From NCBI RefSeq assembly GCF_020595125.1, contig NZ_JACNMS010000002.1:248001-312000 (forward strand): a stretch of 64,000 bases of DNA, read 5' to 3'. The position numbers and the translations under genes were made by a program. Shown piece by piece: positions 1-64,000 of this stretch. How positions within the stretch are numbered: position 1 is the stretch's first letter; each line of letters opens with the position of its first letter. Below the pieces are notes generated by a model, which was not told where the DNA came from, did no database searches, and saw nothing but the letters and a program-made list of their open reading frames with translations. This DNA comes from Jeotgalibacillus aurantiacus (GTDB taxonomy: Bacteria; Bacillota; Bacilli; Bacillales; Jeotgalibacillaceae).

Positions 1-170
1 CAGCCGTTGAACTTGCAAAAATTTATGAGCATCAATTCAAAAATCATGCTTACGCATTAACAATGGCAAAAAAAGCACTTCACCTGACTAATACAGAGCT
101 TGAAATCAAAAAAGCATCAGATCTGAAACATCGGATCAAGCGTCTTGAAAAGAAGCAGGGAAATGGATAG
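1..170 (+). CDS. yprB: C-terminal end of YprB-like protein (partial)
   Basis: An open frame runs in from the left edge of the window (first full codon at base 3) and stops with TAG at 168-170, giving about 55 residues. The fragment is basic and helical, with alternating Leu/Ala and Lys/Arg (for example VELAKIYEHQFKNHAYAL). This suits the helical, TPR-like tail of YprB, a DEDD/RNase H-fold exonuclease-like protein. The call rests mainly on gene order: in B. subtilis yprB precedes cotD, ypsA, gpsB and rnpB, which follow here in the same order and direction. The catalytic part lies outside the window, so activity cannot be judged. Confidence 0.6.
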   Translation, partial: AVELAKIYEHQFKNHAYALTMAKKALHLTNTELEIKKASDLKHRIKRLEKKQGNG

Positions 171-363
171 CTGCATCATTTCCCACAAAAATATTTCCCG
201 GGCAAGCGCAAAAACAGCGATATTTTTCACAGTAAGTCGACCGGTGACGAATGAACTTGGAAAATGTCACAAATTGTTCGAAAATACACAGACTCATGGA
301 TATTGAGAAGACCCGAAAACAATTGTACTATTAAAGTAACGATTGAAATATGGGGTTGAAAGT

Positions 364-456
364 ATGAGAAGATTCATTCTTTTTTTGTTCTTTTTTGTCA
401 TCGGAGCAACAGCATATGTGTTCTCAGCACTAGGTGATCAGCTGTCATCACTTTAA
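364..456 (+). CDS. 30-aa single-pass membrane micro-protein (candidate)
   Basis: ATG at 364 opens a 30-codon frame ending TAA 454-456. Two arginines follow the initiator Met, then a hydrophobic block of about 20 residues rich in Phe, Leu, Ile and Val, then a short polar tail GDQLSSL. This is the layout of a one-helix membrane peptide with the N-terminus inside (positive-inside rule). A purine-rich GGGG precedes the ATG by about eight bases, a fair but not perfect ribosome-binding site. The spacer from 171 to 363 shows no other gene. I do not recognise a family. It could be a chance ORF, although the hydrophobic run right after Met-Arg-Arg is unlikely to be random. Confidence 0.4.
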   Translation: MRRFILFLFFFVIGATAYVFSALGDQLSSL

Positions 457-535
457 CAAATGAATGATCCGCACAATTTTATTTATTCTGTGAAGCATAT
501 AATGACATATGCCATACAGAAAGGAGATAAATGGA

Positions 536-739
536 ATGCGGCGAGTACTTGCTCCTATCATTCATCCAACGATTTGCAAAAGGCATTGTCATACTGAGCA
601 TTATCAGGTGCCTCATATTCATCCTGTTGAAGTTTCGAATGTGACAAATCGGATGTTCCATCATTATCACCAGGTTGAAATGATGCAACAAAACAGCTGT
701 CACGATTTTCATCAGCATTATATGTGCAGAAGACCATAA
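536..739 (+). CDS. cotD: CotD-like spore coat protein
   Basis: A 67-residue protein with 12 histidines and 4 cysteines, including KRHCHTEH, FHHYH and CHDFHQHY. This is the composition of the CotD family of inner-coat spore proteins. The open frame extends up to an ATG at 509, but AAGGAG at 521-526 sits nine bases before ATG 536, so 536 is preferred. An overlapping ATG at 531 is in another frame. A strong terminator follows directly. Its place between yprB and ypsA matches cotD in B. subtilis. In that organism cotD is made in the mother cell under late sporulation control; no sigma-K promoter could be assigned here with confidence. Confidence 0.8.
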   Translation: MRRVLAPIIHPTICKRHCHTEHYQVPHIHPVEVSNVTNRMFHHYHQVEMMQQNSCHDFHQHYMCRRP

Positions 740-743
740 TGAC

Positions 744-774
744 AAAACGGCTGGATATCCAGCCGTTTTCTATT
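744..774 (+). terminator. Intrinsic terminator after cotD
   Basis: A perfect palindrome with stem AAAACGGCTGG and its complement (744-769) is followed by a T-rich stretch. It lies directly after the cotD stop codon. Confidence 0.85.
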
Positions 775-874
775 TTACTAACAGACGGGAAATAACATCT
801 GCAATGGTATAAAATAAAGAAAACAAGGAAATGTCTCCAATCAGAAGTGTGATGCCTGTGAAAGGAGAATGATT

Positions 875-1441
875 ATGAAGATACTGACGGTTACCGGCTA
901 CAGGGCGCAGGAACTTGGTATTTTTAATCAAAAAGATCCTGCCGTTCAAATTATTAAAAAGGCCATCAGACAAGCCATCCTTCAAAAACTGGATGAAGGC
1001 TTGGAATGGGTACTGATTTCAGGACAGCTCGGTGTAGAATTATGGGCTGGTGAAGTCGTCATTGAACTTAAGCATGACTACCCTGAATTAAAACTTGGTG
1101 TCATTACTGCTTTTCAGGATATGGAGAGTAAGTGGAATGAAGCAAACCAGCAGCTGTTCCATATGATAATCAGTCAGGCTGATTTTTATGATTCAGTATC
1201 AAGGAAGCCATATGAAAACCCATCCCAATTTCGCAACAGGGATTTATTTTTACTGCAAAAATCAGACGGGCTTCTACTTGTTTATGATCCTGAAAATGAA
1301 GGATCACCAAAATATATAAAAGAAATGGCAGAATCAGCTGCTGCGAACGGACAGCTGGAGCTGACTCACATTACGTTTCAGGATTTGCAGTGGATTGCAG
1401 AGGAAACAGCGCTTGATCAGGAGTTTCACGATGCAGATTGA
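875..1441 (+). CDS. ypsA: YpsA, SLOG/DUF1273-family Rossmann protein
   Basis: A 188-residue protein starting MKILTVTGYRAQELGIF, close to the start of B. subtilis YpsA. The nucleotide-binding signature SGQLGVE (about residues 49-55) belongs to the SLOG Rossmann-like superfamily. In B. subtilis and S. aureus YpsA has been linked to cell division and to GpsB, and gpsB is the next gene here. The frame is open from ATG 869, but AGGAG at 863-867 leaves only one base before it; ATG 875 has seven bases of spacing and is preferred. The ligand and exact biochemical role are not visible from the sequence. Confidence 0.88.
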   Translation: MKILTVTGYRAQELGIFNQKDPAVQIIKKAIRQAILQKLDEGLEWVLISGQLGVELWAGEVVIELKHDYPELKLGVITAFQDMESKWNEANQQLFHMIISQADFYDSVSRKPYENPSQFRNRDLFLLQKSDGLLLVYDPENEGSPKYIKEMAESAAANGQLELTHITFQDLQWIAEETALDQEFHDAD

Positions 1442-1501
1442 CAATGTGACGGCTTTTTGAAAAAATAAACTAACCGGACTACATATACCGAGGTGAAGAG
1501 A

Positions 1502-1825
1502 ATGAACAATGACGTGGCACAATTAACGGCTAAAGAAATATTGGAACGTGAATTCAAAACAGCAATGCGTGGGTATAAACCTGAAGAGGTTGACGCCTTT
1601 TTAGATCAGATTATTAAAGATTATGAAGCTTTTAATGACCGGATTCAGACACTGGAACAGGAAGTGAAACGCCTTCAACAGACGGCCGCTGATACTCCGA
1701 GACGATCTGCTCAACACACGCAGCCCCAAACGACTGCCAGTGGTACAACCAATTTTGATATTTTAAAACGTCTGTCCAACCTTGAAAAAGAGGTATTTGG
1801 AAGAAAGTTATACGAAGACCGTTAA
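1502..1825 (+). CDS. gpsB: Cell division protein GpsB
   Basis: A 107-residue DivIVA-related protein. The N-terminal membrane-binding and coiled-coil domain is recognisable from LTAKEILEREFKTAMRGY and EVDAFLDQIIKDYE. A Thr/Gln/Ser-rich linker (about residues 60-80) leads to the hexamerising C-terminal helix NFDILKRLSNLEKEVFG, which is almost identical to the family consensus. GpsB shuttles penicillin-binding proteins such as PBP1 between division septum and side wall. An in-frame GTG at 1493 is open, but GAGGTG (1490-1495) is the natural ribosome-binding site for ATG 1502. It sits directly downstream of ypsA and upstream of the RNase P RNA, as in B. subtilis. Confidence 0.95.
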   Translation: MNNDVAQLTAKEILEREFKTAMRGYKPEEVDAFLDQIIKDYEAFNDRIQTLEQEVKRLQQTAADTPRRSAQHTQPQTTASGTTNFDILKRLSNLEKEVFGRKLYEDR

Positions 1826-1833
1826 AATAGTGC

Positions 1834-1862
1834 TTGCTTAAGTATCTGTACGGCTGTATAAT
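1834..1862 (+). promoter_or_regulatory. Sigma-A-type promoter of rnpB
   Basis: TTGCTT (1834-1839) and a perfect TATAAT (1857-1862) are separated by 17 bases, just upstream of the conserved RNase P RNA. A start site near 1869 is inferred. Confidence 0.7.
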
Positions 1863-1868
1863 TTATTT

Positions 1869-2285
1869 TTGGCTATACTGGTTGTGAAGGCCGGGCAATT
1901 GCTGCATCATGCAGAGGAAAGTCCATGCTCACACGATGCTGAGATGCTCGTAGTGTTCGTGCTCCGCGAAAAAATAAGCGGTGGCAGCTTACAAATGTAG
2001 GCTGACGGCAGAGAGGATACCTAAGTCATATGTGATATGGTATGAATCTCTTGAAAGTGCCACAGTGACGTAGTTCTGACAGAAATGTCGGAAGTGGAAC
2101 GAGGTAAACCCCGCGAGTGAGCAACTCAAACAATGGTAGAGGCACTCTTCCCGAGGAAATGAACAAAGGAAGGGACCGGTTATCCGGTAGATAGATGATT
2201 GCCGCCTGAGGTACGAGCTTATAAGCGCTTGCAGTACGCAGGAACAAAACATGGCTTACAGGCCAACACAGCCGGTTGTCCAAAT
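1869..2285 (+). ncRNA. rnpB: RNase P RNA, class B (Bacillus type)
   Basis: This is the catalytic RNA of ribonuclease P, which matures the 5' ends of tRNAs. Universally conserved blocks are present in order: GAGGAAAGTCCATGCTC near 1915, GCTGACGGCAGAGAGGA near 2000, GAAAGTGCCACAGTGACG near 2055, a GTAAACCCC block near 2105, and GATAGATGATTGCCGCCTGA near 2190, then ACAAAACATGGCTTACAG near 2245. The order and spacing match the B. subtilis class B architecture. The ends are approximate: the 5' end is placed from the promoter and the 3' end from closure of the terminal helix. The location after gpsB is conserved in Bacillus. Confidence 0.95.
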
Positions 2286-2305
2286 TGATTATGTGTAATA
2301 CTTCT

Positions 2306-2341
2306 AAGGCATGACCGAATGCAACAGGTCAGCCTTTTTTT
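2306..2341 (+). terminator. Terminator after rnpB
   Basis: AAGGCATGACC pairs with GGTCAGCCTT (one bulged base) around a short loop, followed by seven T residues. Confidence 0.85.
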
Positions 2342-2399
2342 CTTGTTAAATTAATGTTAAAAATGCTTAATAAAATTCTGTAAAGAGAAGGGTGAAAAT

Positions 2400-3554
2400 A
2401 TGGCTAATTATAAACTGATCGCGACTGCTGCGATGGGGATTGAATCACTGGTCGCCAGAGAAGTGAAGGATCTCGGATACGAAACGCAGGTGGAGAACGG
2501 AAAGGTCTTTTTTGAAGGTGACGAGTGGGCGATAGTAAAAGCCAACATGTGGCTCAGAACTGCTGACCGTGTAAAAATTGTAATGGGAGAATTTAATGCT
2601 TATTCTTTCGACCAGCTGTTTGAATCGACTAAAGCAATCGCATGGGAGAAGCTTCTTCCGGTAGACGCTGCCTTCCCGGTTTCAGGTAAATCTGTTAAGT
2701 CCAAGCTTTACAGTGTACCGGATTGTCAGTCAATCGTTAAGAAAGCGATTGTTGAGCGGCTGAAGTCTGCCTATAAAAGAATGAGCTTTCTTGATGAGAG
2801 TGGTCCTACCTATAAAATTGAGGTGGCCATCCGCAATGACAAGGTTACGCTGACTGTAGACACAAGCGGAGCCGGATTACACAAAAGAGGATACAGAACC
2901 GGCCAGGGAGAGGCGCCGATGAAAGAAACAATGGCAGCTGCGCTGATTAAACTGACAAACTGGAGACCGGACCGGCCATTTCATGATCCATTTTGCGGTT
3001 CAGGAACCATTGCGATTGAAGCAGCATTAATTGGGCAGAATATCGCGCCAGGTTTTAACCGGGAATTCATTTCTGAAGAGTGGCCAGCCATTCCTCAAAA
3101 GATCTGGGATAAAGTCAGGGAAGACGCTGAAAAAGCGGCTAATTATGATCAGCCCCTCGATATCACAGGGACTGACGTTGATCATAAAATGATCGAAATC
3201 GCAAAGGAAAATGCGATTGAAGCGGGACTTGGTGATTTAATTCAGTTTAAGCAGATGCAGGTTAAAGATTTTACAGCCTCTGCTGACTACGGTGTCATTG
3301 TTGGAAATCCTCCGTATGGTGAAAGAATCGGGGAAGAGGAAGAAGTAGAGCGGATGTATATGGATATGGGGAAAGTATTCGAACAATACCCGACCTGGTC
3401 AAAATATATCATTACTTCCCACCCTGAATTTGAAGATCTTTACGGGAAAAAAGCAACCAAAAAACGTAAACTGTTTAACGGATTTATCCGGACAGATTAC
3501 TATCAGTATTTTGGCACACGTCCTAAACGTACAGAAAATGAAAAAAAGGACTGA
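2400..3554 (+). CDS. ypsC: THUMP-domain 23S rRNA guanine-N2 methyltransferase (RlmL/YpsC type)
   Basis: A 384-residue SAM-dependent methyltransferase. The N-terminal part (about residues 1-155) corresponds to the ferredoxin-like and THUMP RNA-binding region. The catalytic domain carries the SAM-binding motif DPFCGSGTIAIEAA near residue 197 and the target-base motif NPPYGERIG near residue 303, typical of N2-guanine methyltransferases. The family (YpsC, RlmL-like) acts on 23S rRNA. GAAGGGTG precedes ATG 2400 with good spacing. The gene follows rnpB and is separated by only four bases from ypvA, so the two are probably cotranscribed. Confidence 0.9.
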   Translation: MANYKLIATAAMGIESLVAREVKDLGYETQVENGKVFFEGDEWAIVKANMWLRTADRVKIVMGEFNAYSFDQLFESTKAIAWEKLLPVDAAFPVSGKSVKSKLYSVPDCQSIVKKAIVERLKSAYKRMSFLDESGPTYKIEVAIRNDKVTLTVDTSGAGLHKRGYRTGQGEAPMKETMAAALIKLTNWRPDRPFHDPFCGSGTIAIEAALIGQNIAPGFNREFISEEWPAIPQKIWDKVREDAEKAANYDQPLDITGTDVDHKMIEIAKENAIEAGLGDLIQFKQMQVKDFTASADYGVIVGNPPYGERIGEEEEVERMYMDMGKVFEQYPTWSKYIITSHPEFEDLYGKKATKKRKLFNGFIRTDYYQYFGTRPKRTENEKKD

Positions 3555-3558
3555 TTAG

Positions 3559-5478
3559 ATGCAATCAAATTCACTGCCATTTCCATTGACAGGTGATCAA
3601 TCTTTTTATGAGGCGCTTGGAGACTGGATCGGGGATGTATTTTACGATATTTTACCGGAAAAAGGACTTGAACTGAGAGACGAACAGATTTTTATGGCTT
3701 TTCAGCTCGAGCAGGCGTATAAAAAGAAATCTGTCATGTTTGCCGAGGCAGGAGTGGGTACCGGAAAAACACTTGCTTACCTGCTGTATGCAATCTGCTA
3801 TGCAAGGTATACGGGTAAACCGGCCATTATTGCCTGTGCCGATGAAACGTTGATTGAACAGCTTGTAAAACCAACCGGAGATATAAAAAAGCTTGAGGAA
3901 ATGCTGGATCTGGATATTGATGTCCGCCTGGCGAAGTCAAGAGAACAGTATTTATGCCTGAAGAAGCTGGATGATGCAGATAACCGGTCTGAAGATGAAG
4001 AGCTTGAGCAGGTATATCAGCAGTTGCCTGAGTTCGTGTATGGTGCAGGCTCCATGTCTTCTTTCTATCCTTATGGTGACCGGAAAGAATATCCGTATCT
4101 TGATGATGAGCAGTGGCAGCAGGTGAACTACGACTCGCTCCAGGATTGTTTGTCGTGTGATCTGAGACACCGCTGCGGTCAGACGCTTAACAGAGAGCAT
4201 TACCGTAAAGCGAGAGATCTGATCATCTGTTCCCATGACTTTTACATGGAGCATATCTGGACGAAGGATGCCAGAAAAAGAGAGGGACAGCTTCCGCTTT
4301 TACCTGAGGCGAGCTCCGTTGTATTTGATGAAGGACACTTACTCGAATATGCTGCCCAGAAAGCTCTCACGTACAAGACTTCTCTCCAGTCAATGGAAAA
4401 GGTTCTTGAAAAACTGTCAGGAAACGATATTAGAGAAAAAACACTGCTGCTGATCGATGACATTGTAGAAATACATGATGACTGGTTTGCCATGATCAGC
4501 CGAAATGCTGATCACTCTTCAGAAAGAATGAGAATTACACGCTCAGAAGAACTGATTGCCCAGACGAAAAAACTCAAAAGCACTATTGACAGGCTGCTTG
4601 AAGAGCTCGTTTTTGAATCTGAGATGTACGTAATAGATGAGTATGATCTCAAAATCGCTGAAGAATATCTGGAACAGGTATTGTTTTCACTCAAACTGCT
4701 CACTGAAGATGATAATGCGATCATCTGGCTTGAAGAGAATTTCGATGATGAACGGCTTGTTATTATGCCGAGAATGGTTGAAGAAATATTACGTGAGGAA
4801 GTCTTCTCAAAAGAAGTTCCTTTCATCTTCTCTTCTGCCACTTTATCAGTTGATGAGAACTTTAATTATCTTGCCACAAGTCTCGGTATTGATGAGTACG
4901 ATTCATTTACCGTCGCGTCACCATATGATTACGATGAAGTGATGAAGATTTCGATTCATATCACTGATGAAATGGAACGCATGCAACTGCAGGAAGAGAT
5001 CATCAATGACACCGATCATGGCGTTCTCGCATTATTCAATTCTCAGGATAGTAAGGAGTTTTTCAGATTCACAACAGGCGAAGCTGTATCAGCAAGCAGA
5101 CCTGTTTTTTATGAAGGCGACGAAGAAATCAGTACGCTCGTTGAGAAATTCCAAAAAGAAACCTCATCCGTTCTCGCTTCCATTAATTTATGGGAGGGAC
5201 TCGACGTTCCGGGAGGAAGTCTCGGCGAAGTCATGATCGATGCACTTCCATTCCCTCCGAATGATCCTGTATTCGAAGCGAAAAGAAAGCACGCCAAAGA
5301 TCCGGAAATGGAAGTGGACTTACCGTACATGCTATTAAGATTACAACAGGGAGTCGGCCGTTTAATCCGCTCCTCAACCGACCACGGACACATTTCGATC
5401 TTTATGAAGCCAGAAGAAGAAAAATGGCTCGACCAGATGATCAAAGTCCTCCCGGTAAAACCTGAAATTAAAAAATAA
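3559..5478 (+). CDS. ypvA: DinG-family ATP-dependent DNA helicase (YpvA)
   Basis: A 639-residue superfamily 2 helicase of the XPD/DinG class. Walker A AGVGTGKT lies near residue 64. The DEAH-box variant DEGH lies near 257. A four-cysteine iron-sulfur cluster pattern falls between them: C in YLCLKKL near 132, then CLSCDLRHRC near 197-206. Late motifs include SSATLS near 428 and QGVGRLIRS near residue 597. Such enzymes unwind 5'-tailed DNA, D-loops and R-loops. It begins four bases after ypsC, with its ribosome-binding site (AAAGGA) inside the ypsC coding end. No N-terminal exonuclease domain is present, unlike the longer DinG of B. subtilis. Confidence 0.88.
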   Translation: MQSNSLPFPLTGDQSFYEALGDWIGDVFYDILPEKGLELRDEQIFMAFQLEQAYKKKSVMFAEAGVGTGKTLAYLLYAICYARYTGKPAIIACADETLIEQLVKPTGDIKKLEEMLDLDIDVRLAKSREQYLCLKKLDDADNRSEDEELEQVYQQLPEFVYGAGSMSSFYPYGDRKEYPYLDDEQWQQVNYDSLQDCLSCDLRHRCGQTLNREHYRKARDLIICSHDFYMEHIWTKDARKREGQLPLLPEASSVVFDEGHLLEYAAQKALTYKTSLQSMEKVLEKLSGNDIREKTLLLIDDIVEIHDDWFAMISRNADHSSERMRITRSEELIAQTKKLKSTIDRLLEELVFESEMYVIDEYDLKIAEEYLEQVLFSLKLLTEDDNAIIWLEENFDDERLVIMPRMVEEILREEVFSKEVPFIFSSATLSVDENFNYLATSLGIDEYDSFTVASPYDYDEVMKISIHITDEMERMQLQEEIINDTDHGVLALFNSQDSKEFFRFTTGEAVSASRPVFYEGDEEISTLVEKFQKETSSVLASINLWEGLDVPGGSLGEVMIDALPFPPNDPVFEAKRKHAKDPEMEVDLPYMLLRLQQGVGRLIRSSTDHGHISIFMKPEEEKWLDQMIKVLPVKPEIKK

Positions 5479-5634
5479 TACGAGTTGTATTCTCTAATTT
5501 TATATAATGGGTTTAAAACAACATATTCACATAGGTGCTCTTTAAAAAGTGACCTGCATGTACGCAAAATTTGTGAAGTGCATATGTTTTTCAGCTTTCT
5601 AGTATACAAGAATCATTTTATACTGTGATTCTCA

Positions 5635-5749
5635 GGGCATGAAGGCAGCCGAAGACTCCTGTGGCGGAAAGGGTCAGGTGAAACCGACTGTGCGCAGCTC
5701 AGGCGGGTTCACCGCCCGGCCACGGAAAGCGCAGGCTGCCTTCATGCCC
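5635..5749 (+). repeat. Structured dispersed repeat, copy 1 (115 bp)
   Basis: The outer arms GGGCATGAAGGCAGCC and GGCTGCCTTCATGCCC are perfect inverted repeats. The core contains GACTCCTGTGG, CAGGTGAA, TTCACCG and CCACGGAAAGCG. The same core recurs at 24786, 25784 (reverse) and 27566 (reverse) with different outer arms. Most of the 409-base spacer between ypvA and ypwA (5479-5887) is this element plus a terminator; nothing else is recognisable there. Confidence 0.9.
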
Positions 5750-5771
5750 GGCTTTAAAAAATATACCTTCT

Positions 5772-5812
5772 AAACGGGTTTGGCCTTTATGGCTGAATCC
5801 GTTTTATTTTTA
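5772..5812 (+). terminator. Intrinsic terminator upstream of ypwA
   Basis: AAACGGGTTTGGCC pairs imperfectly with GGCTGAATCCGTTT, followed by TATTTTT. It lies after repeat copy 1 and probably ends the ypsC-ypvA transcript. Confidence 0.65.
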
Positions 5813-5887
5813 TAACCGAAATACCTGACGGACATTTTCAGAAAAGTATGATAAGATATTACAGATTAGATAAAAGGGGGAAAAAGG

Positions 5888-7399
5888 ATGTCACTAGAAA
5901 CCGTTAAACACGATTTTCTTAATCATGTTAAGAAAATGTCAGCATATGAAGAAGCACTGGGCTTAATTTATTGGGACCTCAGAACAGGCGCGCCGAAAAA
6001 GGCAATAGATCAGCGCTCTGAAGTCATTGGTGCTCTGTCAGGTGACATTTTCAATATGTCTACATCAAGCGAAATGGCAGGATACATAGAAAAATTATCA
6101 GATCAAAAAGATGAGCTGGACGACCTGACGCTTAAAATTCTCGAGGAATGTAAAAAGAATTATGACCGCAATAATAAAATTCCTGAAGAAGAATATCGAA
6201 AATACGTCATTTTAAAATCAAAATCTGAAAATGTTTGGGAAGAAGCGAGAGCTAAATCAGACTTCTCCATGTTTCAGCCATACCTTGAAGAAATCGTTGA
6301 AATGAACAAAAAATTCATCAATTATTGGGGTTTTGAAGGTAACCCGTATAATACATTACTTGATATGTACGAGCCGGGCATTACCGTTGAAATTCTTGAC
6401 CGGGTTTTCACTGAGGTAAGAGACGCCATTGTTCCGCTTGTTAAAGGAATTCAGGAATCCGATGTAAAGCCGGAAACTGCATTTATTTACTCTCATTTTC
6501 CAAAAGAAGCCCAAAAAGAATTCAGTCTTTATGTCCTGAATGAGCTTGGTTATGACTTTGAAGCCGGCAGACTGGATGAGACGGTTCATCCATTTGCAAC
6601 CGGATTAAACACTGGGGATGTAAGGATCACAACTAGATATGATGAAAAAGATTTTCGGGGTGCGATTTTTGGGACGATTCACGAATGTGGTCATGCGCTT
6701 TATGAGCAGAATATTGATCCTGAATTGAACGGTACTCCTTTAAGTGGTGGAACATCGATGGGGATCCATGAGTCACAGTCGCTGTTTTTTGAGAATTTTG
6801 TAGGTAGACATCCTGAATTCTGGAAGAGACATCTGCCTGAGCTTAAGAAATTCAGTCCTGGCCAGTTCGACCAGGTTTCTGTAGATGGTTTTATTTCTGC
6901 TGTCAACGAATCAAAGCCTTCGTTAATCCGTGTTGAAGCAGATGAACTGACTTATGTCCTTCATATTATCGTTCGCTATGAAATCGAAAAAGGACTGTTC
7001 AACAACGAATTTAACGTAAGTGACCTGCCACGGATCTGGAATGAGAAGTACGAGGAATATCTTGGTGTTACACCATCGACTGATGCAGAGGGACTTCTTC
7101 AGGACGTTCACTGGTCAGGCGGGGCATTCGGATACTTCCCATCTTATGCGCTGGGTTATATGTATGCTGCCCAGTTTAAACAGGCTATGTTGAAAGACCT
7201 TCCTGATTATGACCAGTTAATCGCGAAAGGCGACATTACGCCTGTTAAAAACTGGATGACAGCAAACGTTCACCGTTTCGGCAAAACAAAAAAACCGCTT
7301 GAAATCCTGCATGATTCAACGGGTGAAGGCCTGAATTCCGAGTACCTGGTTGATTATTTACAGCAAAAGTATCGCTCACTATATGAGTTAACGAACTAA
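5888..7399 (+). CDS. ypwA: M32-family metallocarboxypeptidase (YpwA)
   Basis: A 503-residue zinc carboxypeptidase of family M32 (carboxypeptidase Taq type), which removes C-terminal residues from peptides in the cytoplasm. The zinc motif HECGH is at residues 265-269 and the downstream HESQS motif supplying the third ligand lies near 294. The family signatures DVRITTRYDE (about 241) and WNEKYEEYLGV (about 388) are also present. The length matches the family norm of about 500. AAAGGGGG precedes ATG 5888, and a TATGATA -10-like element lies about 40 bases upstream. It follows ypvA as in B. subtilis, where YpwA was characterised as an M32 enzyme. Confidence 0.93.
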   Translation: MSLETVKHDFLNHVKKMSAYEEALGLIYWDLRTGAPKKAIDQRSEVIGALSGDIFNMSTSSEMAGYIEKLSDQKDELDDLTLKILEECKKNYDRNNKIPEEEYRKYVILKSKSENVWEEARAKSDFSMFQPYLEEIVEMNKKFINYWGFEGNPYNTLLDMYEPGITVEILDRVFTEVRDAIVPLVKGIQESDVKPETAFIYSHFPKEAQKEFSLYVLNELGYDFEAGRLDETVHPFATGLNTGDVRITTRYDEKDFRGAIFGTIHECGHALYEQNIDPELNGTPLSGGTSMGIHESQSLFFENFVGRHPEFWKRHLPELKKFSPGQFDQVSVDGFISAVNESKPSLIRVEADELTYVLHIIVRYEIEKGLFNNEFNVSDLPRIWNEKYEEYLGVTPSTDAEGLLQDVHWSGGAFGYFPSYALGYMYAAQFKQAMLKDLPDYDQLIAKGDITPVKNWMTANVHRFGKTKKPLEILHDSTGEGLNSEYLVDYLQQKYRSLYELTN

Positions 7400-7406
7400 T
7401 AAGGGT

Positions 7407-8189
7407 GTGAAGTCATTGAATCTTCCTTCATTCAGACTGGATGGAAAAGTGGCAATTGTCACTGGTGCCGGTAGAGGGATCGGCAGAGCGTTATCCCTTG
7501 GAATCGCCGAGGCAGGTGCACACGTAATCCTTTGTGCACGTACATTGGAAGACCTCCAATACGTGAAGCATGAAATCGAAGAACGGGGAAGCAGCGCAAG
7601 TATTCTTCAGCTGGATCTGACAGAAAGCAGACTGATTAAAGATGCGATCAGACGAACAGCTGAAGAATTCGGACGTATTGATTTATTAATCAACAATGCC
7701 GGTATGAATATCCGTTCTAAAGCCTCGGATGTGACAGAAGAAGAGTGGTCTAAAATTATGGATACCAACCTGAAATCGGCATTTATGATGTCACAGGCTG
7801 TTGGTGAAATCATGAAAACACAGGAATCCGGTGGAAGTATTCTGTCCGTGTCTTCTGTAGCCGGACAGACTGCACTCCGAACGGGGGTCGTGTATGCTGC
7901 GTCAAAAGCTGCGCTTATTCAGATGACGAAGGTGTTGGCATTTGAATGGGGCAGTCATGATATTCGTGTCAACGCGATTGGTCCCTGGTATTTTGAAACA
8001 CCATTAACCAAAGAATTACTGGCGAATGAAGATTATTTAAATGATATCCTTTCTGTAACCCCGTTAAAGAGAGTCGGCAAGGTGGAAGAACTGATTGGTC
8101 CCGCACTATTACTGTTATCAGATGCCGGGAGCTATATAACCGGCCAGACACTTTTTGTAGACGGCGGGATGACCATCAACGGATTTTAA
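7407..8189 (+). CDS. SDR-family NAD(P)-dependent oxidoreductase
   Basis: A 260-residue classical short-chain dehydrogenase. It has the cofactor motif TGAGRGIG (about residues 20-27), NNAG (about 96), catalytic Ser in SVSSVAG (about 150) and YAASK with Tyr163 and Lys167. The C-terminus SYITGQTLFVDGGM resembles FabG and gluconate-5-dehydrogenase-like enzymes. The substrate cannot be predicted. The frame opens with GTG 7407, which is almost touching the purine run; TTG 7416, eight bases after GGGTG, is an equally likely start and would give MNLPSF. It lies seven bases after ypwA and is probably cotranscribed with it. Confidence 0.85.
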   Translation: MKSLNLPSFRLDGKVAIVTGAGRGIGRALSLGIAEAGAHVILCARTLEDLQYVKHEIEERGSSASILQLDLTESRLIKDAIRRTAEEFGRIDLLINNAGMNIRSKASDVTEEEWSKIMDTNLKSAFMMSQAVGEIMKTQESGGSILSVSSVAGQTALRTGVVYAASKAALIQMTKVLAFEWGSHDIRVNAIGPWYFETPLTKELLANEDYLNDILSVTPLKRVGKVEELIGPALLLLSDAGSYITGQTLFVDGGMTINGF

Positions 8190-8216
8190 AACTACGGTAA
8201 TGACTTCTTCACAAAT

Positions 8217-8253
8217 AAAAAAGACTGGGACAAATTTCTGTTCCGGTCTTTTT
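8217..8253 (+). terminator. Terminator after the SDR gene
   Basis: AAAGACTGGGACA pairs with TGTTCCGGTCTTT around a short loop, flanked by A and T tracts. It sits between convergent genes and may serve both. Confidence 0.8.
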
Positions 8254-8332
8254 ACGATGTTCAAAATGATAAGGGTCGTTTCTCCGAGCTGCCAGAAAAA
8301 GAGAAGTAGGTGGCCGGGCAGTTTTTATGATT

Positions 8333-8788
8333 TCAGCTTTGTGTAACAGAAACGAGAATGGAAAAGTCTCCAATCCCTGCTGCTGAAAAAGGAAGGTGGA
8401 TGGCATCATTAAAACCGTAAAGCTTTGTTGTCCCGGACATGACAGATGGAGGAGTGATGTCCATCTCAACGCCGGTTCCGGATACAAATGTTGAAAATGC
8501 CCCTGCAATCATATTTCCAACTTCCCCAATAAAGGAGATCAGCATTTCATCTTCAAGGTGCATACCAAACATCGTATTTCCAAGACTGCTGAAGTGGGAT
8601 TCCTTAGCATCAAGCAGGATATTCCCTCTAATATCTCCGGTAATTCCGATTAAAACCCCAATGGTTTCCTGCTTGTATGGCTGATCGACCATTTCGGGTG
8701 TTGAACAGCTGATTTCTGCCGGAATCACACTTTTTATCGAATGGACCATGCCCTCTAACATCTCGTTCATTACTTTAGTAATAGTCAT
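8333..8788 (-). CDS. cheX: CheX-like CheY-P phosphatase (CheC/CheX family)
   Basis: A 151-residue protein of the CheC/CheX/FliY phosphatase fold, which dephosphorylates CheY-P in chemotaxis. Family features seen are the helix motif FIGEVGNMIAGAF with the conserved E-x2-N pair (about residues 88-91), followed by PPSVMSG, and a CheX-like arrangement with one such helix instead of the two of CheC. The reverse-strand ribosome-binding site GGGAGGC precedes the ATG at 8788. It stands alone, with no other chemotaxis gene nearby. A related role in a different receiver-domain pathway cannot be excluded. Confidence 0.82.
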   Translation of the reverse strand: MTITKVMNEMLEGMVHSIKSVIPAEISCSTPEMVDQPYKQETIGVLIGITGDIRGNILLDAKESHFSSLGNTMFGMHLEDEMLISFIGEVGNMIAGAFSTFVSGTGVEMDITPPSVMSGTTKLYGFNDAIHLPFSAAGIGDFSILVSVTQS

Positions 8789-8940
8789 AGGAGCCTCCCG
8801 CGTTCTTTAATGAAACTATTATACCATTACTTAAGGCTTATAAGAAAGTTTTATATGTTTCTTTTTTATATATCCTGTGTAACGGCATGATTGAATCCGT
8901 TACAATAGAGAAAGGAATAGATAAGGGGCTGTATGGGGAC

Positions 8941-11900
8941 ATGGATAAAACTCAGTTTAAAATAGAAAAAGAGAAGCTGTTGAAGAAGCTGGCTGATTTT
9001 CAGTCAATCATTAAAAACAGCGGAGATCATGAAAGAGAAACAAAGGTAACACTGCTTGCTAAAAAGCTTTTAAATGAAGAATTTGTGATCGGCTTTTGCG
9101 GTCATTTTTCTGCAGGAAAATCTGCCATGATTAATGAACTGACAGGTGAAAGTATCCTGCCTTCGAGTCCGATTCCAACCAGTGCCAATTTAATCGCTCT
9201 GCATACCGGTGATAAAAAACAGATCAGAGTTACGCTTTCTGATGATACACAATATGATCTTCTTCCTCCTCTTGGGGAAACATCCATCAGTGCGCTCGGC
9301 AAGGAAGGGCTCAAAATCAAAAAAATCGATGTATGGCGATCATCCTCGGAGCTTCCGGAAGGCATTACAGTACTTGATACACCAGGGATTGATTCAGTTG
9401 ATGATGCCCATAAACGGTCAACTGAGTCTGCTATTCATCTCGCGGATCAACTGTTTTACGTGATGGATTATAACCATGTACAATCAGAAATGAATTTTGA
9501 ATACATAAAAAAGATGGTCCAGCATAACAGAAAAATTTCTGCAGTCATTAATCAGATCGATAAGCACAGAGAAGAAGAAATTCCATTTGATGTTTACAGG
9601 CAATCCGTTCAGGACGCCTTCACTCAATGGGGGGCTGTACCTGAAGCCTTTTATTATACGTCGCTTAAAGACAGCGTTCATCCTCACAATCAGCTTTACC
9701 AATTGAAAGAGATGCTCCATCAGATCGTCAGCCGGAAGTATGAACTGATGCTCTCGGCAGTGGAAAGTGGATTGTCCCTTATTCAGGCAGAACACAAAGA
9801 ATATCTTGAAGATGAAATGGAAGAAATCAGATTGGCATACGAAGAAATCGTGACGGATCAGGATCTTGAAAATCGGGCAGCCATCTTTGAAGAGGAGGAG
9901 CAGCTTGAACAGGAAACATCCATCTCTTCATTTAAAAGCTGGTCTGAAAGCTATGATATTGAAAAGGAAAAACTTTTAAAAGATGCTTACTTAATGCCGG
10001 CGGATGTAAGGTTAAAAGCAGAGCAATTTCTTGAATCCACCCAGAATTCTTTTAAAACAGGCGTCTTTTTTGCTGCTAAAAAGACTGAAACAGAACGAAT
10101 CAGACGTAAAGAGGCTTTTGTTCAGGCTTTACATGAGACGGTTGAAAACCAGCTGATCTGGCACGCAAAATCATTTGTCTACCGCTTTATTGAAAAAGGT
10201 GGTGCTTCTAGAACTGAATGGGCTCACAAGGTAGAAGGAATAGAGGTATCTGAACTTGAGGGCCTGATCCATTCCAGTGTGAAGCCTGGGGCAGGGTTCA
10301 ACGGGAATGCACTCCTGCATTACTGTGATGACCTTGCGGCAGCTGTACGGAGAACAGTCAAGATTCAGTTAGAGCAACTGAAATCAGAGATTGTGACAGA
10401 ACTTGAAGACCATATAGAAGAATCATCCGTGAAGAAGGAAGCTGGCAATAACAGAATCCGTCAGAAGGCCAATATCATCAGGCAGATCGAAAAAATTGAA
10501 GCTGCGCTCACCAGAGCAGAACAATCAGAATCAATCGGTGATGACCTCCAGGCTGTTTTTATTCAGGGTTGGTCGGAAGAAAACCGTGACATTTACGCCG
10601 TATCATCGATCCAGGAATTATTGTCTGATAGTGAAGAGCAGACGGATCATGATCAGCATCCAGCTGAACAATCACAAAAATCTTCTGAATCTCTTGATGA
10701 GGAATATATCATTAAAAAGAGCTATGCTGCAGCTGACCTGCTAAAGAAAATATCCGGATTTACCCATCAGTCGAAAACATTAAAAGGACAGGCGGAACGT
10801 CTTTCAAATAAACGATTTACTGTTTCGCTTTTCGGTGCATTCAGCGCAGGGAAATCTTCTTTTGCCAACGCGATTATCGGCAGGAAAGTACTGCCTGTTT
10901 CACCAAATCCGACGACTGCATCCATTAACAGAATCAATCCGCCAAATGAGGAATTTCCTGATAAAACAGCGGTCATTCATTTCAAAAAAGAACGGGAGCT
11001 GCTTGAAGATCTGCGATCAGTCAGTGAAAGTCCAATTGAATCCATTGAATCAGCAGGTGAAGTATTGCCGGCTGTTGTACGAGATCGCAAAGATCTTCCT
11101 GAGTCGAAAAAAAGCTTTATCCGCGCTTTTCTCAAAGGGTATTCATCATATGGATCAGAGCTTGGAAAATCAGTGAAAGTATCATTTGAAGCATTTGCAG
11201 GATATGTATCCAATGAACATCAGTCCTGTTTTGTTGAATCCATTGATCTTTATATTGATTCACCGCTCGCTGAGTCCGGGATTACGCTTGTAGATACACC
11301 TGGGGCTGATTCAGTTAATGCCAGACATACAGATGTTTCCTTTGATTATATTAGAAATTCTGATGCGGTTTTATTCGTGACCTACTACAATCATGCTTTC
11401 GCAAGAGCCGACCGGGAGTTTTTAATACAGATGGGTCGATTGAAAGAAAGCTTTGAGTTAGATAAAATGTTTTTCCTTGTGAATGCTGTTGATCTTGCCT
11501 CAAATGATCAGGAGAAAGATGATGTGATTCAATATGTGCAGGCTCAGCTGATGAAATTCGGTATCAGACAGCCCAAAATCTTTGGTGTATCGAGCCTTCA
11601 GGCGTTAAATGAAGAGACCAGACAGCAATCTGGAATTGACGAATTTAACGGGCAGTTTCATTCGTTTATTGAAGGGGATCTTCATGCCATAGCCCTTCAA
11701 AACGCACATGACTATCTTGACCAGACGATACACAGGATGAAGGTGCTGATTGACCGTTCGGAAAACAGTGCCGAAGAAAAAGAGCAATACAGGAATCAAT
11801 TAATGGAACACCGCCAAAAGATTGAGAAAGCATTGTCTGATTTATCCTTTACGGCACTAAGGAATCAGGCTGAACAGGAACTGAGTGAACTGATTTATTA

Positions 11901-12543
11901 TGTGAAGCAGCGTGTGTTTTACCGGTATCCTGACTTTTTTAAAGAATCATTTAATCCGTCAAGATTCAGTCAGATGCAGCCGAAACCTGCACTTGAAAAA
12001 TCCATCAATGAGCTGATTAGCGTTCTTGGGTTTGATTTTATGCAGGAATTAAAGGTAGTGAATCACCGCATGGACTTATTTATAGAGAAATCACTCATGC
12101 GTGATCTTGAAATACTGTGGGATATGATAAGAGAAGATTTCTTAAATGGGATGAAGCCGGTGATCCGCTCATCGACCTCTGATATGCTGACGTTTCCACA
12201 GCTGCTTTCAGGATATGATCATACTGAATTTGCCAAAGAAAAGTCGTATTATAAAAACAATCGATCCTTTTTCGAAAAAAATGAAAAGAAGTTTATGAAA
12301 GATGCACTTGGAGAAAGGCTGAAACAGATGGCCGATCAGGAAATAGCCGATGAGCAGGTAAGAATTCATGAATGGGTACAGACAGAGATCCAGTTGAAAG
12401 GAAAAGCTTATTTTACACAGTGGAAAGAAGAGATGACTGAACAGATTACAGCTGAAATATCCACGCTGGATTCAACTGAGATGACTGCAGAGCTGAAAAG
12501 AGTTTATCGATTACTAACCACTGCAGGTGATGAGCGTGAATAA
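8941..12543 (+). CDS. dynA: Bacterial dynamin with two GTPase domains (DynA/YpbR type)
   Basis: A protein of about 1200 residues made of two dynamin units in tandem. Unit one has P-loop GHFSAGKS (about residues 54-61), LDTPGIDS (about 144) and NQID (about 204). Unit two has GAFSAGKSS (about 632), VDTPGADS (about 784) and NAVD (about 848). Each unit is followed by long helical segments that form the stalk and membrane paddle. B. subtilis DynA tethers and fuses membranes and protects against phage and pore-forming stress. The frame is open from ATG 8887, but a TACAAT -10-like box lies inside that extension and no ribosome-binding site precedes it, so ATG 8941 is preferred. Confidence 0.9.
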   Translation: MDKTQFKIEKEKLLKKLADFQSIIKNSGDHERETKVTLLAKKLLNEEFVIGFCGHFSAGKSAMINELTGESILPSSPIPTSANLIALHTGDKKQIRVTLSDDTQYDLLPPLGETSISALGKEGLKIKKIDVWRSSSELPEGITVLDTPGIDSVDDAHKRSTESAIHLADQLFYVMDYNHVQSEMNFEYIKKMVQHNRKISAVINQIDKHREEEIPFDVYRQSVQDAFTQWGAVPEAFYYTSLKDSVHPHNQLYQLKEMLHQIVSRKYELMLSAVESGLSLIQAEHKEYLEDEMEEIRLAYEEIVTDQDLENRAAIFEEEEQLEQETSISSFKSWSESYDIEKEKLLKDAYLMPADVRLKAEQFLESTQNSFKTGVFFAAKKTETERIRRKEAFVQALHETVENQLIWHAKSFVYRFIEKGGASRTEWAHKVEGIEVSELEGLIHSSVKPGAGFNGNALLHYCDDLAAAVRRTVKIQLEQLKSEIVTELEDHIEESSVKKEAGNNRIRQKANIIRQIEKIEAALTRAEQSESIGDDLQAVFIQGWSEENRDIYAVSSIQELLSDSEEQTDHDQHPAEQSQKSSESLDEEYIIKKSYAAADLLKKISGFTHQSKTLKGQAERLSNKRFTVSLFGAFSAGKSSFANAIIGRKVLPVSPNPTTASINRINPPNEEFPDKTAVIHFKKERELLEDLRSVSESPIESIESAGEVLPAVVRDRKDLPESKKSFIRAFLKGYSSYGSELGKSVKVSFEAFAGYVSNEHQSCFVESIDLYIDSPLAESGITLVDTPGADSVNARHTDVSFDYIRNSDAVLFVTYYNHAFARADREFLIQMGRLKESFELDKMFFLVNAVDLASNDQEKDDVIQYVQAQLMKFGIRQPKIFGVSSLQALNEETRQQSGIDEFNGQFHSFIEGDLHAIALQNAHDYLDQTIHRMKVLIDRSENSAEEKEQYRNQLMEHRQKIEKALSDLSFTALRNQAEQELSELIYYVKQRVFYRYPDFFKESFNPSRFSQMQPKPALEKSINELISVLGFDFMQELKVVNHRMDLFIEKSLMRDLEILWDMIREDFLNGMKPVIRSSTSDMLTFPQLLSGYDHTEFAKEKSYYKNNRSFFEKNEKKFMKDALGERLKQMADQEIADEQVRIHEWVQTEIQLKGKAYFTQWKEEMTEQITAEISTLDSTEMTAELKRVYRLLTTAGDERE

Positions 12544-12712
12544 GAATTACCATGCCTGTGCAACGTGCCAACATTTTCAGGCTGTAAGAATAAAAAAAAG
12601 ACAGATGCTTTACCGCTGCAAAAGGCTTGGGTTTGAGACAAAACCCCACTATAAATTCAACTGCTGGCAGCCCAGACCGGATATAAAAAAACGTATGGAA
12701 GAAGGGATTTAA
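12536..12712 (+). CDS. Small four-cysteine, probable zinc-binding protein
   Basis: A protein of about 58 residues with C-x2-C (CATCQHFQ), a third Cys in YRCKRLGFETKP and a fourth in FNCWQP. The spacing suggests a zinc ribbon, with basic residues between the pairs. Possible starts are GTG 12527, ATG 12530 and GTG 12536. AGGTGA at 12525-12530 fits GTG 12536 best, and in every case the gene overlaps the end of the dynamin gene, implying coupling. It ends one base before the sulfurtransferase start. Similar small cysteine proteins are common in Bacillales; no function is assigned. Confidence 0.75.
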   Translation: MNKNYHACATCQHFQAVRIKKRQMLYRCKRLGFETKPHYKFNCWQPRPDIKKRMEEGI

Positions 12713-12713
12713 T

Positions 12714-13568
12714 ATGAAAATGACTGTATCTTCCCAATGGTTAATTGATCACTTGGACCAATCAGATATAAGAATCATCGACTGCCGTTTTTCTCTTCAG
12801 AATCCAGATGCCGGATATGAGCAATATACAGATTCCCACATACCTGGAGCCACTTACTTTCACCTGAACGAGGATCTATCAGATCAGGTACAGGCGCATG
12901 GAGGGCGGCACCCGCTGCCGCAGCCGGAGGCATTCAAATCAAAAGTTGAAGCTGCAGGCATCTCCAATGATTCCACTGTCATTATTTATGACGGAGGTGA
13001 TGGCGCATTTGCTTCCCGCTGCTGGTGGCTGCTACACTATTTTGGACATGAAAAAATGTATATTTTGAATGAAGGGTATGAAGGCTGGATAAGCCGTGGT
13101 TTTCCGGTTACTTCAGAATTATCAGAGCGCATTAAAGGATCCTTCGAACTGGATGAGAAGAAGGATTCAGTCGCGCATATGGAGGAAGTCAGGGAGATCA
13201 TCCGCGGGAAACGTACCGGACTTTTAGTAGATTCAAGATCGTATGACCGCTATATCGGTGATCAAGAACCGATTGACCGTGTGCCTGGTCACATTCCGGG
13301 GGCTGTCAACAGAGAATGGACGGACAGTTTAAATAACGGTTCTTTTTTAACAGATGAAGAGCAGGCTAAACGATTTTCTGAATGGGAGAAGGACCAGCCG
13401 ATCGTTGTGTACTGCGGCAGCGGTGTGACAGCATGTCCGAATATCATCGCGCTGAAACAGGCAGGCTTTACGAACGTAAGGCTATACCCAGGAAGCTACA
13501 GTGACTGGGTATCGTATGATGAAAATGAAATTGAAATTGGAGATTCCACTCATCTCTCGAATTCGTAA
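12714..13568 (+). CDS. Two-domain rhodanese sulfurtransferase
   Basis: A 284-residue protein with tandem rhodanese domains. The N-terminal inactive domain spans about residues 1-135 and contains the conserved DCRF and HIPGA motifs. The C-terminal domain carries the active-site loop C-G-S-G-V-T-A with Cys234. The CGSGVT loop is typical of thiosulfate/3-mercaptopyruvate sulfurtransferases (SseA/YnjE class), which pass sulfane sulfur to cyanide or thiol acceptors. Which donor is used cannot be read from the loop alone. AAGGGA precedes ATG 12714, and the gene sits between the zinc mini-protein and the exonuclease, all in one direction. Confidence 0.9.
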   Translation: MKMTVSSQWLIDHLDQSDIRIIDCRFSLQNPDAGYEQYTDSHIPGATYFHLNEDLSDQVQAHGGRHPLPQPEAFKSKVEAAGISNDSTVIIYDGGDGAFASRCWWLLHYFGHEKMYILNEGYEGWISRGFPVTSELSERIKGSFELDEKKDSVAHMEEVREIIRGKRTGLLVDSRSYDRYIGDQEPIDRVPGHIPGAVNREWTDSLNNGSFLTDEEQAKRFSEWEKDQPIVVYCGSGVTACPNIIALKQAGFTNVRLYPGSYSDWVSYDENEIEIGDSTHLSNS

Positions 13569-13582
13569 AGGAGTATTACTGT

Positions 13583-14452
13583 ATGAAACACATTTTATTA
13601 ATTGACGGTATGGCTTTATTGTTCCGGTCTTTTTTTGCGACAGCCATTACGAACCAGTTCATGCGCAACGAAAATGGAACCCCGACCAATGGTGTTCAGG
13701 GGTTTCTTAGACACTCGCTGACTGCCATTGACCTAATTAAGCCAACACACGTGGCTGTATGCTGGGACATGGGCAAAGAAACCTTCCGAAATGAAACTTT
13801 TGCGGATTACAAGGCAAACCGCAACGCTCCACCGGAAGAACTGATTCCTCAGTTTGATCTTGTAAAGGAAGTTGCAGAGAAATTTTCATTTCATAATATA
13901 GGTGTTCATGGCTACGAAGCAGACGATTGTATCGGGACCATCGCAAAAAAAGAAGCGGAGCATGCACGCATCAGTGTAGTAAGCGGTGATAAGGATCTGT
14001 TGCAGCTTCTAGAGCCAAACATTGAAATCTGGCTTGTTCAAAAAGGTTATGGGAATTATAACCGTTATACGCTGGACCGTTTTATTGAGGAATACGAAAT
14101 TACGCCGGAGCAGTTTATTGACGTAAAAGGTTTGATGGGAGATCCAAGCGACGGTTATCCCGGCGTCAAGGGCATTGGAGAAAAAACGGCTTATAAGCTC
14201 ATCAAAGAGTTTGGATCCATCGATAACCTTTTGCAAAATAAAGAAAGGCTGACTCCTGGCCAGAAAAAGAAAATAAGTGAAGATGAAAAAATGCTTCATT
14301 TATCCAGACAGCTCGCAGAAATTCATTGTGAGGTACCACTTGAACAGCCTTTTGCAAAAGACTGGAATGGTGTATCAGAAAAGGCAATCCAGGTTTCAGA
14401 CGAATACGGATTAAAAACGGTTAAGAGATTTTTGGAGAATGCCGGTTTATGA
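13583..14452 (+). CDS. ypcP: FEN-type 5'-3' exonuclease (YpcP)
   Basis: A 289-residue stand-alone homologue of the 5'-nuclease domain of DNA polymerase I. Metal-binding acidic clusters are visible at DGMALLFRSFF (residue 8 region), YEADDCIG (about 113-120), SGDKDLLQL (about 135) and GDPSDGYPGVKGIGEKTA (about 190-207, helix-hairpin-helix). Such enzymes cut 5' flaps and remove RNA primers, partly redundant with PolA. The ribosome-binding site AAAGGAG lies before ATG 13583. Its stop overlaps the next start as ATGATG. Confidence 0.92.
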   Translation: MKHILLIDGMALLFRSFFATAITNQFMRNENGTPTNGVQGFLRHSLTAIDLIKPTHVAVCWDMGKETFRNETFADYKANRNAPPEELIPQFDLVKEVAEKFSFHNIGVHGYEADDCIGTIAKKEAEHARISVVSGDKDLLQLLEPNIEIWLVQKGYGNYNRYTLDRFIEEYEITPEQFIDVKGLMGDPSDGYPGVKGIGEKTAYKLIKEFGSIDNLLQNKERLTPGQKKKISEDEKMLHLSRQLAEIHCEVPLEQPFAKDWNGVSEKAIQVSDEYGLKTVKRFLENAGL

Positions 14453-14718
14453 TGAAAACGCTGGATGATTTTATGGCAGATCTGGATTCAAGAGGATTTA
14501 AGCTTGATGACGAAGCGATCGGATTTATTTATTTTGGCAGGAAATATACAGGCGCCAGCGATCAAATCGTCAAAACAGCCATTGAAGCAACGTTGAAAAT
14601 TCAGAAACGGTTCGATTCCAGCTTTTATATGTCTGTTCTGGAGGAACTGGTCAAATTAAAACAGTCTTCAAGAAAAGACATGATCAACCATCTTAAAGCG
14701 AAGGGTATGATCTTATAA
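14449..14718 (+). CDS. Conserved hypothetical protein coupled to ypcP
   Basis: An 89-residue acidic-to-neutral protein beginning MMKTLDDFMADLDSRGFKLDDEAIGFIYFGRKYTG. It appears mostly helical and has no signal peptide, membrane helix or cysteine motif. ATG 14449 (or ATG 14452) overlaps the ypcP stop codon, so it is probably translated by coupling. It ends before a bidirectional terminator. I do not recognise a functional family. The operon context hints at a nucleic-acid-related role, which is inference only. Confidence 0.7.
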   Translation: MMKTLDDFMADLDSRGFKLDDEAIGFIYFGRKYTGASDQIVKTAIEATLKIQKRFDSSFYMSVLEELVKLKQSSRKDMINHLKAKGMIL

Positions 14719-14742
14719 GTTCAGGTGCAATAAGCCTGAAAA

Positions 14743-14775
14743 AAGGGACTCCATTTATTTGAGATGGGGTCCCTT
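14743..14775. terminator. Bidirectional terminator between convergent genes
   Basis: AAGGGACTCCAT (14743-14754) pairs with ATGGGGTCCCTT (14764-14775) with one wobble pair. It lies between the ypcP operon on the plus strand and the RNase H gene on the minus strand. Confidence 0.8.
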
Positions 14776-14828
14776 ACATTTAACCGGCAAATCGTATTTG
14801 TATATAACCATCCAAGGTTAGGCTTACA

Positions 14829-15221
14829 TTAAGCCTGCTGTGATCTGATCGCCTGCCTGGCCAGACGGTCAGCAACCGAATTTTCTTTACTTGGAATCCA
14901 TTTGATAAAAAATAACGGAAACTGATCAATCATTTCAAGTGCATTCGTTAAATACGCGGCGTAAGTGCTGTTTTTCACTCTCCGGTTTTCAACCGCATGA
15001 AATACGATTTGAGAATCAGTCCTGCAGGAAATGATATGATCTTTATAGGGAAGACATTTTTCTAGTCCGATAACAAGTGCATTAAATTCCGCTTCATGGT
15101 TCTCCATGATCGGGAGTGGCACTGACAGCTGTCTGGAGTCTTTTCCATTTTTAATAAAAACACCTGCACCGCTTAGGCCCGGATTTCCGGCACTCGCTCC
15201 ATCTATATATAGTTCAATCAT
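14829..15221 (-). CDS. ypdQ: RNase HI-family protein (YpdQ type)
   Basis: A 130-residue RNase H fold protein with all four catalytic acidic residues in place: Asp7 (YIDGASAGNPG), Glu45 (NHEAEFNAL), Asp69 (CRTDSQ) and Asp118 (SVADRLAR). An active enzyme would cut RNA in RNA:DNA hybrids. The basic substrate-handle loop of E. coli RNase HI is absent, as in most Bacillus homologues. The frame can be extended to 15251, but a GGGGGG run lies just upstream of the ATG at 15221, which gives MIELYIDGAS. It is divergent from another RNase H-like gene only about 90 bases away. Confidence 0.85.
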   Translation of the reverse strand: MIELYIDGASAGNPGLSGAGVFIKNGKDSRQLSVPLPIMENHEAEFNALVIGLEKCLPYKDHIISCRTDSQIVFHAVENRRVKNSTYAAYLTNALEMIDQFPLFFIKWIPSKENSVADRLARQAIRSQQA

Positions 15222-15312
15222 GTAATCCCCCCTTAATCCTGAGTGTACCAACAGTCGATCTGTTATACAATGGAGAATAATAATGATGATAGCTAAGAAT
15301 GGAGTGAATCGT

Positions 15313-15975
15313 TTGAACGTTAGATTTATGGCGAGTTATAAACACCCAAAGCATCAAAAAATTGAGATCATCACATCATTTCTTGATGAATCACTGGCAC
15401 TGGACTATATTCAGGATTTTGAAAAAACCGGACGATTTAACAGTATTATCATTGAAGATGATCTTGGTCAGCAATGGAACGTGAAAGAATTTAAAAAGCT
15501 TCTGCATAAAACAGAAGGTCAGGTGAAAAATATCAGTGTGTTATTCGATGCCAGTTATAACAAGCATTCCAGGGAATCAGGACTTGGCTGGATCATTGAA
15601 TATGATAAGGGCCAGGAAACATATACTGAAAGAGAAAATAGAGTGATCAGCGGTTTAGCATCCAATAATGAGGCAGAATACGCTTCACTTTATTATGCGC
15701 TGAAACACGCGATTGAGCTTAGTGAAGGAAATCAACAGCTTCTTGAAGTATCAGGTGACTCACTCGTTGTGATCAATCAAATGAGCGGAGAATGGCCATG
15801 TTACGATCAGAATCTGGTATACTGGATAGAAAAAGTCGAATCGTTACTGAGTGATCGGGGGTATAAAGCAGCTTACCGGCACATTACCAGAAAAGGAAAT
15901 AAAAAAGCGGATAAGCTGTCAAATCAGGCTCTGCAGGATGAGAAAATTAAAAGCAAAAAACAGCGTAACGATTAA
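15313..15975 (+). CDS. ypeP: RNase H-fold protein with N-terminal extension (YpeP type)
   Basis: About 220 residues. Residues 1-70 form a short alpha/beta region (a caulimovirus-RNase HI-like binding domain is possible). An RNase H domain follows with Asp79 (LFDASYNK), Glu122 (NNEAEYASL), Asp149 (VSGDSLVVI) and Asp200 (KKADKLS), so the catalytic set is complete. The frame is open from ATG 15283, but a TATACAAT -10-like box at 15264-15271 would place the mRNA start near 15279. TTG 15313, six bases after GGAGTG, is therefore preferred. The upstream neighbour is the divergent YpdQ-type RNase H. Confidence 0.82.
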   Translation: MNVRFMASYKHPKHQKIEIITSFLDESLALDYIQDFEKTGRFNSIIIEDDLGQQWNVKEFKKLLHKTEGQVKNISVLFDASYNKHSRESGLGWIIEYDKGQETYTERENRVISGLASNNEAEYASLYYALKHAIELSEGNQQLLEVSGDSLVVINQMSGEWPCYDQNLVYWIEKVESLLSDRGYKAAYRHITRKGNKKADKLSNQALQDEKIKSKKQRND

Positions 15976-15991
15976 TCAGGAGTTGAATAAT

Positions 15992-16168
15992 GTGGAAAAA
16001 CAGCTGATAATCAATGAAGTGGACGAACTGCTTCAGACCTATTGTCAGGATTGCCCTGTAAAAAAACAGCTGAGGTACGAGCGTGGAAAATCAAAAGCAC
16101 ATAAATTCTGTATATCGGAATGCTCAGTGGGGAAAAGACTGCAGGAATGCGGCAGACAATTGAGCTGA
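15992..16168 (+). CDS. ypeQ: Zinc-finger mini-protein (YpeQ type)
   Basis: A 58-residue protein with Cys18-x2-Cys21 (YCQDCPVKK) and Cys40-x3-Cys44 (FCISECSVG), a probable single zinc site, plus Cys53. AGGAG at 15978-15982 sits nine bases before GTG 15992; an in-frame TTG at 15983 touches the ribosome-binding site and is unlikely. The family (zinc-finger domain-containing protein, YpeQ) is conserved next to ypeP in B. subtilis. Its function is unknown. It is in the same direction and 16 bases after ypeP, hence cotranscribed. Confidence 0.82.
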   Translation: MEKQLIINEVDELLQTYCQDCPVKKQLRYERGKSKAHKFCISECSVGKRLQECGRQLS

Positions 16169-16198
16169 AAAAAGACCGTTCACAAAGTGAGCGGTCTT
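16168..16198 (-). terminator. Terminator of cspD
   Basis: AAGACCGTTCAC and GTGAGCGGTCTT pair around AAA. On the minus strand the stem is followed by a run of six T residues, so it terminates cspD; it may also slow ypeQ transcripts. Confidence 0.8.
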
Positions 16199-16202
16199 CA
16201 GC

Positions 16203-16403
16203 TTATTTTTTAATGACATTGGCTGCCTGAGGTCCACGGTTTCCTTCAACAATATCAAAGGTCACTTCCTGGCCTTCCTCAAGCGACTTATAACCATCAC
16301 CCTGCACGGCGGTAAAGTGTACAAAAACATCATCGCCACCTTCTACCTCCAAAAACCCATAGCCTTTTTCATTGTTAAACCATTTTACCTTACCATTATG
16401 CAT
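16203..16403 (-). CDS. cspD: Cold-shock protein CspD
   Basis: A 66-residue CspA-family protein nearly identical to B. subtilis CspD. It binds single-stranded RNA/DNA and melts mRNA structure at low temperature. RNP1 KGYGFLEV is at residues 13-20 and RNP2 VFVHF at 26-30. The reverse-strand ribosome-binding site GGGAGGC is eight bases from the start codon. The 280-base region between cspD and mntR contains both divergent promoters; I could not assign a cold-shock box with confidence. Confidence 0.96.
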
Positions 16404-16683
16404 GTTGACAGCCTCCCGTTATGACAAGCACCATTGTGCTTAAACATGGATTTTCATCTGGATCGGTCAAGATGATAAATTAACTATACACATGAACAAA
16501 AAGTCCGTCAATGATATGAGGGAATTTTCAAAAAATAATTAAACAGGTATCTTATAACGAAAAATATTCCTCAGACCATCTACCTGACTAATGGACAGTG
16601 GATAACTTGTTGTTTCAAAGGCACCGTTATAGTAAACTTTACAGGAAACGAAATAATGGTTTTTTACGAGGAGGGGTCCCCAC

Positions 16684-17109
16684 ATGCCAACACCCAGCAT
16701 GGAGGATTATATAGAACAAATCTATATCCTGATTGATAACAAAGGATATGCAAGGGTATCAGATATAGCAGAAGCACTTTCTGTCCATCCGTCTTCCGTT
16801 ACCAAGATGGTTCAGAAGCTTGATAAAGATGAATACTTAATTTATGAAAAATACCGGGGACTGGTGTTAACGAAAAAAGGCAATAAAATTGGAAAAAGAC
16901 TCGTGTTCCGTCACGAGCTTCTTGAACAATTCCTGGCAATCATCGGTGTGAAAGAAGAAAACATTTACAATGATGTTGAAGGAATTGAGCATCACTTAAG
17001 CTGGAATTCCATAGACCGGATCGGTGATCTTGTCCAGCTCTTTGAAAACAACCCGGAGCTTGTCAATGAACTAAGACAGCTGCAGGAAAAAGAAGAGCAG
17101 GAGGATTAA
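16684..17109 (+). CDS. mntR: Manganese-responsive regulator MntR
   Basis: A 141-residue DtxR-family winged-helix repressor. The helix-turn-helix spans about residues 22-45 ([20 protein letters not shown]). The metal ligands of B. subtilis MntR are all conserved: Asp8, Glu11, His77, Glu99, Glu102 and His103, supporting Mn2+ over Fe2+ sensing. It represses manganese uptake genes (mntH, mntABCD) and activates efflux in B. subtilis; none of these targets is in the window. GAGGAGGGG precedes ATG 16684 and the gene is monocistronic. Confidence 0.95.
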
Positions 17110-17206
17110 AGGCTACAAGTAAAAAGTGATCAATGTTATGAAAAGCAGTTTGTCTTCATTTATTTATAAGCTTTAATACCTTTGTTGCGATATCAAACAT
17201 ATAAAA

Positions 17207-17240
17207 GTACCGGGGAATCCCCCCGGTACGGTTTTTAAAA
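17207..17240 (+). terminator. Terminator downstream of mntR
   Basis: GTACCGGGG pairs with CCCCGGTAC (a CC within the loop), followed by GGTTTTT. Confidence 0.8.
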
Positions 17241-17252
17241 TGAAATTAAAAA

Positions 17253-17273
17253 TCCGCTGTAAGCGGTTTTTTT
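17253..17273 (+). terminator. Second short terminator-like hairpin before fhs
   Basis: A five-base stem CCGCT/AGCGG with a three-base loop, followed by seven T residues. It lies 13 bases after the first terminator. Confidence 0.5.
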
Positions 17274-17369
17274 ATGCGGTAAATCGGTTGGAGAGTAAAA
17301 CACAGCACTGGTTTGCAGCTGAAAAAATTATGATATGATAGAGGAAAATACATACGCTGGAGGACTGTC

Positions 17370-19055
17370 ATGACTACTGAAAAAACCGTTCCGACTGATA
17401 TTGAAATTGCCCAGTCTGCTGAAATGTCACCGATCACAGAAATTGCTGCAGGAGCAGGGTTATCAGAAGAAGACCTTGAACTGTATGGAAAATATAAAGC
17501 AAAAATCAGTTTTGAAGCGATAAACCGCCTTCAGACTGCGAGGAATGGAAAGCTGATCCTCGTGACCTCGATTAATCCGACTCCTGCCGGAGAAGGTAAG
17601 TCAACGGTAACGGTAGGACTTGCGGATGCATTAAGAAAAACAGGGAAAAACTCAATGGTTGCTTTAAGAGAGCCTTCACTTGGACCTGTTATGGGGGTTA
17701 AGGGCGGCGCGACCGGGGGTGGTTATGCGCAGGTATTGCCGATGGAGGATATTAACCTTCATTTTACTGGGGATATTCATGCAATCACGACGGCGAATAA
17801 TGCTCTGTCTGCTTTTATCGATAATCATATTCACCAGGGAAATGAAAAACAGATTGATCCGAGACGGATTATCTGGAAACGAGTTCTGGATATGAATGAT
17901 CGCGCACTGCGTCAGGTAATTGTGGGGCTTGGAGGACCGGCTAAAGGAGTTCCGAGAGAAGAAGGATTTGATATTACGGTTGCATCTGAAATTATGGCTG
18001 TTCTCTGTTTATCAGTAAGCATTGAGGATCTTAAACGGAGGTTAGCCAATATGGTTGTGGCTTACACGTATCAAAAAGAACCGGTTACTGTTGGTGACCT
18101 TCAGGCGGAAGGTGCGCTGGCACTGCTGCTGAAGGATGCCTTAAAGCCGAATCTGGTCCAGACACTTGAACACACCCCTGCCTTGATCCACGGCGGTCCA
18201 TTTGCGAATATTGCGCATGGATGTAATTCTGTATTAGCCACAAAAACAGCGTTAAAACTTGCTGATTACGTTGTGACGGAGTCAGGATTTGGTGCTGACC
18301 TTGGAGCGGAAAAGTTCCTGAACATTAAGACGAGAGCAACAGGAAAACACCCGGATGCTGTTGTAATTGTTGCAACAGTAAGGGCACTGAAAATGCACGG
18401 CGGACAGGATAAAAATGAGCTGAAAGAAGAAAATATTCAGGCGTTGCAAAAAGGGTTGGCCAATCTGGAAAAACATCTTGAAACAATCCGATCGTTCGGC
18501 CTTCCAGCTGTTGTTGCCATTAACCGTTTCCATTCGGACCATTCATCGGAGCTTGCAGTGCTTGAGAAGTTCTGTCAAAGCAACGGCGTACATTATGCAC
18601 TGACAGAGGTGTGGGAAAAAGGCGGAGATGGCGGCATCGACCTTGCCCGTCAGGTTCTGGACCTGCTTGAAGGGCAGGCGGATTTTTCTTATCTTTACGA
18701 CCTTGATCAATCCATTCGTGAAAAAATTAATGCCATCGCGGGGAATGTTTATGGAGCGGATGCCGTTGTATTTTCAAAAAAAGCTGAAAAACAGATGGCT
18801 GAATTTGAGAAGTACGGTTGGGGCAAATTACCTGTTTGTATGGCAAAGACACAATATTCATTATCAGACGATCCGAAGCTTCTTGGACGGCCTGAACAAT
18901 TTACGATCACGATCCGTGAGTTAATTCCTAAGCTTGGAGCAGGTTTTATCGTAGCGTTAACCGGTGACGTGATGACCATGCCGGGACTTCCGAAAAAACC
19001 GGCTGCTCAAAATATGGACGTCACGAATGATGGGAAAGCACTTGGTTTATTCTGA
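17370..19055 (+). CDS. fhs: Formate-tetrahydrofolate ligase
   Basis: A 561-residue enzyme that makes 10-formyl-tetrahydrofolate from formate, ATP and THF. The ATP-binding loop TPAGEGKST is at residues 71-79 and the signature [21 protein letters not shown] follows at about 99-119. Length and C-terminus ([12 protein letters not shown]) match full-length family members. GGAGG lies before ATG 17370 and TATGATATGAT about 35 bases upstream is a likely -10 region. The product feeds purine synthesis and, through the THF pool, the thyA/dfrA branch encoded at 26-27.5 kb. Confidence 0.97.
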
Positions 19056-19093
19056 TTTCTTTATAAGAAATCTATGCAGCTTTAGATGATGTC

Positions 19094-19136
19094 AGGCTGG
19101 ATAAATCCGAATGAGGGTTTTGATCCAGCCTTTTTT
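19094..19136 (+). terminator. Terminator after fhs
   Basis: AGGCTGGAT pairs with ATCCAGCCT around a long loop, with six T residues after. It lies inside the upstream extension of the next open frame, which argues that the extension is not translated. Confidence 0.8.
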
Positions 19137-19214
19137 ATGTGTGATAAACATAGAGAGGTTCGATTCAACTTCTTCCGGTATGATATGATAACAAAAAAGA
19201 TAGGGGCGATGAAG

Positions 19215-19730
19215 GTGTTTGATCCTACAGCATTTGATAATCTGAAAACGGTTCTGGAAGGAACGGTATATGACCGTGACCTTGATGAAACGGTAAAAAT
19301 CAGTCACCGCAGTGACACAATTGATATCGCTACATTATGCCGTGAGTTTACAATCACTTTTTCAAGTGTCCCACATACGTATGAAGCGGATATGAAATTG
19401 TATGCAGATCTGAAAAAGCTGGCAGCAGAACTGCTTCCTGACCAGTTGGTGGATCAGAAAGCAGGCGCTCTTGTATCCATTATTTTCAGAAAAGATGGAG
19501 AGTACTGGACAGAAGCTGAAAAAGAAATATTGTCTACCCAGTGGGGAAGGGAAAGATGTTATGAGCTAAGAACGGTCACATCCACTAAAAACAGTCCTTA
19601 CTGTGAAGCTGTAGTGAAATTTGACCGTACGATTACTGAAGATATGCTCAGAGACATTGAAGACATGGTTTATTTTGTGATTAAAACCATCGATTTACTG
19701 GATGAAACGGAAGATGATAATGGTGAATGA
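19215..19730 (+). CDS. Conserved hypothetical protein upstream of ypgQ
   Basis: About 171 residues, beginning MFDPTAFDNLKTVLEG from GTG 19215 (eight bases after AGGGG); ATG 19209 is the alternative. The frame is open back to 19086, but that part contains the fhs terminator and the TATGATATGAT promoter element (19179-19189), so it is excluded. The protein is soluble, mixed alpha/beta, with an acidic C-terminus (LLDETEDDNGE). No catalytic motif is evident and I do not recognise the family. Its 3' end overlaps the ypgQ start by 11 bases, pointing to translational coupling. Confidence 0.75.
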   Translation: MFDPTAFDNLKTVLEGTVYDRDLDETVKISHRSDTIDIATLCREFTITFSSVPHTYEADMKLYADLKKLAAELLPDQLVDQKAGALVSIIFRKDGEYWTEAEKEILSTQWGRERCYELRTVTSTKNSPYCEAVVKFDRTITEDMLRDIEDMVYFVIKTIDLLDETEDDNGE

Positions 19731-20325
19731 CGACCGCTTGTCCTCTGTTTATCAATCTGTCAAAACCTTATATGATGATGATTATACCGGGCATGGCTGG
19801 GACCATATAGAGAGGGTTCAGAGACTCGCATTAAAAATTGCCGGAATTGAAAATGAAGGAAATGAATCTTTAATCAGGTTACTCGTGTATCTTCATGATG
19901 CAGGAGATGCCAAACTACATAATGACCAGCGGGCGGCTGATGAATTTCTGATGAATACCATCAGCCAGGCAGGGTTTAATGAATCCGAAACGCAATTACT
20001 CATAAGTGAGTGCGGAGCAATCGGATTCTCCAAGGGGAAGATACCTGAAACCGTTGAAGGAAGAATTGTTCAGGACGCTGACCGGCTTGATGCAATCGGA
20101 GCGGTAGGGATTGCGCGCGCCTTTACATATGGAGCTGTCAAAAGAAATGCGTTTTATTCAGAACACTTACCTGAAGATACGGTGATTCAGCATTTTTATG
20201 ATAAACTTTTAACTCTGAGAGATCGAATGAATACAAAAACAGCGATTAAAATTGCCCATGAACGTCACCGTTTTATGGAGCAGTTTATCGGGCAATTTAT
20301 CAAAGAATGGAATGGTAGGAAATGA
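19720..20325 (+). CDS. ypgQ: HD-domain phosphohydrolase (YpgQ)
   Basis: A 201-residue HD-superfamily metal-dependent phosphohydrolase. The motifs are His25 or His29 in GHGWDHIERV, His59-Asp60 in YLHDAGDAK, and the later Asp in VQDADRLDAIG (about 119-121). B. subtilis YpgQ, structurally studied as an HD protein with nucleotide pyrophosphatase-type activity, is the closest named homologue. Several starts are possible (ATG 19702, 19714, 19720); GGAAG at 19708-19712 fits ATG 19720. Its stop overlaps the ABC-F start as ATGA. The true substrate is not evident. Confidence 0.85.
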   Translation: MVNDDRLSSVYQSVKTLYDDDYTGHGWDHIERVQRLALKIAGIENEGNESLIRLLVYLHDAGDAKLHNDQRAADEFLMNTISQAGFNESETQLLISECGAIGFSKGKIPETVEGRIVQDADRLDAIGAVGIARAFTYGAVKRNAFYSEHLPEDTVIQHFYDKLLTLRDRMNTKTAIKIAHERHRFMEQFIGQFIKEWNGRK

Positions 20326-22199
20326 AGCAGTGCAGATTAATCGACTTAACTAAAACATACGGAGATAAAGCCCTCTTTCATGACCTTAATTTAACCATCA
20401 CTGAGGGTGAAAAGATTGGTCTGATCGGGGTTAATGGTACAGGGAAGTCGACCCTTCTGTCCCTGATTTCCGGAATTGAGCTGCCTGATTCAGGCACCAT
20501 TGATCAGCCAAAGGATTTTACAGTGAGATTATTGGATCAGGAACCGGAGCTCGATGACGGATTGTCCATTTTGGAAACCGTTTTTAAAACGGATGCAAAA
20601 GTTGTTCAATTGATGAATCGGTTTGAAACGGCCTTGGCGGCTTATGAAAAAAATCCCGAATCTGCAGAAATACAGGAGAAGTTTATGGCCATTCAGCAGA
20701 AGATGGAGGAGGAAGAGGCCTGGGACGCAACCTCACAGGCCAAGACCATCCTTTCAAAGCTTGGGATCCATGATACCAATCGCCAAATCAACGAATTATC
20801 AGGTGGCCAGAAAAAAAGAGTTGCGCTCGCTCAGGTAATGCTTGAAACACCTGATCTGCTATTGCTGGATGAGCCAACCAACCATCTCGACTATCAAGCC
20901 ATCGACTGGCTGGCCGGTTATTTGAAAAAATATAAAGGCGCGTTAATGGTTGTCTCCCATGACCGTTACTTCCTTGATGAAGTATCAACTGTCATGGTTG
21001 AACTCGAAAATGGAAAGGCTTATCAATATAAAGGTAATTATGAATCATTTATTGAAGCGAAAGCATTAAGAGAAGAGCAGGAACAGGCTGAACAGCAAAA
21101 ACACAATAATTTATACCGTTCTGAGCTTGCCTGGATGAGAAAAGGGGCAAAAGCGAGAACGACTAAACAAAAAGCCCGGATTAAACGGTTTGAAGAGCTC
21201 GACAAAAAAACAGGTCCTGTCAATCAGGAGGATCTGACCATCAGTGCAGTCGGAAGCCGATTAGGTAAACAGGTGGTAGAATTAAAAAATGTCGCTAAAG
21301 CTTTTAATGGAAAAAGTATTCTTACAGATTTTGATTTTATGCTTCTTCCAGGTGACCGGATTGGTATTGCCGGTCCAAACGGCAGCGGGAAATCAACCCT
21401 TATGGATCTGATCAGCGGAAGGATTGAGCCTGATTCCGGATCGGTCATCATAGGGCAGACTGTAAAATTCGCCTATTTTTCTCAGGAAATCAAAGGGATG
21501 AATGAACAGCTCCGCATGATTGAGTATTTGCGAGAAGAAGCAGAAGAGGCAGTGACAAAGGAAGGGAAAGTGTCTGTCTCACAAATGCTTGAACAGTTCC
21601 TGTTTCCGCCTTCTGTTCATGGTACACCGATTTATAAATTGTCAGGTGGAGAGAAGAAACGCCTCTATTTATTGCGCCTGCTCATGCAGCAGCCGAATGT
21701 TCTTCTGTTGGATGAACCGACCAATGACCTGGATACCCAGACATTGACGGTGCTCGAAAACTTTATAGAATCTTTTGAAGGAGTCGTCATTACGGTTTCC
21801 CACGATCGTTATTTCCTCGATAAATCAGCAGAAAAGCTGATCATACTGGGTCACGATCAGGAACCTGAGATTGTTTTTGACCGATACAGTGATTATTTAG
21901 CTGCTAAGACGGACGAAAAACCGGAGCAAGCGGTAAAGGAAACAAAAAAAGAAAAACCTAAGCAGAGAGAAAAAAAACGGCTGTCTTTCCATGAAAAAAA
22001 AGAATGGGAAGAAATTGATGATAAAATCGCAGCTGCAGAGTTGAAAATAGAATCGCTTGAACAGGAGCTGAATCAAACAGGCAGCGACTTTACAAGAGCG
22101 GATGAAATCATGTCAGAACTTGAAAAAACGAATGATGAGCTTGAACACTTAATCGAGCGCTGGAGTTATTTATCTGAAATTGCTGAACAGGCCGATTAA
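20322..22199 (+). CDS. yfmR: ABC-F ribosome-associated ATPase (YfmR/Uup type)
   Basis: A 625-residue ABC-F protein with two ATPase domains and no membrane segment. Walker A motifs are GVNGTGKST (about 36-44) and GPNGSGKST (about 351-359). Signatures are ELSGGQKKR (about 159) and LSGGEKKR (about 440), each followed by DEPTN. A linker helix pair (about 240-300) and a C-terminal coiled coil (about 545-620) match YfmR and Uup. YfmR works beside EF-P to relieve stalled translation at proline-rich sequences. It is translationally coupled to ypgQ through an ATGA overlap. Confidence 0.88.
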   Translation: MKQCRLIDLTKTYGDKALFHDLNLTITEGEKIGLIGVNGTGKSTLLSLISGIELPDSGTIDQPKDFTVRLLDQEPELDDGLSILETVFKTDAKVVQLMNRFETALAAYEKNPESAEIQEKFMAIQQKMEEEEAWDATSQAKTILSKLGIHDTNRQINELSGGQKKRVALAQVMLETPDLLLLDEPTNHLDYQAIDWLAGYLKKYKGALMVVSHDRYFLDEVSTVMVELENGKAYQYKGNYESFIEAKALREEQEQAEQQKHNNLYRSELAWMRKGAKARTTKQKARIKRFEELDKKTGPVNQEDLTISAVGSRLGKQVVELKNVAKAFNGKSILTDFDFMLLPGDRIGIAGPNGSGKSTLMDLISGRIEPDSGSVIIGQTVKFAYFSQEIKGMNEQLRMIEYLREEAEEAVTKEGKVSVSQMLEQFLFPPSVHGTPIYKLSGGEKKRLYLLRLLMQQPNVLLLDEPTNDLDTQTLTVLENFIESFEGVVITVSHDRYFLDKSAEKLIILGHDQEPEIVFDRYSDYLAAKTDEKPEQAVKETKKEKPKQREKKRLSFHEKKEWEEIDDKIAAAELKIESLEQELNQTGSDFTRADEIMSELEKTNDELEHLIERWSYLSEIAEQAD

Positions 22200-22260
22200 T
22201 TCATGCCTTTAAAGGACTATGTTACAATGCAGATACAATGTTTGATCGGAGGGTGAACAC

Positions 22261-23397
22261 TTGAAAATATTATCTATCGAACCAACACCAAGCCCGAATA
22301 CGATGAAGGTCATCGTCGATGAAGCGCTGCAGGGCGGGAAAAGTAACAATTACAAAAAAGAGGACGCAGCAGATGCGCCATTGAAAATTAAGTCTCTCCT
22401 TGAAATTGACGGAGTAAAAGGAATCTATCATGTTGCTGATTTCCTTGCTGTTGAACGTCATCCAAAAGCAGACTGGCAACAGATCCTTCCAGCTGTCCGT
22501 GAAGTATTTGGAGAGGAAACGGAAGCAGAAAAATCAGAACATAAGCCGGATGAACATTACGGTGAAGTGAATGTTCAGGTTTTGCAATTCAAAGGGATTC
22601 CTTTACAGGTGAAACTGCTGAATGGTGAAACTGAAAAACGTTACGGACTTCCGGATTATTTCGCCCAGGCCATGGGTGAAGCACAATTAGCAGGCGACAA
22701 TGTCGTTCTCCAGAGAAAATGGAAAGATTTTGGTGTCAGATACGGAGATCTGGATAAAATTGCAGCAGAAGTAACTGAAGAAATACTTGCATCCTACCCG
22801 GCAAGCAGGGTTCAGGCAATCGTGGAAGCATCCAGAGAAGCTGGTACTGAATCGCCTAAAAGAGAACTCAGAAAAGTCAGTGCCGAAGAGCTTAAGAATG
22901 CAGACAGCTGGCAGGAACGTTACCAGCTGCTAGAGCAGATTCCTGAGCCGGATACAAGTGACCTCGACATGCTGAATGTTGCGCTGGAAGATGAAAAAGT
23001 GTCAGTTCGAAGACTGGCTGTCGTTTATCTTGGTATGATTGAGGATCCATCTGTCCTTCCATATTTATATAAAGGGCTGAATGATAAAAATGCCTCAGTC
23101 AGAAGAACGGCGGGAGACTGCTTATCAGATCTCGGTTTTCCTGAAGCAGAGGATGAAATGGCCAAAGCTCTTACGGATAAAAATAAGCTGGTCAGATGGA
23201 GAGCCGCTATGTTTTTGTATGAAGCAGGAACTGAAAAAGCACTTGACGCTTTAAAAGCTGTACAGGAAGACCCGGAATTTGAAGTGAAGCTTCAGGTATT
23301 GATGGCAATTGAACGGATCGAAGGCGGAGAAGAAGCAAAAGGATCAGTTTGGAAACAAATGACGGAAGCAAGAAAAGCAGGAATGGAGGAATCCTAA
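22261..23397 (+). CDS. ypgR: Conserved virulence factor C family protein (YpgR)
   Basis: A 378-residue two-part protein. Residues 1-90 are an Nfu/NifU N-terminal domain (PTPSPNTMKVIVDEAL, GIYHVADFLAVERHP). After a middle region, residues of about 235-375 form HEAT-like repeats (VRRLAVVYLGMIEDPSVLPYL, VRRTAGDCLSDLG, VRWRAAMFLYEAGTEKALD). The CxxC iron-sulfur module of true Nfu scaffolds is absent. Homologues include B. subtilis YpgR and S. aureus CvfC. TTG 22261 is used, preceded by GGAGGG. A TTACAAT -10-like box about 35 bases upstream suggests its own promoter. The stop codon overlaps the bacilliredoxin ATG. Confidence 0.85.
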   Translation: MKILSIEPTPSPNTMKVIVDEALQGGKSNNYKKEDAADAPLKIKSLLEIDGVKGIYHVADFLAVERHPKADWQQILPAVREVFGEETEAEKSEHKPDEHYGEVNVQVLQFKGIPLQVKLLNGETEKRYGLPDYFAQAMGEAQLAGDNVVLQRKWKDFGVRYGDLDKIAAEVTEEILASYPASRVQAIVEASREAGTESPKRELRKVSAEELKNADSWQERYQLLEQIPEPDTSDLDMLNVALEDEKVSVRRLAVVYLGMIEDPSVLPYLYKGLNDKNASVRRTAGDCLSDLGFPEAEDEMAKALTDKNKLVRWRAAMFLYEAGTEKALDALKAVQEDPEFEVKLQVLMAIERIEGGEEAKGSVWKQMTEARKAGMEES

Positions 23398-23831
23398 TGT
23401 CAATGGCATACGAAGAATACATGAAGCAGCTAGTAAAACCGATGAGAGAAGAACTGACGCAGGCAGGGTTTCAGGAGCTTAGAACGGAAGAAGAAGTTGA
23501 ATCATTTTTAGAAGAAGCAGAAGGCACGACACTTGTTGTGATCAATTCTGTCTGCGGATGTGCAGCTGGACTGGCAAGACCGGCTGTTACTCAGGCACTG
23601 ATCACACATGATAAAGAGCCGGATCATCTGGTGACGGTTTTTGCCGGTCAGGACAGAGAAGCGACTGCAAAAATGCGTAACCATTTCCCCGATTATGAGC
23701 CGTCATCGCCATCTATTGTGTTATTAAAAGAAGGCAGAGTCGCTCATTTTATTCCGCGCGAAGAGATTGAGGATCACAGCGTGGAAGATATTGTTGAAAA
23801 TATTAAAGGTGCAATGGATCTGCATTGCTAA
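23397..23831 (+). CDS. brxA: Bacilliredoxin BrxA (YphP)
   Basis: A 144-residue thioredoxin-like protein with the unusual C-G-C active site (Cys53-Gly54-Cys55 in NSVCGCAAGLARP), nearly identical to B. subtilis BrxA/YphP. It removes bacillithiol from S-bacillithiolated proteins after oxidative stress, so the organism should make bacillithiol. The frame extends upstream to 23349, but GGAGGAATCCTA places the start at ATG 23397, overlapping the ypgR stop. A strong terminator follows. It may share the oxidative-repair theme with msrA and msrB at 31.7-32.7 kb. Confidence 0.95.
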   Translation: MSMAYEEYMKQLVKPMREELTQAGFQELRTEEEVESFLEEAEGTTLVVINSVCGCAAGLARPAVTQALITHDKEPDHLVTVFAGQDREATAKMRNHFPDYEPSSPSIVLLKEGRVAHFIPREEIEDHSVEDIVENIKGAMDLHC

Positions 23832-23854
23832 AAGCGCCGATATGGCGCTTTTTT
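23830..23854 (+). terminator. Terminator after brxA
   Basis: AAAAGCGCC/GGCGCTTTT stem with loop GATAT, then a T run; it overlaps the brxA stop codon. Confidence 0.9.
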
Positions 23855-23876
23855 ATATGAGAGAAGGTGCAAAAAG

Positions 23877-24659
23877 TTGATTATTACAACGTCAGGACGT
23901 CCAGACAAAATATGCTTTGAAAATGCCGAGAGAGCGCAATCAGTTTTAGGAGGATCCATTATTCTGCGGAAGAAACGCTCTGTTAAGCAGCTGATCGACA
24001 TTTACAATGAACCCGTACTTGTCTCCGGAACGGACAGATTTGAATATTATTCATCAGACTCTACCACTCCATTCTTTTTCCACCCCAATTCAAGTGCTTT
24101 CAGAATCAAACGGATGCGAAAAGGAATGCCCGACCCGTTAATAGAAGCATCCGGGTTAAAAAATGGTGATACATTTTTGGATTGTACAGCAGGGCTTTGT
24201 TCAGATGCGATCACAGCAGCCTGTTTGACGCAGAACAAAGTAACAGCATTGGAAATTAATCCGATTACAGCATTTATCATCTCTGAAGGACTGAAGCAGT
24301 GGGAAACAGAAGATACGGATTTGAAAAAAGCAATGAGCAATGTAGAAATCATTAACACTCATTATGCTGACTATTTAAAAAGCTGCATGGACAACGAATT
24401 TGATATCATTTATTTTGATCCGATGTTTACAGAGGAGGTGCAATCAGAAGGAATTTCAGGATTAAGGCACCTTGCTGATGAGCATGATGAACGACTTGGG
24501 GAGGCTGTCAGAGAGGCGCAAAGAGTCGCAAGAAAATGCATTGTGCTGAAAGATCATTTCAGGTCTGAGAGATTCCATCTCTATGGATTCACTCAACTAA
24601 AAAGACCCTCCACCAAACAGCATTATGGAGTGATCAGGGTCGATCGTAATATGACATAA
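23877..24659 (+). CDS. ypiP: Class I SAM methyltransferase, RsmJ-like (YpiP)
   Basis: A 260-residue methyltransferase. The SAM motif is FLDCTAGLCSDAITAA (about residues 100-115), the acidic motif ALEINP follows at about 124, and YFDPMF at about 182 occupies the place of the DPPY/DPMY catalytic motif of RsmJ, which modifies 16S rRNA guanine. The B. subtilis neighbour-order equivalent is YpiP. It starts at TTG 23877 after GAAGGTG. The substrate is inferred from the fold and not established. Downstream lies a spacer holding repeat copy 2 and a convergent micro-ORF. Confidence 0.75.
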   Translation: MIITTSGRPDKICFENAERAQSVLGGSIILRKKRSVKQLIDIYNEPVLVSGTDRFEYYSSDSTTPFFFHPNSSAFRIKRMRKGMPDPLIEASGLKNGDTFLDCTAGLCSDAITAACLTQNKVTALEINPITAFIISEGLKQWETEDTDLKKAMSNVEIINTHYADYLKSCMDNEFDIIYFDPMFTEEVQSEGISGLRHLADEHDERLGEAVREAQRVARKCIVLKDHFRSERFHLYGFTQLKRPSTKQHYGVIRVDRNMT

Positions 24660-24785
24660 GGTTATCATGTCATTTGTATGATCAAATGAAGGGTAACTCA
24701 ATAAATTGAGTGGTTTTGTTCTTAAGCTTTAAGAATTCTATCTATACTTAAATGTAATGATTTTCTTGAAGGTGATTCTTTTTAA

Positions 24786-24898
24786 GTGACGGGGACATCC
24801 GGAGACTCCTGTGGGGGAAAGGGTCAGGTGAAACCAGCTGGGCGAAGCGCAGGTAGGTTCACCGCCCGGCCACGGAAAGCGCAGGATGTCCCCGTCAC
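24786..24898 (+). repeat. Structured dispersed repeat, copy 2 (113 bp)
   Basis: Outer arms GTGACGGGGACATCC and GGATGTCCCCGTCAC are perfect inverted repeats. The core keeps the same spacing as copy 1 (GACTCCTGTGG, CAGGTGAA, TTCACCG, CCACGGAAAGCG). It lies between the convergent ypiP and micro-ORF genes, in the spacer 24660-24945. The 24660-24785 part has only a weak ACTCAAT/ATTGAGT hairpin. Confidence 0.92.
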
Positions 24899-24921
24899 GG
24901 TTCTTAATAATAAAAACAAAA

Positions 24922-24940
24922 AAACCGGTTCGCCCGGTTT
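24922..24940 (-). terminator. Terminator of the 24-aa micro-ORF
   Basis: AAACCGG/CCGGTTT type stem with a TTCG(C) loop; on the minus strand a T-rich run follows. It starts six bases after the micro-ORF stop codon. Confidence 0.75.
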
Positions 24941-24945
24941 TTTTC

Positions 24946-25020
24946 TTACTCTGCAAACTGAAGGTATACCATATAACCAAGTAGCATCAAAAACCCAATG
25001 CTGATTAACGTATCTTCCAT
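24946..25020 (-). CDS. 24-aa single-pass membrane micro-protein
   Basis: On the minus strand ATG (25018-25020) opens 24 codons ending TAA. The peptide starts MEDTLISIG and continues with a hydrophobic helix (FLMLLGYMVYLQF) and an acidic end (AE), a one-helix membrane protein with acidic ends. GGGAGGG is six bases before the ATG, a near-ideal ribosome-binding site, and an intrinsic terminator follows directly. These three signals together support a real gene. I do not recognise a family. It is divergent from ypjP, whose start is 125 bases away. Confidence 0.7.
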   Translation of the reverse strand: MEDTLISIGFLMLLGYMVYLQFAE

Positions 25021-25145
25021 TTGAATCCCTCCCGATAAACAGACATTAGATAAATAGTTGCAATTTTATGAAACCAAAAGCAAATCTGTTCGTATTCTAG
25101 TATAATAGAACATACCTTAATCATACAAGAAGGGATTTGCGGTTT

Positions 25146-25736
25146 ATGCCAAACTGGTTAAAAAAATCATTTGTCGTATTTATCTCGATCATCACATTCG
25201 GAATGGTTTCACCACAGGATCTATTTGCTAATGAAACAGGCGATACTCATCATCAGGACCCATCTATTGCTGAGAACAATAAACAGACAGGCAGTGACCT
25301 TCCTCTCCTCGACAAGGAGACATCTGCAGAACTTTTGATCTCCCAGGCAAGAGAAATCACAACGGCTAAGCTTGGCGAACGGATCATGCCGAGAATCGAA
25401 TCTGATATCCAGTCTGAAGTATTGCCGAAAATGGAAGAAATGATTACAGAATTAATTTATACATATTCGGATGATGAATACTCCGAACTGATGATTTCAC
25501 CGGCAATTGGTAAAGGTGAGGGGGAACGGATTTTTCATATTATTGATGCGAAAACAAATGATGATGTACTATGTTTTCACGTAAGAAAAGACCGCCCGCC
25601 GCTTGAAGGTTACACATTTAACTTCCATTACCATACAGCAGAAGACGGCTTTGAAACGCATCATGAAATTGCTGACGTATACTGGGGTAAAGACACCCCT
25701 GCAAAATTCGGTTCCACAAGTTCGAATTTACATTAA
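25146..25736 (+). CDS. ypjP: YpjP-family protein, probably secreted or membrane-anchored
   Basis: A 196-residue protein with a basic start (MPNWLKKS), a hydrophobic segment FVVFISIITFGMVSP (about residues 9-24) and a likely signal cleavage after DLFA. The mature part carries a helical central region (about 60-115) and a C-terminal beta-rich section with FHVRKDRPPLEGYTFNFHYH. It matches B. subtilis YpjP in this position next to thymidylate synthase. The TTG at 25137 is open, but AAGGGA is too close; ATG 25146 is preferred. TAGTATAAT upstream (25099-25106 region) is the likely extended -10. Function is unknown. Confidence 0.82.
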   Translation: MPNWLKKSFVVFISIITFGMVSPQDLFANETGDTHHQDPSIAENNKQTGSDLPLLDKETSAELLISQAREITTAKLGERIMPRIESDIQSEVLPKMEEMITELIYTYSDDEYSELMISPAIGKGEGERIFHIIDAKTNDDVLCFHVRKDRPPLEGYTFNFHYHTAEDGFETHHEIADVYWGKDTPAKFGSTSSNLH

Positions 25737-25762
25737 ACCACTGAATTTTCAGTGGTTTTTTC
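25736..25762 (+). terminator. Terminator after ypjP
   Basis: AACCACTGAA/TTCAGTGGTT stem then TTTT, directly at the ypjP stop codon. The remaining spacer to thyA (25763-26074) holds repeat copy 3 and no other gene. Confidence 0.85.
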
Positions 25763-25783
25763 ATTGTATGCTTATAGTAAACC

Positions 25784-25895
25784 GTGCCAGGGACATCCTT
25801 CGCTTTCCGCGGCCGCGCGGTGAGCCAGCTGTGCTACGCACATCTGTCTCACCTGTCGCTTCTCTGCCGCAGGAGTCTACGGATGTCCCTGGCAC
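25784..25895 (-). repeat. Structured dispersed repeat, copy 3 (112 bp, reverse orientation)
   Basis: Outer arms GTGCCAGGGACATCC and GGATGTCCCTGGCAC are perfect inverted repeats. Read on the minus strand the core is GACTCCTGCGG, CAGGTGAG, CTCACCG and CCGCGGAAAGCG. Relative to copies 1 and 2, paired bases have changed on both sides of the inner and middle helices. Confidence 0.92.
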
Positions 25896-26074
25896 TAATG
25901 GTAATTGAATCAGAAAAATCTGTATCCTGAAGCAAAAAAAATGATTACAGATCTAAGCAAGTTTGTGTTTTGAAAATTAATCATCCTGCATTGTGAGATG
26001 TAGTTTGGAGTCGGTTAGATGATTCTGTTAAGATAAACTCGTACATATTATTCGAAACGAAAGGAAGTAGGTTC

Positions 26075-27016
26075 ATGAAGGTTTATCACGATTTATTATC
26101 ACATGTTCTGAATAACGGTGTCACGAAAGAAGACCGGACGGGCACCGGTACAATCAGTTCCTTTGGACACCAGATGAGATTCAATCTTCATGAAGGTTTT
26201 CCTTTAATGACGACAAAACGTGTGCCGTTTAAATTGATCGTCAGTGAGCTGATCTGGTTTATCAGGGGAGACACAAACATCCGCTATCTGCTTGAGCATA
26301 ATAATCACATCTGGGATGAATGGGCATTTAAGAAATGGGTAGAATCTGCTGATTATAAGGGTCCGGATATGACGGATTTCGGACTTAGAAGTCAGCAGGA
26401 TCAGGAATTTAACCTGCTTTATGAAAAGGAAATGAACGATTTCAGGGAGCGCATTTTAACTGATGATGAATTCGCCGGAAAGTATGGCTCCCTCGGTTCT
26501 GTTTATGGTGAGCAGTGGCGGAATTGGAAAACAACAAGAGGGGAAACGATTGATCAGCTGAAGGATGTTATTCATTCGATCAGGCATAATCCCGACTCAA
26601 GAAGACACATCGTCAGTGCCTGGAATCCTGAGGACATACCCGTTATGGCGCTGCCGCCGTGTCATACGCTTTTTCAGTTTTATGTTGCTGACGGTAAACT
26701 TTCCTGTCAATTGTATCAGCGCAGTGGTGATTTGTTCCTCGGCATTCCATTTAATATTGCCAGCTATGCACTCCTGACTCACCTGATTGCAAGAGAATGT
26801 GGTCTTGAACCGGGCGAATTTGTTCATACGATCGGAGATGCACATATTTATTCCAACCATATTGATCAGGTGAAGCTGCAGCTGTCCAGAGATTTCAGGG
26901 AGCTTCCGTCCATCAGCATTCAATCTGACAAGTCATTATTTGAACTTGATGTTCAGGATATTGTTCTTGAAAATTATGATCCGCACCCTGCTATTAAAGC
27001 ACCGGTAGCCGTTTAG
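26075..27016 (+). CDS. thyA: Thymidylate synthase, long ThyA type
   Basis: A 313-residue folate-dependent thymidylate synthase (dUMP to dTMP using methylene-THF). The nucleophile is Cys196 in [11 protein letters not shown]. Other signatures are DRTGTGT (about 20), FPLMTTKR (about 42), [21 protein letters not shown] and DAHIYSNH. An insertion of about 50 residues near 85-140 makes it the long form found in Lactobacillus and Staphylococcus, unlike the 264-residue ThyB of B. subtilis. AAAGGAAG precedes ATG 26075. It is followed after ten bases by dfrA, which recycles the dihydrofolate it produces. Confidence 0.97.
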
Positions 27017-27026
27017 GAGGAAAAGT

Positions 27027-27509
27027 ATGATTTCTATGATTGCTGCACACGGGTTAAATAGAGTGATTGGAAAAGATGGAGAAATGCCATGGCATCTTCC
27101 GGAGGACCTGAAGTATTTTAAAAATACGACAACAGGCAAAACACTATTAATGGGTCGGAAGACGTTTGAAGCTATGAATGGTCCATTAAAAAACCGCAGG
27201 AATGTTGTTTTAACTTCTAATAAGAAATGGTCGCATGAAGGTGCAGAGGTCGTGTACAGCCTTGAAGACGGTCTTGCAAAGCTGAGTGAAGAGGATGAAG
27301 GTTTTGTGATCGGAGGCGGGGAGATTTATAAAGCTGCACTCGAATATGCTGACCGTTTATACATCACGCTGATCCATGAAACATTTGAAGGCGATGCCCA
27401 TTTTCCTGAGTATGACCTAAAAAAATGGAAAGAAGTTTCAAGAGAAAAAGGGTTGAAAAATGAAAAAAACCCTTATGATTATGAATTCATTATTTACGAC
27501 CGAAAATAA
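27027..27509 (+). CDS. dfrA: Dihydrofolate reductase
   Basis: A 160-residue dihydrofolate reductase, NADPH-dependent, regenerating THF after thymidylate synthesis. Conserved features are MIAAHGLNRVIGKDGEMPWHLPEDLKYFK (substrate and Met20-loop region, Asp27-equivalent within PEDLKYFK), GRKTFEAM, and the cofactor motif VIGGGEIYKAAL. Usual chromosomal length and no sign of a transferable trimethoprim-resistance type. AGGAGG precedes ATG 27027. The operon thyA-dfrA matches the B. subtilis thyB-dfrA pair. Confidence 0.97.
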   Translation: MISMIAAHGLNRVIGKDGEMPWHLPEDLKYFKNTTTGKTLLMGRKTFEAMNGPLKNRRNVVLTSNKKWSHEGAEVVYSLEDGLAKLSEEDEGFVIGGGEIYKAALEYADRLYITLIHETFEGDAHFPEYDLKKWKEVSREKGLKNEKNPYDYEFIIYDRK

Positions 27510-27565
27510 GTGATTAAAAATTTGTTTTGGATACACTTTTTATCAGGTTGTTGAATGTCTAACCC

Positions 27566-27677
27566 GTGTCAGGTCATTCTGTCGCTTTCCACGGCCGTGC
27601 GGTGAGCCAGCTGTAAGGAGCACAGCTGGCTCACCTGTCGCTTCACTGTCGTAGGAGTCTGCAGAATGACCTGGCAC
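27566..27677 (-). repeat. Structured dispersed repeat, copy 4 (112 bp, reverse orientation)
   Basis: Outer arms GTGTCAGGTCATTCTG and CAGAATGACCTGGCAC are complementary except for one T/G wobble position. The inner helix is a perfect 14-bp stem, GGTGAGCCAGCTGT with its complement. On the minus strand the core is GACTCCTACGA, CAGGTGAG, CTCACCG and CCGTGGAAAGCG. It fills the gap between convergent dfrA and a membrane-protein gene, so it could act as a terminator for both. Confidence 0.92.
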
Positions 27678-27682
27678 TTAAA

Positions 27683-28273
27683 TTATACATTTTTCCAAAG
27701 AACCAGTACCGGTCCTACTATAGGAATCCATGAAAGTCGTTTTGACTTTGCATCAGGATAATATCTGTTCACTGCAAAAACAGATAACCACCATAACACA
27801 AACCAGTCTACTGTCATGACGGAGACAAGCTGTGATTGCCGGAAAGCCTCAGCGTAAGCAGCGATTGAAAAACCTTGAAATAGCGTCAAAATGTTTCCTG
27901 TAAAAATAATGATCAGGATCAAAAGCCAGATTTTTGATTGAAGGAAGGATACAAGCCATCCTGGTGTTCTTAAGGAACGTACTGCAGGCTTATCTCCAAA
28001 AGCAAAATAGGGTAACAGTGCAAATGCTCCACCGGCAAAAGAAGCCAGTGAGAAAGGCCACGCAGGCCACTTCTGCCGGTCATTTCTCAAAAGGATGGTG
28101 AAGAAAACCATTGGGAAAATACCGAGTGAGTTAAATACAGCCAGCACCAGAGGATCGATCATTGCCCATTCACCTTCAAAAACAAGCTCCAAAACGGGAT
28201 CCGGGTTACTTGAACCAGGTGCTAAAAAGATTGAGTAAGCGAGCAATACAAGCCAGATGATAAAAAATATCAT
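27683..28273 (-). CDS. Multi-pass membrane protein, unknown function
   Basis: A 196-residue integral membrane protein with about five hydrophobic segments: MIFFIIWLVLLAYSIFL at the start, then near LVLAVFNSLGIFPMVFFTILL, FSLASFAGGAFALLPYFAFG, IWLLILIIIFTGNIL and WFVLWWLSVFAV. The C-terminus is short and basic, then hydrophobic (RLSWIPIVGPVLVLWKNV). The frame is open to 28318, but AAAGGTGG and the onset of the first helix support the ATG at 28273. I do not recognise a named family; weakly similar proteins are annotated as hypothetical membrane proteins in bacteria and cyanobacteria. Confidence 0.75.
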   Translation of the reverse strand: MIFFIIWLVLLAYSIFLAPGSSNPDPVLELVFEGEWAMIDPLVLAVFNSLGIFPMVFFTILLRNDRQKWPAWPFSLASFAGGAFALLPYFAFGDKPAVRSLRTPGWLVSFLQSKIWLLILIIIFTGNILTLFQGFSIAAYAEAFRQSQLVSVMTVDWFVLWWLSVFAVNRYYPDAKSKRLSWIPIVGPVLVLWKNV

Positions 28274-28361
28274 ACCATTCCACCTTTCATTCCAGGAATC
28301 TTTACTTGTCACTATCATAATGGAATGACAGAACGTAAAGCGAATGTGAAGTGTGCAAAAT

Positions 28362-28396
28362 AAAAAAACCGTGTACTCACTAAGGTGAATAAACGG
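28362..28396 (-). terminator. Terminator after the hemolysin-III-like gene
   Basis: CCGTGTACTCAC and GTGAATAAACGG form an imperfect stem; on the minus strand seven T residues follow. Confidence 0.7.
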
Positions 28397-28470
28397 CTTT
28401 GGATTTCAAATGAAATATCTCATAAAGTTATTCTCTTTTGCGGCCTAAATGAGTGACCGCTTCATAATTA

Positions 28471-29106
28471 TTAAGCATAAAAGTAAACGCAAAAGTACAT
28501 AAACGCACTGCCTGCGATTACAAATAAATGCCAGATCGCGTGGTTATAAGGAAGCTTTCTCCAGACATAAAAGATAGCACCTACTGAATAAAAAATTCCC
28601 CCGGTAAGTAGCAGAGCAAAACCTGAGGCTGTTAATTCCTTATATAAAGGTACAACCGCAATAATGATCAGCCAGCCCATTAGAACATAAAACAATGTTG
28701 CTATAATTTGATAACGGTCAACAAAAAAACATTTAAACACGATGCCTGCAACAGCAAGTCCCCAGACAAGACCGAAAATGGTCCAGCCTAGCGGGTCGCG
28801 GATCGTGACGAGAACGAATGGCGTATAAGTTCCGGCGATCAAAAGGTAAATCGCTGAGTGGTCCATAATCGCAAAAAGCTTTTTTAATTGCATCTTTCTT
28901 ACACTGTGAAGCAGGGTTGAACATAGGTAGAGAATCATCATTGTTGTACCGAAAATAGTAAAACTGACAACATGCCAGGCTGTTCCGCGTTCAACTGCAG
29001 CCAGGATCAGCATGACGAGTGCGGGAATACTCAGTAAAAAACCAATGCCGTGCGTAAGTGCATTCCAAAATTCCTCGCGGGTATCTTTATAATCAAATGT
29101 ATCCAT
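28471..29106 (-). CDS. yplQ: Hemolysin III / PAQR family membrane protein (YplQ)
   Basis: A 211-residue seven-helix membrane protein of the Hly-III/PAQR family. The conserved polar motifs of the metal site are seen: ALTHGIGF (about 17), STLLHS (about 63-68), DHSAIYLLIAGTYTPF (about 82) and HAIWHLFV (about 189-196). Despite the name, most members are not proven haemolysins; B. subtilis YplQ is the named homologue. The reverse-strand ribosome-binding site TTTGAGGTGAATG lies at the start. The 237-base divergent spacer to degV contains both promoters, with TAGTATAAT about 45 bases before degV. Confidence 0.88.
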   Translation of the reverse strand: MDTFDYKDTREEFWNALTHGIGFLLSIPALVMLILAAVERGTAWHVVSFTIFGTTMMILYLCSTLLHSVRKMQLKKLFAIMDHSAIYLLIAGTYTPFVLVTIRDPLGWTIFGLVWGLAVAGIVFKCFFVDRYQIIATLFYVLMGWLIIIAVVPLYKELTASGFALLLTGGIFYSVGAIFYVWRKLPYNHAIWHLFVIAGSAFMYFCVYFYA

Positions 29107-29343
29107 TCATTCACCTCAAAATCCTTCATTTAATGTACATTTTACTGGTAAATATTATATTGAGCAAACATTAATTTTAAGAAAAGTCAGATTCAATAAC
29201 TGATATCGCTTTCATACCAAGGTATCAAGCCTTTATATGACACTTGTCATTAATTTTAATTTCCCCGGGTTTTCAATGGGCATCGCCTACTATCATTAGT
29301 ATAATGAGAGCAAGATAAATAAGGATGATAAGGGGTTTTCTAA

Positions 29344-30165
29344 ATGATTAAGATCGTAACTGATTCAACGGCAGATTTATCTGTACAGGAAATTGAGCAG
29401 TATGGAATCACGGTTGTACCATTAACGCTGACAATTGACGGCGAATCATACCTTGACCGTATTGACCTTTCTCCTTCGGAATTTATGAAGAAGATGGCAG
29501 CAGCAAAAGATCTTCCAAAAAGTTCTCAACCTTCTGCAGGAGCCTTTAAGGAAGTATATGATGAATTGAGCGCAGATGGTTCCGACATTATTTCCATTCA
29601 TATGACAGGGAAAATGAGTGGGACTGTCCGGTCAGCTGAAAGTGCATCCGAGCTGACTGATGCTGATGTAACCGTAATTGATTCAGGTTTTATTTCAAGA
29701 GCACTTGCTTATCAGGTTATTGAAGCAGCTAAAATGGCTCAAAATGGGGTTGGAAAAGATGAAATCCTGAAACGTGTCCAGCATGTAAAGGATCATTCTC
29801 ACCTGTTTGTCGTAGTGGATACACTTGAAAATCTCGTAAAGGGCGGGAGAATCGGTAAGGGCCGTGCCATGATTGGTTCCCTGCTAAATATTAAACCGAT
29901 TGCTTCTTTAGCAGGAGGAGAATATACACCTGTATCTAAAGCAAGAAGCCATAATCAGGTTGTGAAGTATTTATCGGGTCAATTTGAAAATGATACAACG
30001 GATAAATCAATCAAAGCAGTAGACATCGTTCACGCAGATGGACTGAAGCTTGCCAAAATGCTTGATGAGAAGCTTCCGGCAACCGTGCGGATCGACGAAA
30101 CCACTCCTGTTATCTCCACTCACACAGGTGCGGGTGCAATCGGTTTTATGTACTACGCTGAATAA
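29344..30165 (+). CDS. DegV-family fatty-acid-binding protein
   Basis: A 273-residue DegV/FakB-type protein with the diagnostic MIKIVTDSTADL start, the motif KSSQPSAGAF (about 60-69) and GAGAIGFMYYAE at the C-terminus. Family members hold one fatty acid in a cleft between two alpha/beta lobes and present it to the FakA kinase for phospholipid synthesis; conserved Thr and Ser in TSTA/SSQPS type motifs contact the carboxylate. FakA is not in this window. AAGGGG precedes ATG 29344. Monocistronic, with a strong terminator. Confidence 0.9.
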   Translation: MIKIVTDSTADLSVQEIEQYGITVVPLTLTIDGESYLDRIDLSPSEFMKKMAAAKDLPKSSQPSAGAFKEVYDELSADGSDIISIHMTGKMSGTVRSAESASELTDADVTVIDSGFISRALAYQVIEAAKMAQNGVGKDEILKRVQHVKDHSHLFVVVDTLENLVKGGRIGKGRAMIGSLLNIKPIASLAGGEYTPVSKARSHNQVVKYLSGQFENDTTDKSIKAVDIVHADGLKLAKMLDEKLPATVRIDETTPVISTHTGAGAIGFMYYAE

Positions 30166-30173
30166 TGATAAAG

Positions 30174-30220
30174 CACCGGCCCGTTATTCTCATTTTGAGA
30201 ACGGTCAGCCGGTGTTTTTT
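30174..30220 (+). terminator. Terminator after the degV-family gene
   Basis: CACCGGC ... GCCGGTG outer stem with an inner GTT(A)TTCTCA/TGAGAAC helix, followed by six T residues. Confidence 0.9.
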
Positions 30221-30312
30221 GATATGAGTTGAAATATTCGCTGAGCCTGATAATGTTTTATTATGTAATTGCGGTGATATACTAACAATAGCAGTTGAAA
30301 GAAGGTGGAAAT

Positions 30313-31128
30313 ATGAAGCGTTTATCAGCCGTTTCAGGAATATGTGTTGTGATGCTTTTAGCTGCATGTTCCCACCCGGAAAGTATTCAGACAGACCGGG
30401 AAACCGTTGTTTTTGAAAAGCAGTTCCCGGACGAAAATTTTTACCCGGATCCGTTATCGCTCGTATCATTGGGTGATTCCCTCACTCAGGGAGTCGGAGA
30501 CAGTTCAGGTGCAGGAGGATATGTTCCATTATTGGAACAAAAACTTCAGGAGCGAAGTGAAATAGGCGAGGTATCAATAGACAATTTCGGAAAAAGAGGT
30601 AACCGCTCTGATCAGCTCTTAAAGAGGGTAAAGGGGGAACAGGAGATACGCTCATCGATTTCTGAATCAGATATCGCGGTAATTACAATTGGCGGAAACG
30701 ATGTAATGAAAGTGATCCGCTCGACCTTTCCTTCCATGACGTATGAGGATTTTGAAGGAGCAAGATTAATATATGAAGAAAATTTAACACAGCTGTTCAG
30801 TGAAATAAGGGAACTGAATCCGGATATCTCAATCGTTTTAATGGGCATTTATAATCCTTTTTATATTTTTTCTGCCGATATTGAAGAAATGAGGCTGATT
30901 GTGGAAGCGTGGAATCAGTCAGCTGAAACGATTGCGTCTGACTGGGAAAACACATCCTATGTCGAGGTCGCTGATTTATTCAGGCAGAATGATAATAATC
31001 TTTTACATTCAGATTATTTCCATCCGAACGATCAGGGATATTCACTGATCGCTGAGCGAATAGAAGCAGGAGTACTGAATGTGTATGAGAACGGCGCGGA
31101 CGAAGGAGTTGAGACGAGTGAAGAATAA
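30313..31128 (+). CDS. ypmR: SGNH/GDSL-family lipoprotein hydrolase (YpmR)
   Basis: A 271-residue lipoprotein with a signal peptide and lipobox LLAAC (Cys19). The SGNH hydrolase blocks are SLGDSLTQG (nucleophile Ser56), GGND (about residue 127) and the catalytic pair DYFHPND (about 234-240). It acts outside the membrane, most likely on acyl or acetyl esters of lipids or cell-wall components. AAGGTGG fixes ATG 30313 over an open GTG-like extension at 30295. The end overlaps ypmS by 11 bases; the ypmR-ypmS pair is conserved in B. subtilis. Confidence 0.9.
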   Translation: MKRLSAVSGICVVMLLAACSHPESIQTDRETVVFEKQFPDENFYPDPLSLVSLGDSLTQGVGDSSGAGGYVPLLEQKLQERSEIGEVSIDNFGKRGNRSDQLLKRVKGEQEIRSSISESDIAVITIGGNDVMKVIRSTFPSMTYEDFEGARLIYEENLTQLFSEIRELNPDISIVLMGIYNPFYIFSADIEEMRLIVEAWNQSAETIASDWENTSYVEVADLFRQNDNNLLHSDYFHPNDQGYSLIAERIEAGVLNVYENGADEGVETSEE

Positions 31129-31693
31129 ATGGAAATGGTTATTTATCGGGTTGCTGATGCTTTGTATCCTGACAGTGGGCTCCATTTTGTTTCTCCTGTA
31201 CAGACCGGTAGCCGACGAACCTGTGCTGGCAAATGAAACGGTACCTCCGGAATCACAGGCTGAATTTCAGGTGACAACCACCAAGGAGGACCTGACGATT
31301 GTTGCAAACCGGTTTATTGAAGAAGAACTTGGCGGCGCGATTGATTATTCAGTCGTTTTTGAAGATAACGTTACGTTAAATGGGGCCATACCCATCTTTA
31401 ATACGAATATTGATTTCCGTATGACCTTTGAAGCAAATGCACTGGAAAATGGAAATCTTCTTTTAACGCAGGAAAGCCTGTCATTAGGTGCAATTGATCT
31501 GCCGGTAGCGAATGTGCTGAAATTCATTCAGGATTCCTATGAGTTTCCTGAGTGGGTCGTGATGCAGCCGAATGAACAACAGATCATCGTGCAGGTGACA
31601 GAAATCGATGTAGCGCAGGGGCTGAATGTTAAAACAAACCGTTTTGACCTTGAAGAGAACGATATTTCTTTCTCCATTTATGTACCCAGATAA
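31118..31693 (+). CDS. ypmS: YpmS-like membrane-anchored protein
   Basis: A 191-residue protein with a basic N-terminus (MKNKWKW), one membrane helix (about residues 6-28, FIGLLMLCILTVGSILFLLY) and an extracellular domain of about 160 residues. This has the repeating hydrophobic pattern of a lipid-binding-like YpmS/DUF2140 domain. AAGGAG (31103-31108) is nine bases before GTG 31118; the frame extends to 31079 but lacks a better site. Translation is probably coupled to ypmR. The role is unknown; the pair suggests joint work at the outer face of the membrane. Confidence 0.82.
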   Translation: MKNKWKWLFIGLLMLCILTVGSILFLLYRPVADEPVLANETVPPESQAEFQVTTTKEDLTIVANRFIEEELGGAIDYSVVFEDNVTLNGAIPIFNTNIDFRMTFEANALENGNLLLTQESLSLGAIDLPVANVLKFIQDSYEFPEWVVMQPNEQQIIVQVTEIDVAQGLNVKTNRFDLEENDISFSIYVPR

Positions 31694-31710
31694 TGAAGGA
31701 GTGATGAACA

Positions 31711-32241
31711 ATGTCACGAGTTGAAAAAGCAACATTTGCAGGAGGATGCTTCTGGTGTATGGTAAAGCCTTTTGATGAGCAGCCCGGTATTCTGAGTATC
31801 GTCTCAGGTTATACAGGCGGACATACAGAAAACCCGACCTACAAGGAAGTATGCAGTGAGACTACCGGTCACAGGGAAGCGGTGCAAATTGAATTTGATC
31901 CAGATATTTATCCCTATGAAAAACTTGTTGAGCTGTTTTGGACTCAAATTGATCCAACAGACGCGGGCGGACAGTTTTTTGACCGTGGAGAATCGTATAA
32001 AACAGCCATTTATTATCACAATGAAGAACAGAAAAAAACGGCACTGGAATCAAGGAAAAAGCTTGAGGAGAGCAATAAGTTTAGAGCGCCGATTGTAACG
32101 GATATTTTTCAGGCATCGACATTTTATCCTGCTGAACAGGAACATCAGGATTATTATAAGAAACATCCGGTCCGTTACAATGCTTACTTCAGAGGGTCTG
32201 GAAGAAAAAGATGGATTGAGCAGTATTCCAACAAGGAGTGA
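31711..32241 (+). CDS. msrA: Peptide methionine-(S)-sulfoxide reductase MsrA
   Basis: A 176-residue MsrA, reducing the S epimer of methionine sulfoxide. The active-site motif GGCFWC is at residues 11-16 with catalytic Cys13, followed by [19 protein letters not shown] and [10 protein letters not shown], both typical. GGAGTG precedes ATG 31711. The stop overlaps the ribosome-binding region of msrB, so both reductases, covering both sulfoxide epimers, should be made together. Position after ypmS matches B. subtilis gene order. Confidence 0.96.
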
Positions 32242-32246
32242 ATGAT

Positions 32247-32672
32247 ATGGAACGTTTTGATAAAACGAAGCTGACACCAATGCAGCGTGAAGTGACGCAG
32301 AATAATGGAACTGAACCACCATTTCGAAATGAATACTGGGATGAATTCTCGGACGGAATATACGTTGATATCGTTTCAGGGAAACCGCTATTCAGTTCCA
32401 CTGATAAGTATGATGCAGGATGCGGTTGGCCAAGCTTTACAAAGCCGATTGATGAAGAAGAAATCATTGAAAAGACGGACCGCAGTCATTTTATGGTCCG
32501 TACAGAAGTCAGGTCACAGGAGGCAGATTCACACCTCGGCCACGTTTTCAATGATGGCCCTGGACCGACCGGATTAAGATACTGTATTAATTCGGCAGCA
32601 ATGAGATTCATTCCATATGAGAAACTTGATGAAGAGGGATACGCGAGATATAAAGTATTATTTGATAGATAA
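32247..32672 (+). CDS. msrB: Peptide methionine-(R)-sulfoxide reductase MsrB
   Basis: A 141-residue MsrB for the R epimer. The catalytic cysteine is Cys113 in [13 protein letters not shown]. The conserved CGWPSF (about 63) and DSHLGHVF motifs are present. The two CxxC zinc-binding pairs of some MsrBs are absent, as in the B. subtilis form. The frame is open from GTG 32238, but AAGGAG at 32233-32237 is best spaced for ATG 32247. Partner of the adjacent msrA. Confidence 0.95.
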
Positions 32673-32766
32673 TCCTTGTGAATGAATGAACAATTTGATA
32701 AACTTCGATTTGCTGATGTTTATTCAGGATAAGATTAGTCTATACAGTAATCAGGAGCGTGATATC

Positions 32767-33267
32767 ATGTTGAAAAAATTATTTGGAAAAAAAGAAGAAG
32801 CACCAAAGAATATTACAGTACATTCACCACTTACAGGGAAGCTTTTGACACTTGACGAAGTACCGGATCCTGTGTTCTCCCAAAAGATGATGGGAGACGG
32901 AATCGCAGTTGAACCTTCTGATGGAAAAGTTGTATCTCCGATTGATGGTGAAGTCGTTCAGGTTTTCCCAACAAAACACGCGATCGGATTAAAAGCAAAA
33001 AATGGGGCTGAAATACTTGTTCACATCGGTCTGGAAACGGTATCGATGAATGGTGAAGGTTTTGAAGCTCACGTATCAGAAGGATCAAAAGTCAGTGTGG
33101 GAGATCCTCTTGTAACATTCGATCTCGCGCTGGTAAAAGAAAAAGCGAAAAGCATTATTACACCGGTAATCGTAACGAACGGTGACGATTTGGAAAGCAT
33201 TGAGAAAAAAGCGGCTGATCAGGTAACAGCAGGTACAGATGCAGTGATGGAAATCACAGCAAAATAA
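32767..33267 (+). CDS. ypqE: PTS glucose-type EIIA protein (YpqE)
   Basis: A 166-residue stand-alone EIIA of the glucose (Crr) family. The phosphorylated His86 lies in EILVHIGLETV and the assisting His71 in PTKHAIG. Other family features are VHSPLTGKL, DPVFSQKMMGDGIA and SPIDGEVVQVFPT. It takes phosphate from HPr-His-P and passes it to EIIB domains of sugar transporters, and may affect regulators. The open frame begins at 32686, but AGGAG at 32753-32757 places the start at ATG 32767. No EIIBC gene is adjacent, as with YpqE in B. subtilis. Confidence 0.92.
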   Translation: MLKKLFGKKEEAPKNITVHSPLTGKLLTLDEVPDPVFSQKMMGDGIAVEPSDGKVVSPIDGEVVQVFPTKHAIGLKAKNGAEILVHIGLETVSMNGEGFEAHVSEGSKVSVGDPLVTFDLALVKEKAKSIITPVIVTNGDDLESIEKKAADQVTAGTDAVMEITAK

Positions 33268-33278
33268 TCAGATCACAG

Positions 33279-33318
33279 AGCTGTTTCAGGAGAGATTTTT
33301 CCTGAAACAGCTTTTTTT
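33279..33318 (+). terminator. Terminator after ypqE
   Basis: AGCTGTTTCAGG and CCTGAAACAGCT form a perfect 12-bp stem, followed by seven T residues. Confidence 0.95.
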
Positions 33319-33345
33319 ACCATCCGAAAAAGGGGGAGATCATTA

Positions 33346-33570
33346 ATGAGTAAGTCCTTTTACCACTTTGTCATGAAATACAGGGAACCAAAGCCAAGGA
33401 ACAATAAAGAGCTGCTGGCAAACAGAATATACGATGATCTGGATTTTCCGAAAAATCTTAAAAGCTATAACGATGTGAGTCAATATATAGAAACGACGGA
33501 CCTTTATTCATCACTTGCATCCACCTTTGATGAAGTTTGGGAAGAGTATACAACCAACAATAAGAATTAG
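33346..33570 (+). CDS. yozE: YozE-family (UPF0346) small protein
   Basis: A 74-residue helical protein starting MSKSFYHFVMKYREP with the family hallmarks of SFYHF/WLM..R, a ANRIYDDLDFPK segment and acidic C-terminal residues (FDEVWEEYTTNN). The YozE fold is a four-helix bundle reminiscent of SAM-like nucleic-acid-binding domains; no function is known. AAGGGGGAG lies before ATG 33346. It is isolated between terminated genes. Confidence 0.88.
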   Translation: MSKSFYHFVMKYREPKPRNNKELLANRIYDDLDFPKNLKSYNDVSQYIETTDLYSSLASTFDEVWEEYTTNNKN

Positions 33571-33676
33571 TAGTATTAAACTTAGTAGCAACTCCGAATG
33601 AGTTTATAATTAAAGTTGAAATATGAAATAAAAAAAGCTACAATAATAAGGCTTAAACGATAAAGGAGGAATTACT

Positions 33677-34381
33677 TTGAGTATACATATTGGTGCTAAA
33701 AAAGGAGATATCGCTGAAACGGTTCTGCTTCCAGGAGATCCGTTGCGTGCAAAGTATATTGCTGAAACTTTTCTAGAGGATGTAACATGCTACAATGAAG
33801 TTCGTAACATGTTTGGATACACTGGAACATATAAAGGAAAGAAAATTTCCGTTCAGGGAACAGGAATGGGTGTACCATCTATTTCTATTTATGCGACTGA
33901 GCTTATGCAGGAATATGGAGTTAAAAACCTTATTCGTGTAGGAACATGCGGAGCAATCCAGAAGGACGTAAAAGTACGTGACGTTATTCTTGCCATGACG
34001 GCTTCCACAGATAACAACATGAATCAGCGTACATTCAAAGGGGTGGATTTTGCTCCAACAGCAAACTTTAACCTCCTTAAGAATGCCTATGAGGCTGGTG
34101 TTGAAAAAGGCTTGAAGCTTCAGGTTGGTAACGTGTTTACTGCCGACATTTTTTATGATGATAATGCAGAGCATGAGCTATGGGCTCAACACGGAATTTT
34201 AGCTGTTGAAATGGAAACGTCAGCACTTTATACACTGGCAGCTAAGTACGGCCGAAACGCCCTTTCTGTTCTTACTGTAAGTGATCACATTCTTACTGGG
34301 GAAGCTACTTCATCAGAAGAACGTCAGGTTACATTCAATGACATGATCGTTGTTGCGCTTGATGCAGCAATTGCAGAGTAA
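33677..34381 (+). CDS. deoD: Purine nucleoside phosphorylase, DeoD type
   Basis: A 234-residue trimeric-fold/hexameric purine nucleoside phosphorylase, cleaving (deoxy)adenosine, guanosine and inosine with phosphate. Motifs: [13 protein letters not shown] (phosphate-binding, about 17-29), [32 protein letters not shown] and the general-acid Asp in VSDHILTGE. It uses a TTG start at 33677 seven bases after AAAGGAGG. In B. subtilis deoD lies near yozE and ctpA, as here. It complements the NCS2 purine permease at 56.8 kb in salvage. Confidence 0.96.
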
Positions 34382-34389
34382 TTAACTGG

Positions 34390-34421
34390 AAGGACTGGCT
34401 TACTTTAAAGTCAGTCCTTTT
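34390..34421 (+). terminator. Terminator after deoD
   Basis: AAGGACTGGCT pairs with AGTCAGTCCTT (one bulge), followed by TTTT. Confidence 0.8.
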
Positions 34422-34552
34422 ATAATGGAGTCATGAAAGTGACAAAGATTAAAGTGTGCTAAAAGAGTCATACGATCTCTCTGTTTTGTCTTTCATCCTG
34501 AGGTTAAAGCTGTTAAGATGTAATAGATTATCTTCATTTAGGAGACAGGATA

Positions 34553-36118
34553 GTGCCCGAAAAGGAAAGTGGTGAAAAGATGGATAAGGATCCAAATGTT
34601 CAGGACAACAATGGACCTGAGCAGGAAGTCGAGGAGACAAAAGAAACGGTCTCCAGGTTTGTTACGATTAAGAAATTTCATTTGGTGATGATTCTGTTTT
34701 TTACCGTCATCTTAACCGCCGGCGTTTCCATTTTCGCTCTTTCATTTGGTGAGGAAAAAGCGGTTACGGTTGGGGTTCCTGAAAGAACAGAATTCAACAA
34801 GCTGTATAGTGTTTATGACAAAATTCAGGAAGATTATATTCTTGAAATCGATAATGAAGAATTAATCAATGGAGCCGTTAATGGCATGATTGATGCGCTT
34901 GGCGATCCATATTCTGATTACATGAATGAGGAAGAGGCTGCTCAATTTAATGAGAATATTACCTCAAGTTTTCAGGGAATCGGGGCAGAAATACAATCGA
35001 TTAATGGTTTGATTACCGTTGTATCACCTATAAAAGGATCCCCTGCAGAAAAAGCCGGCATATTGCCTAATGATCAGATTCTGAGTGTAGATGGTGAAAG
35101 TATCAGGGGAATGAGCGCAACAGATGCTGTCATGCTTATCCGTGGTGAAAAAGGTACAGAGGTCACGCTTACCATTCAGCGTCAGGGATCTGATGAACCA
35201 ATCGAAGTGACGATTACCCGTGATGATATTCCACTTGATACAGTTTATTATGAGATGGATGATAATAAGATAGCCACGGTACAATTAACGAGCTTTTCCG
35301 AGACTACTTTTGATGAGCTGACAGAAGCGCTTGCTGACCTGGAATCACAGGGTATGGAAGGTCTTGTACTGGATTTGCGTCAAAATCCGGGTGGGCTGCT
35401 TCCACAGGCGATCTCAATTGCCAATCTCTTTGTTCCTGAAGGTGAAACCATCGTTCAGATTGAAGAGAAAAATGGTGAGAAACAGGTTATTTCAGCTCAG
35501 GAAGGTGACAAGGTCAATGTCCCAACGGCCGTTCTGATCGATGAAGGAAGCGCCAGTGCTTCGGAAATCGTAGCTGCAGCAGTAAATGAAACGGCAGATA
35601 TTCCGTTGTTCGGTAAAACGACTTTCGGTAAAGGAACGGTTCAGACTGCTGAAGATTTCAGTGATTCCTCAAATATTAAGATTACAACAGCGCGCTGGCT
35701 GACACCTGAAGATAATTGGGTACACGAAGAAGGAATCAGTCCAACGACTGAGGTGGATCTTCCAGCGTATGCGACATTGCCATTCCTAAATATTGATGTT
35801 GAGCTGAAAGAGTCGATGGTTTCAGACGAAATCCAGACACTTGAACAGATGCTTGCAGCCCTTGGCTATGAGACAGGGGAAGCAGATGGTTTATTTGATG
35901 AAAACACTGTCTCTGCAGTTGAATCTTTTCAGTCTGAAAATGAGCTCGAAGCAACAGGCACTGTGACACCTGAAACGGCATCAGCTATTATGCTGAGCCT
36001 GAGAGAACAATTGCAAAATGATGATCCACAGCAAAATGCAGCTGTTGAGTATTTAATTCAGGAAGCTGGTAATGCTCCAGCGGAAGAAGAGAATTCAGAA
36101 GAGGATTCAGCAGCTTGA
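34553..36118 (+). CDS. ctpA: S41-family C-terminal processing protease (CtpA type)
   Basis: A 521-residue exported protease. Order of parts: an acidic cytoplasmic tail (about 1-40), one membrane helix (about 42-66), a family N-terminal region, a PDZ domain (about 140-220, with QGIGAEI and ILPNDQILSVDGE), the Ser-Lys protease core with the nucleophile in DEGSASASEIVAAA (about 337) and the general base Lys in FGKTTFGKGTVQ (about 361), and a peptidoglycan-binding domain (about 425-475, LGYETGEADGLFDENTVSAVESFQ). GTG 34553 follows GGAG by eight bases; ATG 34580 is an alternative. The last residues are unusually Glu-rich. Confidence 0.88.
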   Translation: MPEKESGEKMDKDPNVQDNNGPEQEVEETKETVSRFVTIKKFHLVMILFFTVILTAGVSIFALSFGEEKAVTVGVPERTEFNKLYSVYDKIQEDYILEIDNEELINGAVNGMIDALGDPYSDYMNEEEAAQFNENITSSFQGIGAEIQSINGLITVVSPIKGSPAEKAGILPNDQILSVDGESIRGMSATDAVMLIRGEKGTEVTLTIQRQGSDEPIEVTITRDDIPLDTVYYEMDDNKIATVQLTSFSETTFDELTEALADLESQGMEGLVLDLRQNPGGLLPQAISIANLFVPEGETIVQIEEKNGEKQVISAQEGDKVNVPTAVLIDEGSASASEIVAAAVNETADIPLFGKTTFGKGTVQTAEDFSDSSNIKITTARWLTPEDNWVHEEGISPTTEVDLPAYATLPFLNIDVELKESMVSDEIQTLEQMLAALGYETGEADGLFDENTVSAVESFQSENELEATGTVTPETASAIMLSLREQLQNDDPQQNAAVEYLIQEAGNAPAEEENSEEDSAA

Positions 36119-36130
36119 TTTGCTGAGAAA

Positions 36131-36177
36131 AGGTCTGGTTGAAGCTGAATAAGCGGCTGCCAGACCTTTCTTTTTTA
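36131..36177 (+). terminator. Terminator after ctpA
   Basis: AGGTCTGG and CCAGACCT form the stem around a long loop, followed by a TTTCTTTTTT tract. Confidence 0.85.
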
Positions 36178-36209
36178 ATGAAAAAGATTTAAAAACAGAG
36201 GTGAAAGCA

Positions 36210-37139
36210 ATGACAACAAAAAAACCTGTCTACATATTGTCCGGATTTCTCGGAAGCGGTAAAACGACACTACTTAAACAGCTGATCAAATTCGAAAAAG
36301 ATCAATCCCGAAAACCGGCCGTCCTAATGAACGAAGCGGGGAGTGTATCGATTGATTCTTCCGAAGTTGATGAGGGCATTCCACTTGCTGAACTGCTTGA
36401 TGGCTGCATTTGCTGTACGATTCAGGAGAAGCTTGAGAGTCAGCTTCAGTCACTATTGATAAAAGAAGAATTTGACAGCCTGATTATTGAAACAACCGGT
36501 GCTGCTCATCCTGTAGAGGTCGTTGATTCAGTAATGTCTCCATTATTCGCCCACCATTTTGATTTTAAAGGGATCGTGACAATCGTCGATGTACATCAGT
36601 GGAGCAACAGAAGCGCATTTCCTGTTCAGGTTCTGCAGCTGATGCGGGAACAGGTTCGCCATGCAGGTGTGATCCTGTTAAATAAAACAGATCTTATTAA
36701 TGACATGCAGGCTGCTTCAATTGTCGGGGAGCTTCAGGAAATTAATCCTGATGCACAAATCATCATGACCACCTATTCAAGCGTGAATCCATCAGTGCTT
36801 CACTCACTCGGCTATAACAGAAAGGAGTCAGTATCCGTTCGTGCTGATAAGGATCTGAATTTAAATACAGTAGTTTATACGTTTAACCACCGAATTAATA
36901 GACATGCCTTTGAAGAATGGCTGAAGGCCCAGCCCGATCATATTTACCGTATAAAAGGTTTTGTGCCATTTGAGGATGAAAAGTACCCTGTCTTATTTCA
37001 GTACTCATACGGCATGCCACTTTATTTCTTACAGGATATGAACATGCCGACGAATCTCGTGGTTATCGGGAGCGGTCTGGATAAGAAGCTCGTGGCTGAT
37101 TCGCTGTTGGAATTGGAGCAGAAACATGAATCAGGATGA
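36210..37139 (+). CDS. G3E-family GTPase (CobW/YjiA type)
   Basis: A 309-residue G3E P-loop GTPase. Walker A GFLGSGKTT is at 12-20, the metal-binding CxCC motif C66-I-C68-C69 (DGCICCTIQEKL) follows, and NKTD (about 152) gives guanine specificity. A CobW C-terminal domain spans about 215-300. Family members insert or deliver Zn, Co or Ni to target proteins; whether this one works in zinc stress (YciC/ZagA-like) is not clear and no Zur box was recognised. GAGGTG fits ATG 36210 better than the open GTG 36201. Its last 14 bases overlap the next gene. Confidence 0.85.
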   Translation: MTTKKPVYILSGFLGSGKTTLLKQLIKFEKDQSRKPAVLMNEAGSVSIDSSEVDEGIPLAELLDGCICCTIQEKLESQLQSLLIKEEFDSLIIETTGAAHPVEVVDSVMSPLFAHHFDFKGIVTIVDVHQWSNRSAFPVQVLQLMREQVRHAGVILLNKTDLINDMQAASIVGELQEINPDAQIIMTTYSSVNPSVLHSLGYNRKESVSVRADKDLNLNTVVYTFNHRINRHAFEEWLKAQPDHIYRIKGFVPFEDEKYPVLFQYSYGMPLYFLQDMNMPTNLVVIGSGLDKKLVADSLLELEQKHESG

Positions 37140-37383
37140 AATGCTGACTTTATACGGCAGCCTTTGGCAAAACAGAGAATGGCGTTCTTTAGAGGAAATG
37201 ATTGATTCGATTCAACAGGAATGGCTCGATCAGAATACACATCCAAGATTAAGAAAAACTCCTGACGAAAAATTCATCATCAGTATTGAAAGAGTTACAG
37301 GTTCTACACTACCAAAAGACGATCAGCGAAAGCTCGTACTCTTTTTATCAGCTTTATATCGTCAAACTTTCTTTAATAATTGA
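37126..37383 (+). CDS. Small hypothetical protein coupled to the G3E GTPase
   Basis: An 85-residue protein, likely helical, beginning MNQDEMLTLYGSLWQNREWRS and containing RLRKTPDEKFIISIERVTG. It has no cysteine, signal or membrane segment. TTGGAG lies about nine bases before ATG 37126 and the start overlaps the GTPase gene by 14 bases, so translational coupling is likely. I do not recognise the family. A role as partner or target of the metallochaperone GTPase would be a guess from position only. Confidence 0.65.
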   Translation: MNQDEMLTLYGSLWQNREWRSLEEMIDSIQQEWLDQNTHPRLRKTPDEKFIISIERVTGSTLPKDDQRKLVLFLSALYRQTFFNN

Positions 37384-37548
37384 AATACAGCAGTCATAAT
37401 TGTAAAAATTATTAAAATCTGAAACTTTGTCAATCCTTAAATTACGGTAATTGATACCATGTTGATCAGATGTTCGGTTAATGAGGAAAAATTGTCACTC
37501 CATCCATAACGATCCTGATCCATGATTTTAAAGCATTTCGGACTATTC

Positions 37549-37596
37549 AGGTGCTAAAATCAGGAAATGATGTTCCTATTTTTAGCACCTTTTTTG
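37549..37596 (+). terminator. Terminator upstream of the CAP-domain gene
   Basis: AGGTGCTAAAA ... TTTTAGCACCT stem with inner CAGGAA/TTCCT pairing and six T residues. The spacer from 37384 to 37682 otherwise shows only a TATAAT-like box at 37602-37607, a likely promoter for the next gene. Confidence 0.85.
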
Positions 37597-37682
37597 TTTG
37601 TATAATCCTTCCTTAAATATGACAGAAAATCCGATGGTAGGATAAGAGTGTCAACAGACACAATGTTAAGGGAGGAAATACA

Positions 37683-38519
37683 ATGTTAAAGAATTTAATT
37701 GTTGCCACTACCGTCTCAGCGCTTATGTTATCTTTTACCGGACAGTCAGCAGATGCCCACAGCAAAGACCAGCAGAAGCCTTATATTTATTACATGGAGG
37801 TTAACTCATTAAATATTAATGAATTACAGGAGAAAATTAATCTTCTTTTGCAAAATCATAAATCTATGTATCTCCAAAATAAAAAAGCTTTCCACGAAAA
37901 GCCTGTACCTGCTGAGAAAACAGAGGCTCCTGTTGAAGAACCTGTAGCAGCTCCGGCTCCAGTAGTTGAGCAGCCTGCTCAAGAGCCAGCTGTAGCGGAA
38001 ACTGAACAGTCTCCAGCTCAAAATGAAGCACCGGAAGTTCAGCAGCCTGAACCGGTTCCGGCTCAAAATGAAGCACCAGCAGTTCAGCAGCCTGAACAGC
38101 GAGAAGTAGAAGAGCAGAAAACGCAACAGTCAGAGCCTGCCATCTCATCCTTTGAGCAGCAGGTTGTTAATCTGACAAACCAGGAGCGCGAAAAAGCAGG
38201 TCTTGCGCCATTATCAATCGATGCAACACTGGCAAAAACAGCAAAAGAAAAGTCTTTGGATATGCAAAGAAATAATTACTTTTCCCACACAAGCCCGACT
38301 TATGGTTCCCCATTTGATATGATGAAGCAATTCGGGGTTGAGTATCGCAGTGCGGGTGAAAACATTGCCATGGGTCAAAGAACACCTGAAGAAGTCGTGA
38401 AGGCATGGATGAACAGTCCTGGCCACAGACAGAACATTCTTAGTTCTTCTTATACGCATATTGGTGTAGGGCACGCTGAGAACGGCAACTACTGGACACA
38501 AATGTTTATTGGAAAATAA
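37683..38519 (+). CDS. Secreted CAP-domain protein (YkwD type)
   Basis: A 278-residue exported protein. A signal peptide (MLKNLIVATTVSALMLSFTG, cleavage after ADA near residue 25) is followed by a short helical region and then a Pro/Glu/Ala/Gln-rich linker (about 75-155) that includes an imperfect tandem repeat around PAQNEAPxVQQPEP. The C-terminal CAP/SCP domain (about 158-278) has FSHTSPTYGSPFDMM, GENIAMG and MNSPGHRQNIL. CAP proteins of spore-formers occur on the cell surface or spore coat; their enzymatic role is unsettled. AGGGAGG precedes ATG 37683. Confidence 0.9.
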   Translation: MLKNLIVATTVSALMLSFTGQSADAHSKDQQKPYIYYMEVNSLNINELQEKINLLLQNHKSMYLQNKKAFHEKPVPAEKTEAPVEEPVAAPAPVVEQPAQEPAVAETEQSPAQNEAPEVQQPEPVPAQNEAPAVQQPEQREVEEQKTQQSEPAISSFEQQVVNLTNQEREKAGLAPLSIDATLAKTAKEKSLDMQRNNYFSHTSPTYGSPFDMMKQFGVEYRSAGENIAMGQRTPEEVVKAWMNSPGHRQNILSSSYTHIGVGHAENGNYWTQMFIGK

Positions 38520-38524
38520 TATGC

Positions 38525-38550
38525 AAAAAGCCTCCTTATGGGGGCTTTTT
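38525..38550 (+). terminator. Terminator after the CAP-domain gene
   Basis: AAAAGCCTCC/GGGGCTTTTT stem with a TTATG loop. Confidence 0.85.
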
Positions 38551-38616
38551 CTGTTATATCCGGAAATGAATAAACCACGGTATCTTTTCCCATACTGAAG
38601 GTAAGGAAGTGGTCAT

Positions 38617-40125
38617 ATGAACGAAAAATCCGGTAAATCGTTTAGAAAAATGCAGTACATTCGTGAATGTCAGTCGCTGGACGAGCTGATTGAACAACTG
38701 TCCTTTCATATGGGAAATACACAGGATCTCGTCACAGTAAAGGTGCAGTTTGCAGATAAAGAATCCGTTATTATTTATCTGGAATCTACAACAGACACAA
38801 ACCAGCTTGAGAAGACATTTGAATGGCTTACGAATGTGTATTGGGCTTCAGATGAACCAACAGAAACGTTAAAAATAGCTAAGGTTGAAACAGGTCAAAC
38901 ACTCCATGATACAGCAAAAAAAATACTTCTCGGGGATACTTACCTTTTTTCTATGGATCAAGGTTCCTGGATTACTTACAAAATCGGCAGTCCGCTTGTG
39001 CTGCAAAGAGCCATTCAGGAGCCTAAAAACGAGCAGGTAGTAAGAGGTGCGCATGCGGGATTTAATGAAAATATCATCTCTAATCTTTATCAAGTCCGCT
39101 CCAGACTAAAAAGTCCACATCTCGTCATACGATACTTTACAATCGGTGAATTATCACAAACTAAATGCGCATTATTATATCTTGATCATGTGGCCAATCC
39201 GATGGTCATCGAAGAAATTACAATGAGACTTCAGGCAATAAATACTGACGTTTCTTTTAGTATTGGAACAATGGAAGAATATATTGAGGATGATAACTTT
39301 TCTCCTTTTCCTCAATTTTTAAATACTGAAAGACCGGATCGGGTTGTAGGAAATCTGGCAGAAGGCAGATTTGCCCTGCTGCTTGATGGTTCACCTACTT
39401 CATTGATCGCACCTGTAAATTTCTTTGCTTTTTATCAGTCGCCGGATGATTATAATGGACGGTTTATGGTTGGAACATTTTACAGACTATTGAGGATAGC
39501 GAGTTTCTTAATCGCACTTTTGCTGCCTGCTATTTATATTGCGATTATCAGCTTTCATTTTGAAATTATTCCGCAGGATATTACTCTTCCAACTAAAAGA
39601 GCGATAGAAGATATACCTTACCCTCCATTATTTGAAGCACTTTTGCTGGAATTAACAATTGAATTAATCCGGGAAGCAGGGATAAGACTTCCAAATCCGA
39701 TCGGACAGACTATCGGGATCGTTGGGGGTCTTGTAATCGGAGATGCAGTCGTAAATGCAGGATTTATCTCAAACATTATGATCATTGTTGTCGCTTTAAC
39801 AGCTATTTCGTCTTTTGTTGTTCCGTCCGTTGAAATGAATACCACAGTCAGAATTTTAAGGTTTCCATTTATGATTTTGGCTTCATTATTTGGATTCTTC
39901 GGTGTCGCGATCGGATTAATCATTCTGACGATACATCTGATCAGATTGGAGTCCATGTGCACGCCTTATTTATCTCCTTTTGCACCATTTCATCTGTCTG
40001 CCGTTAAAGATATGTTTTTGAGGTTTCCAGCTTGGAGTCAATCGCAAAGACCCGCTGATGCCATGCCGATTAATAAAACACGTCATGGAAAGAACAGGTG
40101 GTGGAAGCATGAACGAAAAAAATGA
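38617..40125 (+). CDS. Spore germinant receptor subunit A (GerA family)
   Basis: A 502-residue GerAA-type subunit. A cytoplasmic N-terminal domain (about 1-280) leads to several membrane helices starting around FRLLRIASFLIALLLPAIYIAII. The family signature PFPPLFEALLLELTIELIREAGIRLP appears here in the form YPPLFEALLLELT with IREAGIRLPNPIGQTIGIVGGL. Subunits A, B and C form a nutrient-gated ion channel in the inner spore membrane. It overlaps the next gene by 17 bases. The exact germinant and the sigma-G promoter could not be assigned. Confidence 0.93.
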   Translation: MNEKSGKSFRKMQYIRECQSLDELIEQLSFHMGNTQDLVTVKVQFADKESVIIYLESTTDTNQLEKTFEWLTNVYWASDEPTETLKIAKVETGQTLHDTAKKILLGDTYLFSMDQGSWITYKIGSPLVLQRAIQEPKNEQVVRGAHAGFNENIISNLYQVRSRLKSPHLVIRYFTIGELSQTKCALLYLDHVANPMVIEEITMRLQAINTDVSFSIGTMEEYIEDDNFSPFPQFLNTERPDRVVGNLAEGRFALLLDGSPTSLIAPVNFFAFYQSPDDYNGRFMVGTFYRLLRIASFLIALLLPAIYIAIISFHFEIIPQDITLPTKRAIEDIPYPPLFEALLLELTIELIREAGIRLPNPIGQTIGIVGGLVIGDAVVNAGFISNIMIIVVALTAISSFVVPSVEMNTTVRILRFPFMILASLFGFFGVAIGLIILTIHLIRLESMCTPYLSPFAPFHLSAVKDMFLRFPAWSQSQRPADAMPINKTRHGKNRWWKHERKK

Positions 40126-41191
40126 AATTTCAGGCTGGCAGCTCTTTTTTTTAATTGTCCAGACACAAATTGGAGTAGGCGCGCTCTCAATGCCTGCGGA
40201 TATTTCAATTGAATCAGGCCACGACGCATGGATTTCTCTCGTTATTGCAGGGGTTCTGATGCAGATTCTAATACTTTTTTATTTCTGGATGATGACGACC
40301 GCAGGGGATATGAGTTATTTCGAGATAACCAAAAAAGCTTTTGGAAGAATTGTCGGTAAATGTTTGATCGCACTTTATAGTATTTATTTTATATATGTTG
40401 TTATTGTTTCCAACATCAGTTTTATCAAAGTCATCTCAGAATGGATTTATATGGACACACCAAGGTGGGTGCTAATGATATTGTTCCTCTTACCTGCTGT
40501 TTATCTTGTTCGTGGACATGTATCAACCATTGCCAGATTTTCAATGCTTGTTTCGTTTTTTCTGCCTATTTTAGTTTTCATCCTATTATTCGTTTATACC
40601 CAGCCGGAATTTTTATATTTACTCCCTGTCGGAGGAGAGGGAATAGAAAACATTTTGAAGGGATTAAAGCCTGCACTATTTGCTTTACTGGGGTTTGAAG
40701 CATTTCTTTACTTCAGTTCATATGTTAAGAAGGATCGGAAAAAAGAATTAAAAAAAGCAACATATGCAACCTTATTTGTTTTCATTTTTTATTTGTTCCT
40801 TATCATCACTACACAGGTGTTTTTTTATGTTGATGAGATTAAAATCATTCCTTACCCGGTACTCTACATCATGAAGGCATTAAGCTTTGTTATTGTTGAC
40901 AGGATCGATCTGCTGTTTTTAACTTTTTGGATGGTCATCGCTGCAACTTCGTTAATGAACTATTTATTTATCAGTTCCCAGGCAGTCAGGAATGTTTTTT
41001 TGCTGAAAGATCACGCCAATGCTGTTGTGATCATTGCTTTGCTCGTCCTGTTCATATCGAGTATTCCGAAAACAAAAGCAGATATAAAAGAATGGACAGA
41101 TGTTCTACTATATCTTTCAGTCGTTTTCACAATTTTTCTCCCTCTTATTACTTTTATATTATTCAGGTTAAGGAGAAGGATCGAGAAATGA
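40109..41191 (+). CDS. Spore germinant receptor subunit B (GerAB, APC-like transporter)
   Basis: About 360 residues with ten hydrophobic segments, of the GerAB/spore germination family within the APC superfamily. This subunit binds the germinant in characterised receptors. The motif QTQIGVGALSMPADI at the start of the first helix is typical. The frame opens at 40058, but GGTGGTGGAAGC precedes ATG 40109, giving MNEKNEISGWQL. It overlaps the A subunit gene upstream and the C subunit gene downstream (ATGA), so the three subunits are translationally coupled. Confidence 0.92.
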   Translation: MNEKNEISGWQLFFLIVQTQIGVGALSMPADISIESGHDAWISLVIAGVLMQILILFYFWMMTTAGDMSYFEITKKAFGRIVGKCLIALYSIYFIYVVIVSNISFIKVISEWIYMDTPRWVLMILFLLPAVYLVRGHVSTIARFSMLVSFFLPILVFILLFVYTQPEFLYLLPVGGEGIENILKGLKPALFALLGFEAFLYFSSYVKKDRKKELKKATYATLFVFIFYLFLIITTQVFFYVDEIKIIPYPVLYIMKALSFVIVDRIDLLFLTFWMVIAATSLMNYLFISSQAVRNVFLLKDHANAVVIIALLVLFISSIPKTKADIKEWTDVLLYLSVVFTIFLPLITFILFRLRRRIEK

Positions 41192-42282
41192 AAAAATATA
41201 TGTATTTATTACCGGCTATAATTTTACTATCCGGTTGCTGGGACCAAAATCTGTTAAAGGATGTTCAGTTAGTCTATACCGTTGGCTGGGATCAGAATGA
41301 GGATGGATCGGTTACTTCCACTGCTTTGGCTCCTCCGATTGATCAGACTGTAGAGCATGTAAACAGATTGACAATAGAGGGGAATACATTGAGAGACGCC
41401 CGTTATAACATGGATGTATATGTTGCAGAACATATCGATTTTGCAAAGCTTCAAGCAGGTATCGTTGGAATTGATATGGCGAGAGACAAGCTGTATCCTT
41501 TTTTAGACGTGCTTTATCGTAATCCTAAGAATCATTTGAATGCCAGACTTGCCATGACGAACACCAGTGCAGCTGAATTACTGTCATCCAAAATTGACTC
41601 ACAGAGAAATCAATCAGAATACTTTTCGGGTTTACTTGAAAGCTCTGAGTTAACAAGTGTAGTCCCGAATATATCTTTACAACGCGCCTGCACTATTTTA
41701 TTTGATCCCGGCACAGATTTATACTTGCCTTATATTACTTATGAAAAAGATATGTTAAGGGCGAAAGTTTCCGGAATCGGACTATTTAGCAAACAGAAAT
41801 ATACAGACGTTTATTTGAATGAGGATCAAAGCGTCATCTTTAATATTCTTAATAATGAGACCAGTACGATTGTAACGTTAACAAAAAGAATTACAGACGG
41901 GAAAGAACCGGAAGTGTCCAATTGGGTTTCTGTAAATATTGAAAAATCAAAAACAGATATAAAAATAAAAGAGAACCCTTTCAGGGCAGAAATTATGCTG
42001 AAAGCGGATGTTGTTATTTCGGAATATGGTCCTGATCATTTACAAAGTGAAAAGAAATTGAATGAATTTAAAACCTTTTGGGAAAAAGAATTAAAAAAAG
42101 ATATTGATGAGATATTGGAAATAACACAGGAAGTTGAATCCGACGTTTTTGGAATCGGAAAGAGAACGGCCGCATTTAAGCCTGCATATTGGGATGAAGA
42201 AAGATGGCATGACATATACAGGGATATGGAGATTACTTCAAAAGTATCTGTCAAGATGATTGGTACGGGAATTATTGACTGA
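41188..42282 (+). CDS. Spore germinant receptor subunit C (GerAC lipoprotein)
   Basis: A 364-residue lipoprotein. The signal peptide MKKYMYLLPAIILLSGC ends in lipobox LLSGC, followed by the GerAC hallmark CWDQ. The rest is the alpha/beta GerAC domain (with VYTVGWDQNEDG and late VFGIGKRTAAFKP). The frame is open far upstream (to 40927), but that part overlaps the B subunit in another frame and has no start signal; AAGGAGAAGG precedes ATG 41188. Completes the A-B-C receptor operon. Confidence 0.93.
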   Translation: MKKYMYLLPAIILLSGCWDQNLLKDVQLVYTVGWDQNEDGSVTSTALAPPIDQTVEHVNRLTIEGNTLRDARYNMDVYVAEHIDFAKLQAGIVGIDMARDKLYPFLDVLYRNPKNHLNARLAMTNTSAAELLSSKIDSQRNQSEYFSGLLESSELTSVVPNISLQRACTILFDPGTDLYLPYITYEKDMLRAKVSGIGLFSKQKYTDVYLNEDQSVIFNILNNETSTIVTLTKRITDGKEPEVSNWVSVNIEKSKTDIKIKENPFRAEIMLKADVVISEYGPDHLQSEKKLNEFKTFWEKELKKDIDEILEITQEVESDVFGIGKRTAAFKPAYWDEERWHDIYRDMEITSKVSVKMIGTGIID

Positions 42283-42364
42283 TCAACATCACGAAGGTTA
42301 AAAGTTGCATTTCAGACATTTTCATTCATACTTGAAGTATCAATAGCTGATGGAGTGAACGTCA

Positions 42365-43144
42365 ATGACAAAAACCGTTCTAATTACTGGTGGAACAAAG
42401 GGAATCGGGAAGGTTACAGCACTACAATTTGCTGAAAAAAAATATCAGATCGTGGTGAACTACCGTTCTGATGAAAAACAGGCAGAACAGTTCGCCAGCA
42501 AGCTGTCCCTCGTAAGCGGGAAAGAATGCAAAATAATTAAAGCAGATATATCAACTGAAAAAGGTTGCGAATCTTTAGTTTCAAAAATAAAAGAACACGA
42601 CCTTCATATTGATATTTTAATTCACAACGCCGGACCTTATATCAGTGACCGGAAAAAAATGACTGAGTATTCTTTTAATGAATGGAGCACCATGATTAAT
42701 GGAAATCTTAATGCGGTTTTTCATTTATCTAAAGCTTTTATTCCTCATATGAGAGAGCAGAAATGGGGACGTATCATTACATACGGGTTTGACCGTGCCG
42801 AAACCGCACCAGGATGGATGTACCGGTCTGCATTTGCTGCGGCAAAAAGCGGTCTTGTTTCACTGACAAAGACCATCTCAATGGAAGAGGCTGAAAACGG
42901 CATAACCGCTAATATGGTATGTCCTGGAGATATTACAGGGGAATGGAAAGAAAAAGTGATTGAAAGCGCTCAGGAATCAGATGATCATCAAAATCCTGTT
43001 GGTCGTCCCGGAACCGGGGAGGATCTGGCCAGAATGATTTCATTCCTTTGTGATGATCATTCTGACTTTGTTACAGGCGCAGTTATCCCTGTAACAGGAG
43101 GAAAGGATGTTCTTGGGAAGGTTTTTCGGGACACTGTACGATAA
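42365..43144 (+). CDS. SDR-family protein with a non-canonical active site
   Basis: A 259-residue Rossmann SDR with TGGTKGIG (about 8-15) and HNAGP (about 92), so NAD(P) binding looks intact. The classical Y-x3-K pair is changed: the residue four before Lys161 is Phe157, and a tyrosine (Tyr153) lies eight before the lysine. The usual catalytic serine region reads ITYGFDRAE, without Ser. The protein may use a shifted tyrosine, as the FabI/FabL enoyl reductases do with Y-x6-K, or may be a non-enzymatic binder. GGAGTG precedes ATG 42365. Its own promoter region lies in the 82-base gap after gerAC. Confidence 0.8.
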   Translation: MTKTVLITGGTKGIGKVTALQFAEKKYQIVVNYRSDEKQAEQFASKLSLVSGKECKIIKADISTEKGCESLVSKIKEHDLHIDILIHNAGPYISDRKKMTEYSFNEWSTMINGNLNAVFHLSKAFIPHMREQKWGRIITYGFDRAETAPGWMYRSAFAAAKSGLVSLTKTISMEEAENGITANMVCPGDITGEWKEKVIESAQESDDHQNPVGRPGTGEDLARMISFLCDDHSDFVTGAVIPVTGGKDVLGKVFRDTVR

Positions 43145-43166
43145 TCTTCATCCGATTTGAATACGT

Positions 43167-43210
43167 AAAAAAGGTGGGACAACTCTGATCAGAGTTTTGT
43201 CCCACCTTCG
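43167..43210. terminator. Shared terminator overlapping the end of the MATE gene
   Basis: AAGGTGGGACAA and TTGTCCCACCTT form a 12-bp stem. The downstream arm encodes the last residues of the minus-strand MATE gene, whose stop codon is inside the loop. A T run follows on the minus strand. Confidence 0.8.
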
Positions 43211-44556
43211 ATTTTCATCTTTTTTTTCTGAATAATGGTCATTCGGATTGTCAGTGTAATTGCGCCTGCTGTTAAGCCGGCAATCAGACCGATCCAGTAA
43301 CCAAAGTAACTGAAGTCTGTATAGTTAGCCAATAAATAGCCGCTTGGTAATCCGATCACCCAATAGGAGATCATCGTCATAATTAATGTAATGTTAACAT
43401 CTTTATAACCTCTCAAAATACCCTGGACAGGGGCCTGTACTGCATCGGACAGCTGAAAGAGAACAGCAAAAAATAAAAACTGTGCAGTAAGTCCAATCAC
43501 CTGTTGATCCGTTACATAAATAGATGCAACCTGATCCCTGAAGAGATAAGTTAGAATACCTGCGCCTGCTGCAATTGTCACAGCAACTGTCAGGCCCAGA
43601 TAGCTGTAAGTTCTGGCATCCCTGAATCTTTTCGCACCAGCTTCAAAGCCGACAACAATGGTTAATGCCATAGATATACTTAACGGAATCATATATAAAA
43701 ATGATGAAAAGTTAAGAGCTGCCTGATGAGCCGCAACGACTTCCGTGGAATAAGCACTCATGAACAGTGTGACGGCAGAAAAAATACTCGTTTCAAAGAA
43801 AATTGAAAATCCGATTGGGATCCCGATCAGCAGAATTTCTTTCCATTTAGAAAAATCAAATGGAACAGCTTTATTAAAAATCCTGTAAAGATTAAACGGC
43901 CGTTTTGTTTGAACGATATAAATGGAAATAGCAGCGATCAGCCAGTATGTAATGGCAGAAGCAACACCGGCTCCGACCCCTCCAAGGGCTGGGAGGCCGA
44001 GTTTTCCGAAAATCAGCAAATAATTAAACAGAACATTAATCGGCAGAGACATTAACGTGACATACATCGTGACTCTTGTGAATCCAAGCGCATCTATAAA
44101 AGAGCGCAGTACGTTGTAAACGAACAGCGGGAAAATCCCGGCTGATAAAGCAAGAAGATAAAGGCCTGCAACTCTTCTAACCTCGTCTTCAATGTTCATA
44201 AATGCCAGTATCGGTTCTACTACAAAAAGGCCCAAAATTAAAATGATCAGCGCCATAAAGAGGGCAACATAAATGCCTTGAATAACCGTGTGCTGAACCT
44301 GGTTCTCTTTTTTTCCACCCATAAGCTGGGCAACAATAGGGGTAACGGATAATAATATACCTGACAGACCTGTAAAAACCGGCATCCAAAGGGACGATCC
44401 GATCGCCACTCCGGCGAGATCAGCTGTTGAATATTGTCCTGACATTATTGTGTCAAAAAAATTCATGGCAAAAAGCCCGAGCTGAGTGACCAGGATCGGA
44501 ACAAGAATAATCGAGAACTGCTTTATTTTTTGATGTAATGTGAACGTTTGTTCCAA
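43189..44556 (-). CDS. MATE-family multidrug/cation antiporter
   Basis: A 455-residue MATE transporter with twelve predicted membrane helices in two matching halves. NorM-type features include QLGLFAMNFFDTIMSGQYSTADLAGVA in helix 1-2 and SLWMPVFTGLSGILLSVTPIVAQLMG. Such proteins export cationic drugs in exchange for Na+ or H+; the substrate is not predictable. GGAGCTG precedes the ATG on the minus strand. It is convergent with the SDR gene, with which it shares a terminator that overlaps its coding end. Confidence 0.9.
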   Translation of the reverse strand: MEQTFTLHQKIKQFSIILVPILVTQLGLFAMNFFDTIMSGQYSTADLAGVAIGSSLWMPVFTGLSGILLSVTPIVAQLMGGKKENQVQHTVIQGIYVALFMALIILILGLFVVEPILAFMNIEDEVRRVAGLYLLALSAGIFPLFVYNVLRSFIDALGFTRVTMYVTLMSLPINVLFNYLLIFGKLGLPALGGVGAGVASAITYWLIAAISIYIVQTKRPFNLYRIFNKAVPFDFSKWKEILLIGIPIGFSIFFETSIFSAVTLFMSAYSTEVVAAHQAALNFSSFLYMIPLSISMALTIVVGFEAGAKRFRDARTYSYLGLTVAVTIAAGAGILTYLFRDQVASIYVTDQQVIGLTAQFLFFAVLFQLSDAVQAPVQGILRGYKDVNITLIMTMISYWVIGLPSGYLLANYTDFSYFGYWIGLIAGLTAGAITLTIRMTIIQKKKMKIEGGTKL

Positions 44557-44651
44557 TTCAGATCAGCTCCTTTAATTTGATAGAAAACAAATGAATTATA
44601 ACATAGAAAGAATTCATATGTAGTTGGAATCGTTGATTGGATGGTGAAGAT

Positions 44652-45407
44652 ATGAATATTGTATGGAAAGTATTTTTAGTCTGGTATGCAGTAGGTGTTG
44701 TATTGGTTTCTTTTGACCTGCTTCCACCGTGGCTGGAGTGGGCAAATGCGGTGTTTTTATATTTGTCAGGCATTCTGGCAATCTATTATTCCATGACGGT
44801 ACTTGGAAAAATAAAAGGGTTTATCATCAGTCTGATCATAATGGCTTTTACTATGTGGGCAGAATCTCTTGGTGTCAAATACGGCTGGATTTTCGGCTCG
44901 TATCATTATGAACAGGATTTCGGTATTCAGATTTTCGGCGTGCCGATTACAATTGGATTTGCCTGGGTAATGGTGATCTTTACATCAATGAGCATTGTAA
45001 TCAACTTATTTAATGAACAAAAAACGCTGATAAAAGCGCTACTTTATGCATTTGTCACATCATTGCTGGCTGTAACAATGGATCTCATTATTGATCCTGT
45101 AGCTGTTGCGGCAAAGCAGTACTGGGTCTGGGATGAAACGGGTCCATATTATGGTGTACCAAATCAGAACTTTGCCGGCTGGTTTTATGTGTCGTTCGGG
45201 ATTCAGTTTATCCTTTATTTCCTGATTGGCAGTCACGCACCACCAGCGAATTGGACTTCACGGATCAGGGCACTTTATTTCATGATGATTGGCATGTTTG
45301 TAGTTACGGCGCTTGCATATCAACTGTACTTAGCTGTCATCGTGACACTTAGCAGTTTATTGATCGTCTGTCTCCTGATTTACTTTGTGAGGAGGAAGCT
45401 TTCATGA
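44652..45407 (+). CDS. CruF-like carotenoid hydratase family membrane protein
   Basis: About 251 residues, seven or eight membrane helices, of the carotenoid biosynthesis (CruF/DUF422) family. Family-like segments are WAESLGVKYGWIFGSYHY (about 77-94) and DLIIDPVAVAAKQYWVWD (about 147-164), rich in conserved acidic and aromatic residues. CruF proteins add water across a terminal double bond of acyclic carotenoids, creating the hydroxyl that is then glycosylated. A TTG at 44637 is in frame but ATG 44652 after GGTGAAG is preferred. It overlaps the acyltransferase as ATGA. The activity is inferred from family and neighbours. Confidence 0.82.
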   Translation: MNIVWKVFLVWYAVGVVLVSFDLLPPWLEWANAVFLYLSGILAIYYSMTVLGKIKGFIISLIIMAFTMWAESLGVKYGWIFGSYHYEQDFGIQIFGVPITIGFAWVMVIFTSMSIVINLFNEQKTLIKALLYAFVTSLLAVTMDLIIDPVAVAAKQYWVWDETGPYYGVPNQNFAGWFYVSFGIQFILYFLIGSHAPPANWTSRIRALYFMMIGMFVVTALAYQLYLAVIVTLSSLLIVCLLIYFVRRKLS

Positions 45408-46138
45408 AGCCTGTGAAATCAAAGAGGACCGAACGCGTATTATCATCGTTTCTGACTTATCAATTCAAAAAACATTTTTATCGCGTTTACATTCAGGATC
45501 AACGCACAAAATCAGCGCCGGGTGGTAAACAATATCTGATCAATCACTCCAGCTGGTGGGACGGACTGCTCGTATTTTATTTAAATCAAAAGGTCGTTAA
45601 AGAAGACTCATATGCGATGATGAGCCGAAAGGGAGTAGAGGAATTTCCTTTCTTCTCGAAAATCGGTGCTTTTGCAGTCGACCCGTCTTCTCCTAAGAGC
45701 CTGATCAAACAGCTGAAACTGGCAAAAGATTTGCTGAATGATCAAAAAAGCATCTGGATTTTTCCTCAAGGAAAGGAAGAACATATTGAAAAGCGGCCCA
45801 TGACCTTTATGAGTGGGCCGGCTTATTTAGTAGAACACGCTGATGAACACGATATTATTCCGGTTTCAGCGTATTATACATTTCGCCATGATCAGCGGCC
45901 AGAATTATTCATTTTAATCGGTAAGGAGATCAGCAGTACGGTTTTTGACGGGATGAGCAGGGCACAGATCAATGAATCACTTAAAACTGAGTGTGAGAGC
46001 CAGCTCGATCAGATAAGAATGGATTTAATTGAAGAACAAATAACAGGCTATAGCCTTTTTCTTAAAGGATTTCCGACGGCAAGTGAATGGCTGCAGTTTT
46101 TCAAACGTCTGTCACCCGACAAAAAGGAGAAGTCATGA
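45404..46138 (+). CDS. PlsC-like acyltransferase in the carotenoid cluster
   Basis: A 244-residue lysophospholipid-acyltransferase-fold protein. The catalytic NHSSWWD (an NHx4D box, about 47-53) and the FPQGKEE block (about 122-128) are intact. In the C30 carotenoid clusters of Bacillaceae and Planococcaceae such genes next to a glycosyltransferase acylate the sugar of the carotenoid glycoside. GAGGAGG precedes ATG 45404, which overlaps the upstream stop. A role in general phospholipid synthesis is possible but less likely given the operon. Confidence 0.85.
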   Translation: MKPVKSKRTERVLSSFLTYQFKKHFYRVYIQDQRTKSAPGGKQYLINHSSWWDGLLVFYLNQKVVKEDSYAMMSRKGVEEFPFFSKIGAFAVDPSSPKSLIKQLKLAKDLLNDQKSIWIFPQGKEEHIEKRPMTFMSGPAYLVEHADEHDIIPVSAYYTFRHDQRPELFILIGKEISSTVFDGMSRAQINESLKTECESQLDQIRMDLIEEQITGYSLFLKGFPTASEWLQFFKRLSPDKKEKS

Positions 46139-47220
46139 CTATTTATGTGCTTATTCTGATCGTTTTTCTGATCGTATCTATCGTTAATATTCTTACCATG
46201 CCTTCAATGCACAGAAAAAGTAATGCCAATGACCATGTAAGTGTCTTAATTCCAATGAGAAATGAAGAAAAAAATGCTGAAGCGGTTATTCAGTCGGTTT
46301 TACATAGCAGTCATCAAAATCTAGATATCGTTGTTTTGAATGATCATTCTACTGACGGAACAGGTGACATTTTAAAAAAGTTTCAAGACAACATTACAGT
46401 CATTGAAGGATCGGAGCTTCCCGATTCATGGGTGGGCAAGGTCTACGCCTGTCACCAGCTCAGCAAACAGGCAAAAGGGGAGTACCTTCTGTTTATTGAT
46501 GCGGATGTCAGAGTCGCACCTGAGGCAATCAGTCAGGCATTATGGCTGCAAAAAAAATATGATGCCGGATTGGTTACCGGATTTCCGCGCTTTCCGGTCA
46601 GGCCGCTGCTCGGCAAACTCCTGGTTCCGTTACAGCACTTTTTTATCTTTTTCCACCTGCCAAACCTGATAGCCAACTCAACATTAAAGCCGGCTTTCAC
46701 AGCTGCACACGGAGCTTTTATGTTCTTTGAAAGGGGTGCCTATTTCTCTTCAGGTGGACACAGCGCGGTTTCCGGTTCTCTGGTGGAAGACGTTCATTTA
46801 ACGAGGGTCTTAAAGAAAAAAGGCTACCGCTGCATCCTGGCAAACGTGACAAATAGTGTTACGTGCAAAATGTATGACGCTAACAAGGATGTATGGGAAG
46901 GGTTTCTGAAGAATGTCTTTAATGGGATTGGAAAATCAAAAGCTGGTGCTGCAGGTGTCATGCTATTTTATTTTGCCTTTTATTTTCTACCCCTGCCTTT
47001 CGCGATATATGGCTTGACGGGTGATTATATCTGGATAATCCCGCTTTTAGTGGTCTGGGCACAAACGTTTCTGATCGACATTGCAACAAAGCAAAGCCCG
47101 TTTCATTTTATTCTGATGCCATTTTCAGCTCTTGCATTGATCGCGCTGCTCAGTGCTTCAATGATGAAAAGTATTCTTAATAAAGGGTACACATGGAAAG
47201 GAAGAGTGTATAAATCATGA
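46135..47220 (+). CDS. GT2-family glycosyltransferase (CrtQ-like)
   Basis: A 361-residue membrane-bound family 2 glycosyltransferase. One N-terminal helix (about 2-20) is followed by the catalytic domain with VLIPMRNEEKN, VLNDHSTDGT, the DxD site FIDADVRV (about 122-129) and EDVHLTRVLKKKG (catalytic Asp region). Two or three C-terminal helices follow. Similar to the 4,4'-diaponeurosporenoate glycosyltransferase CrtQ of the staphyloxanthin pathway. The open frame starts at 46087, but AAGGAG directly before ATG 46135 fixes the start; it overlaps the previous gene as ATGA. Confidence 0.88.
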   Translation: MTIYVLILIVFLIVSIVNILTMPSMHRKSNANDHVSVLIPMRNEEKNAEAVIQSVLHSSHQNLDIVVLNDHSTDGTGDILKKFQDNITVIEGSELPDSWVGKVYACHQLSKQAKGEYLLFIDADVRVAPEAISQALWLQKKYDAGLVTGFPRFPVRPLLGKLLVPLQHFFIFFHLPNLIANSTLKPAFTAAHGAFMFFERGAYFSSGGHSAVSGSLVEDVHLTRVLKKKGYRCILANVTNSVTCKMYDANKDVWEGFLKNVFNGIGKSKAGAAGVMLFYFAFYFLPLPFAIYGLTGDYIWIIPLLVVWAQTFLIDIATKQSPFHFILMPFSALALIALLSASMMKSILNKGYTWKGRVYKS

Positions 47221-48677
47221 AAGCAGTCATTATTGGGGCAGGCCTCGGCGGCTTAGCAGCAGGGGTTCGTCTCCAGAATGCCGGATACGATGTCACGATC
47301 GTTGAAAAAAACGATCATGTTGGAGGAAAAATGATGCCGGTTAAGATCGGTGACTATTCTTTTGATTTTGGCCCAAATACGATCACGATGCCCTGGGTAT
47401 TTGAATCAGTCCTTGATCCTACTGAATTTGACCTGTCTGATTACTTACATTTTGCAAAACTTGAGAGACATACATTAAATGTTTTTCCTGATGGATCGAA
47501 ACTGCTTCAGTCGGTTCATCCTGACGAAATGATTACTCAGCTTAAAAAGCTGGATCCTTCGGCAGCACATAAATACTGGGATTATCTAAAGGAAGTAAAC
47601 AGATTGTATAAACAGTCAGAGAACGGCTTTTTTCACAGAACATTCGCCTCCTGGCGGAATTATTTATCCCCCGGGCTGACTTCCGCTTTTTTCTCGGTCC
47701 GGCCATTTGAAAAATTGGATCATTTTCATCGCAGGTATTTTTCAAATCCGGATGTTCTGAAGGTATTTAACCGTTACGCCACTTACATTGGATCCTCACC
47801 TTTTAAAAGTCCTGCAACGTTTGGGATGATTGGACATCTAGAAATGAATACAGGCGTTTTTACAGTAAAAGGCGGAAATCCGAAAATAGCAGAAGCGTAT
47901 GCAGATGTATTCAGGAAAACGGGAGGGACGATTCTTCTGAATACAGAAGCAGAAGAGATCCTTATGAATGGTAACAAAGCAAGTTCTGTTAAACTTCATA
48001 GTGGACAGCTGCTGAAAGCTGATCAGGTGATTATTAACGGAGACTTTGTCACTGCAACAAAAAAGCTGATTCCGCAGAAGCACAGACGGTCATTACCTGA
48101 TTCAACATTGGACGGATACGAACCTTCGATTTCGGCGTTTGTTATTTTAGCCGGATTAAAAGAACGTAATGAATCCATTCATCACCATCATGTATTTTTC
48201 CCTGAAAATTATGAGAAAGAATTTCAAGATATCTTTAAGGATAATAAGCTTCCTGAAGATCCGACGATTTATATCAGTCACAGTGCCGCGACTGATCCCG
48301 GCGTATCAAAAGGGAGTAATTTATTTATTCTGGTGAATGCACCGGCAACAAAACTGAAGAATCCGGATCAGTATAAAAATAAAATATACGACATGCTCGA
48401 GCGTAAAGGGATTCCAATCAGGAAGCACCTTGAGGTTGAAAAAATCTTTACACCTGATGATCTGGCTAACAAATTTTACGCTTATAAAGGATCAATCTAT
48501 GGGATCTCTTCTCATTCCATGAAGGATTCATTTCTTCGCCCGGGCAATAAAAGCAGGGATATTGGTAATCTCTATTATACTGGTGGAACGACTCATCCGG
48601 GAGGCGGATCACCAATGGTTGTATTGAGTGGAATCAATGTATCGAACATGATTTTAAAGAAAAACGTGAAAAAGTAG
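47217..48677 (+). CDS. Phytoene-desaturase-family FAD oxidoreductase (CrtN/CrtP-like)
   Basis: A 486-residue CrtI/CrtN-type flavoprotein. The dinucleotide-binding motif GAGLGGLAAGVRLQNAGYDV is at 7-26, followed by VEKNDHVGGKM, and the C-terminal FAD motif NLYYTGGTTHPGGGSPMVVLSG is at about 451-472. Members desaturate or oxidise the ends of C30 or C40 carotenoids; which step this one does is not decided by the sequence. It is the last of four genes with ATGA overlaps. No dehydrosqualene or phytoene synthase (crtM/crtB) is in the window, so the backbone must be made elsewhere. Confidence 0.88.
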   Translation: MKAVIIGAGLGGLAAGVRLQNAGYDVTIVEKNDHVGGKMMPVKIGDYSFDFGPNTITMPWVFESVLDPTEFDLSDYLHFAKLERHTLNVFPDGSKLLQSVHPDEMITQLKKLDPSAAHKYWDYLKEVNRLYKQSENGFFHRTFASWRNYLSPGLTSAFFSVRPFEKLDHFHRRYFSNPDVLKVFNRYATYIGSSPFKSPATFGMIGHLEMNTGVFTVKGGNPKIAEAYADVFRKTGGTILLNTEAEEILMNGNKASSVKLHSGQLLKADQVIINGDFVTATKKLIPQKHRRSLPDSTLDGYEPSISAFVILAGLKERNESIHHHHVFFPENYEKEFQDIFKDNKLPEDPTIYISHSAATDPGVSKGSNLFILVNAPATKLKNPDQYKNKIYDMLERKGIPIRKHLEVEKIFTPDDLANKFYAYKGSIYGISSHSMKDSFLRPGNKSRDIGNLYYTGGTTHPGGGSPMVVLSGINVSNMILKKNVKK

Positions 48678-48751
48678 TTTAACTTCCCGTATAATGTTAC
48701 TTGCTTATGTATAATAATCAAAGTAAGTAATTTTGAGATTGGAGTAAGAAC

Positions 48752-49828
48752 ATGAATAAGCGAATTTTATTCACTGGTGGCGGTTCGGCAGGACATGTCT
48801 CTGTCAACAACGCACTTATACCAGGATTTTTAAAAAGAGGTTGGGAAGTTGAATATATCGGCTCCTACGATGGCATTGAAAAAGACATTATTACTAAAAA
48901 CTTTCCGGATCTTCATTATCAGGGCATTTCGAGTGGGAAACTGAGAAGATATTTTTCCATGAAAAACTTCACAGATCCATTTCGTGTGCTGGCAGGCACG
49001 ATGCAGGCATACAAGCGCATTAAGAAATTTAAACCGGACGTTATTTTTTCAAAAGGCGGTTTTGTTTCTGTGCCGGTGCTGCTGGCTGCAAAAATGGCCG
49101 GAGTACCTGTTGCGATCCACGAATCTGATGTAACACCCGGACTGGCCAACAAGCTCGCGATTCCGTTTGCCACAAAAATTTATACGACGTTCAGAGAAAC
49201 GCTGCAGCATGTTCCGTCAGATAAATCAACATGTGCCGGTGCGATTATCCGTAAAGAATTATTTGATGGCACACGTAAAAAGGGACTTGAACTGACAGGA
49301 CTTACTTCTTCAAAACCTGTCATGCTGGTGATGGGTGGAAGCCTTGGTGCCAAAGGAATCAATGATGCGGTACGTGAAAATCTTTCAACACTTACTGAAC
49401 ATTACTCAGTTATTCACTTGTGCGGGAAGGGAAATATCGCTCAAATCACAAACCCGGATTACATTCAATATGAATTCGTGAATAAAGAGCTTCCTGACTT
49501 GCTTGCGGTAACTGACCTCGTCGTTTCAAGAGCAGGCTCTAATTCAATCTTTGAATTCCTGGCTTTGAAAAAACCGATGCTTCTTGTACCTTTATCAAGA
49601 GAAGCAAGCAGAGGAGATCAGATCCTGAATGCCAATACATTTGTCAGTCAGGGCTATGCGCTGAAGCTTGAGGAGGAAGACCTTACTTCTGAAACGTTTA
49701 TGACTGCACTCAGGCAGCTGAGAGATCAGCAGTGGACCATGATTGAAAAAATGGACCAGGCTCCTGAGTCTTATACGATTGAACAAATGATTGATGAAAT
49801 TACGGGATTAGCAGCAGTGAATGCTTAA
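48752..49828 (+). CDS. murG: UDP-GlcNAc:lipid I transferase MurG (Staphylococcus type)
   Basis: A 358-residue GT28 glycosyltransferase that converts lipid I to lipid II. The N-terminal glycine motif is GGGSAGHVSVNNALIPGF rather than the GGTGGHxxPALA of most MurGs, but this and the following SSGKLRRYFSMKNFTDPF and SKGGFVSVPVLLAAK closely match the S. aureus MurG. The C-terminal domain has MGGSLGAKGIND and SRAGSNSIFEFLALKKPMLLVPL. It stands alone, outside any dcw cluster. TATAAT-like elements upstream of 48740 suggest its own promoter. It could be the main or a second MurG of the genome. Confidence 0.9.
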   Translation: MNKRILFTGGGSAGHVSVNNALIPGFLKRGWEVEYIGSYDGIEKDIITKNFPDLHYQGISSGKLRRYFSMKNFTDPFRVLAGTMQAYKRIKKFKPDVIFSKGGFVSVPVLLAAKMAGVPVAIHESDVTPGLANKLAIPFATKIYTTFRETLQHVPSDKSTCAGAIIRKELFDGTRKKGLELTGLTSSKPVMLVMGGSLGAKGINDAVRENLSTLTEHYSVIHLCGKGNIAQITNPDYIQYEFVNKELPDLLAVTDLVVSRAGSNSIFEFLALKKPMLLVPLSREASRGDQILNANTFVSQGYALKLEEEDLTSETFMTALRQLRDQQWTMIEKMDQAPESYTIEQMIDEITGLAAVNA

Positions 49829-49854
49829 ATTTCCTGATTATTTATCAATGTTGA

Positions 49855-49888
49855 ATACCCAGCCGGACGAATCCGGCTGGGTATTTTT
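49855..49888 (+). terminator. Terminator after murG
   Basis: ATACCCAGCCGGA and TCCGGCTGGGTAT form a perfect 13-bp stem with a CGAA loop, followed by TTTT. Confidence 0.95.
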
Positions 49889-50000
49889 GATTTTGAATTG
49901 ATCAATCACAGCAATGTGTAAATCCTTTTTACCATCATCCGTTTAAAAAATAGATGAGAGGGAAGGTACGTTGTAGAGACAATAGAGGAAGGTGAATGAT

Positions 50001-50648
50001 ATGGACATATTAGTCATTGGGGCAAATGGCACAACCGGAAAGCTTGTGATTGATAAACTTGCAAAACGCAACCGTTACTACGCAAGAGGGATGGTTCGTA
50101 GCGAGGATCAGACTCAGGGAATTGAACAGCTTGGCGGACTCCCTGTCATCGGGGATTTGGAGGGAGAGTTTTCAAGTGCCTACGATGAAGTTGACGCTGT
50201 GATTTTTGCAGCCGGGTCTGGTGGACATACCGGACCTGATAAAACGAAGTCTGTAGATGAAGAAGGAGCAATGAAAGCCATTGATATCGCGGTTGAGAAA
50301 GGTATCTCAAAATTTGTCATGTTAAGTGCGATTGCAGCTGATGAACCGTCTGTTTTGGACCTTGATGAGAATATGCAAATTTATTATGAAGCCAAAAAGA
50401 ATGCTGATCAGTATCTGATAAACAGCGGACTTAACTATACCATTATCAGACCCGGCCTTCTAACAAATGAAAAAGGAACCGGCAAGATCAGAGCTGCTGA
50501 GAAATTATCAGACCGGCAGGGAGAGATTACACGGGAAGACGTTGCAGATGTCCTAGTAGCATCGCTTGAGCATCCAAATTTAAACAACCGCATTGTTGAA
50601 ATTTTAAACGATGAAACTGATATGATGACTGCCCTCAACCGGGCATAA
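50001..50648 (+). CDS. NAD(P)-binding atypical SDR (YhfK type)
   Basis: A 215-residue protein of the NAD(P)-binding, atypical SDR a5 group. It has the cofactor motif GANGTTGKLV (about 7-16), FAAGSGGHTGPDKTK (about 71-85), and YYEAKKNADQYL giving a Y-x3-K-like pair (Tyr133, Lys137 region). Similar to B. subtilis YhfK. The reaction is unknown; related proteins are NAD(P)H-dependent quinone or flavin reductase-like. GGAAGGTG fits ATG 50001; GTG 49992 is the upstream alternative. It ends in a terminator shared with the convergent GNAT gene. Confidence 0.85.
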   Translation: MDILVIGANGTTGKLVIDKLAKRNRYYARGMVRSEDQTQGIEQLGGLPVIGDLEGEFSSAYDEVDAVIFAAGSGGHTGPDKTKSVDEEGAMKAIDIAVEKGISKFVMLSAIAADEPSVLDLDENMQIYYEAKKNADQYLINSGLNYTIIRPGLLTNEKGTGKIRAAEKLSDRQGEITREDVADVLVASLEHPNLNNRIVEILNDETDMMTALNRA

Positions 50649-50650
50649 TA

Positions 50651-50680
50651 AAAAAGACGTGTTTTAAACACGTCTTTTTT
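50651..50680. terminator. Bidirectional terminator
   Basis: A perfect palindrome AAAAAAGACGTGTTT / AAACACGTCTTTTTT, immediately between the convergent reductase and GNAT genes, gives T runs on both strands. Confidence 0.95.
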
Positions 50681-50681
50681 A

Positions 50682-51236
50682 TTATGCTTCCAAAGCATCT
50701 TCCTGAAATTCTGCCTGTTGGCGAAGAAGGTGCAATGTGTACATATCCTTATTAATTTCATACAGATTATAAATATCTTCATCCTTATTTAACTGATAAT
50801 AAAGAGAAGGATTCGTTTCATTTGCGAGGGTGACATAAGGCAGTTTTTCTGCCGCTTTTTGTGATCGGATATTTACTTTGCGGATTCGCATGTAGATTTT
50901 TTCGATTCCAAGCTCATAGAAGAGCTCCTGAAAGAATGCATCCTTTGCCGGCTGATTATAGCCCTTTCCGTGGTATGGTTTTCCGATCCATGTTCCAAGA
51001 AAGCCGCTGTTTTCCTGAATATCATACAGATTAATCGTACCAATCGGGGCTCCCCATTCATCTGTAATCGTACGGGAAATCAATTCTCCTCTTTCTTCAG
51101 ACTCAATCGTCTGCTTTGTCATAAACATTAACTCATCTGAAGAATACGCCTTCTGACGCACAAAAGGGAAGACTTCAGGATGCGACATCAGTTCAAAAAG
51201 CGCTTGGCTTTCATGAACTTCCCGCTTTTTAATCAT
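50682..51236 (-). CDS. GNAT-family N-acetyltransferase (RimJ/RimL-like)
   Basis: A 184-residue GNAT acetyltransferase. The acetyl-CoA-binding region reads GTWIGKPYHGKGYNQPAKDAF, a variant of the Q/RxxGxG/A motif; the fold resembles RimJ/RimL-type enzymes that acetylate protein N-termini or small molecules. The C-terminal extension (about 145-184) is acidic and helical. GAGGAGGGG is eight bases before the ATG at 51236; the frame can be read further from a TTG. An unusual structured leader lies upstream (51259-51390). Substrate unknown. Confidence 0.85.
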   Translation of the reverse strand: MIKKREVHESQALFELMSHPEVFPFVRQKAYSSDELMFMTKQTIESEERGELISRTITDEWGAPIGTINLYDIQENSGFLGTWIGKPYHGKGYNQPAKDAFFQELFYELGIEKIYMRIRKVNIRSQKAAEKLPYVTLANETNPSLYYQLNKDEDIYNLYEINKDMYTLHLLRQQAEFQEDALEA

Positions 51237-51285
51237 GGTTTTACCCCTCCTCAAAAGGGCAGTATCCAGTCAGGATCTGCGAACA

Positions 51286-51390
51286 CCACCCTCGAAATTT
51301 TTCATAACGTACATAAAAAATTTCGGGGTGGGAATCGAACCCACTAGGACCAGTTAAAAAGCTGGTGGCGCACCATTTGCCTTCCCTCCA
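51286..51390 (-). other. Leader with tRNA-like arms and alternative hairpin ahead of the GNAT gene
   Basis: On the minus strand GTGGGTTCGATTCCCAC (51344-51328) is a typical T-arm. ACCAG/CTGGT around CTTTTTAA (51366-51349) resembles an anticodon arm with an eight-base loop. GGC...GCC (51381-51367) resembles a D-arm. The acceptor does not close (TGGAGGG against CCCGAAA), so it is not a working tRNA. The T-arm 3' strand also belongs to a long inverted repeat (51331-51286, about 24-base arms), so the two folds compete. The same DNA can encode a 10-codon peptide (ATG 51376 to TAG 51344, after GGAGGG). Possible regulatory leader or tRNA remnant. Confidence 0.5.
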
Positions 51391-51606
51391 TTAAAGACTC
51401 TCTTAACAGTCTCATGGCATCATTGTATTGTAAACTTGTTCAGTTCGTTCTACATATTTGCATATAAATCATACAAAATTTTTTTCTTTTTGACTATAGT
51501 TTTTTTGCACGATTTTTGTCTTTTTTTCGTAAATTTTTTGCGGATAAATTGTTATCCTTCAAAAATGCTTTTTCCATTATTGCGGAAAAGTAATGTTGCA
51601 GTTGTT
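51391..51606. other. AT-rich spacer
   Basis: Minus-strand TACAAT boxes (for example 51432-51427) may drive the GNAT leader. A GACT/AGTC hairpin lies near 51394-51413. The rest (about 51475-51600) is T-rich on the plus strand, with no supported gene. Confidence 0.5.
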
Positions 51607-52731
51607 TTATTCTGCCTGGTAAACCATTTTTCCTTTAATCATTGTAAAAACAGGTTTTGCCATGAAGTGAAGCGGGTGCTGGCTCCACAGGACAAGATCA
51701 GCTTCTTTTCCGATCTCAATACTTCCCACAAGGTGATCAATACCAAGATTTTTCGCAGGGCCAAGCGTCACTGCTTTAAGCGCAGCTTCAATTGGCAAAC
51801 CTTCTCTCACTGCAATGGCAGCACAAACATTTAAATACTGAATCGGTGTATAAGGGTGGTCCGTTGTAATAGAAATATCAATTCCCGCATCAGCAAGGAT
51901 CTGATACGTTTTCCAGGACTTATTTTTCAGCTCAACCTTTGATTTTCTTGTAAAAGTAGGGCCGATACAGACCTGTGCTCCTGATCTCTTAACCTCCTCA
52001 GTAATTAAATGGCCTTCCGTACAATGTTCAATTCTGAGGTCTAAATTGAACTCTTCAGCCAGCCGGATTGCTGAGACAATATCATCTGCACGGTGAGCAT
52101 GGATTCGCACCGGAATTTCGCGTTTTAAAGCTTTTTGCAGGGAAGTCAGCCTGAGATCATTCGTCTGATCAAAATGTTTTGCGTGATGGAACTGTTCTCT
52201 TAACATTCCCATGATCCCCATTCTTGTGATGGAATCATTTGACCCGTTAGAATGCATCCGTTTAGGGTTTTCCCCAAGCGCCATTTTTAATCCTGATGTA
52301 TCGTTTACAATCATGGACTGAACGGTTTTGCCGCTTGTTTTAATAATAGCTGTTATGCCGCCGATCACATTGGCACTTCCCGGCAGTACATTCACCGTTG
52401 TTACGCCATGGGATCTTGCATTGAAAAAACCTTCATCCAGTGGATAAACACCATCAATCGCTCTGATATGAGGAGTCATCGGTTCTATAGATTCATTTGC
52501 GTCATTACCGGCCCAGCCGGTTCCTTCATCATATAATCCAAGATGAGTGTGAACGTCAATCAATCCAGGTGTCAGATGGTATCCCGAACAGTCATAGACG
52601 GTAAAATCATCTTCTTTTTGAATTTCTTCAGCAATCTTCGTAATGATTCCATCTTCAACTAAGACATCTCCATATTGAATCATTGGTGATGTAATAGGGT
52701 AGACTAATGCATCTTTTAACAACAGTTTCAT
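51607..52731 (-). CDS. Amidohydrolase (imidazolonepropionase-like)
   Basis: A 374-residue metal-dependent hydrolase of the amidohydrolase superfamily. The metal ligands are seen in DVHTHLG (His61, His63), VRIHAHRADD (about 213), RIEHCTEGH (about 237) and TTDHPYTP (Asp near 292). A small beta-sandwich is built from N- and C-terminal strands (LVEDGIITKI; GKEADLVLWSQHPL). Such proteins hydrolyse cyclic amides or are related to peptidases such as dipeptidases; the substrate is not evident. GGAGGG precedes the ATG on the minus strand. It stands alone, divergent from the riboflavin operon. Confidence 0.88.
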   Translation of the reverse strand: MKLLLKDALVYPITSPMIQYGDVLVEDGIITKIAEEIQKEDDFTVYDCSGYHLTPGLIDVHTHLGLYDEGTGWAGNDANESIEPMTPHIRAIDGVYPLDEGFFNARSHGVTTVNVLPGSANVIGGITAIIKTSGKTVQSMIVNDTSGLKMALGENPKRMHSNGSNDSITRMGIMGMLREQFHHAKHFDQTNDLRLTSLQKALKREIPVRIHAHRADDIVSAIRLAEEFNLDLRIEHCTEGHLITEEVKRSGAQVCIGPTFTRKSKVELKNKSWKTYQILADAGIDISITTDHPYTPIQYLNVCAAIAVREGLPIEAALKAVTLGPAKNLGIDHLVGSIEIGKEADLVLWSQHPLHFMAKPVFTMIKGKMVYQAE

Positions 52732-52829
52732 TTTTATGCCCTCCGCACGTCTTTTAGAATAGTTTACTTGAAAGACAGAGCCGCGAAAAGTCAGTCATGA
52801 AATAAAATAACTGAAATAAATCTCATTCC

Positions 52830-52859
52830 TTTACAAAATGCTTATGAATCAGACATAAT
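52830..52859 (+). promoter_or_regulatory. Likely promoter of the riboflavin operon
   Basis: TTTACA (52830-52835) and CATAAT (52854-52859) with an 18-base spacer, about 25 bases before the FMN aptamer. Confidence 0.55.
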
Positions 52860-52881
52860 AAAGAAACAGTTCAATATCGAA

Positions 52882-53012
52882 CCTTTCGGGGCAGGGTGAA
52901 ATTCCCTACCGGCGGTGATGGGCGATTATTGTCCTCAGTCCGTGACCCGGTGCTACCGGTGGATTTGGTGAAATTCCAAAGCCGACAGTTAAAGTCTGGA
53001 TGGGAGAAAGGA
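52882..53012 (+). promoter_or_regulatory. FMN riboswitch (RFN element)
   Basis: The conserved RFN blocks occur in order: CTTTCGGGGCAGGGTGAAAT, CCCTACCGGCGGTGATG, CAGTCCGTGACCCG, GGTGGATTTGGTGAAATTCC and AAGCCGACAGT, ending GGATGGGAGAAAGG. FMN binding should promote termination ahead of ribD. The 3' segment GATGGGAG can pair with CTCCCATC in the following terminator, giving the expected antiterminator switch. Confidence 0.97.
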
Positions 53013-53062
53013 ACATGCGTTTTTCAGAACTAAGTATCTGAAACGCTTATTTGAGTATGCTC

Positions 53063-53097
53063 AAGACTCCCATCTTTTTAAAAAGGGGGTCTTTTTT
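53063..53097 (+). terminator. FMN-controlled terminator ahead of ribD
   Basis: AAGACTCCCATCTTTTT pairs with AAAAAGGGGGTCTT with a small bulge, followed by six T residues. Its 5' arm contains CTCCCATC, complementary to the end of the FMN aptamer. Confidence 0.9.
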
Positions 53098-53134
53098 ATT
53101 ATTTTAAAGACCGTTGTTCGGGAGGTGTAAGGGT

Positions 53135-54226
53135 ATGCATGAAAAGTGGATGAAAATGGCGATCAGTATGGCTGAAGCGCTTCAGGGACAGACATCTCCC
53201 AACCCCACAGTAGGCAGTGTTGTTGTTAAGAATGGCAGAGTTATCGGAATGGGGGCTCATTTGAAAGCTGGTGAAGGGCATGCGGAAGTGAACGCGCTCA
53301 GGCAGGCCGGTGATCAGGCGGAAGGAGCGACCATTTACGTCACACTTGAGCCTTGCTCACATTACGGTAAGACACCACCATGCGCAGAGCTGATTATTGA
53401 GAGTAAACTCAGTACGGTCGTCATAGGAAGTAAAGATCCAAATCCGCAGGTAAGTGGAAAAGGGATTAAAAAACTCAGGGATGCCGGAATAGAAGTCATC
53501 ACCGGGATATGTGAGGAAGAAACGGATAAACTGAATGAATTTTTCTTTTTCTCAATGAAAAAGAGAAGACCCTTTGTCACGCTGAAAACTGCCGTCTCAC
53601 TTGATGGCAAAACGGCCACTAAAAAGGGAAACAGCAGGTGGATTACCGGTTCATTGGCCAGAGAGGATGTGCATAAGGACCGTCATTTGCATGATGCAAT
53701 TTTGGTCGGAGTAAATACAGTCAAAAAGGATGACCCGTCACTTACTGTCAGGCTTACCGGTGGAGGTGTATCCCCGGTTAGGGTCGTGCTCGATCATCAC
53801 TTGAGTACGCCGGAACATGCAAAGCTGATTCAGGGAAGCAGTGCAAACACGCTGATCATCTGCAGTTCAGATGCGCCTATTAAGAAGGAAAAACAGTTGA
53901 CAGCTTATCCTCATGTGAGTGTCGTACGTTTACATGAACCCTCGATTTCGATCAGCAGGGTCATGGAGGTGCTCCACGGTATGCAGATTCATTCAGTATA
54001 TGTTGAAGGTGGAGCCAATGTTCACACATCCTTCCTCGAATCCGGTTTTGCTGATCGTGTGATTACGTACATTGCACCTAAAATCATTACAGGTGAAGAA
54101 GCGTTAACAACATTTGCAGGTGTTGGCATTGAACATATGAACCAGGCTTATGAGCTGGAGTTTGAAAATGTGATAAAACTGGGCCCTGACCTTAAAATTA
54201 CAGCAGTATTAAAGGAGACCGAATAA
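53135..54226 (+). CDS. ribD: Bifunctional pyrimidine deaminase/reductase RibD
   Basis: A 363-residue enzyme for two steps of riboflavin synthesis. The N-terminal deaminase has the zinc site His49 (GHAEVNAL), Cys74 (EPCSHYGKTPPC) and Cys83. The C-terminal reductase domain starts near residue 145 (RPFVTLKTAVSLDGKTA) and includes SVYVEGGANVHTSFLE. GGAGG is nine bases before ATG 53135; the open frame extends to 53114. First gene of ribD-ribE-ribBA-ribH, with spacings of one to twelve bases, under FMN riboswitch control. Confidence 0.97.
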   Translation: MHEKWMKMAISMAEALQGQTSPNPTVGSVVVKNGRVIGMGAHLKAGEGHAEVNALRQAGDQAEGATIYVTLEPCSHYGKTPPCAELIIESKLSTVVIGSKDPNPQVSGKGIKKLRDAGIEVITGICEEETDKLNEFFFFSMKKRRPFVTLKTAVSLDGKTATKKGNSRWITGSLAREDVHKDRHLHDAILVGVNTVKKDDPSLTVRLTGGGVSPVRVVLDHHLSTPEHAKLIQGSSANTLIICSSDAPIKKEKQLTAYPHVSVVRLHEPSISISRVMEVLHGMQIHSVYVEGGANVHTSFLESGFADRVITYIAPKIITGEEALTTFAGVGIEHMNQAYELEFENVIKLGPDLKITAVLKETE

Positions 54227-54227
54227 G

Positions 54228-54875
54228 ATGTTTACAGGTCTGATTGAAGAGATTGGAACAATTAAGAACATAAAAAAAGGTGCAAAATCAATGGTTTTAA
54301 CCATTAATTGTTCAAAGATACTTGAGGATGCGAAACTTGGTGACAGCATTTCGATCAATGGCGTCTGCCTGACAGTCACGAGTTTTTCTGATCAGTATTT
54401 TACAGCTGATGTAATGCCTGAGACCATGAAATCGACCACACTCCACCAGTTGAAAACCGGATCAAGAGTAAATCTTGAACGGGCAATGGCAGCGAACGGC
54501 CGGTTCGGCGGTCACTTTGTATCAGGTCATATTGACGGAACCGGGACGATTTCGAGCATAGAAAAAGTTGATAATGCGCTCTATATTTACATTCAGGCAC
54601 CTGAGCATCTGATGAAATACTTTATGATGAAAGGCTCGGTTTCGGTTGACGGAACATCGTTAACGATTTTTGATGTAAAGGAATCAGCGTTCATGATTTC
54701 GCTCATTCCACAAACAGCTGAAGAATCAATCGTTGCGTCAAAAAAGCCTGGTGACCTTGTAAATATTGAATGTGATATGATTGCAAAATATATTCAGAAT
54801 TTAATGAACCCTGCTGAAACGCCGCAGAAAAAAGGAATAGACGAGGCGTTTTTAAGAAATAACGGGTATATGTGA
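54228..54875 (+). CDS. ribE: Riboflavin synthase alpha chain
   Basis: A 215-residue protein with two similar lumazine-binding barrels (about 1-90 and 97-190): MFTGLIEEIGTI ... SINGVCLTV and GGHFVSGHIDGTGTI ... SVDGTSLTI. It dismutates two 6,7-dimethyl-8-ribityllumazine molecules to riboflavin, in complex with the RibH capsid. It starts one base after ribD, with AAAGGAG inside the ribD end. Confidence 0.97.
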   Translation: MFTGLIEEIGTIKNIKKGAKSMVLTINCSKILEDAKLGDSISINGVCLTVTSFSDQYFTADVMPETMKSTTLHQLKTGSRVNLERAMAANGRFGGHFVSGHIDGTGTISSIEKVDNALYIYIQAPEHLMKYFMMKGSVSVDGTSLTIFDVKESAFMISLIPQTAEESIVASKKPGDLVNIECDMIAKYIQNLMNPAETPQKKGIDEAFLRNNGYM

Positions 54876-54887
54876 GGGGGCAGCTAA

Positions 54888-56081
54888 ATGTTTAATACGA
54901 TTGAAGAAGCCATTGAGGACTTGAAAAATGGAAAGCCGGTCATTGTTGTGGATGATGAAGACCGTGAAAACGAAGGAGATTTTATCGGTTTGTCAGAAAT
55001 GGCAACACCTGAAATGATTAACTTTATGATTACGGAAGGCAGAGGTCTGGTATGTGTACCGGTCACAGAAGAGCGAGCAAATGAATTGCAGCTCAAGCCA
55101 ATGACAGATACGAATACAGATGCCCACGGTACTGCATTTACAGTCAGCGTTGATCACAAGGAGACAACAACGGGGATCAGCGCGCCTGAAAGAGCTTTGA
55201 CGGTACGGGAGCTGATTAACCCAGCTGCAAATCCGGCTGATTTTAAGCGTCCGGGTCACATCTTTCCGCTGGTAGCCAAAAAAGGCGGCGTATTAAAACG
55301 CGCCGGACATACAGAGGCTGCTGTTGATCTGGCTGTCCTGTCTGGCGCTAAACCATCCGGCGTTATTTGTGAGATCATTAATGAAGACGGGACAATGGCA
55401 CGCGTTCCGGAGCTGAAAAAAATCGCCGAGAAATTCGATTTAAAAATGATCACGATTGAAGACCTGATTTCATACCGGAGAAATAAAGAACAGCTCGTGA
55501 AAAAAGAAGTTGAAACGTCGATGCCAACAGAATTCGGGGAATTCAAAGCAGTGGCTTACACTGAAATCTTAACCGGACAGGAGCATGTCGCTTTAGTAAA
55601 AGGTGAGATCTCACCTGACAAACCGGTGCTTGTCCGCGTTCATTCCGAATGCCTGACAGGTGACGTTTTCGGATCAAACCGCTGTGACTGCGGTCCCCAG
55701 CTGTATGCTGCTCTATCTCAGATAGAACGCGAAGGTAACGGGATTTTACTGTATATGAGACAGGAAGGCCGTGGAATTGGTCTAGTCAACAAACTGAAAG
55801 CATATAAGCTTCAGGAAGAAGGGCTGGATACGGTAGAAGCCAACCATCGTCTCGGATTCGCAGCTGACCTGCGTGATTATGGAATCGGGGCACAAATTCT
55901 AAAGGATTTAGGTGTGACAAAAATGCGGCTCTTAACGAATAATCCGCGTAAAATCGCCGGTGTTAAAGGTTACGGCCTTGAAGTGACGGAGAGAGTTGCC
56001 ATTCAGATGCCGACAAAAGAGCAAAACGCTAAATATCTTGAAACGAAAAAAACAAAGCTCGGACATATGCTTAACTTATAG
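54888..56081 (+). CDS. ribBA: Bifunctional DHBP synthase / GTP cyclohydrolase II
   Basis: A 397-residue fusion. Residues 1-200 are 3,4-dihydroxy-2-butanone-4-phosphate synthase ([35 protein letters not shown]). Residues of about 205-397 are GTP cyclohydrolase II with the zinc cysteines in [19 protein letters not shown] (about 255, 266, 268) and RQEGRGIGL. It provides both precursors of riboflavin, the pyrimidine and the four-carbon unit. GAGGGGG precedes ATG 54888. Standard length for the fused Bacillus RibA form. Confidence 0.97.
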
Positions 56082-56093
56082 GAGGAATACAGG

Positions 56094-56564
56094 ATGAAAA
56101 AAGTTTTTGAAGGACATTTATCAGGATCAGGATTAAAGGTTGCGATCGTTGTCAGCCGATTTAATGAATTTATCACAGGGAAATTACTTAGCGGCGCAGA
56201 GGATGCACTGAAACGACACGGTGTAGAAGAAGCGGATGTTTCTGTAGCATGGGTACCTGGTGTTTTTGAAATCCCTGTCGTAGCCCAGCGCCTTGCCCGT
56301 TCAGGTAAATACGATGCTGTCATCACACTTGGAACAGTGATCAGAGGTGCAACGCCTCACTTTGAATATGTGAGTAATGAAGTGTCAAAAGGCGTTGCCA
56401 AAATTGCGCTTGATGAAAGCATGCCTGTTATTTTCGGTGTATTAACAACAGATACCATTGAGCAGGCAATTGAACGTGCAGGTACAAAAGCAGGAAATAA
56501 AGGCTGGGAAGCAGCAACGGCTGCGATTGAAATGGCAAGTCTGTTTAAGAGAATGGATGTATAA
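56094..56564 (+). CDS. ribH: 6,7-dimethyl-8-ribityllumazine synthase
   Basis: A 156-residue lumazine synthase forming 60-subunit capsids. Motifs are [10 protein letters not shown] (about 20-29), WVPGVFEIP (about 53-61), [14 protein letters not shown] with the catalytic His (about 81-94) and [27 protein letters not shown] precedes ATG 56094. Last gene of the rib operon; a strong terminator follows. Confidence 0.97.
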
Positions 56565-56591
56565 CGGAAAAAATAATTAATATGAAGATTA

Positions 56592-56637
56592 GCGCAGGTA
56601 TCATCCTTTTGCTTAAGGATGATACTCGCGTTTTTTT
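56592..56637 (+). terminator. Terminator of the rib operon
   Basis: GCG and GTATCATCCTT pair with AAGGATGATAC and CGC around a TTTGCTT loop, followed by seven T residues. Confidence 0.95.
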
Positions 56638-56658
56638 GCGTTAAATACATTAAAATTA

Positions 56659-56687
56659 ATGACAAGACCTTTAGTTTTTCGTATACT
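56659..56687 (+). promoter_or_regulatory. Promoter of the NCS2 permease gene
   Basis: ATGACA (56659-56664), a 17-base spacer and TATACT (56682-56687). The predicted start near 56694 leaves a leader of about 65 bases. Confidence 0.65.
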
Positions 56688-56693
56688 TAACAC

Positions 56694-56758
56694 TTGTGGC
56701 TCGCCGGTTTCCGGTATGAGCGGGTAGGGAGAGGGCGCTTGCAAAGGCAGGCTTTTAT
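56694..56758 (+). promoter_or_regulatory. GC-rich structured leader of the purine permease
   Basis: The leader contains GCTCGCCGG...CCGGTATGAGC, able to form a hairpin right at the 5' end, then a purine-rich GGGTAGGGAGAGGG and GCTTGCAAAGGCAGGC. It is strikingly G-rich next to the AT-rich surroundings. The three-way junction consensus of guanine/adenine riboswitches is not present. Function is unknown; it may control translation, as the only candidate ribosome-binding site (AAAGGCAGG) is within it. Confidence 0.4.
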
Positions 56759-58051
56759 ATGAAAAGTACAGGAGGAATTTTTAAGTTAGACCAGCATGAT
56801 ACGACTGTGAAAAAGGAGGTATCTGCTGGCGTTGTCGGCTTCTTTACAATCGTTTATATTGTAGCCGTTAACGCACTCATTTTATCCGAATCAGGAATGC
56901 CATTTGAAGGTGCCGTGATTGCAACGATTGCAGTAAGTGCGCTCGGTTGTATTTTAATGGCCTTTATCGGAAATGCGCCGATTATTCTTGTTCCGGGAAT
57001 GGGAATCAACGCGATGTTCACATATACCCTTGTGAACGCCATGGGCTTTACCTGGCAGGAAGCATTAGCCATTGTAACGGTATCCGGACTGCTGTTCATC
57101 ATTGTGGCCTTCACAAAGCTGTCTGATGTATTAAACACGGCTATTCCACAGATTCTGAAGGATGCGATTACAGTAGGACTCGGCTTTTTCCTGTTAATGA
57201 TTGGTCTTGAGAAAGGATCACTCATTACACAGGGAAATAATGCACTATTAGCCATCGGACATTTCAATGAACCGGAAGCGCTGGCAACGATTATAACATT
57301 ACTGGTGGCTTTGATCCTGTTCGTTAAGAACGTACCCGGTCACTTTTTATGGACCATTTTAACGGGAACTATTCTTTCTTTTGTCTTTTCCATCGTTCCC
57401 GAAAATGCTTCCAATCAAGCCTTGACAGCGGATTCCATTGTATGGTTCCAAATGTCATTTGACAGCTGGCTTGAGATTCCGTTTTGGATTGGCGTTTTCT
57501 CGTTAACGATGGTATTGGTTTTTGAAAACATCGGTCTGGTTCACGGACACGTATCGTTTATCAAAAAACCTGAAAAATATGAGGGTGCACTGAGGGCAAA
57601 TGCCATTTCAGCATTCAGCTCCGGTCTGATCGGATCCAGCCCGACGGTTTCAACGGTTGAGTCCACGGCTGCTATGGCTGCCGGTGGAAGAACTGGGCTG
57701 ACATCGCTGACAACCGGCGTTCTGTTTATCGTATCTGCAGCATTTATTCCGTATATGGGATATATACCAGACCATGCGATCGCACCGATTTTAATTATTA
57801 TCGGAATCCTGATGATCCAGCAGATGCGTCATATGAAATTGGATGATTTTACTGAATCTGTACCTGCTATTTTACTGATCGTGATGATTCCGTTTACGTA
57901 TAGCATTGCAGATGGGATTGCAATTGGTTTTATTATGTATCCGTTCTTAAAATTCATGACGGGCAAATGGAGAGAAGTCAGCATGCCGCTGCTTATTATC
58001 TCGATCCTGTTCTTATTATATTTTGTTGTTCATTTTATTCCTTTTCTTTAA
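56759..58051 (+). CDS. NCS2-family purine permease (AzgA/PbuG-like)
   Basis: A 430-residue transporter with about twelve membrane helices. The AzgA-type start FKLDQHDTTVKKEVSAGVVGFFTIVYIVAVN is followed by PIILVPGMGINAMFTYT (conserved half-helix motif) and later SGLIGSSPTVSTVESTAAMAAGGRTGLTSL, where the glutamate binds the base. Such permeases import hypoxanthine, guanine or adenine with protons. ATG 56759 is the only start near the beginning; the AGGAGG inside codons 5-7 has no start codon after it. It follows the rib operon but has its own promoter. Confidence 0.88.
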   Translation: MKSTGGIFKLDQHDTTVKKEVSAGVVGFFTIVYIVAVNALILSESGMPFEGAVIATIAVSALGCILMAFIGNAPIILVPGMGINAMFTYTLVNAMGFTWQEALAIVTVSGLLFIIVAFTKLSDVLNTAIPQILKDAITVGLGFFLLMIGLEKGSLITQGNNALLAIGHFNEPEALATIITLLVALILFVKNVPGHFLWTILTGTILSFVFSIVPENASNQALTADSIVWFQMSFDSWLEIPFWIGVFSLTMVLVFENIGLVHGHVSFIKKPEKYEGALRANAISAFSSGLIGSSPTVSTVESTAAMAAGGRTGLTSLTTGVLFIVSAAFIPYMGYIPDHAIAPILIIIGILMIQQMRHMKLDDFTESVPAILLIVMIPFTYSIADGIAIGFIMYPFLKFMTGKWREVSMPLLIISILFLLYFVVHFIPFL

Positions 58052-58057
58052 TGAATC

Positions 58058-58106
58058 GCCTGATCAAAGGATTGGCTCGTGCCAGGTCTTTGATCAGGCT
58101 TTTTTT
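58058..58106 (+). terminator. Terminator after the NCS2 permease
   Basis: GCCTGATCAAAG and CTTTGATCAGGC form a perfect 12-bp stem, followed by seven T residues. Confidence 0.95.
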
Positions 58107-58225
58107 ATTTCAGAAAAACCAAATATGCTTTTTATCACACTTTTACAGCCGAAAAACATATACTTTAGACTCAAATCTTGGTATTATAAGGAATATAATA
58201 ACTTAAAAGTATTGAGGGTGAGCGG

Positions 58226-59488
58226 ATGGAAGTTTTCGTAGCCAGACAGCCGATTTTCACTGACACCGAGGAAGTATACGGATATGAGCTTCTGTATCGT
58301 AACAGCAAGAGCGGGATGTATCCGAATATTAATGGGGATCAGGCGACTGCTGAAGTGATCATTAACAGTTTAATGAATATCGGCATGGATTCTTTAACAG
58401 GAGGAAAACCGTGCTTTATTAATTTTACAGAAAATCTTTTAATGCAAAAACTTCCGGAGTATTTTCATCCGAGAGACGTTATTGTAGAAGTTCTTGAAAC
58501 CGTAACACCGAGTAAAGAAATAACTAAAATTTGCAGAGCATTGAAGTTGCAGGGATATAAAATCGCCCTTGATGATTTTGTGCTGGATCATAATAATGTT
58601 CACGCAAAAGAGCTTCTTTATTTGTGTGACTTTATTAAGGTTGACTTTTTATCTACAACACGTGCTGAACGCTATCGTATAGAAGTGATGGCAGAACATC
58701 TGCACAAGCAGCTGCTGGCTGAAAAAATCGAGACACGCGAAGAGTACGAAGAGGCCCGGAAAGCCGGGTATACTCTGTTTCAGGGATATTTCTTCAGTCG
58801 TCCCGTGACGCTGTCTTCCTACGATGTACCGCCGTCTCTTTTATCTTATTACAGTCTTCTTAAGGACCTTGCGCATACTGAACCGAATATCGAAAAGATT
58901 TCCCAGATTATTGAACAGGACCTTTCATTATCTTATAAGCTTTTAAAGTTGATCAATTCACCTGCTTTCAGACCCGCTAACAAAATCTATTCTGTCAGAC
59001 AGGCCATCGTGCTGCTGGGTTTACTTGAAATTCAGCGGTGGATCTATGTGCTTGCACTTCGTGAACAGGTTGGCGAGAGCAACCCGCTGTCTAATGAAAC
59101 CGTTAAACTTTCATTAACAAGGGCTAAACTGTGTGAATTGATAGGTAGCAGAATACATGGCTCACACCGGTCATCGGCCTTTTTCTTAACAGGATTGTTT
59201 TCATTGATGGATTCCATTTTAAATCTTCCTATGAACAAAATCCTGAAAGACCTGCCGCTCCTCGATGAGATTGTTGAGGCACTGAACGGAATGGAAAATG
59301 AATTTAACAGTACCTTGAATCTTGTTAAAGCTTTAGAACGTGGTAAATGGAATGAAGCTCTTTTTTACAGCAACAAACTTCATCTTGAAGAGAGTGTTAT
59401 CGGTTTATTTTATGAAGAAGCCTGTGCCTGGACAAATCAGCTGATGAGTGAAAGTCTGCTGTATCAGGAAGAATATCAAAGCGATTAA
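58226..59488 (+). CDS. yuxH: EAL-HDOD signalling protein (YuxH type)
   Basis: A 420-residue protein: EAL domain (about 1-200) and HDOD domain (about 205-400). EAL metal ligands are largely kept: YGYELLYR, INFTENLL, EVLETV, ALDDF, IKVDFL, AEKIETREE and LFQGYFFSRP. Loop 6, normally DDFGTGYSSL, reads DDFVLDHNN, which usually weakens or abolishes c-di-GMP hydrolysis, so a binding role is possible. The HDOD half has the typical LKLINSPAF and LLGLLEIQRW. GAGGGTG precedes ATG 58226. Its stop overlaps the convergent neighbour by four bases. Confidence 0.88.
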   Translation: MEVFVARQPIFTDTEEVYGYELLYRNSKSGMYPNINGDQATAEVIINSLMNIGMDSLTGGKPCFINFTENLLMQKLPEYFHPRDVIVEVLETVTPSKEITKICRALKLQGYKIALDDFVLDHNNVHAKELLYLCDFIKVDFLSTTRAERYRIEVMAEHLHKQLLAEKIETREEYEEARKAGYTLFQGYFFSRPVTLSSYDVPPSLLSYYSLLKDLAHTEPNIEKISQIIEQDLSLSYKLLKLINSPAFRPANKIYSVRQAIVLLGLLEIQRWIYVLALREQVGESNPLSNETVKLSLTRAKLCELIGSRIHGSHRSSAFFLTGLFSLMDSILNLPMNKILKDLPLLDEIVEALNGMENEFNSTLNLVKALERGKWNEALFYSNKLHLEESVIGLFYEEACAWTNQLMSESLLYQEEYQSD

Positions 59489-59772
59489 TCGTCTTCAGCC
59501 AGCTCCGGAATAAATTTTTTCTGGATTTTGATGTAGCGTTTTAATTCAGCTCCAAGTTTCCCTCTGATTCCTTTGAAGGGTGTCGCATTGGCAATATCTG
59601 AAGGTCGAGGGAAAATGCCGATTGCGTTCATTTCAACCAGAACAGGTCCGTCAAAATGAATCTTTTTTGATGGATCTGTTATTTTCACTTGTACAGTTAT
59701 GACATATCCATCTTCTTCAATTTTCACCACTTTACATACATGAAAGCGAAACCTCGCGTGCTCCTGATCCAT
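59485..59772 (-). CDS. Small basic hypothetical protein
   Basis: A 95-residue protein starting MDQEHARFRFHVCKVVKIEEDGYVITVQVK, predominantly beta strands, then a basic helical C-terminus (LGAELKRYIKIQKKFIPELAEDD). It looks like a small beta-barrel, but I do not recognise the family. GGAGGAG is seven bases before the ATG at 59772 on the minus strand; the frame is open to 59871 without a better site. Tail-to-tail overlap of four bases with yuxH. Confidence 0.7.
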   Translation of the reverse strand: MDQEHARFRFHVCKVVKIEEDGYVITVQVKITDPSKKIHFDGPVLVEMNAIGIFPRPSDIANATPFKGIRGKLGAELKRYIKIQKKFIPELAEDD

Positions 59773-59897
59773 TTTGATTCTCCTCCATAACAAAATTCCA
59801 TTGATCTGATGGTAGAAACCCACTAATAGAAGATTGCGGCTTCCATTAAAATATGGCATTGTTAATAGCATAACGAAAGTAATAAAGGAGTATCAAT

Positions 59898-60896
59898 ATG
59901 CTGATAAAACTTGTGAAATCCCATGGATCATTAAATGATTTTATTATCATAGACGAAACAACATTATCATTCCCGTTAACTGACGATCTCAGAGAATCAT
60001 GGGCCGTTACATTATGTGAGAGAAAGCATTCAATTGGCGCAGATGGCATTCTTTATATGTCTGATAGTCAACAGGCACACACGAAAATGAGAGTATTTAA
60101 TAGCGATGGATCTGAAGCATCTATGTGTGGAAACGGCTTAAGATGTGCTGCGCGGTATATTGCGGAGAGAGACGGTATTGAATCATTTGATGTGGAAACG
60201 ATGAAAGCGACACTGCATGTACAAAAAGAAAAACCTCTTTCGCACGATGTTCCTACTTATTCAGTTGAGATTTCACCAGTCCTGTTCAACCTGGAATCAT
60301 TACCTCTTGAGCTCAATCAAGACAGCCTTATCAATGAGAAGGTCCCGGAATGGGGAACTGAACTGACTTTCACTGCCGTTGCAGTCCCTAATCCTCATTT
60401 GATTACCGTTACTGATACTGAAACGATCAATGGCGATTTACAGGAAAAGCTCGCTTCTACATTTAATCAGGATAACCCATGGTTTACTGACGGCGTAAAT
60501 GTAAGCTTTGTTGTGAAAATGGATGATGGAGAATTTTTCGTTCGGACCTATGAGCGTGGAGTAGGATTTACAAATGCCTGCGGAACAGCTATGTCATCCT
60601 CAAGTCTCGTACAGGTTCTGCTTAATGAATGTCAAGCTGGTGAGCCTGTGACCATTTATAACGACGGCGGTCAGGTACGCTGTATTGTGAACAAAAAGGA
60701 AGAGCAGTATACCCATATTAACCTGATTGGGAATGCCACGTTCAGTCACATCGCAGAAGTGGAACTACAGGAAAATGGCGGAGTGAAGGTAATCGGTATT
60801 ACTGAAACGGATGAAAACGGAAGATATGCCGAGATGGCTGAAGCATCACGCTCGTCTGTATTAAAGAAACTGCCGGAATTAAAATTAAAAATGTAA
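59898..60896 (+). CDS. dapF: Diaminopimelate epimerase (long form)
   Basis: A 332-residue cofactor-independent epimerase converting LL- to meso-diaminopimelate for lysine and peptidoglycan. Both catalytic cysteines are present: MCGNGLRCAARY (about 76) and NACGTAMSSSS (about 227), with SHGSLNDFIIID at the start. It is longer than the usual 275 residues because of extra C-terminal sequence (about residues 280-332), as in other Firmicutes long forms. AAAGGAG precedes ATG 59898. Confidence 0.93.
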   Translation: MLIKLVKSHGSLNDFIIIDETTLSFPLTDDLRESWAVTLCERKHSIGADGILYMSDSQQAHTKMRVFNSDGSEASMCGNGLRCAARYIAERDGIESFDVETMKATLHVQKEKPLSHDVPTYSVEISPVLFNLESLPLELNQDSLINEKVPEWGTELTFTAVAVPNPHLITVTDTETINGDLQEKLASTFNQDNPWFTDGVNVSFVVKMDDGEFFVRTYERGVGFTNACGTAMSSSSLVQVLLNECQAGEPVTIYNDGGQVRCIVNKKEEQYTHINLIGNATFSHIAEVELQENGGVKVIGITETDENGRYAEMAEASRSSVLKKLPELKLKM

Positions 60897-60945
60897 GAAG
60901 GGCTTAAATCGCTTTGTATGTGATCAAAAAAGAAGAGGAGGAATA

Positions 60946-61659
60946 ATGATGTTTCAGGCTGTACCTGATGAAAGATTTATTCTTTTCTCATTTGAACACA
61001 TGGTCGTGCTTGCCCTGTTTCTTATTGCTTTAATATCAGGCCTCAAAATATTTCTGAGGCCTTTTTCAGATAGATCCAAAAAGTTTTACACAAATGTTTT
61101 TATCGTCATTTTTATCTTGTCAGAGCTTTCCTATCAAATTTGGGCTGTTTCTGCAGGCATCTGGAGAGCTTCAAATTACCTGCCGTTTCAGCTTTGCTCC
61201 TTCAGTACTTTTTTCGGCATTTTCCTGCTGCTTAAAAGAAACACCTCACTTTTTTACTTTTACTTCTATATTGCGTTCTTTCCACCATTGTTTGCACTGA
61301 TCACACCGGATCTGATTTATTCATTCCCTCACTACTTTTTCTTTAAGTTTTTTATTCAGCATATTGCCATACCATTATCAGCTGTTTTCCTGTTAGCAAG
61401 AGATCAATATGAGCTGCCTCCAAGGTCCATCTGGATTGCGTTTATCCTCCTTAATATAACAGCTGCCTGCATTGCACTGGTCAACCGTATAACGGGAGGA
61501 AACTATTTCTTTTTACAGGGTCCACCGGTGTCTAATACTGTTCTGTCATTTTTAGGTAAAGGCGTATTTTACATCCTTTCTCTGGAGCTTCTTGCTGTTT
61601 TACTTTTCACCCTGACCTGGTTTATTGGGTCAAAGATGATTTCTTTGAGAGACAGGTGA
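60946..61659 (+). CDS. ywaF: YwaF/TIGR02206-family membrane protein
   Basis: A 237-residue protein with six hydrophobic helices and the family motif LSYQIWAVSAGIWRASNYLPFQLCSFSTFFGIFLLL (helix 2-3, about residues 60-95). The GAGGAGG ribosome-binding site precedes the ATGATG at 60946/60949. Function of the TIGR02206 family is unknown. The aromatic content is high (many Phe and Tyr), particularly around 100-130. It lies between dapF and a phytoene-desaturase-like gene, same direction. Confidence 0.85.
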   Translation: MMFQAVPDERFILFSFEHMVVLALFLIALISGLKIFLRPFSDRSKKFYTNVFIVIFILSELSYQIWAVSAGIWRASNYLPFQLCSFSTFFGIFLLLKRNTSLFYFYFYIAFFPPLFALITPDLIYSFPHYFFFKFFIQHIAIPLSAVFLLARDQYELPPRSIWIAFILLNITAACIALVNRITGGNYFFLQGPPVSNTVLSFLGKGVFYILSLELLAVLLFTLTWFIGSKMISLRDR

Positions 61660-61721
61660 ATACTCAAAATTGAAACAGAGGGTGTTTCGCCTTACGATTT
61701 AGTAAGGGAGGAGGAGCGTAT

Positions 61722-63212
61722 TTGGCAAAGGGAAAAATCATTGTTGTAGGTGGAGGTATCGGTGGTCTGACAGCTGGTGCGCTTCTTGCGCAGGACGGAT
61801 ACCGGGTGACGGTTCTCGAAGCCTCCAGAGAGTGGGGAGGATGTGCCGGTAAGTTTGAACGCGGGGATTACTTATTTGCTTCAGGCGCTACTCTCGGTAT
61901 GGGACTCGAGGAGGGAGGCATTCATGAAAGGATCTTCCGTCACTTAGGCTTGAAGGCTGAAGCCGTGAAGCTCGACGAAGTCATGAAAATCAGAAACGGT
62001 GAGCGGACACTTACCTTCCATGCTGATCGGACGAAACACGTTAACGAGCTGCAAAAGCAGTTCCCGGATTATGCGATACAAATTCAATCTTTTTATCAGG
62101 ACATATACGATATCGCGGCACGTATCAGACTCCTCATGAAGAAGCTTCCTGCTTTACCGCTTAGGTCGATCAGGGAAACCATTGAACTTGCAGGCGCATT
62201 AAAGCCGGAACACGTAAAGCTGACACCAGGGTTTTTAAAAACGGTTTATTCTTTATTACGCAAACATTCCCTTCATTCCTGTAAAGGATTTATCAGCTTT
62301 ATAGACGGTCAGCTGATCGACAGTATGCAGACGACAAGTAAGGATTGTGCACTATTGATGGGTGCGCTTGCGCTCGATATTTACCATGAGGGAGCCTATT
62401 ATGTTAAAGGCGGCCTGTATCAGTTTGCTCATCTTCTTGTAAAAGCGGCTCAAAAAAACGGTGCGGAAATGATATTGGGCAGAAGAGTACTGAATATTAA
62501 GAAACAGAACGGAAAGCTTGAAGTGACAGACCACCGGGGAAAAGTCAGGATCGCAGACCATGTAATCTGTAATACACCTGTCCAGTCGCTGCCTTCGATA
62601 TTAGAGGATGAAATATATAACCAGCTTTCCTTACCGGTAAAACGGAAGTCTGGTGAGAAAACATGGGGTACCATGACGCTGTATTTGTCATTGAAGGATG
62701 ATCAGATTCCTGAAAATTTTCCTTTATTTCAACAGCTCTCTGAACCGGGTTCCGTGAGTCATGATGAGGGCAGTCATTTATTTTTATCCATCTCCGAGAA
62801 AGGTGATACGCTTCGTGCACCTGACGGCAGCCGCACGATGACGGTGAGTACTCATATCGATTTGAGTCAATGGGAAACGAAGGAGCAGTATGACAGAAAC
62901 AAAGAATTGTATACGGATAAGATGATGTCACTCATTCAATACTATTATCCGTGGATTCGGGAGGCACTGATAGAATTATACCCTGGTGCACCAAGGGCAT
63001 GGGAACGATTCACATTCAGACCGTCCGGAATGGTGGGAGGTTTCCCGCAAACCCGTACACATTCTCTTTTTCTGAGCCTTTCCCACCGGACGCCGGTGAA
63101 AAACTTATGGTTATGCGGAGATTCAATTTTTCCTGGTGGTGGCACCATCGGGGTCTCAGTCAGTGGATATCACTGCTTTCACTCCATCTCAGGCAGGAAA
63201 TTAATTCAATAA
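61722..63212 (+). CDS. Second phytoene-desaturase-family FAD oxidoreductase
   Basis: A 496-residue CrtI/CrtN-like flavoprotein with GGGIGGLTAGALLAQDGYRV at about 8-27, VLEASREWGGCAGKF, and a C-terminal FAD motif NLWLCGDSIFPGGGTIGVSVSG. It is only distantly similar to the CrtN-like protein at 47.2 kb. The middle part has a CrtD/CrtO-like arrangement, so it could act on carotenoids or be a general amine-oxidase-like enzyme. It starts at TTG 61722, after GGGAGGAGGAG. It stands 13 kb from the carotenoid operon and ends just before the trp promoter. Confidence 0.82.
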   Translation: MAKGKIIVVGGGIGGLTAGALLAQDGYRVTVLEASREWGGCAGKFERGDYLFASGATLGMGLEEGGIHERIFRHLGLKAEAVKLDEVMKIRNGERTLTFHADRTKHVNELQKQFPDYAIQIQSFYQDIYDIAARIRLLMKKLPALPLRSIRETIELAGALKPEHVKLTPGFLKTVYSLLRKHSLHSCKGFISFIDGQLIDSMQTTSKDCALLMGALALDIYHEGAYYVKGGLYQFAHLLVKAAQKNGAEMILGRRVLNIKKQNGKLEVTDHRGKVRIADHVICNTPVQSLPSILEDEIYNQLSLPVKRKSGEKTWGTMTLYLSLKDDQIPENFPLFQQLSEPGSVSHDEGSHLFLSISEKGDTLRAPDGSRTMTVSTHIDLSQWETKEQYDRNKELYTDKMMSLIQYYYPWIREALIELYPGAPRAWERFTFRPSGMVGGFPQTRTHSLFLSLSHRTPVKNLWLCGDSIFPGGGTIGVSVSGYHCFHSISGRKLIQ

Positions 63213-63215
63213 CGG

Positions 63216-63244
63216 TTGACAAGCAAATAAAATCATACTATTAT
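63216..63244 (+). promoter_or_regulatory. Promoter of the trp operon leader
   Basis: Perfect -35 TTGACA (63216-63221), a 17-base spacer and TATTAT (63239-63244), beginning four bases after the preceding stop codon. Start near 63251. Confidence 0.85.
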
Positions 63245-63267
63245 GAATAGCAACATTAATCATTTAA

Positions 63268-63519
63268 TGCACTGAAGGAGAGTAGTAATACTTGATTGCT
63301 TTTTTAGAGAGCCGGTGGATGGTGTGAACCGGTAAAGCAAAAGTGTGAATGGACTCCTGAGCACCGGTCTGAAATTGCAGTAGGAACCGGCGTTTCACCA
63401 GCGATACATGGTGGCGGAAACAGAATTGTTCCGCAATGAGCGGATTTCTTTTGAAATCAACAAAGGTGGTACCACGGGTCTCCCGTCCTTTTTTACAGGA
63501 CAGGAAGGCCCTTTTTTGT
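63268..63519 (+). promoter_or_regulatory. T-box riboswitch 1, tryptophan specific
   Basis: The AGTA loop-E/k-turn region, AGAGAGCCGGTGG stem I top and a specifier loop GTGAATGGACTCC with codon TGG (Trp) are followed by the T-box AAAGGTGGTACCACGGG. The terminator GGGTCTCCCGTCCT pairs with AGGACAGGAAGGCCC (wobbles), followed by six T residues (63512-63517). Uncharged tRNA-Trp should prevent termination. Confidence 0.93.
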
Positions 63520-63539
63520 ACCTTCAAATAGTTGGACAT

Positions 63540-63776
63540 TGATCAGGAGTAGTAAACAGTAAGCACAGTTTAGAGAGCCTGCGGCTGGTGAAAGCAGGAC
63601 TGTGGCGCTGTTGAATGGACCTGTGAGTCGACATCTGAACATGAAGTAGGATGATCCGGTTTATGCCCGTTAGCGCATGTATAAGAGGAAGCAGCACAGG
63701 CTGTTTCAATAAGAGGTGGCACCGCGGATATATGTCCGTCCTCCGTACAGACATATTGTTCTGTACGGAGTTTTTT
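63540..63776 (+). promoter_or_regulatory. T-box riboswitch 2, tryptophan specific (tandem)
   Basis: A second complete T-box follows: AGAGAGCCTGCGG, specifier GTTGAATGGACCTG with TGG (Trp), T-box AAGAGGTGGCACCGCGG, and a terminator CTCCGTACAGA/TCTGTACGGAG with six T residues (63771-63776). With T-box 1 it gives two serial tRNA-Trp checks ahead of trpE. Confidence 0.93.
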
Positions 63777-63801
63777 ATTATTTGAAAACGGGGTGTTTGA
63801 G

Positions 63802-64000
63802 ATGAGCAGAGTAGAGCAAAAAACAATCGGACTCAGGAAAATAGACGGGGATTCCCTGACACCTATTTCCATCTTCCAGACGATCAAAGGCAATAAGAAA
63901 TGTCTGCTGGAAAGTTCATTGAAATATGAGGAGTCCGGAAGATATTCATTTATAGCTGCAAATCCCTTTATGGAATTGAAAGGGTCAGGCAGCGAGACTG
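63802..64000 (+). CDS. trpE: Anthranilate synthase component I, N-terminus (partial)
   Basis: The frame from ATG 63802 runs off the right edge after 66 codons. Residues CLLESSLKYEESGRYSFIA are the N-terminal tryptophan-binding LLES and GRYSFI motifs of TrpE, the feedback-inhibited first enzyme of tryptophan synthesis. AACGGGGTG precedes the start. Two tandem Trp T-boxes lead into it, which supports the identity independently. The rest of the trp operon is presumably beyond the window. Confidence 0.93.
   Translation, partial: MSRVEQKTIGLRKIDGDSLTPISIFQTIKGNKKCLLESSLKYEESGRYSFIAANPFMELKGSGSET

What the first reader, a model, noticed from the sequence alone, without database searches (positions are those of the whole stretch)
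5635..27677. Four-copy family of ~112-bp structured repeats with variable outer arms
Copies at 5635-5749, 24786-24898 (plus) and 25784-25895, 27566-27677 (minus) share a core (GACTCCT, CAGGTGA, TCACCG, GGAAAGCG) but have different 15-16 bp outer arms. Each pair of arms is nevertheless self-complementary within its copy. A simple dispersed repeat should keep its arm sequence; replacement of both arms together suggests selection for the helix, gene conversion between arms, or a target-derived arm. Related palindromic extragenic elements are widespread in Bacillaceae, but I know of no firm function.
Basis: partly seen in the sequence, partly recalled or inferred. Interest (0 to 1): 0.7.

Follow-up and report, generated by a model that had tools for sequence, protein, structure and literature searches.

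The report
Repeats with locus-bound self-complementary arms
A bacterium carries many copies of a small folded DNA repeat whose centre is much alike everywhere while the two outer arms differ from place to place yet still match each other, which makes the copies a natural record of how DNA hairpins change and repair themselves.

Summary
Four copies lie at the stated coordinates; arms pair 16/16, 15/15, 15/15 and 14/15. The genome (a Jeotgalibacillus) gives 150 model matches, the scoring cap. In 29 copies found mainly by their core, arm pairs are changed on both sides in 107 of 435 cells, G-U in 3, broken in 5. Copies with identical cores differ at 6.15 of 15 arm positions, as much as copies with ten core differences. 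In a sister species 25 elements keep their arms at the locus, while cores are swapped, inverted (27566 copy) or gain and lose ~125-150 nt modules. So arms belong to the locus and cores are overwritten. Arm pairs change without following the G-U route (transition fraction 0.35), with matched length changes, and a relative shows one arm rewritten to match the other (11 of 72 rows, 3.1 expected): footprints expected of replication template switching. Against it, between sisters one-sided arm changes outnumber paired ones; a G.T over A.C excess (37:20) suggests selection too. No pre-existing target palindromes were seen. A new BOX/bcr-like family with unusual uncoupling; function unknown.

The parts
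5635..5749 (+). Element copy 1 (A1-type core); arms 5635-5650 and 5734-5749, core 5653-5731, N/N' 5652 (A) and 5732 (C), not paired; sister species has an element with other arms at about the same place
   Evidence: blastn hit L025
24786..24898 (+). Element copy 2 (A1-type core); arms 24786-24800 and 24884-24898; N-N' G-C; same arms in the sister species
25784..25895 (-). Element copy 3 (A2-type core); arms 25881-25895 (5' on - strand) and 25784-25798; sister species has an element with other arms in the same intergenic region, other orientation
27566..27677 (-). Element copy 4 (A2-type core); arms 27663-27677 (5' on - strand) and 27566-27580, 14 of 15 pairs; like arms but inverted core in the sister species

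Best explanation
These are copies of a modular, structured, intergenic repeat. Each is a long hairpin: outer arms (15-16 bp), a small conserved internal loop of the form GNA/GN'A, and an inner core. SHOWN: arms mostly stay with the locus where they can be compared, while the core is replaceable - it is exchanged between subtypes, inverted, and gains or loses modules B and C inside like arms - and core and arm divergence are uncoupled. SHOWN: among copies, arm changes are nearly always Watson-Crick to Watson-Crick on both sides, include matched length changes, and do not follow the G-U route. INFERRED: cores are homogenised among copies by gene conversion, which tends not to reach the arms; when an arm mutates, the hairpin sometimes templates its own correction because the polymerase switches template within the folded strand, rewriting one arm as the complement of the other and at times flipping the core. 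A weak selection for the fold on the + strand probably acts as well. How copies first spread is not known.
For: Uncoupling: copies with identical cores differ at 6.15/15 arm positions (47 pairs); with 10 core differences, 5.86 (43 pairs). Locus-bound arms with another core: L134 11487 v L109 9548, arms identical, core A2 v A1, N-N' changed T-A to C-G. Modules B and/or C present in one species only, inside arms that are identical or differ one-sidedly, at nine loci read. Core inversion at 27566 (inverted alignment score 53 v 17.5). Arm cells: 107 both sides changed, 3 G-U, 5 broken of 435. Pair types: transition fraction 0.35, about the one-third of random replacement. Matched indels: 17 of 176 copies have uninterrupted arms longer than 15 bp, and 12 of the 15 with exactly 16 keep the A...GG boundary; one-sided indels 0 of 176, and 1 of 172 with 4 ambiguous when the finder allows a gap. 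In G007 the GGA/GGA mismatch block is fully complementary in 11 of 72 rows v 3.06 expected, maximum 9 in 20,000 permutations, in both directions (L195, L203 left rewritten; L201, L194 right rewritten). At orthologous loci paired changes exist (L140 1308: two pairs and nothing one-sided; the two L128 elements: one pair each). Template switching that homogenises arms and flips spacers is described in yeast (PMC8604942, abstract and section 6 read) and proposed for RNA stems (PMC8794818, outline, abstract and section 7 read).
Against: At short divergence one-sided arm changes dominate: 33 one-sided v 13 paired in 30 same-arm rows; after I removed repeat rows and one doubtful neighbour by hand, 24 v 8 in 25 elements. 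In the pair G008/G011 ten readable loci gave one paired change (L368/L400), the rest one-sided, read by eye. So correction is slow or rare. The G.T over A.C excess points to selection on one strand, which symmetric cruciform repair would not give. In yeast the affected spacers are short (PMC8604942 section 6); here the spacer is 80-370 nt, though it folds itself. No event was seen between strains of one species. At some loci (window 5635, L135 9221, L126 11499) arms and core both differ, which also fits fresh insertion at the same place. The set of 176 was ascertained by complementary arms.
Confidence: 0.52

Rival explanations
1. Ordinary compensatory evolution: the element acts as RNA or single-stranded DNA, and selection keeps the outer helix while point mutations accumulate and are compensated one by one. 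The core stays alike because it is under stronger constraint or is converted.
For: G.T exceeds A.C on the + strand (37:20 unfiltered; 26:9 at up to two non-WC pairs). N-N' covary (65 WC of 104 v 28.7 expected in short G000 copies; weaker in G004, 14 of 34 v 9.1). A conserved GGA/GGA block inside variable helices of G007 looks like a functional motif. Divergent (promoter) gaps hold few elements: 7 of 101, against 92 of 604 gaps. One-sided changes dominate between sisters.
Against: G-U cells are rare (3 of 435) and pair replacements are transversion-type as often as random; matched indels almost without one-sided ones; whole-block rewriting of a mismatch that most copies keep; orientation to codirectional genes is not clearly biased (38 v 25).
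Confidence: 0.29
2. Arms are made at insertion: a new copy arrives as a core and both arms are produced at the target (fold-back copying of flanking DNA), then decay by single mutations.
For: Arms nearly unique per locus even with identical cores; one-sided changes dominate between sister species; 111 of 176 copies have perfect 15-bp arms.
Against: Arms share a strong consensus at many positions, odd for random targets; sister loci show clean paired changes; no clean empty site with one arm was found: candidates such as L129 4391 v L118 read better as deletions.
Confidence: 0.13
3. The core inserts into pre-existing palindromes such as terminators, so the arms are split target hairpins.
For: Would explain arms that differ by locus but pair; T-rich DNA often follows the 3' arm.
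Against: Of 95 perfect hairpins away from elements in 0.92 Mb, the 70 printed are mostly A/T-flanked and terminator-like; none is arm-like except one core-deletion derivative (L114 174-220). Arms begin A|G and end C|GG in most copies.
Confidence: 0.03

Closest known systems
BOX elements of Streptococcus (boxA-boxB(n)-boxC; PMC3049150, passages read)
   Same: Small interspersed repeat, predicted to fold, modular, with inner modules gained and lost between strains while the ends stay.
   Different: Here the modules sit inside one closing stem whose sequence differs from locus to locus; no sequence relation was tested.
bcr1-bcr18 repeats of the Bacillus cereus group (PMC3446304, passages read; bcr1-bcr3 called MITE-like there)
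   Same: Intergenic, dispersed repeats of a Bacillus group; 84 of 165 and 62 of 155 copies were part of an mRNA in that study.
   Different: Sequence not compared here; a MITE should keep its terminal inverted repeats, whereas these arms vary.
Bhal-1, Bacillus halodurans (74 bp, 36 copies, listed with a conserved structure; PMC2267715, table passages read)
   Same: Length close to the 77-82 nt core, related host group, stem-loop.
Quasipalindrome / template-switch mutation (PMC8794818, abstract and section 7; PMC8604942, abstract and section 6; PMC7202029, abstract start in listing only)
   Same: Arm homogenisation, several mismatches mended at once, spacer inversion.
   Different: There: mutation assays, yeast coding genes, rRNA stems. 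A dispersed bacterial repeat family with a long folded spacer was not among the listings I saw (15 of 301, 10 of 153 and 10 of 48 papers listed).

Membership tests
Rfam 15 families | score above a family's gathering cut-off | tested here: not met
   window and five loci with short and long forms: only RNase P, T-box, FMN and tRNA matches
MITE | constant terminal inverted repeats | tested here: not met
   83 distinct left arms among 99 short G000 copies; the 5 readable of 29 G030 loci do share arms
MITE | target-site duplication | tested here: inconclusive
   no clean empty site seen in the orthologous intervals read
REP with RAYT | linked Y1 transposase family | tested here: not met
   G007 has 105 matches at 1e-5 and no PF01797 match at 1e-5; G013, G025, G027 have 9, 5 and 3 and no element at the cut-off. 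G000 itself has two PF01797 matches
REP with RAYT | 20-40 bp palindrome (PMC3733652, listing only) | tested here: not met
   intact elements are about 110-415 bp; the GTAG/CGTC tag was not tested
BOX-like modular repeat (works like) | inner modules gained or lost between fixed ends | tested here: met
   nine orthologous loci; sequence membership in BOX not tested
Bhal-1 | sequence similarity | not testable with these tools
template-switch hairpins | several mismatches mended at once from the other arm | tested here: met
   11 of 72 v 3.06 by permutation
template-switch hairpins | spacer inversion between like arms | tested here: met
   one locus, 27566
template-switch hairpins | dependence on replication or helper enzymes | not testable with these tools
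   needs mutation assays

The most novel reading that the evidence does not exclude
The arms are lasting, locus-specific addresses, and the inside (A core, B and C modules) is a set of interchangeable cassettes moved from arm pair to arm pair by a dedicated hairpin-recognising activity that needs only the flanking GNA/GN'A motif and a double-stranded arm of any sequence: a cassette-exchange system without a fixed recognition sequence.
Probability: 0.12. Interest if true: 0.8.

Novelty: new variant of a known kind. Interest (0 to 1): 0.56.

Why it matters
How long stems keep perfect pairing while their sequence drifts is an old question; template switching is a proposed answer that is hard to see in rRNA because selection hides it. 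A genome with about 150 or more related hairpins that differ in arms, with a sister species, and a relative whose copies hold a built-in mismatch block, gives many natural replicates for measuring arm rewriting, core inversion and core conversion in bacteria.

Tried and rejected
Insertion into terminator-like palindromes: looked for arm-like hairpins without cores; among the 70 printed of 95 found one deletion derivative (L114) and one hairpin around a module-C-like piece (L121 2774). RAYT mobilisation: presence does not follow element number. Plasmid, phage and viral carriers: no match (one exact pattern only in the last). Known RNA family: none at gathering cut-offs. Published name: text searches found nothing that I could tie to it (and four words of the core); only open-licence PubMed Central papers are held. 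'Arms born perfect' was my leading idea mid-way, because sister loci mostly differ by one-sided changes; paired changes at L140 and L128 and the G007 block test moved me to template switching. Class-wide search gives 4 of 151 genomes at 1e-7 under strict filters against 30 of 41 at 0.01 among relatives, the own genome included, so spread outside the order is little tested. Dropped rows: L007, L014, L023 (anchor words failed); 24 of 29 G030 loci had no readable anchors; 5 of 55 G000 and 6 of 55 G004 elements had no orthologous interval; the middle of the output was cut, so parts of L135 13376 and L141 6035 were not seen; three G008 loci could not be placed.
Full report
WHAT IS THERE. The four copies are real and at the stated places. 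They are a sample of a large family: blastn with copy 24786-24898 gives 43 matches in the window's own genome, two of them 25-base pieces, and a covariance model built from 29 copies gives 150, the scoring cap. The genome belongs with Jeotgalibacillus: its sister G004 has contig 29 of 530,891 bases, the length of a contig of Jeotgalibacillus sp. R-1-5s-1 that encodes a ThyA 96% identical to the window's. In 30 of 41 genomes (the own one, its genus and one each of other families of the order) the model matches at E 0.01 or better.

ANATOMY. From outside in: A | arm (15, sometimes 16 bp) | G N A | core of 77-82 nt that begins AGACTCC and ends GAAAGCG | N' A | arm' | GG, then often T-rich DNA. 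G N A faces G N' A, and N and N' covary (65 WC of 104 against 28.7 expected in short G000 copies; 14 of 34 against 9.1 in G004). There are two core subtypes (A1 GGAAAGGG.CAGGTGAAACC; A2 GAGAAGCGACAGGTGAGAC). Longer copies (25 of 129 in G000, 13 of 47 in G004 with core length 100 or more) carry extra hairpin modules inside the same closing arms: B (about 125 nt) and C (about 150 nt), with no Rfam match at gathering cut-offs; one A-B-C copy folds at z -9.0.

ARMS AND CORE ARE UNCOUPLED. In 29 copies found mainly through their cores, 430 of 435 arm cells pair; in 107 both sides are changed against the commonest pair, 3 are G-U, 5 are broken. In 99 short G000 copies with good arms, copies with identical cores differ at 6.15 of 15 arm positions (47 pairs) and copies with ten core differences at 5.86 (43 pairs). 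Seven copies with one and the same 77-nt core carry seven different arms.

SISTER COMPARISON. I compared 55 G000 elements in about 0.45 Mb with G004; 50 have an orthologous interval (alignments, part cut). Twenty-five elements have like arms in both species, eight of them identical (counted by hand after removing repeat rows and one doubtful neighbour); eleven rows pair elements with different arms, at least three of these being comparisons with a neighbour. Inside like arms the core differs in several ways: another subtype (L134 11487 v L109 9548, arms identical), a module B or C in one species only (nine loci), an inverted core (27566 copy: inverted alignment score 53 against 17.5), a deletion, a nested element. 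None of the ten other genomes of the genus gave a match at the thyA-folA locus at E 0.05, the sister did, so window copies 3 and 4 are confined to this pair among the genomes looked at.

HOW ARMS CHANGE. Between sisters, one-sided changes are commoner than paired ones: 33 against 13 in the 30 raw rows, 24 against 8 in the 25 elements. In a second pair, G008 and G011, ten readable loci gave one paired change, the rest one-sided (by eye). This speaks for slow correction, and also suits the rivals. Yet clean paired changes exist: L140 1308 has two pairs changed and nothing one-sided, and both elements of the L128/L117 block have one. Among paralogues, pair replacements are transition-type in 35% of comparisons, about the third expected if any pair may follow any other, so the G-U route is not the path. 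Seventeen of 176 copies have uninterrupted arms longer than 15 bp; 12 of the 15 with exactly 16 keep the A...GG boundary; one-sided indels are 0 of 176, and 1 of 172 (4 more ambiguous) with a finder that allows gaps. The 176-copy set was found by a script that asks for complementary arms, so its pairing percentage is not evidence; the kinds of change are.

A BUILT-IN TEST. In G007 of the same genus, 72 rows (70 loci; 105 model matches in that genome; some loci hold two elements) show arms that vary in pairs on both sides of a mostly conserved mismatch block, GGA facing GGA. In 11 rows the block is fully complementary, against 3.06 expected and at most 9 in 20,000 permutations of the right blocks. 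Some have the left block rewritten to match the right (L195, L203), some the reverse (L201, L194). Point compensation of a mismatch that most copies keep is a poor account; copying of one arm from the other is a good one. The 30 loci taken first were the best-scoring model matches and so lean to perfect arms; the other 40 continue down the list in order.

SELECTION. G.T exceeds A.C in the arms on the element's own strand, 37 to 20 over all 176 copies (p 0.03) and 26 to 9 where at most two pairs are not Watson-Crick (p 0.006); in G004 alone it is not significant. So some strand-specific selection is likely. None of 110 elements lies in an ORF in my simple calling, but the script set aside ORFs under about 900 nt that overlap an element, so this is partly by construction. 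Of 101 with both neighbours called, 63 lie between codirectional genes (38 same strand, 25 opposite), 31 between convergent and 7 between divergent ones, against 404, 108 and 92 gaps in all. No clear orientation to genes; few in divergent gaps.

READING. I take the family as a modular, hairpin-forming repeat of the BOX or bcr kind. Its cores are overwritten among loci, most likely by gene conversion, while arms stay. Arms mutate, and are brought back into register partly by template switching inside the folded strand, partly by selection. Template switching is known to homogenise arms and invert spacers (PMC8604942, abstract and section 6 read) and has been proposed to create and maintain RNA stems, with loop inversion alongside a compensatory change named as the strongest support but found extremely rare in rRNA (PMC8794818, abstract and section 7 read). 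Here one inversion of a whole core was seen. Shown: locus-bound arms, replaceable cores, paired and matched-length changes, block rewriting. Inferred: the polymerase mechanism, the conversion mechanism, any function. Unknown: how copies first spread; no Y1 transposase link, no plasmid, phage or viral match.

ARM FIXITY ELSEWHERE. In G030, of another family, the five readable of 29 loci share one arm apart from single substitutions. So arm diversity seems a property of some lineages, as expected if it depends on age, conversion and rewriting, not on the element's design alone.

Noticed in passing
window 63263-63493 and 63530-63746: Two T-box leaders in tandem on the + strand at the window's end.
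   Followed up: no
L117 7509-7900; L128 17474-17742; L118 19062: Long forms with modules B and C in different orders (A-B-C and A-C-B), no Rfam match where searched; module junctions repeat the 3' end motif GAAAAGCGGAGG.
   Followed up: partly
L128 17150-17742 v L117 16416-16817: Two neighbouring elements appear in swapped order and orientation between the sister genomes, as if inverted as a block, each with one paired arm change.
   Followed up: partly
L138 16833-16958: Chimeric element: left arm does not match its right arm and looks like that of a neighbour lost by deletion; the sister has the matching arm.
   Followed up: no
L114 174-220: Core-deletion derivative that keeps a perfect 15-bp arm pair around a 17-nt loop.
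   Followed up: no
window 24919-24943: A terminator-like hairpin lies just behind element 2, so that copy may be part of a 3' untranslated region (read).
   Followed up: no
L140 near 1430-1550; L135 near 13500: Runs of short repeats with units like GTGGTTAAATAACC beside elements.
   Followed up: no
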